Shown here: one piece after another, positions 1-64,000 of the stretch
How positions within the stretch are numbered: the stretch's first letter is position 1
Layout of the letters: every line of letters starts with the position of its first letter
Assembly (NCBI RefSeq): GCF_036711975.1
Contig: NC_091967.1
Location: 16,058,001 to 16,122,000 of the forward strand
Source: Onthophagus taurus
Taxonomy: Eukaryota; Arthropoda; Insecta; Coleoptera; Scarabaeidae
Length of the DNA stretch: 64,000 nucleotides
Direction: 5' to 3'
Notes under the pieces: model-generated
What the model saw: only the letters and a program-made list of their open reading frames with translations
Databases searched by the model: none
Told to the model about the DNA's origin: nothing
Position numbers and translations under genes: made by a program

Positions 1-2
1 GG

Positions 3-601
3 TTGCCAATTATTACGGCGTTAGGAGAAGCGATTGTTGTTTTATCTATTAATATACAAAATGGGATGTCGAAATTATATGGGAGCAAAAACACAGATCA
101 ATTCATTCTTAACACACAAATTTCTATTTATTATATCGTTGAGTACTCGTTGTCTTTAACACTTATCATCCTCCCTGCTCATTTATGTACAATTAAAGTA
201 AGTAATTATGTATAACAAAATCAAACAATACTTAAATATTAAAAGATTAATTAATTTGTATGTTGTAATTGTTTTAGGTAAACAAAATTAAATCTTTTTT
301 AAAATATATCTCTGTGAAACATTGCAAACCGATTCTAATAGATGTGAGTATTAACATATCAAGAACATTTCGCTAAAATAGTATTTAGATAAAATTGTTT
401 TGTTTGGAAGTGCTACATGAGGACTTTAAATTAAAACTAAGTGGCTTATTTACGGTAGATCTGAGTTTAGCTTATACGGTAAAAAGTAACTGAATTTACT
501 AAATCTGAAGTAAAGAAAAATATTCTTTCTTGCAGATTATTGGCACCCTAACAACATATATCGTAATAATAGTTCAATTTGATACTATGTATTTCACATA
601 A
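3..601 (+). CDS. Gustatory receptor, 3' end (last four exons, 5' part outside window)
   Basis: The C-terminal part of a seven-transmembrane chemosensory receptor of the insect gustatory receptor family, a ligand-gated channel of taste neuron membranes. Four phase-0 exons join in frame: 3-197 (donor GTAAGT), 278-343, 389-478 and 536-601, ending in TAA. The last exon encodes IIGTLTTYIVIIVQF, which contains the family signature TYhhhhhQF (here TYIVIIVQF). The exon before it reads LHEDFKLKLSGLFTVDLSL, matching the usual 'F.l.sGLF.vd.sl' segment. The hydrophobic stretch in the first exon would be a transmembrane helix. Three of the exons are under 100 bp, so the gene is easily missed. The family call rests on the signature motif plus exon layout; which receptor it is cannot be told. 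The gene runs towards the tail of the Vps13 cluster on the opposite strand. Confidence 0.82.
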
Positions 602-1822
602 AATAATAGCTTTGTAAAGTTACATGTAATATTAACAATAACAATACAAATGCAATTATTGAGAAGCGATAACTATATCATTCTTGGGCAAAACCAGTCT
701 CCATTATCAGAGTTGTTATTGGCAAAAGTACAAATGAGATGAGCTGCAATTGCACATCAATTAGAAGAGTTGTTGATAACGGGGAAGAGACTTATTAATT
801 AGTTTCCATCCAGTAAAACATCGTATCTCAAGAACCACTTGAGATGTGATGACGAAATAAGCAACATTTTAAAGCAAATTTAATGCAGATTCAAAGTGTC
901 ATAAATAATTTTTTAATTCCCATAAACATAGTTGTTATTATTTTTAAAACCAACAATCAAATATGCCGAATATTTGATTATTACACATTTTAAAAGAAGA
1001 AGTTGATAATCTCAAGAATGAATTGATACATAACTATGAAATACAAAACATTTTAAAGCAAATTTAATAAAGATTAAATGGACTGCAAATGATTTCTTAT
1101 TTTTCATAAACTTCAATGATACTACTTTTTAGATCCAACTTAATATATATGATAGTTTCAGATTTTAGGAATTTAAAATGTCATATCTCAAAAACCAATG
1201 CAGATTTAAGAATGAAGTAAAAGACATCTTGCAAATTTAATAAAGATTTTTAATGTCAATAAACATCGTTGTTATGATTTTTAAACCAAAACTTGGCATG
1301 TTGAATTATTCTAAACTTTAAGAACAGATATTAAAAGAGTTGTATCTCGAAAACTAATTAAGATATCATCATAAAATAAAAAACAATTTAAAGCAAACTT
1401 ATTTAGTGTTTAATACTTTAAAGATCATTTCTTGGAATCTTTAAATTTCGGAGTTATAGTTTTTTGAATCATAATCTTAAACATAAATGTTAGGATTATT
1501 AATCGTTACGTATCTCAAAAACCAATTGAGATATCGTTATGAAATAAAAAGCAATTTGAAGCAAATTTAATACTATAACGATCGTTTCATGGAATCTTCA
1601 AATTTCGGAGTTATGATTTTTAAAATAACCATGTCTGAACTTTTGATGCTTTAACTAATTGAAGTAACTGTAACGGGTGTTTGGAGATTCTACCATACGA
1701 AGCCAACAATAATTTTTGGATATTAAATGTTTATTAAAATAAAATATGTTTTAGTTTCGACAAAAACCATGATAAGTATAAAATCAGATGTGTTTAGCAA
1801 ATATGATTCACACTAATTACTT
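602..1822. repeat. Degenerate ~165-185 bp tandem array between the receptor gene and Vps13 gene C
   Basis: This is the convergent intergenic space between the gustatory receptor and gene C. From about 820 to 1640 five diverged copies follow one another, each beginning with a version of 'tatctcaaaaaccaattgag' (near 825, 1010, 1182, 1343 and 1508), followed by 'gaaataaaaagcaatttaaagcaaatttaat' and a block resembling 'tcggagttatgattttt'. The spacing drifts between about 160 and 185 bp. No reading frame of note was seen. Positions 602-820 show nothing recognisable. The last 90 bases hold the gene C 3' UTR with its poly(A) signal. Confidence 0.7.
1730..1735 (-). promoter_or_regulatory. Poly(A) signal AATAAA of Vps13 gene C
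   Basis: AATAAA on the minus strand about 88 bases past the stop codon. It lies in a short block (plus strand 'gatattaaatgtttattaaa') that recurs past the stop codons of genes B and A, so the 3' end was copied with the gene. Confidence 0.6.
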
Positions 1823-4800
1823 TTAGGAACAATGTGTGTTGTACACTTCAATTATTGTTAAACAGATTTTCTCTGCAAAGTTAGGATCACGAATTATTAT
1901 TGTTCTACCGTAATCTGCACCACCATATAGAGCCTTTTTCTTCTTTTGATCTGCCGACATCACCAAAACACCTTTTGGTACTACCTTTGGTGGCATACTG
2001 ATTTCATCCCATGTATAAGACCAATTTGTCTAAAAATTACATCCAGATTATCAGCAGTTAAAAGATATCTTTTGCTGCATTAACAATATTGAACTTACTT
2101 GCCAAGTTCCAAACAAATCGTTACGGTAACTATACAATAATCTTTGATTGGTAAGCATTAATATTTCTTTTTTACCAACAATGGAAAAGTGGTGAAGATA
2201 TACATCCGTTAATGCAAATTTTCCCTTTTCTAATTCAATAAAAATCTTGTATCCTATCGCTTCTAATTCGTTATAAGGTCTGATTAAACCGTCAAAATAA
2301 ATGTAACGACTCGGTCGTATTCGATTAACTTCTTGAGCTCTTAAGTCGGTTACTCTATTATAAACGATGTTAATAAAAGAAAACTAAAAAAAAGTGTGTA
2401 TTACTGTTTAACTGTATTCAAAGAACCACTTGCAAAATCGATAAACCCAGATGTTGGCCGAGCAAGCAAACCCACTGCTCCTTTTCCTAGCCCTCTAAAG
2501 AATCCACTAATTCCTTGTTCTCTAGCACCGGATATCGGTTTTCTGACAATACCAGTTACACCATGATATAACCCCTAAACAATTAAAGAGTGAATTATAT
2601 CTGCATAAAAATCGATGAAATAAACTCAAACCATGAATAGTCCTTTTCCAGATCTTGCAAATCCTTCAGAGACAGTTGCTTTTCTAGCGAGAGTAGATCT
2701 TCGCTTACGTTGGAATTCTTTGTCAAATGTTAACACAGCAACTCCTTTACCCATAGCACCGGTAATTCGAGATACAGCACCAGCTGCCCCGCCGACTGTA
2801 TAACCAACAAGACTTCGCACCCCGAGGGCGAGACCTTCAACAAATTCCCCAGGACCTTGAATAGCTCCCTATAAATCAATACATACTTTACATAATTAGC
2901 ATAAACATTAAAATTCTTTTACTTGGAATGGTTCATAAAATAAATCTTCAACACCTTTGGTAATTCCAAGCACTAAACCATAAGGATTTCCAAGAACATC
3001 TAATCCTAATACAAATGCATAAAGCTGTTTTACAGCCTGTCCAATGTAATGATAAGCAGCTTCGGTAAATAATTGTTTTTGAGTCAAAAATATACATTCT
3101 CTTTCAAAATAAGCAATTCTAAAATTAAAAAATAAGTAATAATAAAAATGAGAAATCTCGAAGTATATCATTACTTAAACATAACGTCTTGCATATCAGT
3201 CAAAGTAACACCAAGAGATTGTAATAAAACAGTAACAACATTTGGTGCCATATCAAGTCCGCTACTACCCAATGAGAAGCTCACGTGGATTTTCAATGGT
3301 GAAAAATGTAATAAATCGTAAAAACTTTTTTGTTCTTGTAGAGTTTGTTGGGATACATGTTGGTCTAAAGGTTTATTTAATAAGTCGGCGTCACGTAAAA
3401 AACAAGCTTTCTAAAACGTTTTAATATAATTAACTTATTTCATCAAATTTTTATTATCAAACCTGTTTTTCTAAAGTATCTTTAGATGTTTGAAACACTT
3501 CTACGAGAGCCATAACAAACCCAAGTTCCAAATTAATGTGAAACTCTTGTATAAGCAATTTAAAATATTTAAATTGTTTTATCTGGCTATGTTTGACCAA
3601 CATTTCTACTATACTTAATTCAGCGAATGGTTTGTGTACTAAAATTTTAAGTAAATATGAAAGTAATTTTATACAAACATTTAATAACTAAAATATTACT
3701 ATCTGCTCCAGCAACACTTTTAGGTAATGACACAGGAGCTAACACAACCGGAAATATACAATCATAAGACTGATTATCAATCTGAACCTTATTAATTTTA
3801 GCGTGAAGTTGTAACATATAGGGATTTGTTGTTATTTGAATCCACAGTCCATTCATAAATGTTCGTCGAATTTTTCTCATATGTGGTTTTAACATGATAA
3901 GAGTTTCAAAGTTCACTTCAGTTTTTGAATCGATGACCACCTTTCCATGTATCGGCTCAATGCTTCTCATACACATATATTGTTTATAAGATGACTCTAT
4001 TGCGGCGCTTTCTTTAGATCTCATATGTTTATAATGATACGAACCATGTTTGCAAGTTTCCCAAATAACCCCACTACCAGCGATAGCAACGTACATTATT
4101 TCTTTTTTTAACTGATTGTTTACTATGGAAAGGCCAAGTCCGAAAATTGAAATCGTTACTTCTTCATCGATGTTTGCAAAAATTTGCGAACACCGTGCGT
4201 TTCTAGCTACCTTTGGATTACAGGTGAATAAAAGAGTACGTTGTAATCCATCGAGAAAAGATGACCAATATACATGGTTATTTTCAGCTATTTCATAATC
4301 ACCATATCCATCTTTTCTTAAATCGTCTTCGATTTCACTTTTATAGCCAGCTTCCCAACATATAACCCGTGCTTTTGACGGATTTGACCATGAATAAAGC
4401 ATTTGATGGCCAGGATCTAATTTACTGGTTTTAAACATAACTGTCATGAATTTATAAGAAATGTTTAATTTTAACGTACAGTAATTGAACAGTATCTTTT
4501 TCCCAAATATTTAATGTATTCCTCGTGTTATTGATAATAAGAGCCATTGCCATTCCTGGTTCATATTTAGCAAATGTAATATAAACAGCACCTTCAGTAA
4601 TTTGTACATCAACGTGAATTCCACCGTACTATAAAAAATCAATAACTAGTAATAATAATTATCAGAAATCTAAACCTATGCGAAGTTAGCCCCCAATTTT
4701 TCTAGCCCCCAATTAGATAGGATTTTACATGTATAGTATTTTAATTATAACAAGAGAATCAGTCAACCGATTTCGATAAACAATGTCTCATTCGAAAGCG

Positions 4801-7800
4801 TAACCTTTGAACAATACGAAAGTGGAAATGCCCGATTCGAAATCTCTTTCGAATTCCGCTAAAACGGCAAAATAATGCGAAGGTTCACGAAAAGAACAAA
4901 AAAATGACCATTTTTTATGTAGTGATAACTCGTAAACGATGTACCCGGTGATCAAGATCTATACATCATTCGAATCGTCATAGTTTCTTCTATCGAAATT
5001 ACAAAATGCCCGATTTCAATTCTCTCCCATTAACCTTGTACAGCCCTCGGAATGACACCGTGTTCCGTGTGGCTCGTTGTTTATGCACGTGTGAACGTCC
5101 GAAAGTCTAGCCCCCAATATAAAAAAATTAATTTAAACTAAATCGACTATAATTAGAGAACAGTTTGGCGGATTTTAATGTTTTATATCTCAATCGAAAG
5201 TTTATGCCTGGCTAAATGCCCGATTCGAAATATTTAAGGATTTTGATTAAAACACAAAAAACGAATTAATCAAACACATCAATTATCTCCTTAACTAATT
5301 GACCAATTTTAGTCATCAACATCTCTATCCGAAGTATGATCTACAATGAACGCGAAGGTGGAAATGCCCGATTTCAAAATTTACTAATTATTTGCGTACG
5401 GCTATTGAAATGACCCCGCGAATCTGCCGGCTGGAAGTCTAGCCCTCAATAAGAAGAAATTTATTTTGATTACATTCACTATAATTAAAGAACGGTTTAA
5501 CGGATTTTAATGTTTTATATCTCAAACGAAAGCTTGCGTCTAGCTGAATAACTATGTCGAAATGCCCGATTCGAAATATTTAAGGATTTTGAATAAAACA
5601 CAAAAAATTAATTAATCAAATAAGTCAATTATCTCCTCTGTTAATTGACCAATTTTAGTCATCAACATCTCGATCGAAAGTATGATCTACAATAAATGCG
5701 AAGATGGAAATGTCCGATTTAAAAATTTACTAATTACCTACGTACGGTTATTTAAATGATTCTAAGTACCTACCGACTGGAAGTCTAGCCCCAAATGCAA
5801 AAAAAATAATTTTGATTAAATTCGCTTTAACTAAAGAATGGTTTGACCGATTTTAATGTTATATATCTCAAATGAAAAGTTTGCGTCTGGCTGAATGTAG
5901 AAGATATAAACATTAAATTAACAAGGCGTATACACGCATAACATTGTATTACATGAAACTGTAAGTGCATTTTTCTCGAAACATCCTTTTTACATCTGGT
6001 TAACACGATTCCTAAAAAACTACTCATTCGATTGACTTGAAATTTGAACTGCACTTTCAAATAGCATCTTTCTATCGTATGACCTACAGAGAAACTGATA
6101 CGATATACACATGATTTTTTTTTTTGAGATAAACTTATCGATTTCAAGAACAAAATCGATTATCTTAATTTGACTAGGCGCCATTTTGCCAATAATATTT
6201 TTTTTGCTTAGTTCTAGTTCAAACGATAATCACAAGTACATATATAGAAAAGAACATCATTTGATTTTTGAGTTTCAGATTATTTCAAGAATAGATATTG
6301 TATCAACCAGCAACTTAGACAATCCACGCACCAACTTGGTTGAGGGACAATGTAAAAATTATTTTCTATAAACAGTTCTTTTTAAATAATTTGCATATCA
6401 TGAAAACATATGATATAAGATTAAATTGAAATACCACATAATTTGGTAGCAAAAAATTTCCAATGAAATCATTTTATTTGATACAAAAAAAAGAGACTCC
6501 CCCATTAAAAAGTTTGAATTAGATTATACTAGTATTATTTGGAGTGGTTTACACTCAATTTCAAATTATTTCATGTTTTGACAATGTTGATAATAGTACC
6601 GTTTTTCAAGCTCACTCCAGTGAGTAGCGTTCAAACGGTTTTTATCTGGAAAAATTACACCGTTCAAATCGCGAATTTTCCCGATATGTATTGGTCAATT
6701 AATAAAATTGAAAACGACTCACCGAATAGATGTTGTATCCCTTGCATTTTACTTCGAAGCTCAGCTGGAAAGAAAAGATAAATTAATTTATTGTGACAAA
6801 AAAAAAGAATTAATACGATACCTTCACATCCTTCAACATCCATAAAATAGTAATCCCATAATGTCCTATATCACAGCACTAATATCACCTAACACTTAGC
6901 ATAAATATAGCACGCATTTATCACTTAATTTAAGCAATAAGTTTTATTTTTCTAAACTACTTTATCACTCTTAAATGCCCCCATATCAACGATATCAACT
7001 AAAATGCGTTATTAGCGAATCAACTTCCAAACATCCCCTCCTTAATTTATTGTGGGAAGAAGGAATACTGGAGGTGAATAAACAAAAAATGTAAAGACGA
7101 CGGGCCGAAGCGGTTTTAAATCGTTTTTTGGTTTTAAAACTCAACCTTTCAATAAAAAAATTACTCGTTTTCTCGAAACATTTCAAATAAAACTTACGTC
7201 ATTTTACTAAAATAAAACGCACTAATCGAACTTCAATGTTTAACACTTCCTGCAAAAGAAAGTCTATCGCCCAATATAAAAAAGATAATTTAAACTAAAT
7301 TGACTATAATTAGAGAACGGTTTGACGGATTTTAATATTTTATATCTCAATTAAAAGTTTGTGTCTGGCTGAATGCGGTTGTCGAAATTCCGCCTTCGCA
7401 TTCATTGAAGATGATACTTTTGATCGAGATGTTGATGAGTAAAATTGGTCAATTAGTTAAGGAGATAATTGATGCGTTTGATTAATTCGTTTTTTTGTGT
7501 TTTAATCAAAATCCCTAAATATTTAGAATCGGGCATTTCGACAACCGCATTCAGCCAGACACAAACTTTTAATTGAGATATAAAACATTAAAATCCGTCA
7601 AACCGTTCTCTAATTATTGTCGATGTAGTTTAAATTAATTTTTTTATATTGGGGGCTAGACTTTCGGGCGTTCACATGTGCATAAACAACGAGCCGAACA
7701 AGGTGTCATTCCGGGGGCTGTACAAGGTTAACGGGAGAGAATTGAAATCGGGCATTTAGTGATTTCGATAGAAGAAACTATGACGATTCGAATGACGTAT

Positions 7801-10800
7801 AGATCTTGATCAAGGGGTACATCGTCTACGAGTTATCAGCACTTAAAAAAGGTCATTTTTGTGTTATTTTTGTCTACCTTCACATTATGTTGGCGTTTTA
7901 GCGAAATTCGAAAGAGATTTCGAATCGGGCATTTCCACTTTCGTATTGGTCAAAGATTACGCTTTCGAATGAGACATTGTTTATCGAAATCGGTTGACTG
8001 GTTCTCTTGTTATAATCAAAATACTATACATGTAAAATCTTATCTAATTGGGGGCTAACTTGGCATAGTTGAAATCTAAACAATTTTATACCATATTAGC
8101 AAGTTTTAGTACGGTGTTGTGACTATCAGAGAAATAAAATGGTGGTGATATTTCACTTGTGCCTACTACTCGCATTCGTAACAATTTATCATCAAAATCA
8201 CCAACAGGCCATAAAGCACCACAACTGTTGGGTTGTACGCTTGTCCATGCATCTCCTGGTCGATCGTGCTCTTGGCACTCAAGTGGAAATGGAGATTTAT
8301 TAATAAGAATGTAATAAGGTGTAAACGTGACTTGCTTAGTTAAACCGTTATATGTAAGTACGATGTTAACACCAAACTAAGAAATATAAATGTGTAATTA
8401 ATACTCGGTGCGATTTAATTATTTGTATTTACCTGATAAAATTTGTTATCATATTTGCAAGTTATTACACCTGAAGATCCCGCAACGTCTATTGAGAATT
8501 TATCTGACCATTCTCCACCATACTCAATCCTTATCGCAGTTTTACTTGTACCAAAAAATCTCTTTGCGTTAAGTGAAAATAGTATTGGACCTTTGAAATT
8601 AGCTGGGTGGTGAAGAACGTTAAAGGTTTCATCGGAACACTAAAAATATAAGAATATACAAAAAATAGAAAATATATTGCGGAATAATAAGAAAATTCTT
8701 TTAAATTATGCTTTAAGAAAGTTTTAGTAGAAGGGTTAATAAATGTGTGGTAATAATAAGTGGGTGGGGAAATATTTTAACATTTATTATAAATTTTATA
8801 CTTGTTGATATAGTTTAATCATTTTTTATAAGTAAACAATATTTAAAACTATTTGAATACAAAAATTATTTAAATTTTGTCTACAAAAGATGAATTTTGA
8901 TAACCAAGAAATTGATATAATTGTGACATTTTTAAGAAAATCGTAAAACACTTTAATGAAAACATAAACTACCATTATATACACATATTTTGTTTGACAA
9001 TGTTGTTTGCTATACGGTATTCCTTTTTTCTTTGTATATCTAATAAGATCTTACTGCTTCATGAATTAGTTCATAGACTTAGCGAAACGAACACTCCATA
9101 TTTACAAGTAACTTGAGATCTTGCCTAAATTTTCAACATTTTTCTGCCAACCCACATACAATAAAATCTTCAACTCATTTCTTTCCTCTTCTGCTATTCT
9201 GTCGTTTTGAAAGTTAATCAAGTCTTGGTTGGTAAATTAATCTTCTTCGTTTGCCGCGCTGCACGCTCATCTTGCGTTGGGTTTGACATCGTATATCGAC
9301 GCTGCCAAGCCAAAACTACATAAACGACATCTACTTGATTTTCCCCCTTGAACTTATCTTCTTTAGTTATAAATGTTTTTTGCAGCAAATAAACCTGTAT
9401 CATCAATGTTAAAAGACCTGGCCAAGACTGCCAACAATTTTGCCACACTTTCAGTGTCTGCAGCAATTGAATGTTGTATAAATTTAACCTCTTCTTAAAG
9501 TTTTCAAATGATCGATGGCTTGCAACAATTGTTATATCTTCCATTGATTTTCCTTTCTTAACTTTCAATCATTTCATAAACTCCAAGTTTTATTTGAATG
9601 ACTCTCAGACTTACTGGAATATGCCGACTTGTCTTACTTACGTGGCTTTAATAATAATATGTAATAATTTTGTCTCTCTTTCAAATTCCCGTTATATTAA
9701 TAGCACCATTCTTTATCTTATCAAGAATTTTGCAGTAGTTTTCAAAATGCTATTAATTGCAGTTTTCCAAAAATCCAATCTTCGCCTTCTTGTTCAACCC
9801 GGTCCAAAAACTTAATAATTTTCAAATTTTTTCAACATTTCTTAAAAATGTTGTTAAAAACCTTGAAAACTTTTCACCATTTTTCACCAGAGTATAAATA
9901 TTTCCTCAAAATTAAATATTAAAACACTAACTTACTTTATAGGCAATATTCAGCTCCGATTTATTTAACATCCAAAACGGACAATAAAGTGTCATTAGCA
10001 ACGGACCTTTGTCTTCCACGCTATGAACACCCAAATCTATCGAGACGTTTAATGTACTATCATAACAATCAAACGTCCACACCGAAAATTGAGGTGGATT
10101 TGCTGGAATATCTTGGATACAACTCCACTCTTTATCTAAATAATTAGGAATCTAAAAAATTATGAGCGTCAGATTAGATATCATTTTTTTTAAGTTATAA
10201 AAAAATTCTTACTCTAACTACTATGTATGAAACACCTGGAAATCCATTCGTAATAGGTAAAGTACAACCCGGTTCAACTAAAAATTCATCATCAATATTT
10301 TGCACTGTTATAATAATTTTATATGGAAGATAATTTCGGAATAATACTGCAGGGTGGACGTGTATGTTACATAAAACACTATTCATAGTACGTTTTAGTG
10401 TATTTTCGTTGTAAATTTGTTCAATATGACTACTTGTCTAAAGTAACAAATAATACTAATGACAATTTCTAACAGCGTATTTTTTCTTACCTTGATTACA
10501 AATGGTTCTGAATGCCCCAAAAGCGTTGTTGGTGGACATTGTAATAATTGACACTGATTTACTTTTAAATATAAATATTTCCAAACAAACGGTTTGGTGG
10601 TTACAGAATATTTTTGAACAGCGAAAAATAACTCACACGTAGGCGTATAAACAGCATTAACAGGAAAATAAAATGTTTCTTCCGGTTCTATAGATCCAAC
10701 AAATTCTTTTTCCTGTTCTTTAGGAGTCATGCAATAAACGCTTATTGGTAGATGAAGATGATTATGAACCTATAAATATAAATTAAGAATACAAAGAAAA

Positions 10801-13800
10801 ATAATTATATGATAATTACCTTAACAATGCTGCTTAGAATTACTTTAAAAGTAGTTTCTTCGATTAACATTGAAGCTACAATACCCCAAGTATCTCTATT
10901 ATCCCGATAGTGTAAAGAAAAATATCTTGCATCGGGCTTAGCTAAACTTAACTCAATTTCACATTGCATTTCCATCACCTAGATGAAAAATAAAATTAAT
11001 ATATATGACCATTTATGTTTAAATTAATTTCTTGCCGTTATATATAAACGTTTATCAATAATATTCAAATTTCCAAGAATTTCATTTAAAGAATAATCAT
11101 CTCTATCGCTTTCTTTAAGTTGTAAATTTACTTCATCTCCATGCTCCATAATCACTTCATTTTCCCCATCTTGTTGATAAACAGAAAATTTACTTTTTTC
11201 AAAATCAATTCTCACCTTCAAGCCAGATTTATTAATAATTTTATATGGATGATTGTCAAGTTGAGGTGGTTTAAATGTTGTTAAATCGATCTTATCAGAA
11301 AATGCTTGACCTAAATTCGTTAACATTTCTAATGTAGTTTTTGATATGGTTACTTCTAAATTAGTATTTGATGAAACGATCACCGACATTTTCGGTTGCC
11401 CGGATAATACTATTTCTCCATCATGATGCGTAAATGGTAAACTTGAAGCATCTTCCCTATACTTAGAAACATCCACTTTTAATTCCCAAGGCTGATGTAT
11501 TGTGACATTCTCATGGAAAGTACCGTTAGGTTCGATTAAAGGTTCCCACGCAGCAAAGTTACTGTTGTAATAGGCTATTTGTAGCGTTATAGTTGCATCA
11601 ACAGCCATCTAAAAGAAAATATTATACTAAATTAAAAATTTGTGATAAAATTAGTTATTTACGTCTGCACTCCAATCTCGAATATTTCCTTCGAAACAAG
11701 ATTCTAACATCAATATAGGCATTGCGGCGTTTAACTCTCCTGTTTCTAGAGTTAAAACTAAACGAGCTACTCTAATTATGCACATTTCATATTTCTTTCC
11801 CTCAAAAGAAATTGGATATACTCCACCGCGAATGTATTCAATAGCATCTTCTGTAACACCTGTTAAAAGTAGTACGTAATTTAGGAACATATAAAAGTAT
11901 TGTTTGGAAATAAAAATATGGGGAAAAAATAAAATTAAATCGACAGTCAATTAATTTCTTATTACTTACTTGTGTTAAAGAACCAATATTGTTTTTCATT
12001 GTACGGTTTAGGAGACCATAAATCGAACATGTTTTCAAAGGTCTCGTCCTCCTTTTTTGAATCTTGTTCCATTACAAACCTTGCTGAGTACACCCTATTT
12101 AATAATTGAGTCGTGGTGGGTGAAATTTTTATTCGTATTTCAGTCAAGCAAATCTAATAAATAAATAATTAATATGATTTAAGGAATTTTGTAAATTTTA
12201 TTTGTAGCGTTTTCGAATCACTGCTCTAGATTGCCTAAGATTTCATCTATAAATGTTGCACTTTAAAGTAGTATGTCGAAATTGCATTAATTACCTCAAT
12301 ATGTAAACCTTTTCCTTCAGGTGTACTGCCTGCAATATTAAGTGTAAACGGAAATAGCACAAAATGTGTTGTTTTCTCTCTTTGAGTTGGGTTATAACAA
12401 CATGTATACATTTGGATATCTTTAACTAAGCCATTTATAACTTTCTTATTATCGCTCGTACACAGTTTGATTAGGAATTCAAACTTTCAAAAAATTCAAA
12501 ACAAATTATATAGTAATTTTAAAATTCTTATTGCACAACTAATAACAAATACTTACATTAATAATAATAGCGTTTGTGTTGATATCATCTAAATTTTCCA
12601 CTAGTACTATATCGGGTTTCTCTACCATGACATTAACGGTTGCATTTATAACTTGTTCAGTTTGAATCTGATTAGTTGATGTTGTAATTTTAATACGTGA
12701 TATACTTTGTTCCGGTACCACCGTATCGGTATTAGGATGGGGTGAAAATTCCTCGGGTAACAGCGTGGAAAGAAATGTTTGGAGTTGCAATACAAATTCC
12801 ATAGACAAGATCAGAGTAAATTCTGATACTTTTAGATCGACTGAAATTCAGTTTTTAGTAAATTAATTAAAATTAGTAAAACAATTCTAGTTACCATATA
12901 TATGATCGTTTTTCTTTTGAAATATAACATCTATCATACTTTTATAACTGGTATTAGCGGAATCTATATCAGCGTGATAAGTTTTTAAGAACATTTTATT
13001 TAACATATCTCCTTTTTCAATTCTTGTGTCTTTAAGTACGCAATCGACAAGTGCGACTGATGCATAAATGCTATCGTCACTCAGCATTCGACCTTTAATA
13101 CAAAGATCTTCAAAGGACAGTTGTGCAAGTTTATTACGCGCAGCGTTAAGTAACCGGGGATTCTAATTTTATTAAATAATTAATCAAATATAATAAAAAC
13201 AAATAAGTGAGACGTACCTTCAAAAAATCGTCAGTATAAAACAGTTTTATAGTAAAGTTATCCATAACAAGGCTAAATTTAACAACAATTGTAACTTCCT
13301 CTATATTATCAGCTGTTTGCGATTGTATCTGCTTAGATTTAACATTGACGAGCCCTCTTTCTTGAATTGGCTTTATTTCTGATGATGAAACTGATGAATG
13401 TTGGCTCACTTCACTCAAATTACCTAAAACTGTGGCAATAGCAAGACCATACTCGGTTTGTCCTAACACAATCTAAATCGTAAAATATTAAAAAGATCAA
13501 AAACATTTATCTAATAGCTTAAAACTTCACTTCAATTCCTTTAAGATATCCTTTGAACTGAATGTTAGGTATAGATTTATACCAAGATCCCGAAAGATTT
13601 CTCTTAAATTTCAAGACAAAGTTAAACGGTTTCAAAATAGTCATACTATGACGTATTTCTAATTTCTTATTAGTTTGAATCACGGATACTTGGACATTGG
13701 ACAATTTCAATTCTGTTTCATCCACAACAACACTACTTCCAGTATTCTCATTTCTTATATTGAAATCCAAAAATTCATTTTTTATGGTTAAATGACCCAA

Positions 13801-16800
13801 ATCAAACAAAAGACCATACAAACTAGTCGATTTTTCTGGAATAATTACTTGGGGAGCTTTTAAATCGACCTTAATTACTATTTGAGTCGCATTTTCATAA
13901 ATGCTAGCTACGTTTTGCTTTGCTTTAACAGCGGCTGCTTTGGAAACTTTGATTATCGCTTCTCTGGTTTTTGTAAATATATTAACAAAATCCACTACTT
14001 TAGTTACATAAAGAGCCAGGAGTACGATTTGCATCTGACCAACAGAAACTGAAATGGCCATATCTTCACGGCGAGACGTATCGAAGAATTTATTATAAAA
14101 AAAGAAGTTGAAATTTATTACTTCTTTTGATAAAACCTTGATAATCTGAAATATTGATAAACAACAAATTTGTTATAATATTTTAATATAAATGCATTTT
14201 GATAAATATTTAAGAGAGTAAAAGAAGGTTGAGAAATGCTAATCTAAGACCTAAGAACTAAAAGCTGTAACCTAAGACTATAATTGACTTACCTGCATAT
14301 ACTTAGTATGTAGTGATAAATCCTTTACATCAATGGTTTTCAATATCACACTAACTTGGAAGTAGGGCTTCTTAAGAATTATTTCAGCCATAATACCCTT
14401 AACTGCTAGAGATGTAAAATCTCCCAAATCAGATCCTAAAGTGACGTGAAATTCCTGTAGTGATGTTTTCAATTGACATATAATGTTTGGAGTATCCGAT
14501 CCACGAATCGCAATTTTTGGTTTATCTGCAACTTATGAAAGCAATCAAATAATTTACATATTAAAGGAATGAAAGATAAGTCAAAAAGAATGGGAAATCA
14601 CAGAATCAGAAACTTAATTACATTTGAAACTTATTATTTATTACTTTACTTACTATCATGGATATGAGCTTGCGATGTATGAGAAAACATTTTGCTTACA
14701 GATTTCTTTAACTGATTCACATATAAAGTGGTTTTTAATTGTGAAGGTTTAAATTTTTTATGCAACTCTTCAATATGGATTTCTAATCCTGTTGCGTATT
14801 TCACTAAATTTTGTAAAATTTCCTGCTGTAATTTTACTTTCACTACTTCAATCTCAACAGATAATAAAATTTCGGTACTTTTATAAATGGTTGCAAAATC
14901 TGGTGATTTTTCATCAGCCTACAAAAAATAAAATAATATTAATATATATATCAAACTTACCTTTAAATTTAATTATTTACCTTTAAAAAATTAATTTCAA
15001 ATACCCTATCATTTAAGAACGTCTTTGGCGTAACTATTATTGGAACTTCATAGTTTTTATGATACGAATTAAGCATAAGATTTTGTAATTCTAAGTTAAG
15101 TTCTTGAGCGTACGTTTGATCTTTAAAAGTAAGCGACAATAATTCTAAACATATTCTGGCTACATCTTCACCTGGGCTTCGAGGATACTCCTGATGTTTA
15201 AGATTAACACTAATTTCTAAAAGTTCAAATAATAATCAATTAAGTATAATCACATTTTTTAAAGAGTTTAATACGTTACCGTTTAACACAAAGTAAACTT
15301 CCAAACTTGTGTGTTGAGGATGACGAATAACTTCTTTTTTAGTTTCCTCAATGTCTTTAATAGCTAGTTTCACTTCTTTATAACTTACATTAAAAGTATG
15401 AGAACTTGGTCGTCTATATTGTGACTCTTTCTGCAATTAATTGTGTATTACGTGGAATTTCGGGAAATGTGCACATTTACCGGGAAATATGAATATCGAA
15501 TTTAACATATCAATTATCGATTTTAAATAATTAATAATTCAATAACAATTTCATTCTTCGATAAAGTCTTCAACATTTCCCGGTAATTTCTAACTTTGAA
15601 ATAATTACAATTGCAGAAGTTTCCTCTTTTTGAGAAGAAGGTATACTATTAATTAATCCGAGTATAAAAACAAGTTGATAATCAGTAATATTTAACGACA
15701 AAGATGGTAAAACACCATTTAATTTTACTCTTGGTAATCTAGGATCAAACTCAACCATACAAATATCAACTTCCAAATTCAAGGTGAGTGGATAAAGAAT
15801 ATGGTAAACTGTTTTTGGGGATTTTTTTAATATGGTTAACCAATTTTTGCCCCCCGGCACTATTATGACTTGGAAATCGGTAAACTTCAACATAAATTTG
15901 TCATAACTTTCTTCTATTAGCGCTTTTACTAACTTTTGTTGGGTATATTTCTGTTGTTTTTCCTTTATAGTTGATCTTGTTACATCGATTGAAAGAAACA
16001 ACGCATGTCCTAGATTAATTGCTATAACACTTTGAGTTCCCGTGTAATGCCCACCAAATGGTATAATCACATATGGGGCCCACACATCAATTGTCAAATC
16101 GATTTGGCTGTGATTATCGATTACGTATTGTAATTTAGCTGAAGATTGGAATTTTACTTTATTAATAGTGGATGATGCCACATTTGACAACCTAATTGAA
16201 ATAATTAAATAAATATTTGGAAAATTTATGATGGAATTAATCAATGCTTACTGTTGAAGTGTTGAAGAACGAGGAATAGTAACAAAATCCACAATAGTAT
16301 TAATAGTAACAGCATCGAAAATTATATGTATTGGCCTTAAGAAAATGTGTAATTTATACATAAAGTTCGAATTTAATGGATTCATTGCAAAAGAAACATC
16401 GCACAAGGAACCGTCTTCGGTGGAATTATTTGAAATTAACGTTGGCTCTTTGTATGTACCTTGTTTTACTCCAGTTACTAATATTTCCTTTATTTTTCCA
16501 GTCAGGCTATAATGTGTTAGTTTCATTACCATTTTTATGATTGATCCTGATAAATACTCACGATCCTGCATTTGCTGATGTACGTATCGCCAAATTCACA
16601 AAGATATCAGAAAGTTGTGTCAATAAAACGATGTGATTATTATTATGCAGTTTTAATATAAACTTTTTTAATGCAAATGTAGCGACAATGTCTGTGTAAT
16701 CCTTCGGTTGTGTTGTATCAGGTATATTCTCATTATAGTCAATTTCTTGATAGAAAAGATCCTTTTCTGCGGGGGTCATTGTACGAATCATAGCAACTAT

Positions 16801-18952
16801 AATCAAAATTAAATTAATTAGTATTTTATTTGAAAATAAATAAGACTTATTTTAATGTTTACCTATGTCAAACATTTTTGGCTGTTTATCTTCTTTATTA
16901 GATCGACTAAACCTATCTTTCAATCGATCTGCCAATTTTCCTCTATTCTTCGCAGCAATTTCAAGTTCAGTTAAAATCTTTTGACGTACCAGCACGATGT
17001 TCATTAAATCTAACCCTTCTTCCAACTTAGCAATATCTTTTTCAATGTAAGGTGAAAGCTACAACATTTTATTTCTACATATCGTCTTTTCGTGCGAAAA
17101 ATAGCTTACTTTTTTCGATTGGAGTTTAAGTTTATACAACTCCCCATATTCTTTACACATTCTCAAATGACCCGAAATATGATTCCAATTAAAATTGTTA
17201 AATTTTCGACGCACTTGAGATTCTAAAATACAATTATAAGCAAAATGCCACCATTCCTTGTAATGGCCTTTGTAAGGAACGTTTGGACGAAATTTTCTGT
17301 ACGGTTTACCACGAACCATAAAAGCCATGGCATCAGCCAAACCAATTGCATCTCGATATTGTTCCTTGCTTATTGCTTTAAAAATATGTTATATATATAA
17401 TTTATTATTGATTTATGTATAAATTTTTTATTACAAATTTCAAGTGGTGGCATTTCCCAATAGACAGTGACTTTGGGAATTACAAAAGGATTCTCATCTT
17501 TATCGGGTCGTAGATTTAATTTTAGTTTTGCAAGAGAAAATATAGGTTCTAAAACTGAACAAAAAGAAACGTTAAAAAATGTGTTAAAATTCATGGCGAG
17601 TTGTGCTTGGATCACTTTCTTGCTTGCTTGGTCCACCCTTAACCTTTACGTCAATCCTCATACAAAAAAGATCTACATCAATACAAGGTTTTTAAGGAAA
17701 ACGCACACTATCTGTTATCTAATTTTGGTACACACCAAAGTTTAATTCACATATTCCTGTAATAAGCTTTTTACGTATTAAACAAATAATAATTATACTT
17801 ACTGTACGTATAATTTTTAGGTTTATATTGTGTTGTAGCAATTTCATCGCGTAGCTGTTCCACTAACAACTCTGGCTTTAGATCCCTATAAAGTTTAGAA
17901 TAGTAATTCCAGTATATTGCAATGGATTGAATTGTCACCACCTAAAAATACAACTTCAGTTAAGGTCACCAACCATTTTCTTTCCAAAAGTACGCCGAAG
18001 GTACGATTACTTACATAACTAGTTCGAGTAAAATAACTCACCTTAAAAGCTTTAGGGACATCCTCAACTGCACCAGCAGTAGCTCCAACAGACACAAATT
18101 TATCTTTATTTGATTCAACAAGGATATGACTTAAAGTCATACCCACTGCGATAGGACATTCAGGATGCGTAGTTTTATCTTCAAATCTAACATGTACTCC
18201 TCTAATATTTACTACAACATTTTTGATGATCATCATTATGAATTTTTCAAGAAGACCTGTTATCGGTTTAAAACGTTCTTTTTTAACCCCCTCCCGAATT
18301 TGCTTTCTAATTGATTCAATTTTCGTCAACTGCTTCTGTTTTTCTGCTTGGATTTTTTTGTTTTCTTTCTCCTCATTGTATTCCTCTTGCGGGTTGGGTT
18401 CCAACAATATGAATAAGTCGGTGATTTCAATTTCCCAAATCGACGTGCTAAAATGCACGAATGATGGGAAAACTATTTTTAATCTTCCTAAAATTAAAAA
18501 TCAAAAAATAATCGATTGAATATAAATTGCTAACGACACGCAAGTCTTAAGAAAGGATCTCCCTCCGCAAAACCATTTATATTTATTTTTTTAACAAAAG
18601 ATTGTGAATTTTATGACGTAGATGAAGCGGTGGCAAAGTCTATATTTAATACTATTAATAATAAAATAAATTAAATTTATACCTATACAACCATGAACTA
18701 CCTGAACGGCTGGTAATAACTCATTTATAACGGATGGCTTTATTACAAGATTATTCAGTACAAGTTGACCTAAATATAAACATAAAGAAATAGATCATAA
18801 TGGGGTATAAAAAAATACTTATATTGTTATATAAAGGTTAATTTTACATTACCTGACGTTATAGCAAGAGAGAAATGTCTTGGGTCTAAATTATCTATGT
18901 ATTGGACTAGGAGTGAATTCACATGTTTGAGGAACCATGATTTGAAACTCAT
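1823..18952 (-). CDS. Vps13-like: Vps13 family lipid-transfer protein, tandem paralog C (complete)
   Basis: Predicted ~3199 aa bridge-like lipid-transfer protein of the VPS13A/C type. Hand-spliced exons: 18853-18952, 18683-18769, 18042-18487, 17803-17941, 17435-17554, 17110-17375, 16863-17058, 16562-16796, 16252-16506, 15609-16191, 15280-15430, 14981-15216, 14654-14918, 14293-14525, 13531-14145, 13218-13472, 12895-13162, 12557-12840, 12295-12483, 11970-12153, 11663-11859, 11036-11608, 10820-10978, 10491-10769, 10213-10437, 9936-10151, 8433-8639, 8092-8376, 4480-4628, 3700-4424, 3463-3638, 3175-3410, 2923-3118, 2632-2868, 2405-2574, 2099-2354, 1823-2029. The frame stays open throughout. The chorein start is divergent ([20 protein letters not shown], then ITSG where gene A has GVWGG). 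Later regions are well conserved: the exon 6 core [22 protein letters not shown] repeats with [11 protein letters not shown], the C-terminal [20 protein letters not shown], and a PH-like end. The FFAT motif of gene A is absent. Intron 22 has a GC donor, and intron 28 holds a ~3.4 kb transposon. Exon ends are inferred from splice consensus and paralog alignment. Confidence 0.9.
4676..8070. mobile_element. Foldback/MULE-like TIR element inserted in intron 28 of gene C
   Basis: Long inverted ends bound this insertion. The left end (about 4676-5110) reads CTATGCGAAGTTAGCCCCCA and the right end, on the other strand, CTATGCCAAGTTAGCCCCCA; homology runs for several hundred bases on each side. The flanks carry an 11-base direct repeat, GAAATCTAAAC, at 4665-4675 and 8071-8081, as expected for a target-site duplication. 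The intron in gene B lacks the element and is only about 50 bases. Inside are direct repeats of about 335-345 bp, a second hairpin (about 7255-7650), and about 1.3 kb of central sequence with no recognisable transposase. Long TIRs with a 9-11 bp duplication suggest a non-autonomous Mutator-like or Foldback element. The class is an inference. Confidence 0.75.
5104..5900. repeat. Internal tandem repeats of the foldback element (~340 bp unit)
   Basis: The phrase 'agtctagcccc(c/t)aat' recurs at 5104, 5436 and 5782, each time followed by 'actataattaaagaacggtt', 'cggattttaatgttttatat' and 'aaatgcccgattcgaaatat'. The third copy breaks off near 5900. An inverted copy of the unit lies at about 7255-7660, next to the right arm. 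Confidence 0.7.
8640..9935. other. Gene C intron 26, enlarged, content unclassified
   Basis: An intron of about 1.3 kb. The equivalent introns of genes B and A are 1.2 and 2.0 kb and hold unrelated transposon remains. Short open stretches exist on both strands around 9218-9815, but I cannot tie them to a known family, and no terminal repeats were spotted. It is probably an old, decayed insertion. Confidence 0.4.
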
Positions 18953-19773
18953 GATTTATTTTAACCGAATACGGTTTTATTTTATGCCAAACTAAAAATA
19001 ATACTTCAAAACCTGAACATTCTTATTATCATTGTATGACGGATCGCTAATATTCATAATACAGGTGGTGTTCTCCTGACTGACATACTTCAAATGTGTC
19101 TAAAACTTTAAGGCAATAATAAAAAGTATAGAAGAGGAGATATAATAAGGATTTCATAATATTCCGTAACTATAACTTTCTTTATGTTGATATTAGATGC
19201 TAAGGCCGAATTTTAGAGGGAGTTTCTAAAAAAGTTGAGAGTAATATGTTGGGTTTACCACATACAAAACCACCAACTTCGTTGAGTTGGGTTGGGTAGA
19301 GAAAAGAGAGTTATGGAAAATGTATTTAGCAAGATTTAAGCTGTTTCGATTTGAAAAAAACAATTTTGCTACAAACCCAAAAATGTGGTGTCATTATAAT
19401 AATCCTTCATAATAATTTAATGAAAACCAAGACTTCAAAAAATATATATACTTGTGTTTAATCAGTGCGAAGCGTATAAATCTTCGAAATATTCCAAGAA
19501 TGTACCTTTGACTACGCAAGTGAAACAACAAAAGTTTCGCCACAACATGAATAACATGAAATAACATTTGTTGATGTGGACCCACCTTTAACCTAGTTAA
19601 CATAAGTAAAACGAATGTTTGGGATAATAAAATTTCTGACATACCTAGAAACCTATATTAAACTAAATTATTTTGATATTAAACATTTATTAAACAAAGT
19701 AACAAGTTTAAAAAACTAAAGTGTTTACAAATATAAAAACGTTTAGAAATGTGATACACACTTACATCATTTT
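18953..19773 (-). promoter_or_regulatory. Gene C upstream region, with gene B 3' end
   Basis: The whole gap between the gene B stop and gene C start. The part next to gene C resembles the region upstream of gene B: on the plus strand both contain 'ctaaaaata...ttcaaaac.tgaac.ttctta' and then 'ctgactgacat', which on the minus strand gives TCAGTC, an insect initiator-like motif, at 19078-19083, about 130 bases before the ATG. A 13-base string GTATGACGGATCG at 19034-19046 also occurs upstream of gene A (55953-55965). Each copy therefore seems to have kept its own promoter. The middle holds nothing recognisable. The gene B poly(A) signal is at 19686-19691. Confidence 0.5.
19686..19691 (-). promoter_or_regulatory. 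Poly(A) signal AATAAA of Vps13 gene B
   Basis: AATAAA on the minus strand about 83 bases past the stop, in the block 'gatattaaacatttattaaa' shared with the gene A 3' end. Confidence 0.6.
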
Positions 19774-22700
19774 TTAGGAATAATGTGTACTGTGCACCTC
19801 AATTATTACTAAACAAATAAACTCTGCAAAGTTAGCATCAGGAATCACTATTGTTTTACCGAGATCTGCTCGAGAAAATAATTTTTTTTTCTTCTTTTGA
19901 TCTGAAGACATTACCAACACTCCTTTTGGTACTACCTTTGGTGGCATGCTGATCTCATCCCATGTATAAGACCACTCTGCCTAGAAAATGGCAAATAAAA
20001 TATTCCAAATGACTTACACATAACTAAGAAATAGATGCTATTATGTTATCTGCATTAAGATAACATTTTTACTTACTTGCCAAATGCCAAAAATATCATT
20101 GTGTTTAATATACAATAATCTTTGATCAGTAAGCATTAGTATTTGTTTTTTACCAACAATGGAAAAGTGGTGAAGATACATATCAGTTAATGCAAATTTT
20201 CCTTTTTCCAATTCAATAAGAATCTTGTTTCCAATCGCTTCTCTTTCGTTATAAGGTCTAATTAAACCATCAAAATAAATATATCGACTTGGGCGTAATC
20301 GATTAACTTCTTGCGCTGTTAAGTCGGTTACTCTGTCACAAACGAGGTTAATAAAAGAACATTTAAAAAAATGTGAGTATTACCGTTTAACTGTATTCAA
20401 AGAACCACTTACAAAATCGATTACCCCAGTTGTTGGTCGAGCAACCAAGCCCACAGTTCCTTTTCCTAATCCTTGAAAGAATCCACCAATTCCTTTTTGT
20501 TTAGCACCGGATATCGGTTTTATGATAATACCCGTTACACCATGAAATACTCCCTAAATAATTAAAAAATAAACAAAAATCGATCAAATATAATGATTAT
20601 CATCAAACCAAGAATAGTCCTTTTCCGGATGTTGCAATTCCTTCAGACACGGTTGCTTTTCGAGCGAGGGCATCTCTTCGTTTACGTTGAAATTCCTTAT
20701 CAAATGTTAACGCAGCAACTCCTTTACCCATAGCACCGGTGATTCGAGCTACTGCACCGGCTGCTCCGCCGATTGTATAACTGAAAAAACTGCGTACCCC
20801 AAGAGCGAGACCTTCAGCAAATTCCCCCGGACCTTGAATAGCTCCCTATGAATAAATTACACTTTACTTACTTCACATATGCATTCAGCATTTTCTACCT
20901 GGAATGGTTCATAAAATAAATCCTCAACACCTTTCGTAATTCCAAGCACGAAACCATAAGGATTTCCAAGGACATCTAATCCTAATAGAAGCGCATAGAG
21001 TTGTTTTACAGCCTGTTTAACGTAATGACTAACAGCTTCGCCAATCAATTGTTTTTGGGTTAAAAACATATATTCTCTTTCAAAGTAAGCAATTCTAAAA
21101 ACATAAACAACATTAAATTTGAACATAATAAAAATCTCGTCATGCTTTTTACCTGAATATAACGCCTTGCATATCAGTCAAAGTAACACCAACGGATTGC
21201 AACAAAACGCTAACAACATTTGGTGATAAATGAGCACCACCTGCACTACCCAATGAAAAACTCATGTGGATTTTCAACGGTGAAAAATGCAATAAATCAT
21301 AAAAGCTTTTTTGTTCATGTTGAGATTGATGGGACACGTGTTGATATAAAGGCTTATTTACTAAGTCGGCATCAAGTAAAAAATACGCTTTCTAAAACAT
21401 TTTAATATAAATAATTTCTTGAAATAATCATTTTAATAATTTTTTATTTCAGACCTGTTTGTCTAAAGTATCTTCAGATGCTTGAAATACCTCTGAGACA
21501 GCCATAATAAAACCAAGTTCCACATTTATGTCAAATTCTTGTATAAACAATTTAAAATATTTAAATTGTTTTATTTGACTGTGTTTGATTAACCTTTGCA
21601 TTATACTCAACTCAGCAAAGGGTTTGTGTACTAAAAATTAAAATAAATATTGTAACTAATTAATACAAACATTAAATATTGACTAAATTATTAACATACT
21701 ATCAGTTCCAGCAACACTTTTCGGTAGTGATACAGGAGCCAACACAACTGGAAACATGCAACCATAAGATTGATTATCAATTTGAATCCTATTGATTTTA
21801 GCATGAAACTGTAACATATAAGGATTTGTTGACATTTGAAACCATAATCCATGCAGAAATGTCCTCCGAATTTTTCTCGAGCGTGGTTTTAACATTCTAA
21901 GAGTTTCAAAGTTCACTTCAGTTTCTAAATCGACGACCATCCTCCCTTTCCTCGGCTCAATACTTTTCATGCACAAATATTGTTTATAAGCAGCCTCTAT
22001 TGCGGCACTTTCCTTAGATGACATCTGTTTATAACGATACGAGCCGTGTTTGCAAGTCTCCCAAATAACACCACTGTTAGCAAAAGCAATATACATTATT
22101 TCTTTTTTTAAATTATTGTTTACTATGGAAAGACCAAGTCCGAAAATTGAGAACGTTACTTCTTGATCGATGTTTGCAAAAATATCTGCACATTGTGCGT
22201 TTCTAGCCACTTTCTTATTACAGGTGAATAAAAGAGTGCGTTGCATTCCATCGAGAAAGGAAGTCCAATATACATGGTTATTTTCGGCTATTTCATAATC
22301 ACCATAACCATCTTTTCTTAAATCGTCTTGGATTTCTCTTTTATAACCAGCTTCCCAACATATAACCCTCGTTTTCGATGGATTTGACCATGAATAAAGC
22401 ATTTGATGACCAGGATTTAATTTGCTGGGTTTAAAAATAGTTATCATCAACTTGCAAGGAGTTTAATTTTAACTTACAGTAATTGAACAGTATCCTTTTC
22501 CCAAATATTTAATGTATTCCTTGTGTTATTAATAATGAGAGCTATTGCCATTCCTGGTTCATATTTAGCAAATGTAATATAAACAGCACCTTCAGTAATT
22601 TGTACATCAACGTGAATTCCACCATACTATAAAAAAAAACCAATAATAATTAAGGGAAATCGAAAAATAATTTTATACCTTATTAGCAAGTTTTAGTACG

Positions 22701-25700
22701 GTGTTATGACTATCAGAGATATAAAATGGTGGAGATACTGCACTTGTGCCAACAACTCGCATTCGTAAAAGTTTGTCATCAAAATCGCCAACAGGCCATA
22801 AAGCAGCACAACTGTTGGGATTTACAGTTGTCCATGCATCTCTAGGTCGATTGTGCTCCTGGCACTCAAGTGGAAATGGAGATTTATTAATGAGAACGTA
22901 ATAAGGTGTGAATGTGACTTGTTTGGTTAAACCATTATTAGCAAGCTCGATGTTAATACCAAACTAAGAAATATAAAAGATAAACTAACTTCGATGTTAT
23001 TTAAATATGAGTATTTACCTGATAAAATTTGAAATCATATTTACAAATTATAACACCTGAAGATCCAGCAACATCTATTGAAAATTTATCCGACCATTCC
23101 CCACCGTATTCAATCCTTATCGCAGTTTTTTTTGCAACAAAATAATTTTTTGCACTAAATGTAAACAGTATTGGTCCTTTAAAATTAGCTGGATGGTGAA
23201 TAACATTAAAATTTTCAAGGCAAGTCTAAAAATATGAGAAAATAAAAATATACCGTAAAATTAATAAAAAAGTTATTTTATTGGTTATCAATTAATCGGA
23301 GCAATTTTAAACTTAGACCACCCAAAAAGAAATTTTTTTAATTCAAATTTTGACAGTGTCCAATTTTGGACATCATGTCTCGTTCATAGAGGTTGTGTGG
23401 TGATTCTTCGCCATGCCTTTATGTTTTCCATGTGTAGTGTGCGTCACTTGGGAAATCGACATCTTTGTTGAATCCTTTACTTTAGCTACTTCTTAACGTT
23501 TTGCCATCAATCTTCCCCTAAATCATGAGTTTTTCAAAGCCGTCCTTCCGTATTGTTCCGTATTCTCAACATTCTTCGGTAACATATTTCAAAAGCTTCA
23601 ATCCTCCTTCGGCACGCAGCATTTATGGTCCAGGATTTTCTAATAGAAAATACTAAAGATTTCAGAATGCTTGTTTTAGTTACTTTGCGGATACGGTGGT
23701 ATTTCCAGATTTTAACCAGTCTCCCGAAAGTTTTCTTCATTCCCATTCTTTTCTTTATTTCTTGTTCTGAGTCACCGCTATCTCTTATTTTTCTACCCAG
23801 ATTCCATCCTTAACCCCTATATCATAGATTAGCTGCAATGATCGAGGTACTATACCCGCTCGGTCTATAATCATCAAATGACATTTAGATCTATTCAGTT
23901 GCAGTCTGTACTCCGAACTTATGTAGTTAGGGAAAGCTTATGATTATGGGTTCTATTACACAAATATTTCTGTACCTCTTTTTATCAAACAGTTGTGCCA
24001 CTTGACTTAAATGCTTGTTGGAAAAAAAAAATTTTAACAGCATGCGTCAAAAGTGGAAGTGTCGTAGTACAAAAATCAAACTGTGTGTTCTGAAATGATT
24101 CAATCAAATGCAATTGGTGTTGAAGATCTTAACAACTTGTAAACGGCTGACATCGATGAATTGCGGCGAGAAAATCCTTTCGATGAGGACGGTTTGATCG
24201 AATTTATGACGGTTTATGATAATAAAGAAATCGAAGATGAACGTTAGCTATTAACGGTTAATTTAACTCGAGTGGTCTGCAAATATGCTGCAACTATGGC
24301 ACAACATTTTCTTACGATCTTGATATAGATCAACGTAATCTTAGTTGACAGACTAAGTTTTACGAAGAACAAACTTTATAACAACAAAATAACATCATGG
24401 TTTTAAAATTAAATATTAAAACAACAACTTACCTTATAGGCTATATTTAGTTTAGATTTATTTAACATCCAAAACGGACAATAAAGTGTCATTAATAGTG
24501 GACCTTTGTCCTCCACGCAATGTAGACCCAAATTTAAAACGACGTTTAATGTACTATCGTAGCAGTGGAATGTCCACACTGAAAAGTGAGGTGGACTTGC
24601 TGGAATATGTTGAATACAAGTCCACCCTTTATCCAAATAATTTGGTATCTAAAAGATTATGAGTGTCAAATTAAATTTAATATTTCTTTTGATGACACTG
24701 TATTTCTTACTGTAACCACTAGGTATGAAGCACCTGGAATCCCATTCGTTATGGGTAAAGTACAACCCGGTTCAACTAAAAATTCATCATCAATGTTTTG
24801 CACGGTTATGGAAACTTTGTATGGAAGATAATTTCGAAATAATACTGAAGGATGAATGTGTATGTTACATAAAATACTATTCATAGTACGTTTAACTGTA
24901 TTTTCATTGTAAATTTGTTCAATATTACTTATTGTCTAAAGAAAAAGATAAACAATAGAAATGATAACATTCCTTGAACTCCTTTTTATCTTACCTTGAT
25001 TACAAATGGCTCCGAATGTCCTAATAGCGTTGTTGGTGAACATTGTAACAATTGAATTTGATTTACTTTCAAATATAGATGTTTCCAAACAAATGGTTGA
25101 GTAGTTACAGAATATTTTTGAATTGAAAAAAACAATTCGCATGTAGGTGTATAAACGGCATTAACCGGAACATAAAATGTTTCTTCTGGTTCTATAGAAC
25201 CAACAAATTCTTTCTCCTGTTCATTAGGAGTTATACAATAAACATTAATTGGTAGATGAAGATGATTGTAAATCTATAAATTCAGATTATGAACAAAATA
25301 AATATAAAAAGTTAAATTATATTATACCTTGACAATGCTGCTAAGAATTACTTTAAACGTACTTTGTTCTATTACCATAGTAACTACTATACCCCAAATA
25401 TCCCTATTATCTCGATAATTTAAAGAAAAAAATCTTGTATCGGGCCTAGTTAAATTTAACTCAATTTCCCATTGCATTTGAAGCACCTACATGAAAGGTA
25501 AAATTAATGCATTTTATTTGTAATGCCGGATATCAACTTACCGTTATATACAGCTTCTTATCAGGAATATTTGCGTTTTGAAAAATTTGGTTTACAGAAT
25601 AATCTTGTCGCTCTATTTCTTTATGTTGTAAAATTACTTCGACTCCATGCTCCATAATAATTGATTTTTCCCCAGCTTGTTGATAAACATGAAATTTACT

Positions 25701-28700
25701 GTGATCACAATCAATTTTCACCGTTAAACCAGATCTATTAATAATTTTATACGGAGGATTATCACGTTGTGATGGTTTAAATGCATTTAAATCGGCCTCA
25801 TCAGCAAAGGCTTGACCCAAATTCGAGAAAGCTTCCAAAGTAGCTTTAGATACGGTTATTTCTAAATTCGAATTTGATGAAAAGCCAACAGATATCTTCG
25901 GTATACCAGACAATTGTATTTCTTCGCCTTCTTGTGCCAATTGAGTACTTGAACCGTTTTCGTTATTCATACAAACATACAATTTTAATTCCCATGGCTG
26001 ATATAATGTGCCGTTATCAGTGAAAATACCAACAGGTTCAATTAAAGGTTCCCATACAGCGATATTACTGTTGTAATAAACTATTTGTACGGTTACAGTT
26101 GAATCAATAACCATCTACAACAAAATATGTTAAGTAAGATTTATGATGAAAATAATTACTTACATCTGTGCTCCAATCTCGAGCATTTCCTTCGAAACTA
26201 GATTGTAACATTACTACAGGCATTGCCGCGTTACCATCTCCTATTTCTAGAGTTACAATAAAACTGGGTAATCTTATTATACACATTTCATATTTTCTCC
26301 CCTCAAAAGAAACTGGATTTAATGCACCACGAATGTATTCTATAGAATCTTCTGTATCATCTGCTCAAAAAAAAATCTTAACTTTAACTATTTGAACATC
26401 AAAAGAGGAAAAACTATACAGGAAGCCAAAGTTTTGCAAGAAATAAGAAAATGTAGACAAAATTCGTGGATGGTCAAAGACCGCCAGAAAACAGTTCATT
26501 GTAAAAAAGAGACTGTTTTGTGACTATTCGTTTCTAAAATGCCAAGTGATAAAAACTCTGGACAGAAAAGAAAACATGTTACTCTCTCCATTAATTAGAA
26601 GCTGGAAATCATCAAACGCTTGGAAAAGGGTGAATGTTTTGATGAATGGGCAAAGCTGAAATCGCTCACTATAACTAATATTACATCAACCTAAAGCTGG
26701 TCAATTTCGGTTCAATTTCGCAGTATTTAGCCGCAAGCGACTCTATGACTTTGCCTGATTATTATAATTTGAGTTGACTAAGCCGAGGTCGTTGATGGCT
26801 TAGACTCTACAATTAATATACCAACCCTACAATAATATACAATAATATACTAACCCAAAACTAGTCAACATATTGCTGTGCCTCGGCCGTAAGCGACCTC
26901 GACTAAATGTAGTGTAAAGAATCCATAATTTTGCCTGATTATTATAGTTTTTGTTCACTATGCCGAGGTCACTTGTAGTCAAGGTTCTATAACATTATAT
27001 CAGCGGAAAGCTGATCAACTTCTTGCAGTGTCTCGGCCGCAAGCGACCTCGGCTAGATGTAGGATAAAGAATCTATGACTTCACCTGATTATTGTGAAAA
27101 TGAATAAATATAGTGGATTAAGCCGAAGTTCTACAATTAATATTATATCAACCAAAAGTTAATCATCACCTTTTAGTGCCTAGATGCTACCTCAGCCAAA
27201 CTTAGAGTCTTTTAGGATTTTTAGGATTATATGGCGTTAATTGGTAATTTAAGTGTATATTCACTACTGGTGATTACTATTTTTAACCATATACAATTTT
27301 CATAATTATTAACAATTTGATTAATTGACGAAAAATAATTAATTTTTTATTACTTACTTGTTTTAAAGAACCAATATTGTTTTTCATTGTACGGTTTAGG
27401 TTCCCATAAATTATACAAGTTCGTAAAGTTATCACCATCCATTTTTGAATCTTGTTCAGTTAAAAACATTGCTGCGTAGGCGCGATTTAATAATTGTATC
27501 GTTGCGAGTGAAATTTTTATACGAATTTCAGTTAAGCAAACCTAATAATTTATTAGTTATAATTAATTTATCACTTTTACTTATAGAGTAGTAACTTGAA
27601 TATGAAATTAGAGTTTTTACCTCAGCATGTAAACCTTTGTCTTCCGGTGTGACGCCTGCAATATTAACTGTAAACGGTAACATTAAATGATTTTTCGTTT
27701 TCTCTCTTTCAGTTGGGTTATAACAGCATGTGTACATTTGAATATCTTTAACTATACCGTTTATAACTTTTCTATTCTCGTGCGTGCATTGTTTCACCAA
27801 AAATTCGAACTTTTAAAATAAATTAATAGCACTCTTAAAATTTCTTGAAAAGAAATACTTACGTTGATAATAATAGCGCTTGTGTTGATATTATTTAGAT
27901 TTTCCACCAAAACTATGTCAGGTTTCTCAATTTTCACATTATATGTTGAATATTCAACATTTTCAGCTTCAATTTGATTAAGTGATTTTGTAATTTTAGT
28001 TGTTGAAGCATTAACATTTTGCATCAGTGTGTTGTTTGCATCGCTATAATCCTCATTCACCGACGAAAGAAAGGTTAGAAGCGTCAGTAGAAATTCCATA
28101 GACAATATCAGATCAAATTCTGATATTTTTAAATCGACTAATGATCAAAGTTTTACATTTTTTCAAATATTTCGGAATATTGAAGAGGTAAATAATAAAA
28201 CAATTTTACTTACTATATGTATGATCTTCTTTCTTTTGATAAATAATGTCTACCATACTTTTATAACCAGCATCAGTGGAATCTATATCAGCGTGGAAAG
28301 TTTTTGAAAACATCTTATTTACCGCGCCTTCTCTTCCAATTCTTGTGTCTGTTAGTACGCAATCAACAAGTACAATTGATGCATAAAGGACTCCGTCACT
28401 CATCATCCGACCTTTAATACAAAAATCCTCAAAGGATACCGTTGCAAATTTACTTCGAGCAGTTTTAAAAGATCGGGGATTCTAAATAATTAATTAATAT
28501 CAATCGATTCTAGAAAAAACATTCTCTAAATAATACGTACCTTTAGATAATCATCAGTAGAAAGTAATTTAATACTAAAGTTCGTCATAATCAAGCTAAA
28601 TTTAATAAAAATTGAAATATCAGCACTACTCGAATCATCTGGTTTACTACACGCAGTTTCAGCAATAACGGACGGTATTTCACGAATTGGTTTAATTTCT

Positions 28701-31700
28701 GAAGTTGCAACTGCTGACTGTGGGCTTCCTTCTTCTAAATTTCCAATAAGTGTAACCATAACAACACCATAATCCGCTTGTCCTAATACGACCTAAATTT
28801 TGAAGAATTAAAAAACTTTATAAAACATTATTTAAAATAAATTACCTGAATTGTTTCGAAATGTCCTTTGACCTGAATGTCAGGTATAGATTTATACCAA
28901 GAAGCCGAAAGATTTCTATTAAGCTTCAAGTTAAAATTAACCGGCTCTACAATAATTATACTATGACGTATGTTTAAGTCCTTATTACTCTCAATTCTGA
29001 ATACTTGTGTATTAGACAATCTCAAAACAATTTCATCAATAACAACATTGCTTCCGGTATTTTCATTTATTATATTCAAGTCCAAAAATTTATTTTTTAT
29101 CGTTAAATTTCCCAAATCACACTGAAGACCGTAAAAACTATACGACTTTTCCGGAATGATTACTTTGGGTGCTTTTAAATCAACGGTAATCAACATCTGA
29201 GTCGCATTTTCGTACATACTGGCTACGTTTTGTTTCGCTTTGTCGGCAGCTGCTTTAGAAGCTTCGATTATCGCGTCTCTGGCTTGTGTAAATTTATTAA
29301 CAAAATCCAGCACTCTCGCTACGTAAAAATTCAGAAATACGATTTCCATGTGACCAATGGAAACTGAAGCAGCCATATCTTCACGTCGAGATGTATCGAT
29401 TAGTTTGTCGTAAAGAAATAAGTTGAAATTTATTACTTCGTCTGATAAAACTTTGATAATCTGGAATTTTGGAAAATGTCAATGAATTTAATATTTCAAT
29501 ACAAAATCTATTTCGATTGATTTGATACAAAATGTTAACATTTTTTGTTAATTTGCAAGTTATTTCAATTTCTGAATAGTACGATGTTTTGAACCTAGCA
29601 TTTTCTGTTTGAGAGAATTACTAGAATCTCTGGTTAAAGGTTTCTGGAGAAAGTGGAAGGAATTCTGCAATCTGTACAAAACGCTTACCTGGAAATATTT
29701 AGTATGTGGCGATAAATCTTTTATGTCAATGTTTTTCAAAGTAGCATTGACTTGAGTATAGGGTTCTTTAATAATTATTTGAGCCACAACATTATTAACT
29801 GTCAGAGATGTAATATCACCAAAATCAGATGCTAAGGTGACTTGAAACTCCTGTAGTGATGCCTCCAATTTCACTAAAATATTTGGAGTATCCGATCCAC
29901 GAAACGATATTCTTGATTTTTCTGTAAATTGTAACAGGAAATAAATTACATAATAAAAAATTCTGTAATGGAGTATCACTATAATCAATATGTGCCTGCG
30001 AAGCAGAAAGCATTTTGTTTAGTGATTTCCTTGCCATCTTCACAGATGATGAACTGGCTCTTAGTCTAACAGGTTTATCATCTCGAAGTACTTCGTCACA
30101 TTGGATTTGTAAATCATTTACATATTTTACTAAACTTTGTAGGATTTCTTGGTGTAATTTTATTTTTACTACATCAACTTCAATACTTAACAAGGTTTCG
30201 GTGCTTTTAAAAGTAGACGCAAAATCTGGTGACTTTTTATCAACCTATAGAAAATATATTAAAGATGATAATAACTACTATTATCTAATAATTAGTAATT
30301 ATGGTGGATGTGGGGTACATGGAGCAGTGATCATAAGTTAAGAGATACATCCAACAAACACATTTAGTTATTTACCTTTAAAAATTTAATTTCAAATACT
30401 TTATCATTTATGAATGTTCCCGACGTAACTACTATCGGAACTTCAAAGTTTTTATGGTATGTATTAAAAGCAAAATTTTCCAACTCTAAGTTAATCACTT
30501 GTGCGTATGTTTGAACTTTAAAAATAGCCGCTAATGATTTTAAAGATATCCTTGCTACGTCTTGAATTGGGCTTTGACCATATTCTTGATGTTTAATGTT
30601 AACACTTAGTTCTAAAAATTCAAATAATAAATTATTTGTGTACAATTATGTTTTTCAAAGACTTGAAAAAAATAAATCTAGATTATACCGCCAAATAAAA
30701 AGTCAAAGTCCAAACTTGTATGTTGTGGGGCGGGTACACCTGGTTTATTTTTCACCTTGGCTTCAATAGCTGATTCCATTGCTTTATAATCCACATTCAA
30801 GTAACGTGAGCTTGGGCGTACAACATTTAAATCTTCCTACAATTAATTAAATATAATATACAATATACAATAAAATAGATCTCAATAATTACAAAATTAT
30901 CCTTTGAGACACGGATTGGAGCAGTTTCTTCCGTTTGAGGAAAAGGAATACTCTTAATTAAGCCAAGTGTTAAAACAAGTTGATAATCAGTTATATTTAA
31001 CGATATAGATGATAAAGCACCCTCTATTTTACATTTTGGTAATCTTGGATCAAAATCAACTAAACAAATATACAATTCCATGTCCAAATTCATTGGATAA
31101 AGAACGTGGTACTTTGTTTTTGGGGATTTTTTCAATATAGGTAACCAATCTTCGTATCCAGGCACCAATAGCACTTGGAAATCGGAAAAACTCAACATAA
31201 ATTTATCATAACTTTCCGCTTTGAGGGCTTCTAGTAACTCTTCTTGGGTATATTTTCGTTGCTTTTCTTTTATGGCCGATTTTTCTGCTGCAATTGAAAC
31301 GAACTTCACACGTCCCAAATTAATTGCTATTACATTTTCTGTTCCGCTGTAATGTCCGGCATATGGTATAATCACATATGGAGCGTATAAATCGATTACC
31401 AAATCGATTTGGCTGTGATTATCAATTGCGTATTGTATTTTAGCAGATGATTGGTATTTTACATTATCGAAAGATGCCACATCTGACAATCTAATCGGAA
31501 CAAAATAAGTAAATTCTTTTTTTAGTGAACATAATCAACACTTACTGTTGAAGTGTTGTAGAACGAGGGATAGTAACAAAATCCATAAGAGTATTAATAG
31601 TAACAGCATCGTATATTACTGTACTTGGTTTTATGGATGCGTATAGTTTAAGTGGAAATTTAGAGTTCAGGGGATTTGTTTCAAAAGAAACACTGCATAG

Positions 31701-34700
31701 GGCACCGTCTTCGGCGGGATTACATGACATTAATGTTGGTTCTTTGTAAACACCTTGATTTAATCCAGTTATTAATATTGCGTTTATCTTTGCGTTTACG
31801 CTAAAATATCATTTTTTATATTAATGTACGATTTTAATAAATACTCACGCTAATGCATTTGCTGATGAACGCATAACCAAGTTCAACTTTACGTCCAAAA
31901 ATTTTGCCAGCAAAATGTTGTGGTTCATGTTGTACAGTTTTATTACAAACTTTTCTAAGAGAAAGTTGCCGGAAATGTCTTCATAGTTCTTCGGTTGAGT
32001 TGGGTCAGGTACATTCTCATTATAATCTATGTCTTCGTAGAAACGCTTTTTTTCTGCAGGGGTCATTGTACGTATCATGGCAGCTAAAACCAAACATTGT
32101 AATTAGAAAATCTTTTAATGTAAAATTAAGAGTTACTTGAAAATAACTGTTATGTTTACCTATGTCTAAGCGCTTTGGTTTTTCTTGTATACCTAACCAA
32201 GTAGAAAACCAATCCAATTTTTCTTCCTCTTTCGCTAACATTTCCAATTCCATTATAACCTTTCCACGTATCAATACGATATTCATCACATCTAGCACCT
32301 CTTCCAAATTTTTAATTTTTTTTTCAGTTTCAGGATTAAGCTATAAAAATTTTATTTCTTGATATCTTGCTGTTATCGTCAAAACCACTTACTTTTTTCG
32401 ATTGGATTTTTTGTTTATACAACTCTTCATATTCTTTACACATTCTCAAATGACCCGAAATATGATTCCAATCAAAATTATTAAATTTTCGACGCACCTC
32501 AGATTCTAAAATACAATTATACGCAAAATGCCACCACTCCTTGTAATGGCCTTTGTAAGGAACGTTTGGTCGAAATTTTCTGAACGGTTTACCACGTTCC
32601 ACAAATGACATGGCATCAACCAAACCAATTATATCTCGATATTGTTGCTTGCTGATTGCTTTAAAGATATGTTACATATAAAATTTATTATCGATTTATG
32701 TATGGATATTTTATTACAAAATTCAAGATGTGGTATTGCCCAATAGGCCGTAACTTTGGGAGTTACAAAAGGATTCTTATCTTTGTCTGGTCGTGGATTT
32801 AACTTTACTCGTGCAATAAAATATATAGGTTCTAAAACTAAATAAAAAACTCTCTTTATATAAATTTATGGACTATTCTACAATTAAAACTAACAATAAA
32901 ATCCAGTTTTGCAAAGATTTGAAGTATTTGAATGTAATGAATTTTAACATACAGAGAGTAGAAAACCAATGGATGGGATTGGATTCACTGATGTCGACCC
33001 AATGGGTAATGAGACACGATCCAACCCAACCAACAGTTGAGAAAAAAATATCGACAAATAGAATACAGACACTGAAGAGTCACATTAGGAAATGCAAGAC
33101 CCAACACAAAGCCCAAGGCTTCACTCAAAAAGTGAAGGATCTAACTGTGGAAATCCAAAATCCTAGCCTAACAGATTAGGCACAATAACATACGAAAAAT
33201 AAAAAGTAGTAAGAAACAGAATAAACGCAAACACACAATCAATCAAAGAAAGCCGCTTAAAAAAGCTTAAGAAAAATGGGAAAAGTGACCTACAGGACAG
33301 GAAAATCTGGAAATCTTTACCGCAGCGCAACGTATAACATTCTACATACACTATACTTTTGCTACTAATAGTGATATTCTTAAATTAAAATAATGTACTA
33401 AAGTAAATTAAACAAACAATAACCATACTTACTGTATGTATAATGTTTAGGTATATAACCTTGCGTCGTAATTTCATTTTGTAGCAGTTCGACTAACTTC
33501 TCATATTTAAGATCCCTATAAAGTTTCGAATCGGAATTCCAATAAATTGCTAACGACTCAAGTGTAATAGCCTTAAATAAATTACTTCAGTTAAACCCGC
33601 TATAGTACAATTAAAAAGAGATTTAATCTTTAACCCTTTAACAAATATCACGTTATGTTAAAATTTTCCTTTTTGGCAAAGTATGTATAAAAATATATAC
33701 CCGAATTTATAATCAAGCTGGTAATCTAATACTACTTAATACACAAAGTGTAATAGTTGATAAATTGATGTTTGTGTAATGTGAGAGATAGAAAAGAAAC
33801 TTGGAGATTCAATTACTTTGTAATTTATCGTCTTACTACATACTTGTAAGAACAATATTCTAAAAACACAATCCAAACACCAAATTACGTCTATACAAAA
33901 CCATTCATTCACCCACACTCACCTATGAGTCGGAAATTTAGCCAATATTAGAAGAACTAATTGCAGAAAATAGTGGGGAAAGCCAGAGGAGATAAAGTCC
34001 AAAACAAGAGCATCAGACAGTAATAAGATTGGCATTGAAAAGAGTTGGCGAAAAATGGATAGCGATAGGAACATTTACAGAAGTTGTATTTCAGACCCAA
34101 CACTGTGAGGAAGTGTGAAGAAAGAGAAAGAAGCAAATTGAGGAAATCATTAAATTAACAACTTGATTATTGCGTAATATATAGCGTCCATGTTACATTC
34201 GTACGTTCAAGGGTTAAGATTAAAAATCGAACCTTAAAAGCTCTAAGCATATCTTCAAATGGATCTGCAGTAGCTTCATGCGATAGAAATTTCTTATCAG
34301 TTGTTTCAACAAGTATACGACTTAAAGTCACACCCATCGCAATAGGAAATTCAGGATTTATAGTTCTATCTTCATACCTAATATGAACTTTTGTGAGGCG
34401 TACTTCTATATTCCTGACGGCCATCATTAAATATTTTTCACGTAGTCTTGAAAAATAACCCTCTTCTTTTTTAGCCGCCTCACGTTTCTGTTTTCTAGTT
34501 AATTCTATATTTGCCAACTGATTTTGTTTTTCTGCTTGTATTTTAGCGTTTTCTTTCTCTTCATTGTATTCGACTTGGGATTTTGGTTCTAACAGTATGT
34601 ATAATCCGTCAATTGCTACTTCAAAAACCACACTGCTTAAATTCATAGACGATGGTAAACCTATTTTTAATCTTGCTAAAATCAACATTTTTAAATGAAC

Positions 34701-35106
34701 AAGAAAATTATTAACATAAGTATTAAAACAAAATTCTTTTCATAAAAAATTTAAATGGAATAATGCGGTTATATTCAAGTATATATTTAATACTTAGAAT
34801 AAATTATATATTTCAGCACTCATAAAAAAAGTCTAATATTAATTAAAAAATGTATATGTATATACCTATATGACCATAAACTGCCTGAACTGATGGTAGA
34901 AACTCATTTAAAACAGATTTCTTTATTACAAGATTTTTCAGGACAAGTTCACCTATTAAAATAAAATAAGAAATTTATATTACTATATAAAGGTTAGGTT
35001 TACCTGACGTTATGCCAAGATTGAATTGTGTTGGATCTAAATTGTCTATGTACGTGCACAGGACACCATTTAGTTGTTTAATTAGCCATGATTTGAGATA
35101 TTGCAT
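19774..35106 (-). CDS. Vps13-like: Vps13 family lipid-transfer protein, tandem paralog B (complete)
   Basis: Predicted ~3195 aa paralog of genes A and C. Hand-spliced exons: 35004-35106, 34866-34952, 34233-34675, 33433-33571, 32718-32837, 32393-32658, 32160-32340, 31849-32083, 31546-31800, 30893-31490, 30689-30836, 30376-30611, 29980-30244, 29689-29921, 28846-29460, 28541-28792, 28214-28481, 27863-28137, 27621-27809, 27358-27541, 26164-26360, 25542-26114, 25328-25486, 24995-25273, 24711-24935, 24433-24648, 23019-23225, 22679-22963, 22478-22626, 21700-22424, 21455-21630, 21153-21391, 20899-21094, 20609-20845, 20384-20553, 20077-20332, 19774-19980. The total is a multiple of three with no internal stop. 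The start [16 protein letters not shown] is unlike canonical Vps13, and ITSG replaces GVWGG as in gene C. Exon 6 changes shared with C ([12 protein letters not shown]) mark B and C as sisters. No FFAT. The exon 10 donor has moved: AAGGATAAT stands where gene A has AAG/GTAAGT, and a GTAATT a few codons on restores phase 0. Introns 20 and 26 hold transposon fragments. Confidence 0.9.
23340..23960 (-). mobile_element. LINE reverse transcriptase fragment in gene B intron 26
   Basis: Decayed non-LTR retrotransposon on the minus strand. In order: [16 protein letters not shown] (palm-thumb border), [16 protein letters not shown], then [17 protein letters not shown] and CYRRMLRI, a series usual at the C-terminal side of RTE/CR1-type reverse transcriptases. 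Stops and frame changes break it. The rest of the intron (23226-24432) includes a stretch on the plus strand (about 24090-24250) encoding [20 protein letters not shown], which may be another transposase remnant but is not assigned. Confidence 0.65.
26539..26665 (+). mobile_element. Tigger/pogo transposase N-terminal fragment
   Basis: In gene B intron 20, plus strand: [17 protein letters not shown], one stop, then [20 protein letters not shown]. This matches the start of the helix-turn-helix (Psq/CENP-B-like) DNA-binding domain of Tigger/pogo transposases. Only this start survives; the catalytic domain is missing. Confidence 0.6.
26690..27215. repeat. ~150 bp tandem repeats in gene B intron 20
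   Basis: Three fuller copies and one partial copy. Each contains 'agctg.tcaa.tt', 'tcggccgcaagcgacctcgg', 'gactttgcctgattattat', then 'actaagccgaggtc' and 'ctacaattaatattatatca'. The strings cgcaagcgacctcgg and ccgaggtc are partly inverted relative to each other within a unit. The array follows directly after the Tigger fragment, and may derive from the same transposon. Confidence 0.65.
32838..33432. other. Gene B intron 4, nothing recognised
   Basis: A 595-base intron; gene C has about 250 bases here. An open frame on the plus strand (32868-33179) has no recognisable family motif and is probably chance or a decayed insertion. Confidence 0.4.
33572..34232. other. Gene B intron 3, nothing recognised
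   Basis: A 661-base intron between two well-matched exons. No coding match, no terminal repeats and no tandem structure were noticed. Confidence 0.4.
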
Positions 35107-35624
35107 AATATATTAAACTTTTTCTTTCGTAATAAACTAAAAAAATAGTTCAAAACTTGAACTTTCTTATTTATCGCTGTCTGTCACACAATCGCTGATA
35201 TTTATAATCCAGGAAGTATTCTGCTGACTGACATCTTTCAAATACAAAAGAGGATAAAGACAGATTCGCTTTAAACTTATTTCAGATAAAACTATATTTG
35301 TACGCTATAACGTTTGTTGCGCTAATCCTTAAATAGTATTTTTGAGGTAAAAAAAAATTAACAATGATGTAAAAACAAAATATTTTTATTTGGCCTTCAT
35401 AAAATCTTTCAAATATAGAAGAACAAACAAATATAAAGTTATTTCAGCTTATATAGATAAACAATTAATAAAATATTAAGTCCCAGTAGTAGACCATTAG
35501 GATATTAAACATTTATTAAAATAAAGCAACAGATGTTGAAAAGCGTAGTTAAGTTTCATCGCTTTAAGGTGCAACATCAGAAATGAAAGTGTTAGACAAT
35601 CTGATATATGTGTTAAAAACATTT
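35107..35624 (-). promoter_or_regulatory. Gene B upstream region, with gene A 3' end
   Basis: The 518-base gap between genes A and B. Next to gene B lie the blocks shared with the gene C upstream region, including TCAGTC (minus strand, 35226-35231), initiator-like and about 125 bases before the ATG. No TATA box sits at a suitable distance upstream of it. The gene A poly(A) signal lies at 35512-35517. Confidence 0.5.
35512..35517 (-). promoter_or_regulatory. Poly(A) signal AATAAA of Vps13 gene A
   Basis: AATAAA about 108 bases past the stop, within 'gatattaaacatttattaaa', nearly identical to the block after gene B. Confidence 0.6.
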
Positions 35625-38600
35625 TTAAGAATTGTGCGAACTGTGTACTTCAATGATTTTCGAGCAAATCCTCTCAGAAACGTTTGGATCGGCAATAAGT
35701 ATAGTTTTGCCATGATCTGCATGGGCAAAAAAGGTTTTTTTCTTCTTTGGATCCGCAGCCATAACTAAAACACCTTTTGGTACTACTTTTGGTGGCATAC
35801 TGATTTCATCCCATGTATAAGACCACTCAGCCTAAATGTAATTATAAATAAAACTATATTTGTATCAAAGTATATTTTTTATACTTACTTGCCAAATACC
35901 AAATATATCACTATGAACAATATATAATAATCTTTGATCTGTAAGCATTAATATTTCCTTGTTACCCACAATATAAATGTGATAAAGATACAAATCAGTT
36001 AATCCAAACTTTCCTTTTTCTAATTCACTAAGAATTTTACTTCCTTGCGCTTCTCTTTCATTATAAGGTCTGATGAAACCGTCAGAGTAAATATAACGAC
36101 TTGGGCGTAAACGATGTACTTCTTGTGATGATAAATCAGTTACTCTATAGTAAAAAATTATTATTGAAAAGAAAAATATTAACAATAAAAACTTTGTGTG
36201 TACCGTTTAACTGTATCTAGAGAACTGCTTGCAAAATCAATGACGCCAGACGTTGGTCGGGCAACTAAACCCACAGCTCCTTTTCCAAGTCCTTTAAAGA
36301 ATCCTCCAATACCTTGCTCTTTAGCTCCAGATATGGGTTTCTTGATGACGCCGGTAACCCCATCATAAACTCCCTAAACAATTAATAAGTAATTTAAAAA
36401 CATAGTATAGATCTATCTAAAATCTTTGGATGATAAATAATTAAAGTAAAATAATTATTAACCATGACGAGTCCTTTTCCAGATCTTGCAATTCCTTCAG
36501 ACACACTTGTAGCTTTTCTATTAAGAGCATCTCGTCGTTTACGTTGGAATTCTTTATCGAATGTTAATGCAGCAACACCTTTACCCATAGCACCGGTAAT
36601 TCGAGATACTGCACCAGCTGCTCCACCAACTGTATGGCCAAAAAGACTACGAACGCCTAGAGCAAGACCTTCAGCAAATTCTCCAGGACCTTGAATAGCT
36701 CCCTATAAGTAAATAAATAAAGAACTTCTTGCTAAAAAAAGTTTCATTTAAATTTACCTGGAATGGTTCGTAAAAAAGATCTTCAACTCCTTTGGTAATC
36801 CCAAGTACCAAACCGTAAGGATTTCCAAGAACATCTAATCCTAATACTAATGCGTATAGTTGTTTTACAGCCTGACCAATGTAATGACTAATAGCTTCAC
36901 CAACTAATTGCTTTTGGGTTAAGAATGTATATTCTCTTTCAAAATAAGCGATTCTAGAAATAAAAATAAGTTTAAGATATGTACTATTAATAGTATCAGA
37001 AAGAAATTTCGATTTTGGTTTGGCCAATTTGGATATTAAATAAGGGACCAAAGCCTGGATGGTTTAGGAAACATGCGTCCTTCCACACGTTTCATTTTAT
37101 GTTGCTGAACATTGACACTGAAGTGGGAGGCGTTTGAGAGTCACTTCCTTAAACTGTTTGGACCCTGGTAATAACTAAATATGTTTTCAGAATATGGTTT
37201 GTATTGAGATTTGATTGCTGGGACAATAACAGCTCTTTAATCCTGTGGCCTACAATCACGAGTGAGACTTGTGATAAAGAATTTGTGCTATAGGCGAAAC
37301 CCACGAGTCTGACTCATGGTAAGGAATTTGTACCATAAGTTTATTCGATTCTAAATCGCTGAAAATAACCATAAACAAACAAAGATCATTCATATCTAAA
37401 ATACTAAGATCTTTATTGGGGTCCTTCGGTAGAGATTGTATATTTTTAGAAGAAGGCAATCGAGCAATTAAAGACTAGAGAATTAATGATTTATCACAAT
37501 CGAAAAAATCTCGTTTATTAGGATCTTCTTCGCTACATATCGGTGAAAGATTTGATTTTTTTGATTGAATTCTCACAGAAGTTGATGATTTTTTTATACC
37601 GCATTCGTCTGAAGATAGCTTCTTGGTATTCTAAAAGTATCACTTATACTGATTCCAAACGCTTCGTTACATTTCAAAAATAAATCAGATGGAACTATCC
37701 TTTTCTCCAAAAACCTCCGTGTCATTTACATTCTTATCAATTATTTCATTACTACCCAAACTAGCATTAACTGTTCTAGTAATATTTTTAATATTATTAT
37801 CATTATTAATAGTTCCATCCAGATTTTGGTTTAAAAAAGCGAAAACAACGAGTTTGACTCTGATTTTGATTAAAAATAATTTATAACCAAAATTAATTTT
37901 TCATTTAAATCAAATATCATACCTGAATACAACATCTTGCATATCAGTCAAAGTAACACCAAGAGATTGTAACAAAACAGTAACTACATTTGGTGCCATA
38001 TCAAGTCCGCTACTACCCAATGAAAAGCTCACGTGGATTTTCAATGGTGAAAAATGCAATAAATCATAAAAACTTTTTTGTTCTTGAAGTGATTGTTGAG
38101 AAACGTGTTGATATAATGGCTTATTGACCAATTCCGTATCAAGCAAAAAGCTTATTTTCTAAAATGAAACATTCATTTAATAATTCTTCTAATCTGGTGA
38201 TATTTTTTAACCAAACCTGTTTTTCTAAAGTGTCTTTAGATGTTTGAAATACTTCCGAAATAGCGGTAACAAATCCTAATTCCAAATTAATGTGAAATTC
38301 TTGTATAAGCAATTTAAAGTATTTAAACTGTTTTATTTGGCTATGTTTGATTAACATCTGCACTATACTTAATTCGGCAAACGGTTTATGTACTAAAATA
38401 TAAATAAATTGATACAAACAACTATATTAATAAATTATTATAATACCTTGAGTTCCAGCAACACTTTTAGCTAATGATACAGGAGCTAACACAACCGGGA
38501 ACATACAATCATAAGATTGATTATCAATTTGAATCCTATTAATTTTAGCGTGAAGCTGTAACATATAAGGATTTGTTGTCATTTGAAGCCACAATCCATT

Positions 38601-41600
38601 CAAAAATGTCCTTCGAATTTTTCTTAAATGCGGTCTTAACATTCGAAGTGTTCTAAAGTTGACTTCCGTTTTCCCATCGACCACCATCCTTCCATGTAAA
38701 TTCTCTTCTACTTCTTTCAAAGCCATATACTGTCCATAAGACGTCTCCATCATTGCGCTTTCTTTAGGTCCCATCTGTTTATAACGATTCGAACCGTGTT
38801 TGCAAGTTTCCCATATAATTCCACTGTTAGCGATGGCAACGTACATTATTTCCCGTCTTAAATCGTTGTTAACCAAAGAAAGACCGATTCCGAAAATTGA
38901 AAAAGTAACTTCCTGATCGATTTTTTCAAAGATTTGTGATGATTGCGCGTTTCTAGCTACATCGGGATTACAGGTAAAAAGGAGAGTTCGTTGCATTCCA
39001 TCGAGGAAAGACGTCCAATAAACGTGATTATTTTCAGCTATATCATAATCACCACATCCGTCTTTTCTTAAATCATCTTCAATTTCTTTTTTATAGCCGG
39101 CCTCCCAACATAAAACTCTTGCTTTCGATGGACTTGACCATGAATAGAACATTTTATAACCCGGATCTAATTTACTAAATTAAAAAAAAATTTATCAATT
39201 TATAAGAAGGTTTAATTTTAATGTTAACGTACAGTAATTGAACAGTATCTTTTTCCCAGATATTTAACGTATTTCTTGTATTATTAATAATAAGAGCCTG
39301 TGCCATGCCTGCTTGATATTTTGCAAATGTAATATAAACGGCACCTTCAGTAATTTGTGTATCAACGTGAATTCCACCATACTATAAGAATAATGATAAA
39401 GATGATTCAGTAACAACTTGAAATACTTTAATACCTTATTAGCAAGTTTAAGCACAGTATTATGACTATCAGAAAAATAAAATGGTGGAGATACTTCTTT
39501 GGTACCAACAACTCGCATTCGTAAAAGTTTATCATCAAAATCACCAACAGGCCATAAACCAGCACAACTATTAGCTTGTACAACTGTCCATGGATCTGCA
39601 GGCCGATCATTTTCTTGACATTCCAGTGGGAATGGTGAGTTATTTATAAGAACATAGTAAGGTGTAAATGTAACCTGTTTTGTTAAACCATTATAAGTAA
39701 GCTCGATGTTAACACCAAACTAAATAATAAAAAAGAACTTTTAGAATTAAATAAATTACTTATTAGATGTTGATTACCTGATAAATTTTATCATCAAATT
39801 TACATGTTATAACACCTGATGATCCAGCAACGTCTATTGAGAATTTATCAGACCATTCTCCACCATTTTCAATTCTTATTGCAGCCTTTTTCTTACCAAA
39901 GAAATTCTTCGCGTTAAAAGAGAACAGTATAGGTCCTTTGAAATTAGCTGGATGGTGAAGAACGTTAAAATTTTCATCGGAATTCTAATAAATTTAAACA
40001 TTAAAAAAGAAACTTATTATGGAAACAAATTTTAATAATTGACAGCTTATTGAAAAGATAAAAACGAAATTAGATAATTTGTGCGTTTTTTTCAATCAAG
40101 TGTCGTTCATCGAAATTTGTTTATAAACAAAAACTTTTTTTAGCTAGGTTGTATGGATAAACGTTGATTCATATAAGGAAAGAAATTAAATAAGAAAATA
40201 AAGCATTTCATTAAATAAACGTTTCTAACAAAATAATATATTTTAATGAAGCATAAAAGGTTTATGCTAGTGATGGAACGGATATGGCCGGATATTAAAA
40301 ACTTATTACTTAGTACTCCACCATTCACAGCAATTAGTATCTCTATTAGGTGTTGGATACTGCAGATAATAATCAAGTTTAACCCCAATAGGACTTTTTT
40401 CATTGAATACAACTTTATTTATATCAGATTTGTCATTAGCAACCTCGTTGTAACAATCCCAATACGATATATAAAATCTCTTGTTGCAGTTTCGTCTAGT
40501 TTTCTTCTCTTCGCTTGTAATTCATCATCACATTCGTTACCAACAGAACTGTCGCTGTTATCACTTTCGATTATTAATTAAAGTATCCTCTTTTTAATGC
40601 AACAAGTCATTTTGAAAAATTACTTTTAGTTCTTGAGAAATAAATTTTTGAAATAATCTACAATTTTTTCGAATTTTGCAATTTTCGCCGATTAAATTTT
40701 AACAATTCGTATAAAATCGATTTCTTGGAATATGAGTATGACAATTTCCCAAAATGTTAATAAAAGTGTCCTCTTTCCAATGAACCAACACGTTTTGAAC
40801 AATAATTTTTAGTTTTTGAGAAAACAATATTTGAAGATTTGATAAAATTTTCGATGTGGCAATATCACTTTAGAAATGCACCAGAAATTATAACCATATT
40901 GGCCGGATAACCGGATATCCGGCCGAAAGGGATGCCGAATATCCGATATCTGGCTTTTCGCACAATCACTATCCGTTCCATCACTAGTTTATGCCATGCA
41001 AAGTTACTTTTCTCTAAGCTAAGTATGCCAAACATCATATATTTTTATTTATTTTTCTGTGATGTATCAAAATGCACAACCTAAATTGAAATTCATAAAT
41101 GTTTTAAACAAAAAAATTAATTGATATAACAAACATAAGCTACCACACAAAACTACCTTATGTGGACTTCCAGAAGATTCGTTTTTCTCGACTTTTTTAC
41201 TCTTCTGCAAACAGTTATTTACATTTTTTTAATGTTCACAAATAAGTATCAGTCAAATTTTGGACGTCACTCGACCAAATTCAGTTGGACTCCAAATTGA
41301 GTTGAAGGCAAAGGAATTATAAATGTTTTAATGATTAATTTTTGATGCTGATATGAATCAGCAAATTGATTGCGCCGCAATTTAAACTCATAATTTGGTA
41401 TTTTGCACTGTATAGCAATAAAACATATCGGATTATCTTGTGAATTGGATTTAATACTATTTGTGGCAATGGTCAACGTTGCATTGAGAAAGTAAGTTCT
41501 TTCAGCGTAAGGGTCATCTCTGATACAAATTATGCAACTAATTGGTTTGCAGTTAATTGGATAAATGTTTTTGAAAATTGTTTCATTTCAGTGTACAGAA

Positions 41601-44600
41601 AAAAACTGGTAACAGCAAAGATAATAATTCAAAAAGATGATCAAAAATTTATTAGATTAAATTTCTTGCTCTACTCGCCGCTTCTTGACCTTCTATTTTC
41701 TTTTTTATTGGAGCGTAACATCCAACAAACCTGTCAACTACATCTCACATGGGAAGCTTGAAGAAATTCTCAAATCCTCCTGCATTAATGAAGGCGTCAA
41801 ACAATTGTACTGAATACAGGCTGCAGAAAGTAGTATAGAGAACACAACATCTGATGAACGTGTTAATGCCTTTATAAAACAAAGTCTCAAACCCACAAGT
41901 ATAATCTGATATGCCTTGTTGCACAATAAAGCAAGTTGATAATCCGAATTGTTTTGAAATATCATTTTTATCAACATTTCGTATATTCGCATTAAAAATA
42001 GTGTAAATATAAATAAAAAAAATTATAAAACACTCACCCTATAGCCAATATTAAGTTCAGATTTGTTTAACATCCAGAATGGACAATAAAGTGTCATTAA
42101 CAGCGGACCTCCATCTTCCAGCGTGTGAACACCCAAATCTAAAGAGACTTTTTGTGTACTATCAAAACTATCAAATGTCCATACAGAAAACTGAGGTGGA
42201 CTTGCTAGAATGTCTCTAATACAAGTCCATTCTTTATCTAAGTAATTAGGAATCTAAAAATTGTGAATGTCAAAATCAATTTATGTTTCTAAATTTGTAT
42301 TTGTGAGTTAACTTCTTACTCTAAGCACTAAATATGTAGCACCGGGGATTCCATTTGTAACAGGTAAAGTGTCACCGGGTTCAATTAAAAATTCTTCATC
42401 AACATTTTGTACAGTTAAATAAATATTGTATGGAAGACAATTTCTGAATAATACTGCAGGATGAATATGTACGTTACATAAAATACTATTCATGGTACGT
42501 TTTGTTGTGTTTTCATTGTAAATTTGCTCAATACTGCTTATTGCCTGGAAAAATAAAAGCAATGAACAAAATCGCAAATTTCGACGCACAATTTTTTATC
42601 TCACTTTGATTACAAACGGTTCTGAATGACCTAAAATTTTCATTGGTGAACATTGTAGCATTTGAGTTTGATTTATCATCAAATGTAGATCTTTCCAAAC
42701 AAACGGTTGGCTAGATACAGAATATTTTTGAACAGAAAAAAATAATTCGCTTGTGGGCGTATAAACGGCATTAACAGGAACATGAAATATTTCTTCTGGT
42801 TCTATAGAACCGATACATTCTACTTCATTTCCTTTTGGAGTCATGTAGTAAACATCAAGAGGTAGATGAAGATGATTATAAATCTATAAATTTAAATTAG
42901 TAATAAATCATCAAAAGAAAAACGCGTTACCTTCACGATGCTACTGAGGATAACTTTATAAGTACTTTCTTCAAATAAAGTTGATTTTACTATACCCCAT
43001 GAATCTTTATTATCCCGATAGTTTAATGAAAAATATCTTGCATCAGCTCTAGTCAAATTTAACTCGATTTCACATTCCATTTGAATCACCTAAATAAAAA
43101 AAATGAACAGATTTTCTTTGTAATTATTTGTTCCAAATTATATGTTATTCTTTTAAAAGAAAGTCGTTTTAAATGAACACCTATATAATCTGGATTTAAA
43201 ATATTTACTGTTATGTAAAGAAATTTATTATGAACATTTAAATTTAGATTTCCAAATATTTCATTTAAACTATAATCTGTTCTATCAATTTCTTTAAGTT
43301 GTAAAGCCACTTCAGCTCCATTCTCCAAAATAACATCTTTTGCCGCTACTTGTTGGTAAACATGAAAGTTACTCTTTTCACAATCAATTTTCACTGCTAA
43401 ACCAGATCTATTGATAATTTTGTATGGAGGAGTATCACGTTGTGGTGGTTTTAATATAGTTAAATTAACCGCATTAGAAAAGGCTTGACTCATATTCATT
43501 AACACCTCCAATGTGGTCTTTGATATGGTTACATCTAAATTAGATTTTGATGAAAATATAATAGACATCTTCGGTTGACCAACTATTAGAGGTTCTTCTG
43601 GATCGGAATCTGATTGTGGACTAGTAACTTCACCTCCGCCATTGTTCACACAAACGTCAAGTTTTAGTTCCCAAGGGTTATAGACCACGTTGTTGTCTTG
43701 GGAATAAGCAGTAGGTTCAATTAAAGGTTCCCAAATAGCAAAGAAGCTGTTGTAATAGGCCATTTGTAGGGTCATAGTTGAATCAATCAACATCTAAAAT
43801 AAAATTTATTTAGTTTATTAAGTAAAATTTGAAACGAGCCCGAATATTTACGTCAGCACTCCAATCTTGGATATGCCCTTCAAAACTAGATTCTAATGTT
43901 AGTACAGGAAGTGTACCCTTGCCCTCTCCAATTTCAACGGTTATAACAATACGAGGTAATCTAACTATACAGATTTCAAAATGTTTTCTCTCACCGACTG
44001 AAACCTGGTTTTGTGCACTACCGATGTATTCAATGGCATCTTCTGCGACGTCTATAAGAAAATGTACACAATTAAAAATAACACGTAAGTCCGTTGTTAT
44101 AATTAATCTTACCTGTATTAAAAAACCAATAATGTGTTTCGTTGTATGGCACAGGATCCCATAAACTAAGCAAGTTAATAAAGGTATCAACCTCCATTTG
44201 AACATTTTGTTCAATTAAAAACATGGATGTATACGCCCGATTTAATAATTCGATTGTGGCTGGTGAAATTTTTAAACATATTTCAGTCAAACAAACCTAT
44301 AAATAAATTATTAAGTGATTTTATAATTTTTAGTTAAATTTTAGATTATTTACCTCAATATGTAAACCTTTTCCTTCGGGTGTAGAACCGGCAATATTAA
44401 CTGTAAATGGAAACAACACAAGATGTTTTGTTTCCTCTCTTTCTGCCGGATTATAACAACATGTATACATTTGAATATCTTTGGCTAATCCGGATATAAT
44501 TTGCCGATTTTCGCTCAAACGAAGTTTGAAAAGCAATTGAAACTTTAAAAATAAATTAACTGTTATTAAATGTCTTAATTAAAAAAAAGAAAACTTACAT

Positions 44601-47600
44601 TGAAAATAAGGGCATTAGTGTTAATATTATTTAGATGTTCCACCAAAACTATATCTGGTTTGTCCAATTTGATATTAATCGTTGTATTTTGGACATGCTT
44701 TAATTCACTCTGACTCGATCTTTCAATTTGACTGGATGATTTTTCAACTTGATTAGATGGTTTTTCAATTTGAACGGTTGATTTTGTAACTGGATAAGTA
44801 CTTTTATTAGATGACGCTTTTTGTGTTGATGAAGCTTTTGTTGTAGGTGGAGCGCCACCAGCATTTTGATCACTAAACGCCGACATAACGAAACTTTGTA
44901 GTTTTGAGATAAATTCCATAGATAATATCAGATTGAATCCTGATATTTTTAAATCCACTAAAATATAAGCAGTAATTAGTTTAATCAACAACGATGTATA
45001 AATTATTAGTTTGGGTTGATATAAAATATACAGTGATTACTACAATTAGAAATCAGTCAAAAACACATTCCAAATTGATGAATTTGCAAAAATGCACTAT
45101 TTGCTAAGTAGGGAGTCAATCCAAAACCGAAAAACATGGTAAGTAGTCTGTAAGATAAAAAAGTATGGAGACTACTGGTCTAAAGGGTCACAGTTGATGT
45201 AGAAAATGTAGGTTAGTTTTAATTTGGATTTAGGCAGAAAGAAAATATTAAGATAATCTTTATAATCTGATCTTCATACAGGGTCTATCTGAATGACTGC
45301 AATAAACTTCAAGGGGTGATTCTTTAGTGAATTTTTTTTCTTTTCTTTTTTTATATATCCATGTTTGATTTTTTTTTAATGTTAAATATGTAAAGTATGG
45401 GTTGTGCCAGTAAATATTATTATTATAAAGTTCTGTTGACACATAAGAGATGGGTTTTTAGAAGCTCTATGCTCAACTGTTCACTAATTGTTCAAGTTTC
45501 AACAGGTTCCAAGCAACAAACAATATTGCCATAAAAAAGTATCGTGACACCACATGATCAAATTTACCATTTTGATGTTTTAGTCACTAGGAAGACAGAT
45601 GGAAGCATAGACCTGGGAGTGTATCAGACGAAGACACATACCAAGAGATATTTACAGACTTCGTCCTATCACCGACGAGTTGTTTCGACGAGCGGAATGG
45701 ATATGCGACGAAAATATTTTAAAAAAAGAAGGATTTCTAGAAGAAGTACACCAGAAGAACGACGACACTCTAAGAGATAACCAACGAGCCAGCAAACAAC
45801 GCAAACAGGAGGAAGACACGGTAAGTATTACACCAGCCGGTGTCGTCTGCCTTACTTATGTTTCAGGTATGACGGATTGCAAGGTATCTCTGATAGCTAA
45901 AGACAAACTAATCCCATTAAAAGTAACGGAAGTCTATCGGCTGCATGATAGTCACTCTAAAGCGCCTTTCACACGAATTCACACGCCCTTGTCAATATCT
46001 GTGTATTGACAATATTATTGAACCTATGAGTAGAAAGATTGACAGATTGCCAATATTGAAAATATTGATGGGATAGTTTGACGAAAACGAAAATATTTGA
46101 TATATTGACAATAAATATTGACAGTCTAAAGGAGAGATTAACAATCCTAAAATATACAATTGACAAACCTATAATACCTACACAAGCTTTTTGACGGTAT
46201 GACATCTTTGACAGCCAGCGCAAAACTATAAATATTGATAATGTGAGACAATTACAGTTTGCAATGTTTATTGACAAATTGACAATACTTTATTGACAAT
46301 ATATATTGATCGTGTGAAGGGCGCTTTATTCGTACCAATGACATCTGTAACGTCAAACACTTTTCCGAAAAGCGCACGACAACCTAAAAGTTTCTACTTC
46401 TAGATCCTCTAGAACTGTTAGTTCTAGTGATAGTGTTAGTTCTAGTTACTTCTAAAAGTATGGTACCAAAAAAAAAGGATTATAAATAAATGTTTTTAAC
46501 TTAACTAACAAAAACTAGATAAAATAATAATTTAGTAAGCAATTTTACTTACAATAAGTTTGCTCTTTCCTCTGATGGAAAACAACATCAATCATACTTT
46601 TATAACCAGAAGATTCAGAATCGACATCGGTATTATAAGCTCTTGAAAACATCTTGTTTAACATGTCTTCTTTCCCAATCCTGGTATCTTCTATAACACA
46701 ATCAATAAGTACCACTGATGTATGAATGGCTCCATCTGTTAACATTCGTCCTTTTATACATAAATCCTCCAAAGACAACATCGCCAAGTTGGTACGAACA
46801 GCTTTAAACGACCGAGTTTCCTAAAACATTGAATTAATTTCAATCAATTGTAGAGGAAACATTTAATAACCAATCTTTACCATTAGAGTATCATCAGTAG
46901 CGAGTAACCTTAAACTAAATTTTTTCATAATAAGACTAAATTTGAGAAACAATGTAGGTTCTTCTTCAGTTGCAGGTTTTTCCGATTGTGTTTGTCCACT
47001 TTCAGCCTCGACTGATAATACATAATTAGTTGACTTAATTTCAGATATTGGTTGTAGAGGAGTTTTTGTTTCTACAGCAGGCTCTTGAACAACTTCTCCT
47101 AAATTTCCAAGAACTATACTCATAATAGTACTGTAATCAGCTTGTCCTAACACAACCTAATCAAAAATGTTAAAAAGTTTTTGAAAATGTTGATTGCGAA
47201 CGTTTTAATATTCACCTCAATCGTATCAATATATCCACTAACTTGAATATCCGGTATAGCTTTATACCAAGAACTCGACAAATTTCTCTTAAGTGTCAAA
47301 CCAAGATTTACAGGTTCTAAAATCATTATACTGTTGATAACTACCAATTGCTTATTACACTCAACCCTAGATAGTTGTATGTCGGACAATTTTAATTCCA
47401 TTTCATCCACAATAGCATTGCTTCCAGTATTTTCATTTTTTACATTTATCTCCAAAAAGGTATTTTGAATCGTTAAATTACCCAAATCACAAATCAGACC
47501 GTCCAAACTGTTTGAATTTTCGGGAATAAGTACTTGGGGTGCTTTTAAAGTAACCCTAATCGACATTTGGACCGCATTTTCATAAATATTGGTTACATTC

Positions 47601-50600
47601 TGTTTTGCTTTATCGGCAGCTGCTTTAGAAGCCTCAATTATCGCTTCTCTGGCTTGCGTAAACTTATTAATGAAACTCAATACTTTACTTACATAGAGAT
47701 TAAGAAATACAATTCGAATGTGACCAACAGAAACAGACACAGCCATATCCTCACGTCGAGATGTATCAATTTCTTTGTTATAAAGAAATAAATTGAAATT
47801 TACTACTTCATCTGATAAAACTTTCAAAATCTGTAATATAATTAAATCATAACATAAATTCTGGGGAAGTTTTGGAAAATGTTTACCTGGATGTATTTAG
47901 TTTGTGATGATAAATCCTTTACTTCAATATTTTTCATAACCACACTAACTTGTGTATATGGCTCTTTAAGAACAACTTGGGCCATAACATGATTTACTGT
48001 TAAAGATGTAAGATCACCAAAATCAGATGTTAAACTGACTTGAAATTCTTGTAGTAATGCTTCAACTTTAAATAATATATTTGGACTGTCTGATCCATAT
48101 AACACCGCTTTTGATTTCTCTGCAAGTTATAAAAATTAATCAAATTTTTTATAACCAAATTTTGAGTGAACTTACTCTGCGCAATCTGTACTTGTGATGT
48201 TTGAGAAATTACTTCACTTATTGATCTCTTAACCTGCCTCATAGAAGATAAACTGGAATTCAACCTCATAGGTTTTGTTGGTTTTTGTAATTCTTCAAGT
48301 TGAATTTGTAAATCATTTACATATTGTACTAAACTATGTAAAATTTCCTGGTGTAATCTTAATTGTATAACTTCAATATCGACAGAAAGTAGAGCTTCAG
48401 TACTTTTATAAGTCGTTGCAAAGTCGGGCGATTTTTTATCAACCTTTAATAAAAAATGAGTTCAAATGAATTTCTTGATACAATAAAACCTCGATTAATA
48501 CAGGGGAGGGTGTGTATGTTATAGTCAAACGTCTGTTATATGAAAAATTTTAATTTGCACTTTAAACTGTTTGAATGAATAATTTTAATGCACACAAATT
48601 CGAACTGCTATCCATACCATTGCGTCGAGTCTACCTAGCTTTATATTTATACCAATAACAGCAGAATCTATGAGGAGTGCTACATCCTGGGATCAGGTGC
48701 ACAACTTGATGGCCTGTTCGTGACGTCACGCATAGATAAGTAATAGTTTGGGACTTAAGGCTCATAATATAAAATAAAGAACTACAGTCTTTGATTTATA
48801 CATCATAGAGACAACTCTGGAAATACCCCAAGTTTATCTCTCAACATGGAATAGAACAACTTGAGAAATAACCCGAGTTGGATTCTATCTGTGAGCGCTA
48901 ATATTTATATTTAACTATACTGATGTATTAATAGCATAACTATCGAAGTTTTAGTGTATTCAAAAATTTTTATAAGTACCTTTAAAAATGTAACCTTTAA
49001 TAGGTTGTCATCAAAAGACATAGCTGGGGTAGCTATTAATGGAACTTGTTCATTATGATGGTATTTATCAAAAATCAAATTTTGTAATTTTAAGCTCACA
49101 GTTTGAGCGAATGTTTGGACTAAAACTGAGGCCGACAATGATTCTAAAGATATCCTCGCTACATCTTCAACTGGGCTGTGAGAATATTCTTGATGTTTGA
49201 TATTAACGCAAAGTTCTAAGAAATCCAATTAAACATTATTTTAGAATTAACATATTTTTACTAAACTCAAAATACTATACCGCTTATTGTAAAAAGAACT
49301 TCCAAATTAGTATATTGTTGACGACCAACAACGTCTCGTAAAACTTCTTTAGTGACTTCTTCACTGGTAGTTTGCACTTCCTTGTCATTAAAATCAAAGA
49401 ATTCAAGCGTTTGTGAACTGGGTCGTCTAAGTCGTAAGTCTTGCTGTAATTAATTATAATATACAAAATTAATTACAATAAAAAAATTCATTTGAAAACA
49501 AATTATTTAAGACTTACCTTGGAAGCTGGAGAAGTTTCTTCCGTTTTGGGAAGAGGAATACTATTAATCAGCCCAAGTGTTAAAACAATTTGAAAATCTG
49601 TGATATTTAATGACAAAGATGGTAAAACACCGCGTATTTTACATTTTGGTAATCTTGGATCAAAATCAATTAAACAAATATGAAATTCTAAGCTCAAACT
49701 TAGTGGATAAAGAATGTGGTAGTTGGTTTTTGTACATTCTTTCAATATATGTAACCAGTTTTCACCGCCAGGCACTACCATGACTTGAAGATCGGAAAAT
49801 TCCAATAAAAATTTATCATAACTCTCCTCAATAACAGCGCTTATTAATTCTTTTTGGGTTAATTTCTGTTGCTTCTCTTTTATGGTAGATTTATCTGTTT
49901 GAACTGAAAAGAATTTCGCATGACCCAAATTAATTGCTATAATATTTTCAGTTTCAGTGTAAATTCCACCATATGGTATAATCACATATGGAGCGTATAA
50001 ATCAATTGCCAATTCGATTTGGCTGTGTTGATCAATAACGTATTGAAGTTTAGCTGTTGATTGGTATTTTACGTTATCAAAAGTTGATGTTGCTACATCT
50101 GACAATCTAATTTAAAGAAACCATGTAAAATTTTAAAGTTTAAGTTAAAACTAGTCAACTTACTGTTGAAGTGTGGAAGATCGGGGAATTGTGAAAAGAT
50201 CCACTATACCATTAATTGTCATTGCATCATAAATTATTTTGATTGGTTTTACGGTTGCGTATAATCTATTGGTACACTTAGAATGTAGCGGATTTACTTC
50301 AAAAATCACGTCGCATAAAGAACCGTCTTCGGTGGGATTGCATGACATTAACTTTGGTTTATAACCGGATTGTTTTATTCCAGTTACTGATATTTCGTTT
50401 ATATTAGCATGGACACTAAAATAATTATTTTTAATATTTTTTATTTTTTTTTTATAAGATGAATAATTTAAAGAATCACTTTTATTACTAAATATTTGAC
50501 CAATCACTGGCATGTTTGATTGTAATCATACTCTATAATTTAATGAGTTATAATTATGGTTGTTTCATTCATCAAATACATCACAATTAGCACTTAATTA

Positions 50601-53600
50601 AACAAACCATGGTTATAACTTAAAAACTTTAATCGACAGGTTTACCGTTTTTGTGTTACCAATATTTTCCGCCTCAATCATTCTTGACCGCCGTTATTAA
50701 GATTATAGCGAATGATCTTGCATTTTTATGGTAATACTCACGCTACTCCATTTCCTGAAGTACGCATCTCCAATTTCAACTTGGCGGTAAAGAATTGTGT
50801 CAACAAAACGTTGTGCTTATCATTGTAGACTCTTACAACTAACTTTCTTAAGAGAAACGAAAGGACAACATCGATGTAATGCGTCGGTTGTACAGCTGCA
50901 GCTGCGTTTTCGTTATAATTAATCGCTTTGTAGAATCGTTGCTTTTCTTCGGGGGTCATCACTTCTTGAAATTGAGCAGCTATAAATTAAAGATGTTAGT
51001 TAGGTAACGTGTGAGTTCTTTGGAGATAATTAATTTTAAGCTTCTTTTTATTTACCAATATTTTTAGACGCATCTGGTTTTTCTTCTTGATTACCAAACC
51101 AACCAAACCAACCTCCTGCAGCTTGTGGTTTATCTCGCTCCAATTTTTCCAATTCCAAGTTAATTTTTTGACGAACAAGTACGATATTCATCAGATCCAA
51201 GGCTTTTTCTAATTTCTCAATTTTATTTTCATCTTCAGGAGCTAACTGAATAATCAAAAAAAAATAAGGTATTCTTTATACATCCAAACGTCGTATTTAC
51301 CTTTTTTGATTGCATTTTAAGTTTATACATTTTTCCATATTGTTTACACATATGCAAATGTTTCTTAATATGATCCCAATTAAAATTGTTATGTTTCCGA
51401 CGCACCTCAGATTCTAAAATACAATTATAAGCAAAGTGCCACCATTCTTTATAATGACCTTTATAAGGAACATGTGGTCTAAATTTTCTGAACGGTTCAC
51501 CACGTGACATTAATGCCATACTGTCAGCTAACCCAATTATATCTCTGTATTGTTGCTTACTCATTCCTTTAGAAATATATAAAACATATGCGATTTATAA
51601 TCATTTAATGATCGAATCGTTTTTAGTATTACCAACTGCAAGCTGTTCCATTTCCCAAGTTGCCATAACTTTTGGAATTACAAAACGATTTGCATCTAAA
51701 TCTGGTCGTGGATTTAACTTTAATCGTGCAGCTGAATGGATTGGACCTAGAACTGAACAAAAAAAATTTAATTATGTTGAACAAACTAACAAACTACAAT
51801 AATACTTACTATATGTATACTGTTCAGGTATATTATCTTTCGTGGCAATATCATTTTGTAACTGTTTAATTAACGCCTCTGGTTTTAGATCTCTATAAAG
51901 TTCAGAATTGCAGTTCCAGTAGACTGATAATGCTTGAACCTCAAGCATCTTAAATAAATTACAATTTCAGTTAAAATATGGTACATAATATATTTATATT
52001 CAGTGGTTAACCCTTTAATGCATGACAATATTATGTGAACTAAGGGAAGTTTAAAACATAAATATCTATAATAAAACTTAGGGGCGGTTCAACATCCGCA
52101 AGATAAACTCGGAATAACTATTTCTCGTTATAACTTGAAATGTTAATTCTCGTCAGTTTAAAGATAAAAAAAAATAGCTAAAATAGTTGCATAAACAATA
52201 GAACTAGACTCTTTTTCCAAGAGGTAAAGAATATGAAAAACGACTTTAGACCCAGATGTGGAACTGCAATAAAGATTAACGAGGGTAACTTTATTACAGG
52301 TGAAGCTGAAGTGATAAAGACCTGGAGAATATATTTTGACGGGATATTGAATGTGCAGGCAGATAAAGTCAACTAAAATATAACAAAGCTCCAGGAAACG
52401 GTACTATATCGGCAGAATGTCTAAAAAATGGAGGAGAAACTTTGGCGTTTGCTTTCTATCAGCTGATCAGCTAAATATAGAAAGAAAAGCGAATACCAAC
52501 GCCCTGGAAAGAAAGTGTTATAGTGTCCACACATAAAAAGGGCGATAAAATGGTCTATATCCCTTGGAAGATATAGGATTTTCCCTAATATTAGAAAGTA
52601 GAACCAGTAGAACAAATATTCGCTATTGGAGAAATGCTGGGAATACAACAAAACATTGCACCAACTATTTGTAAATTTTAAACAGGCATACAATAGCATC
52701 ATGAGAGTGAAGCTGTGAAATGCCATGGCAGAACCAGGCATACCAATAAAATTAATTAAACTCACAAAAGTGTGTGTAGAGGGACCTACAAATGCAGTAA
52801 TATTTGAAGAAAAACTAACACAAAAACGCTTCTCTTTAAAAATCAGCGTCCTCAAGTTATACTGGCTTATCACTGATGATATAAATATAGTGGAAAATAT
52901 AACTATCGATGTCAAGGCAGCGTTCATTAAACTAGAAGTTGCTGAAGGTAAGTTGACCTACGAATTAACGAAGATAAAACAAAATAAATGATTGCAACAA
53001 GAACTGATCGACGAGACAGAATAGGACAGAATGTGACAATGGACCATTACAATTTTGAAAGAGTTCAGTTTAAATATTAGAAAGCTACAATCACCTTTGA
53101 AAAGAACATAAGACACGAGATTGATATATAAGGTAATGAAATAGAAAAATGTATCCAGCCGACAAAACAAAATGGGAATCGGCCAAAAATCGCGGAAACC
53201 AGTCAAGGACAATAACACAGATCACTATAGAATGTGGACCAATAGAAAACTGGAACAACTATATAACAAGCCAGATATAGTAAAAGTAATAATCAGAAAG
53301 ATATAAATGGACCGACCAACAACAACAAGAGAAGCGTGTTCTTGAGATAACGTGTCCCCAGAGGGAAGGCGAATGCTGGGAGGACCGAGGATGCGGGCCA
53401 AATTACAATGGATCTACGGGCCCTAAATATCAAGCGATAAAAGGAACTAATGTTGTACGGCAGCAAATTCCAAATTAGCGGATTTAACTCATTATTATTT
53501 TGTAATTCTGCGCCCAAGCGTTCGAGCAGGTCATCATGAGACATGACAAAAACTGTTAAATATTACCTATTCTACAAGGTATAGCGGAATAAGGGTATGG

Positions 53601-55827
53601 ATATCTCGACAATGGTAAACTTACAGGTTCAAAGAATCGAGCAAACCGTGGAGAGTCAATAAACGCGATACAGAACGCCGCGATAGCACACGTGCGCTGT
53701 AACACTGTACAGAATGGGTGTTAAGGAAGAAGATAATTTATTCTTAATGGAAACATCATCATTAACACTTTGATATCTAATATCAGCATTGCTAATAATT
53801 TAAGCATAAAATCTATGAAAATCACAAAGACTTAAAAGATTTTAAGTCTTTGTGTTTCAATCTGTTTCATGAAAAACGAAAATGAATAATTTTTTCTTTA
53901 AATAATAAATAAACAACATAACATGGAAGTCTTACTTTAATTATCAATATTTTTTAAAGCCAACAGAGCTCTGTAATCTGAGCATAAACAACAGTTGATG
54001 GAACATTTTATTATATAATGAAGTATTTTTATATAAATAAATATCCATTATTATTTTGCAATAATATGATTGACCTGTGTGTATATTAGGTGAGGTTTTT
54101 AAGTACATATAATATATAAGTTGGTCAAAAAATGATGATAACACAGTGTTGAAATATAATTGCGAATAGAGGGGTGGTAGATATACACTATACAATTCTC
54201 AAATAAGTTGTGCAGCAATAAATGATTGTAACAAAGTAGTAGTTAGTATCGCTGCTGTGCTTCCCTAGCTTATTTGTTTTAAACCAAACGGTGTCACAAA
54301 AAATCTGTTAAGAGAACGTAAAATGTTCTTTCAACCAAGACCAAAAATATTCAAATTGGTTGAACAGTCCAGGAGATATTAAAATGTAAATATATCAAAA
54401 CGCATTGGCCTCCACCACTCTTATTACGTTATTATTATGTTATAACTCATCATCTAACTTTCCAAGATAGGGAGAATTTTTGTTTCTTTATGGCAGTTAC
54501 GCCCCTTTGCGGTCGAATTACGAACTATAAATAATTTCCAAGTATTTCTCTTGCCCACTTTGCTGATAAGGATTTTTTCCCTAAACCTCTACTCCTTACC
54601 CTTTACCATACCGCATTTTTTTAAATCCAACTGGATTAACTATTGATCCTAAAACTGATGAGAAGTGAGTTGTTCTAAAATTTTAGCAGTTTCAGTATGG
54701 TTACAGTTAAATTCAAAAAGTATTGACATAAATTTATTAAATCACTCCCATTGAGTGTTAGAAACCTTTTAATATTAATCTTTAATTAAGCTTTTTAAGC
54801 ATTTTATACAATGCTTGTAATATTTATTATATCTATGATTGTAATCAATAATGTTGTGTTAAATAATTTGATTCTATTTTATATAAACTTTTGTGGGTTA
54901 AAGGGTTAAATAAAAAAACAAACCTTAAAAATTCTAGAGAGCTTTTCATTTGGTGAAACAGTCGCCATAAATTTCTCATCAGTGGATTGAACATATATTT
55001 GACTCAAAGTAAGTCCAGTTGCAAAAGGAGATGTAGGATTTGTAATTTTATCTTCATACCTAACATGTATGTTTTTAATCCTTACTTGTAAATTTTTGAT
55101 AATTTGTGTGACGAGTCTCTCAACAAAACCAGCTTTTTCTACCTTATCTTTATTAGCTTCTAAAGCTCGTTGTTTAGCAAGATCCATTTTTTTCAAGTGA
55201 TTTTGTTTTTCTCTTTGCAATTTCGTGCTTTCTTTCTCTTCATTGTATTCAACCTGAGAATTTGGTTCTACCACTATGTATAAACCTTCAACTGTAACTT
55301 CCGTAGGTAAAGTGTATATCTTGTGCCATGGTACTTTTATTGTTAATTTTCCTTAAACCAAAGAAAAATTTTAAAAAAGTTACTAAATTAATACTTTATT
55401 TTAATCTGAATCATTATGAAAAAGGTTGTGTTGAATAAAACAATACACAAAAACTTCATAATGACAGAGGTTGTTAAAGGGCATCAAAAAATTTGAATTA
55501 TTTATCTTATTCATTAAAAAAAATAGGTATGAACCTTAGCAATAATTTCTAAATCTAAAAATTAATTTTATACCTAGTTGACCATAAACCGTCTGAATTG
55601 GTAGATCTAAATCTTTTAAAGCAGATTGCTTTAATATCAAATTTTTCAAGACAACATCGCCTAAAAATTACAAAAAGACAATAATTACAACGTCGTATTT
55701 ATAGGTTAAAATTGAGGTTAGGTTTACCTCCCCAAACGCCAAGATTAAGCTGTTTGGTGTCTAAATTTTCGATGTAATCCCCCAATACCGAATTTAGGAC
55801 CTGATTTAGAAGTGATTCGAAAACCAT
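35625..55827 (-). CDS. Vps13: Vps13, conserved copy (VPS13A/C type lipid-transfer protein), complete
   Basis: Predicted ~3237 aa, normal for the family. VPS13 proteins form long hydrophobic grooves that move phospholipids between membranes at contact sites. Hand-spliced exons: 55728-55827, 55574-55660, 54924-55351, 51810-51948, 51633-51752, 51301-51566, 51056-51245, 50742-50979, 50164-50415, 49518-50106, 49281-49443, 48980-49215, 48176-48443, 47887-48119, 47216-47830, 46881-47156, 46553-46820, 44599-44957, 44354-44542, 44113-44296, 43852-44051, 43209-43793, 42931-43089, 42605-42883, 42320-42544, 42038-42253, 39778-39984, 39435-39719, 39233-39381, 38447-39174, 38217-38392, 37923-38158, 36758-36953, 36463-36702, 36204-36373, 35889-36144, 35625-35831. 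N-terminal chorein domain [20 protein letters not shown] with GVWGG and VPWHKIY; FFAT-like EFFDFND near residue 820; VAB adaptor-binding repeats about residues 1900-2500 ([40 protein letters not shown]); DH-like/ATG_C part residues 2804-3083; PH-like end. Domain limits are approximate. Confidence 0.95.
36954..37922. other. Gene A intron 32, nothing recognised
   Basis: A 969-base intron. The same intron is under 100 bases in genes B and C, so this copy has probably taken an insertion. Open frames at 37256-37459 (minus) and 37689-37886 (plus) show no family motif, and terminal repeats were not found. Confidence 0.4.
40260..40994. mobile_element. hAT-type element with 8 bp target-site duplication (gene A intron 26)
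   Basis: The element spans 40268-40986, flanked on both sides by GTTTATGC (40260-40267 and 40987-40994). Eight bases is the size made by hAT transposases. Terminal inverted repeats: TAGTGATGGAACGGATA at the left and its complement at the right. The minus strand keeps a broken piece of the transposase C-terminus: acidic [20 protein letters not shown], a frame change, then [12 protein letters not shown] and CCEWW, like the start of the hAT dimerisation domain (YL..P...R...D...WW). It cannot encode an active transposase. Confidence 0.8.
40995..42037. other. Remainder of gene A intron 26, nothing recognised
   Basis: About 1 kb of AT-rich intron past the hAT element. Open frames on the minus strand (41267-41476, 41738-41992) carry no motif I can place. 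Confidence 0.4.
44716..44780 (-). repeat. 21 bp coding repeat in Vps13 gene A exon 18
   Basis: Three 21-base units encode a seven-residue repeat: [14 protein letters not shown] and QIERSSQ. They sit in a serine/threonine-rich loop before the conserved [17 protein letters not shown]. Genes B and C have one QIE-like unit at this place, so the expansion is confined to gene A. Confidence 0.7.
45274..45325. repeat. Solo end of the 'tacagggtgtatctgaatgac' TIR family
   Basis: About 50 bases (from 'tacagggtctatctgaatga' to 'ggggtgattctttag') match the terminal inverted repeat of the element at 60591-60845. No second end was seen nearby, so this is a fragment inside gene A intron 17. Confidence 0.6.
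45544..45957 (+). mobile_element. Penelope-like element reverse transcriptase fragment
   Basis: Plus-strand coding remains in gene A intron 17. The frame reads [20 protein letters not shown], then [14 protein letters not shown], like the 'LDV.v.R..dG.l...VYRKPTHTdrYL...S.H' segment of Penelope-like reverse transcriptases. A frame change follows, then [20 protein letters not shown], and [17 protein letters not shown] like the 'PYv.G..d.i.r.l.k' segment. The element is truncated at both ends and inactive. Confidence 0.65.
45958..46328. mobile_element. MITE with TA target duplication, ~370 bp
   Basis: Terminal inverted repeats AAGCGCCTTTCACACG and AAGCGCCCTTCACACG (right end read on the other strand) flanked by TA on both sides. 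The interior is rich in repeats of 'attgacaatattgac' and has no coding capacity. TA targets suggest mobilisation by a Tc1/mariner-type transposase. It abuts or interrupts the Penelope fragment. Confidence 0.7.
48481..48956. mobile_element. pogo/Tc1-like MITE in gene A intron 12
   Basis: A 476-base insertion with ends CAATAAAACCTCGATTAATA and CACTAAAACTTCGATAGTTA (right end on the other strand), flanked by TA. Ends beginning CA.TAAAAC.TCGAT are usual for pogo-group elements. No transposase inside. Confidence 0.6.
49384..49404 (-). other. Vps13: FFAT-like VAP-binding motif in Vps13 gene A
   Basis: Encodes EFFDFND, about residues 817-823, against the FFAT consensus EFFDAxE. Human VPS13A and VPS13C carry a FFAT motif at a comparable distance from the N-terminus that binds VAP proteins on the endoplasmic reticulum. 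The motif lies in exon 11 after RRPSSQTL. The aligned place in gene B reads [12 protein letters not shown] and in gene [13 protein letters not shown], which lack the essential phenylalanine and aspartate. Confidence 0.75.
52180..53460 (+). mobile_element. RTE-like non-LTR retrotransposon fragment
   Basis: Plus-strand reverse transcriptase remains, antisense to gene A. In order: KKINEG-type leader around [20 protein letters not shown], then [20 protein letters not shown] (the 'nkApG.Dgi.aEllK.gGe' fingers motif), [20 protein letters not shown] with HKKGDK, and [20 protein letters not shown]. Several stops and frame changes separate these pieces, and the catalytic YADD box is not intact. The tail near 53380-53410 encodes [15 protein letters not shown], possibly the C-terminal 'GRPR.RW' region. 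Confidence 0.75.
53823..53854. repeat. Perfect 15 bp inverted repeat (hairpin)
   Basis: CACAAAGACTTAAAA and its exact complement separated by two bases, in gene A intron 3. It could be a terminator-like palindrome by chance, or the relic of a foldback element. Confidence 0.6.
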
Positions 55828-56100
55828 AGTGATTTATTTTAAAGGTAACACTTTCCTTTTTTTCATAGCCGCGATGAAACAACTGTCTTCTACGCCGAAC
55901 TGAACAATAATACTAAAAAATAAAACCTGAAATAGCTATCGTCGTACGACCGGTATGACGGATCGGGTTTCGTGTTGAAAATGTACCGACAATGGTACTA
56001 ACTATGCTATAGCACCGATAATATAAGCGATGACATCAACATGACCTACATTATACTTGTTACAAAATAAGTAGCAAAAATTATCAATAATGTAATGTTT
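55828..56100 (-). promoter_or_regulatory. Upstream region of Vps13 gene A
   Basis: Sequence before the gene A ATG. It shares GTATGACGGATCG (55953-55965) and a nearby 'ctaaaaaataaaacctgaa' block with the region upstream of gene C, which suggests that the promoter was duplicated with the gene. No TATA box was identified. Confidence 0.4.
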
Positions 56101-56511
56101 GATAACCTTAAAAATTTGTAATAAATTTTGTATATAAAAATGTGTTTTTTTATGTTTAAAAAACATTTGTGTTTTGGGTAAATAATTAATTCCGAAATCG
56201 GATTAATTATTATTTAACTTTTTGTTTTTGAAAAGATCAAAATTTTGACAATGTTACACCAAAATTTGCAACAAACCAACATACATACGTATCAACAATG
56301 TGTTTTGTATTTGAACTTCAATCACTTCCATAAAAAATCCTATTTGTATAATTTGTCCGTATGATGAGTCATATTAATAAGATTAAACTCTACTGATAAC
56401 ATTTAATGAATTAAATTGTTGAAAACACATAAACAAAACCAAATACAAACCAAAAACCACGTACAAAATATAAGACAAAATAGAATGAAATAATAGTTAT
56501 TTATATTACAA
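56101..56511. other. Intergenic AT-rich stretch, nothing recognised
   Basis: About 410 bases upstream of the Vps13 cluster without reading frames, repeats or motifs that I can name. Confidence 0.4.
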
Positions 56512-56587
56512 GTGGGCTAGAAACATAATTGCAGTACGAGTGTGGAGAATGTAATCACACGAGTATTGTAATTATGCTTTAGCCCAC
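56512..56587. repeat. Imperfect hairpin with ~32 bp arms
   Basis: Arms start GTGGGCTAGAAACATAATTG and, on the other strand, GTGGGCTAAAGCATAATTAC, ending near CGAGTGTG and CTCGTGTG, with a loop of about 11 bases. Confidence 0.65.
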
Positions 56588-56601
56588 GTGTGATATACAG
56601 C

Positions 56602-56982
56602 ATTTTATCTACGACTGCTAAAAATTACTAAAAAATCAATTTCTTTAGAAAAGTCTATTTGACATTTATAAAAATATTTTGAAATGATTGTTGACAATTT
56701 TGAATTGTCAGTTTCAACAACATGTTTACTCATCTGGAATAAGTGTTTTGAGATGTAAAAACATAACAATTAATGTTTATAATAAATAGTATTGTTTCTC
56801 TGTAAGTAGATAGCACTTTTTCTTTTGTATTGTTGCTGGTTTCAATAAATTAAGTCTGTTCTGATTAGGCTAAAAATGCGTTACGTAATGAAACCAGTGC
56901 GGTAATGAACTTCATTACGTAACTCAAATCACCTCAAATGAGTGCAGTAATGATGACTTATCCAAGCAGTCGTAGATAAAAT
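56602..56982. mobile_element. MITE with TIR ATTTTATCTACGACTGC
   Basis: Inverted ends ATTTTATCTACGACTGC (56602-56618) and its complement (56966-56982). Near the right end is a perfect 13-base-arm palindrome, GTTACGTAATGAA, at 56880-56923. No coding capacity and no clear target-site duplication. The hairpin just outside the left end may belong to the same unit. Confidence 0.55.
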
Positions 56983-57015
56983 AATAAATCAAAACCAGGA
57001 GGTTTTTAGGTAATA

Positions 57016-57574
57016 CAGCCTTAGCCATAAGTATTGAGCAACTTTGGAAATATCAAATTAAAATAAATTGAAACAACTTGTATGGGTTTATATTGTTTAT
57101 TGTTAACAAAAAATTAATACTTAGTAGGCCCACATTTTGCCTTAATCAGGGCCCAAATTCTTTTTGATAAAGAGGACACAAGTTTTTTGCAGTCTACAGA
57201 ACTTATAGCGTTCCACTCTAGGCGCAAGCGATCTTTTAGCGCTTCTTTGAATGAATAGTGTGACGCCTAACTTTACGCTTCAATAAACCCCATAAATGCT
57301 CTATGGGGTTTAGGTCCGGAGATTGGGCAGGCCAGTCCAGGAGCTCTATATTATTTTCACGAAACCAAGTCATTGTGCGGATAGCTTTGTGACATGTTGC
57401 GTTATCTTGTTGAAACTTGCTGTGCAAGTTTGTGTCGCCAAAAAGTGATGTAAAAGAGGGCGCTAATGTTGTTTCCAAAACATTTTTAGAGTACTTAATA
57501 CTTTTGACCAACACTGTGTATGGGATCTGACTGTTCTGCTTTGTTATCAATTCTTGATGCCAAGCGTTAGTCAA
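57016..57574 (-). pseudogene. Tc1/mariner transposase, 3' half, frameshifted
   Basis: The minus strand encodes the C-terminal catalytic part of a Tc1-type DDE transposase: VLETTLAPSFTSLFG, KFQQDNATCHKA (second catalytic aspartate), LLDWPAQSPDLNPIEHLWG (the third acidic residue is in NPIEHLW), then a frameshift near 57262 and, in the next frame, SFKEALKDRLRLEW through to CGPTKY and a stop at 57114. The element end CAGCCTTAGCCATAAGTATT lies at 57016, next to TA. The N-terminal half is gone, cut off by LINE sequence. Dead copy. Confidence 0.85.
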
Positions 57575-57579
57575 ACTAA

Positions 57580-58110
57580 GTTTCTCATCTGTAGTAATGG
57601 TTGCTGTTCGGGTTTTCTGAATCGGAGACAGGAGTGGATCGCGCCCTTAATCTGTTCGTGTATTGATAAGTTTTGGTTTGTCGATAATTCTCAACTTGTT
57701 ATTGAGCTGAGCATCGATTCTGTGAACTTGAGAAGTGTTAAGCCACATTGACGCACAGTATTCAGCAGTTGACAAGACGAGCCTCAGGGCTGTTGACCTC
57801 ATTTTTTTTCACAGAGCTTTTGTATAATATTGTTCCTCGTTTTTAGTTTTTCCTTATGTTCTTTGAATGAGAGTGTATTATCTATACAAGATAACACAAC
57901 TAGAGTGTATATTAAATGTAACGTCTATGTATTTTGTTGTGGTGTCTGATTCTTCGAACGATCTACAGTTTATTGCAAAAGCCTAGTCGTTGGCGTAATC
58001 GTGCTTTTTTTTCTGGCGTATCTGCGATGTATAGCTTAAAGAGGAGCGGTGACCCAGCTGTTGATTTTCATGAGATAACACATTTACATGCGAAAACGCT
58101 AGGAAGATGA
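57580..58110 (-). mobile_element. LINE reverse transcriptase C-terminal fragment (decayed YADD box)
   Basis: Minus strand: PLLFKLYIADTP (usually PLLFNLYI.DLP), then DYAND in place of YADD followed by a stop and AFAINCRSFEE, and further on TALRLVLSTAEYCASMWLNT with VHRIDAQLNNKLRII. This order is usual for jockey-group LINEs. The catalytic box is mutated and the frame is broken. Confidence 0.7.
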
Positions 58111-58467
58111 AGCTTCTGCTGATGTATGCGAACTGCTGGTGGTGAAATTATGTAGAAGAGCAACAGCAGAGTCAAGGGGAATAGAGGCAGAAAATAAAAA
58201 AAACTTAATTTGACATGTAACTTAGCGAGACTGCCGCTTGCAAAAATGACTCACGTGCATTGACATTCGTATTCCAGCCTTAGAATCATTTAGATCGGTT
58301 AACCTTGCTGTTTGGTTACATTGTCATAGATTTATTAGAATTTGAATAATCAGTACCTGAGAATTGTGTGTGATTAAGTTAATCTAACCAAATGTCTACT
58401 GCTTTGCATATGAAGATGAAACAGATACAGTATCAAGTAGTGATGCATGGTGATGTTCTTGGAGCAG
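58111..58467. other. Unclassified stretch between LINE fragments
   Basis: About 360 bases with no recognised coding remains, repeat or motif. Confidence 0.4.
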
Positions 58468-59757
58468 TTAAATTGTTCCCTTGGCACAACTAATAATTTT
58501 GATAAAGTTATGTAACTGTCTCCTGAATCCGGACTGCTGAAGAGGCAAAATGCAATGTGTTTCCAGATAAATATTTAACTGCTCTATCATAAGTCTTTCT
58601 AAGATCTTTGAAAGAACCGGCAGAATTGTAATGGGCCTCAGATCCTTACAGCCAGTGATAGGAACAATTTTGGGAATGGAAACAACAAAACCATACTTCC
58701 AGCAAGAATACGGGGGCAACACAGTCGAATCATATCCAGGCTAATTCCATCAGATCCAACTCCTGTAGACGTTAAGTTCAATAAAATCTGCTGGATACAC
58801 TCAGTAGAGACCTCACTAAATGCAAACATGGACAAAGCAGCACGCATCCTATTATTGATATAAAAAGCAAGATCAGTATCAGGAGTAACCAAGGAGTCAT
58901 TTACAATATTACTAAAAAATGTATTGATAACATTAGGATCGAACAAATGAGAAAGCAATGAAATAGCAGAAGATTTCAACACGTTAAATTTTCTCAGGTT
59001 TTTCCACAAACACTTAGAGTCACAGACGATTAAATTTTTTTCAAAAAATGACTTCTTTTCCAGGCGAATAGCACCCGTGACGTAATTTCGTAGAGTTTTA
59101 TAACATTGAAAACTCTGCTGACTCCTAATCCTTTTATACTTAGCAAATACTTCATTCCTTAGTTTAATCATTTGTCTGACATTTCAAGTGATCCATGGCA
59201 AAGCACGCTTTCTGATTACCTTAGCAATCACAGGCGCATGAAAACCAAATAAGGATAACATAGTATCATTAAAGCAATTCAGTTTGTCATCAATTGTATT
59301 AAGATCAAGGGCAATCCTCCCAATTCATCAATTGCAAATCCTCATTAAAGGCACGAACGTCAATACCACGGAGATCACGAAAACTAATAACTCTAGCCTT
59401 AGTCTTAGTGCTCCTTGATATGGCTAGCTCACAAAAAACTAACAAGTGATCCGAGAACCCAACATTGACAATGTCACAAACACGAAGAAGCAACTCATTT
59501 GATATATGTAATAATAACATCAATAAGTGTTTCAGAAAAATTGGTGATACGAGTTGGCTGGTCAACAATCTGCCTTAAACTAAAAGTATTTAGAGTTGAA
59601 AGAAAACAAGCAGTAGAGGGACCAAGCACTATGAGGTTAACATTAAAGTCACCTAAAATTATTACTGTATCCATTGCAACATAAATCTCTAATAATGACT
59701 CCTCAAACGCACGAAGAAACAAATTAATATCAAAGGAAGGAATATTGTTTTATAATG
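58468..59757 (-). mobile_element. LINE fragment: endonuclease and first half of reverse transcriptase
   Basis: Minus strand, in normal order: endonuclease parts VIILGDFNVNLI and DQPTRIT..ETLIDVI, then VNVGFSDHLLVFCEL (the SDH motif), a linker with long open frame (58638-59171), LTSTGVGSDGISLDMIRL, and the reverse transcriptase start SIPKIVPI..DLRPITILPVLSKILERLMIEQL with LPLQQSGFR. Frameshifts and stops separate the pieces, and the copy breaks off before the YADD region. It fits a CR1/jockey-type LINE. Confidence 0.75.
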
Positions 59758-59759
59758 CC

Positions 59760-60300
59760 AAAGGACTTTCTCCTGCAACGTTTCCATTCTTTCCATTCCA
59801 TTCCAGTCATTTCCACAAGCTCCGGCGTGATTCTATCTTCGCCAGATGCCTTGCCATTTTTCATCTTCATTAGAGCCCTTTTTTCTCATCAAAAGATGAC
59901 AGTTCCATGTTTGCTTCAGCAGGTTCTGTTTCTGGATTACTTGCAACGTTCGTTACATTCAGCAGAGGCTTCCTTCTCTTTAGTTAGAAGTTTACCATTC
60001 TTGTCCTTACAATACATTTACTCTGGGTTGGTAGCCTTTCTTCTCCCTATCTATCACTCTGTAAAAGTCTTTCACTCTTTGTTAATTATGGTTTTCTTCA
60101 ATATCCTAGATCTCTCTTTTTATCACCCCTCTCTCCTTGTATTTTATGTGCTTGTTGGCCATTCAGCTTTTTCCTTATATGTGTAGGGTATTCTCATCTT
60201 TCAGTGCGTCTGTATTCATTCCGTTTCATTCTCTTGCTGCCTTTGCACACTGTCATGGTCGATATTCTTTGCCGCAACAATCCTTGTTTTTACTAAGAAA
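59760..60300 (-). mobile_element. RTE-like LINE fragment (endonuclease end to RT fingers)
   Basis: Minus strand: SDHFLVKTRI (endonuclease SDH motif) near 60290, then KDKNGKLLTKEKEASAE, and KKALMKMKNGKASGEDRITP followed by ELVEMTGMEW, the 'l..mKNgKApGeDgIt.El' fingers motif. Broken by several stops. Confidence 0.65.
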
Positions 60301-60309
60301 TGGTCGCTA

Positions 60310-60555
60310 TCACAGTTTGTCCCTCTGCATATTTACACATTTGCATGCATCGTGTGATTTCATCCCTGTATTTATTGATAGTGTTCTTGAGAGATCCAAG
60401 GTACACAAACCTATCAATTTGTTCAAAGAAGTATTTGCCAAACTGAATTGTTGGCGAGGGGTTGCTTGGCAAGTCTCTAGTGGCTTTGTCTTCTCCTGGT
60501 TAACAGTCAGGCTGGCACATATGTTTTCATAACGTTTTTGAAAAAGTGTATCCAA
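60310..60555 (-). mobile_element. LINE reverse transcriptase palm-thumb fragment
   Basis: Minus strand: YENICASLTVNQEKTKPLET and QQFSLANTSLNKL, like the segment after the YADD box of LINE reverse transcriptases ('a...gL.vn..KTk'). It lies upstream of a fragment that should precede it, so it comes from another copy or from a rearrangement. Confidence 0.5.
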
Positions 60556-60590
60556 GCTTATAGCATATTACATAATTATGTAATCAAACT

Positions 60591-60845
60591 ATATACAGGG
60601 GGTGTATCTGAATGACTGCAATAAACTTAAAGCTACACCCCTCCAAAAATGGCGGAAAATTTTGGTTTAATTTTTTTTTCTCAAAAACCATAAACGCTAG
60701 GAAAATTAAATTTGGGGAATATGTTTAACTCATAATAGGGCACGCTTTGACTCTATTTGAACTTTCAACCTACCCTTCTAAACAAAATGCACTAAAGAAT
60801 CACTCCTTGAAGTTTGTTATAGTCATTCAGATACAGCCTGTATAT
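60591..60845. mobile_element. ~250 bp TIR element ('acaggstgtatctgaatgac' family)
   Basis: Ends TATATACAGGGGGTGTATCT and, on the other strand, ATATACAGGCTGTATCTGAA continue as inverted repeats for about 35 bases; TATA flanks both ends. No coding capacity. A related end lies at 45274-45325 in gene A intron 17, so this is a dispersed family. Confidence 0.65.
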
Positions 60846-61159
60846 CAATCTCAGATACAAATTACACTTTCCCTATGGAAAACGTACCTAATGAAAACTT
60901 GTTAGTTCTGTTAGTAAAAAAACTTATTTAACTCCACAAAAACTATTAAAATTTAAATATTTATTATTTTATTTAAAATTTATCAATTAAAAAATAAATT
61001 AACTATAAAAGAAAAAATTAACCTATTTTTTCAATTTTAAGATAATATTATGCACAAAAAACATTTTACACTTACAACCTATTATCTATATATCCACAGC
61101 TCTACATCAATAATTATTCATTACATTTTATAATACAATCGAGAGCATAAAATCACATT
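60846..61159. other. Downstream of ITFG1, AT-rich
   Basis: About 310 bases holding the ITFG1 3' UTR. Several AATAAA-like strings occur on the minus strand and the one in use cannot be chosen. Confidence 0.4.
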
Positions 61160-63025
61160 TTACATAGCATCAAAATGAAACCGATGCGTTTCTGATAATC
61201 TCTCCTTTTTATCTTCCTGCCTTTCCTTCCAGTGCAATACACCAATTATAATAGTGATAAGACAACAAGCGGTCGTTAAACCTGCGACGGACATCAAAAT
61301 TAATTTACTTGGCGTTACAAACAACTGAGCTTTCCATTGGGACGGTTTTTCCACCGGCCATGGGATCACAACCATTTGAGAATTTGGTATGATCTGTGTC
61401 CATGTCCTTGAATAAGTTGATAAACCAACAGTTAATGTATCTACGAAATTAGGTGTTCTTCCCAATCCAAAAATGTTGTAAGGTAAATTTAAACTGAAAT
61501 GAGCCGATTGCGGAAGTTGAGCTGACGCCGCGTGACGAATATCACCTTCTTGTGTAGTTGTTTTATAAGAAATCCTTGGACCTGGTAAATTTGTACCATA
61601 AGTTCGACGTTTCTTTCCGACTCTGCCATCAATCATAGCATTATTAGAATTTTTCAAGCCGGTTATAACCATAACTTTAATAAAATTAGCATCATAATCT
61701 AAACTATTTTTGTAAGCCGCTGATTTAAATCCACTCCCATTTATTTGCACCAAAATAACATCTAAAACACCATCTTGGTAAAAATCAAAAAAAGCTGCCA
61801 TTACTGTTCCATTTGTAAATGGTTTTAAAATGTTCCATTTAACTATAAAAGTTCGAGTAAAAGCACCGCAATTTGAGTCACATGGAACATTTTCCAATAA
61901 AAATGATTGTTGTGGTGATTTATCATCAGAAATCATTGTTACTAAAATGTCTGGATAACCATCCATGTTATAATCACCAGAATGTAAAGTAATTGTATCT
62001 CTGTACATTAAATTATCATCAGATTTTGATTGGAATCTCCACAATTTGTTATTAGCATCTTTAAAGTTAACTTGAAGATTGTGCCATTTATTATCACAAT
62101 AAACCATCAATGAACTATTTTTGCATTCATTATCAAAACACACTGGAGTTATTAAGTCCATTCTCCCACGAAGTTCCAAGTCAATGAATAAAGACTGTCC
62201 AATTTTCTTAGCATTAGAAGGATGTGATATCGTATGATTAAAAACATATGATTTATCTTGCCCCAACCAAACTTCAAACTGATCTTCAGCAGTTAAAAAT
62301 AAGTCTGCCATAAAATCTTCATTTAAATCTGTATAACAATTTAAAAAAAAATTAGTATTTCATGTTTTATATTAATATAACTTATAAATACCCAAGAAAG
62401 CATGAGCATGTGGATGTTTTAAAGCAGCATTACCATTATCATCATTCATTGCAATAGGTTTAAATTTTCTTTCATTTTGTAAAAATACCCAAAACATTCT
62501 TTGCCCCTTTTCATTTAATCCAAACAAATCAATGATCATATTTCCATCATAATCAATAGCTAAAGGTTGCCCTAAAGTACTGAGAAGTGGTTTCTCATTA
62601 TTTGTACAATTCAAATGATTAGTTCCTCCCCACATAATATAAACTTCCATTATTTTTTGCCTCCGTTGATTTTTTGGTACAGTTGTAACCAACACATCCA
62701 TTAAAGCATCACCATCAAAATCACCCGGTACAACACTGGTGATAATTTTATCTTCAAAACTACATTTCAAAGGATTCGATCTAGAAGTACGTAAAAGTGG
62801 TTCTTCTTCTGCTGCTAAAAATATTTCCAGTGTTCGGCTTTCATCTCTTAGCACAAATATATCGGTTAATTCGTCTGAATTGAAATCACCAAAAGCTGCC
62901 GGAAGGCCATCAGTTAATGGTCCAAAAACGTTATTTGTAATATCACTGCACAAAGTGTTATTGATGAGTAAAACCAGCTTTACTGTAAGATATAAAATAA
63001 ATTTAAATGACGACTTAAGATTCAT
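61160..63025 (-). CDS. ITFG1: ITFG1 / T-cell immunomodulatory protein (LINKIN) homolog, complete
   Basis: A 600 aa single-pass type I membrane protein in two exons, 62392-63025 and 61160-62328, joined at a phase-1 GT-AG intron that restores DLNEDFMADLFLT. Human ITFG1 is 612 aa. The start gives a signal peptide (hydrophobic FILYLTVKLVLLI, residues 9-21). Several FG-GAP/VCBS-type repeats with calcium-loop-like acidic runs follow: FGDFNSDELTDIF (about 45-57), PGDFDGDALMDVL, DLNEDFMADLF (212-222), SGDYNMDGYPDIL and DFYQDGVLDVI, which would fold as a beta propeller. A transmembrane helix, LILMSVAGLTTACCLITIII (from about 554), precedes a short charged tail. The family acts in cell adhesion and epithelial integrity (LINKIN in C. 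elegans). It is intact and not related to the Vps13 genes beside it. Confidence 0.92.
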
Positions 63026-64000
63026 TTTATGATTCGTTGTTTGTGGGTGGTTTTAATTTCTACATAACACAAAGATTAAATTCTTTTTAAGGAAAGAAAC
63101 GTAATAATCACACATTGGTAAGGTTCTAGGAATATTTTTGACAGATGTCAGATTTGTTAAAAATAGAAGATAAAAAATAAAGGTAACGAATTTATCGATT
63201 GAGATTTGAAATGTTTTATCAGGTTGTAGTTAGGCTTTGAGATAATAGATGTCGCCTTCAACTTTTCAATATTAATTCATTATGTTTGTTTCTTTATGTT
63301 ATCAGTTATCAGTATAAATTTATATAATAGTTTTTTTACCTTAATAATTTTACTTCAGGATTACTATTTTTATATTGTTATTATTATCATCAATTTATAT
63401 CTAACTCAATTTATGTTTATGATTAGCAAGGTTTATTTTGATCAGATACATATCTTCATAAACATCCAATGTATTTGATATGGTTTTATCAACTGAAAAT
63501 AAATTCCATATTTAGTTAAAAAAATACACGTCTAAAGTTTTTTCTACTATACTGTGATTTATATAAGGAAAAACTTAAAATATGTTCTCCAACTTGTTCT
63601 GCAGGTTCCGCTGATAAAATGTTGAGTCTAATTTGTCGGGAGCTCCTGCAACTTCAAAATGTCCTGGCATAAACTATCAAATGTAAGGTGACCAACTACT
63701 TAAAAAAAGTATGAAAGATGAGACAATAAGGCTTGAATGGGAGTAAATATCATCCAAGCACCTTTTCGATGGTGTCCACCGAAATTTCTGTTTGTATTAT
63801 TTGCTGATAATGCAATAATTTTAGCATATCAGTTGATCAAAGTTTCAGCTATGTCAACTTTCAGGTGCAAAATGGGAGATGTAATCGGAATTAAACACTT
63901 GTTTAAATACTTTGTTAAGATAGAGGAAAATCAAGAAGATAATTTGACGATAACTAGAAGTTCGCTGAGATTATACTGAAGGAGTACTGATGTGGCACTG
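63026..64000. other. Upstream of ITFG1, nothing recognised
   Basis: The ITFG1 promoter should lie in the first part, but no TATA box or initiator stands out. An open frame at 63737-63979 (plus) includes LFADNAIILA, faintly like a reverse transcriptase YADD box, too weak to call. Confidence 0.35.

Follow-up and report, generated by a model that had tools for sequence, protein, structure and literature searches.

In vertebrates, VPS13A and VPS13C lie at separate loci; they have related roles and links to human disease. In the beetle Onthophagus taurus, three Vps13 genes, probably of the VPS13A/C type, stand in tandem, which raises the question of whether each is still a working gene and whether the three do the same job. 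We analyzed a window of 64,000 nucleotides (C2:16058001-16122000 of the 290.8 Mb assembly), and positions below are those of the window unless a sequence name is given. The three genes are full length and arranged head to tail on the minus strand, and their order in transcription is C, B, A, as follows.

35625..55827, minus strand: Vps13 copy C, 37 coding exons, 3237 aa (splice model); the 5'-most copy, conserved and founder-like
35107..35624, minus strand: intergenic gap of 518 nt between C and B, with its first AATAAA/ATTAAA at offset 107 past the C stop
19774..35106, minus strand: Vps13 copy B, 37 coding exons, 3195 aa, exon 10 ending at 30893 (splice model)
18953..19773, minus strand: intergenic gap of 821 nt between B and A, with its first AATAAA/ATTAAA at offset 82 past the B stop
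1823..18952, minus strand: Vps13 copy A, 37 coding exons, 3199 aa; the 3'-most copy, with one GC-AG intron (intron 22)
11029..11035, minus strand: GC donor in intron 22 of copy A; the matching site is GT in B and C

The outer bounds of the array are exact, with the stop of copy A at 1823 and the start of copy C at 55827. The start codon of copy C aligned to residue 1 of both VPS13A and VPS13C, and the final exon is homologous across the three copies. Downstream of the copy A stop, the first AATAAA/ATTAAA was found at offset 87. A 111-nt block stands upstream of A and of B and is 79% identical between the two gaps.

Gene models were built with a gene finder that used cross-copy splice scoring and were then curated by hand through three-frame inspection and comparison between copies. 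The automatic models were discarded because they split or over-joined the genes, and the hand-curated models were used instead. Intron phase is identical in A, B, and C at all 36 introns, and each copy has a single, terminal stop. GT-AG boundaries were found at 107 of 108 introns, the exception being intron 22 of copy A, and an in-phase AG acceptor for exon 19 is present in every copy. Most introns are short, with a median of 59 nt and 84 of the 108 at 100 nt or less, and the long ones are unlike between copies. A repeat search also found the three copies to be collinear throughout the interval, with 61 to 88% ungapped DNA identity to the reference copy in the 20 of 53 direct-repeat families listed (three copies each). 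These results bear out the first-pass annotation, which had described three complete Vps13 genes of about 3,200 aa separated by 0.5 to 0.8 kb, each with 37 coding exons, matching phases, and no internal stop.

Copy A would terminate early if the GC-donor intron stayed unspliced. The C-terminal region of copy A downstream of this donor is constrained (omega, 0.27; omega of 1 rejected, P = 5e-5), which suggests that intron 22 is still spliced. Intron 28 of copy A (3,463 nt; window 4700-8060) is filled by a foldback-type repeat with nested inverted arms, 601 bases of which match at least 87 places in the genome (self included) at up to 96% identity. The same intron measures 52 and 53 nt in B and C, indicating that the repeat insertion is specific to A. 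Upstream of copy C lies a two-exon ITFG1-type gene (61160-63025, minus strand) with C2_ITFG1 and FG-GAP matches, and a DDE_3 transposase fragment (57239-57646, minus strand) is located between the two.

We assigned the copies to a family from profile and structure-database matches. The Pfam model VPS13_N scored above its cutoff of 80 bits in the open frames around exon 3, the chorein exon, of each copy (83.2 bits in A, 88.2 in B, and 147.5 in C). VPS13_M exceeded its cutoff around exon 15 in A and B, and a genome profile match placed it in exon 15 of copy C as well. VPS13_VAB was above its cutoff in exon 28 of A and B, the two copies covered by that scan; the VAB region of copy C is alignable to VPS13C and VPS13A. 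Exons 30 and 34, scanned singly, reached no Pfam model. Four segments of copy C, which leave part of the mid-protein outside them, were searched against PDB sequences, and the two best matches were chains of VPS13C and VPS13A. We take chains 9yg4, 9yg5, and 9yqp to be human VPS13A/VPS13C, and 6cbc and 9yrm are presumably fungal Vps13. The last 650 residues of C align to residues 3080-3732 of VPS13C (E = 4e-162) and to a C-terminal VPS13A chain (E = 2e-155). By inference from the alignments, A and B would be 70 to 80% alike in this APT1/ATG2-C/PH end. The identity of copy C to human VPS13A and VPS13C is 36 and 35%, respectively, in residues 1-600 and 42 and 43% at the C terminus. By sequence, fungal Vps13 (6cbc, 9yrm) has the same N-terminal region. 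The PDB matches included no VPS13B or VPS13D chain against which the VPS13C/VPS13A hits could be compared, and the length of about 3.2 kaa fits the A type.

Elsewhere in the genome, distant VPS13 loci were detected at C2 18.90-18.92 Mb and C3 4.99-5.02 Mb, with 24 to 44% identity to C in tblastn pieces; these are probably the Vps13B and Vps13D genes. A further VPS13_N match at C2 0.215 Mb was barely above the cutoff (80.5 bits), and one on C7 was weak (32.7 bits). The locus counts are lower bounds, with 35 of 47 candidates scored. A genome-wide search with exon 30 of copy C found no fourth close copy, the hits being A, B, C, and a single site on C3 with 25% identity. On the same assembly, the exact 30-base TTAGG pattern gave two overlapping internal matches (C3:12202483-12202517), and the corresponding TCAGG pattern gave none in the genome, so either the telomeres are missing from the assembly or they are of a different type. 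The genome also yielded 132 Chitin_bind_4 matches, in keeping with an arthropod.

O. taurus is like Drosophila in having a Vps13 of VPS13A-like length and, besides it, further VPS13 loci that are more divergent; the two large ones among these are probably Vps13B and Vps13D. The two insects differ in that Drosophila has one A/C-type Vps13, as known from the literature rather than from a sequence alignment, whereas the O. taurus array has three in tandem. As given in part of a 2022 family analysis (PMC7613979), the fly has a single A/C-type Vps13 plus VPS13B and VPS13D homologs, in agreement with the comparison to fly and vertebrates drawn in the first-pass annotation.

Divergence between the copies is substantial. 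Protein identity is 69.9% between A and B, 64.9% between A and C, and 65.9% between B and C. By the NG86 method, dN/dS was 0.179/0.495 for A-B, 0.228/0.768 for A-C, and 0.219/0.742 for B-C; YN00 and maximum likelihood gave higher dS values (0.57 to 1.49) and lower ratios (0.14 to 0.31). The dN/dS, omega, and relative-rate runs used a copy B model of 3,189 aa, and the final model of B has six residues more through its exon-10 donor. A purpose-written, unrooted three-branch codon model, in which the C branch includes the A/B stem, was applied to the whole protein and gave an omega of 0.319 for A, 0.292 for B, and 0.189 for C plus stem. An omega of 1 was rejected on each branch (2dlnL of 87.3, 95.9, and 509.8 for A, B, and C, respectively; P ≤ 1e-20). 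Neutrality was also rejected per branch in all four regions of the protein, the weakest case being B in residues 1-600 (P = 0.043). The proposal that selection acts on all three copies thus withstood the dN/dS check, and with open frames and an omega below 1 on every branch, none of them looks like a pseudogene.

Constraint is uneven along the protein. The one-ratio omega was 0.393 in residues 1-600, 0.315 in residues 601-1920, 0.141 in the VAB domain, and 0.145 at the C terminus. Branch omegas differed for the whole protein (P = 8e-7), the middle (P = 0.013), and the C-terminal region (P = 2e-6). The free-ratio model was no better than the one-ratio model in residues 1-600 (P = 0.30) or in VAB (P = 0.48), and the raised omega in residues 1-600 is found on all three branches, not on A and B alone. 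We additionally looked at runs of agreement between pairs of copies. The longest A-C run covers 10 polymorphic sites in codon columns 2865-2871 (exon 32) and was equaled in 0 of 2,000 shuffles; the longest A-B and B-C runs were not unusual (369 and 296 of 2,000 shuffles, respectively). This seven-codon A-C run in a conserved exon could be a small gene-conversion tract or a B-specific change.

A FastTree analysis (LG+gamma) was run on N-terminal, VAB, and C-terminal blocks with VPS13A and VPS13C from PDB sequences as outgroups, VPS13A entering without the VAB block. The topology was ((A,B),C,(hA,hC)), with a local support of 1.0 on both internal edges. The vertebrate VPS13A and VPS13C pair grouped together outside A, B, and C and therefore arose separately. 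Branch lengths were 0.185 for A, 0.165 for B, 0.189 for the A/B stem, and 0.086 for C, and the path from the common node to A or B is about 4-fold longer than that to C.

Tajima relative-rate tests located this excess. In residues 1-600 with VPS13A as the outgroup, 70 changes in A were counted versus 34 in C (P = 4e-4) and 69 in B versus 36 in C (P = 0.0013), and A and B were alike (35 versus 32; P = 0.71). With VPS13C as the outgroup, the corresponding counts were 70 versus 38 (P = 0.0021), 64 versus 38 (P = 0.01), and 37 versus 32 (P = 0.55). No significant difference was detected in VAB (P = 0.21 for A-C, 0.12 for B-C, and 0.65 for A-B). At the C terminus, the P values for A-C, B-C, and A-B were 0.14, 0.37, and 0.56 with VPS13C and 0.014, 0.18, and 0.32 with VPS13A, so that one of the four tests of C against A or B (A versus C with VPS13A as the outgroup) was significant. 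VPS13A and VPS13C agree with each other in 309 N-terminal columns, of which 155 are retained in C, 135 in B, and 132 in A; for 319 such C-terminal columns, the numbers are 190, 185, and 183, respectively. The relative rates and the retained columns together indicate that C is the conserved copy and that A and B show their excess change most clearly at the N terminus, where lipid enters.

The copies also differ in a short tract on the side of the protein that faces the endoplasmic reticulum (ER). The core of an FFAT motif reads E-F/Y-F-D-A-x-E/D within an acidic tract, with A at the canonical position 5. The features concerned are as follows.

49384..49404, minus strand: copy C exon 11, residues 817-823 (EFFDFND), an FFAT-like tract that lines up with the VPS13C tract (phmmer)
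30689..30836, minus strand: copy B exon 11, which has no FFAT-like tract
15280..15430, minus strand: copy A exon 11, which has no FFAT-like tract

In an unforced phmmer alignment, EFFDFND of copy C falls on EYFDAED of human VPS13C, which we take to be the FFAT of that protein, so that the two tracts have their position in common. The copy C tract has one deviation from the core, F at position 5, and may bind VAP weakly, judging by its residues. Exon 11 of A and B has well-defined splice bounds at matching places. The pattern [DE][FY]F[DE] occurs nowhere in the A or B protein, and EFFDFND is its sole match across the three proteins. At least one match arose by chance in 131 of 1,000 shuffles of C, 173 of A, and 179 of B; since such matches arise by chance, it is the homologous position and not the motif alone that makes the tract of C notable. 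A broader search for F[FY].[ACT] directly preceded by an acidic residue or S/T gave one additional match in C, at residue 506, and none in A or B. Neither the slower change of C nor the missing FFAT-like tract of A and B is described in the first-pass annotation.

The identification of EYFDAED is consistent with passages of PMC6389287 and PMC7999203, which place an FFAT of human VPS13A and VPS13C in a loop near the N-terminal region and describe recruitment to the ER through VAP. For human VPS13A, a passage of PMC6389287 reports that the FFAT is required for ER/VAP binding. Yeast has a single Vps13 gene. According to a passage of PMC7999203, no predicted FFAT had been found in the corresponding region of the yeast protein, and A and B resemble that state. 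The yeast example means that loss of an FFAT is no proof of lost ER contact. The tract may also have been gained in C rather than lost from A and B.

At the opposite end, which engages adaptors, the copies agree. The six repeats of the VAB domain are placed in copy A as follows.

8433..11608, minus strand: copy A exons 22-27, VAB repeats 1-4
8092-8376, minus strand: copy A exon 28, VAB repeat 5
4480-4628, minus strand: copy A exon 29, VAB repeat 6

The asparagines of all six repeats are Asn in A, B, and C, in columns placed by our own choice of motif. In yeast, the asparagines of the first and last VAB repeats matter in adaptor recognition, as stated in a passage of PMC7999203. With these residues kept in every copy and a one-ratio omega of 0.14 in VAB, docking on an acceptor organelle would be expected of A, B, and C.

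We consider it probable, though well short of certain, that the array is a lineage-specific tandem triplication that arose by two duplications and has led to divided duties, with C anchored to the ER via VAP and A and B docking through adaptors without VAP. A first duplication would have separated C from the ancestor of A and B, and a second would have separated A from B, with unequal exchange as the likely route. All three would encode bridge-like lipid-transfer proteins in which the chorein cap and the repeating-beta-groove rod move lipid out of the donor membrane, while adaptors dock the C-terminal VAB/ATG2-C/PH end to the acceptor organelle. Copy C would retain the ancestral VAP-dependent ER anchor. 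A and B would keep adaptor docking, reach the donor membrane independently of VAP or by the chorein end alone, and be maintained for divided or tissue-restricted duties.

The main rival is a division of dosage or expression with the same biochemistry. On this account, all copies serve one function at shared contact sites and are retained for their amount or by an expression split alone, and drift explains the FFAT and rate differences. The presence of the family's parts in every copy, the six shared VAB asparagines, and the constraint on A, B, and C are all as this account would have it, and the upstream block common to A and B could carry common control elements. However, the 30 to 35% amino acid divergence, the roughly 4-fold difference in node-to-tip length between C and A or B, and the absence of the FFAT-like tract from both A and B all exceed what retention for dosage predicts. 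We regard it as a serious candidate that is clearly less probable than divided duties. Somewhat more doubtful still, and offered tentatively, is the idea that A and B are Vps13 bridges that have given up VAP and, with the ER tether lost and adaptor docking kept, link other membrane pairs, in which case the array would be a series from ER-tethered to ER-independent proteins.

Early decay of A, B, or both, with frames open by chance or by lag while function fades, is improbable. The higher omega of A and B than of C and the one GC donor in A are what such decay might leave behind, but about 3,200 codons have stayed open in each copy while each terminal branch accumulated a dS near 0.25 (derived from the NG86 values), an omega of 1 was rejected for each, and copy A is constrained downstream of its GC donor. 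An assembly artefact from uncollapsed haplotypes or a misjoined repeat can be given practically no weight, and nothing was found in its favor. Alleles do not differ nearly as much as these copies, with 65 to 70% protein identity and an NG86 dS of 0.50 to 0.77 (about 0.5 to 1.5 by pair and method); their long introns are also unlike, and the window contains no N and lies inside a 30.8 Mb contig; the tandem duplication is real, as the first-pass annotation had supposed.

We found no report of such a Vps13 array among the titles and abstract openings listed in searches of the open-licence literature. As a gene-family expansion, the array is unusual yet understandable, and its new element is the apparent asymmetric loss at the ER end. 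That constrained copies differ at the ER-side motif and share the adaptor domain would make the two ends of the bridge separable for study. The survival of an intact array of so long a gene, with 15 to 20 kb and 37 exons per copy, bears on how large multiexon genes survive duplication.
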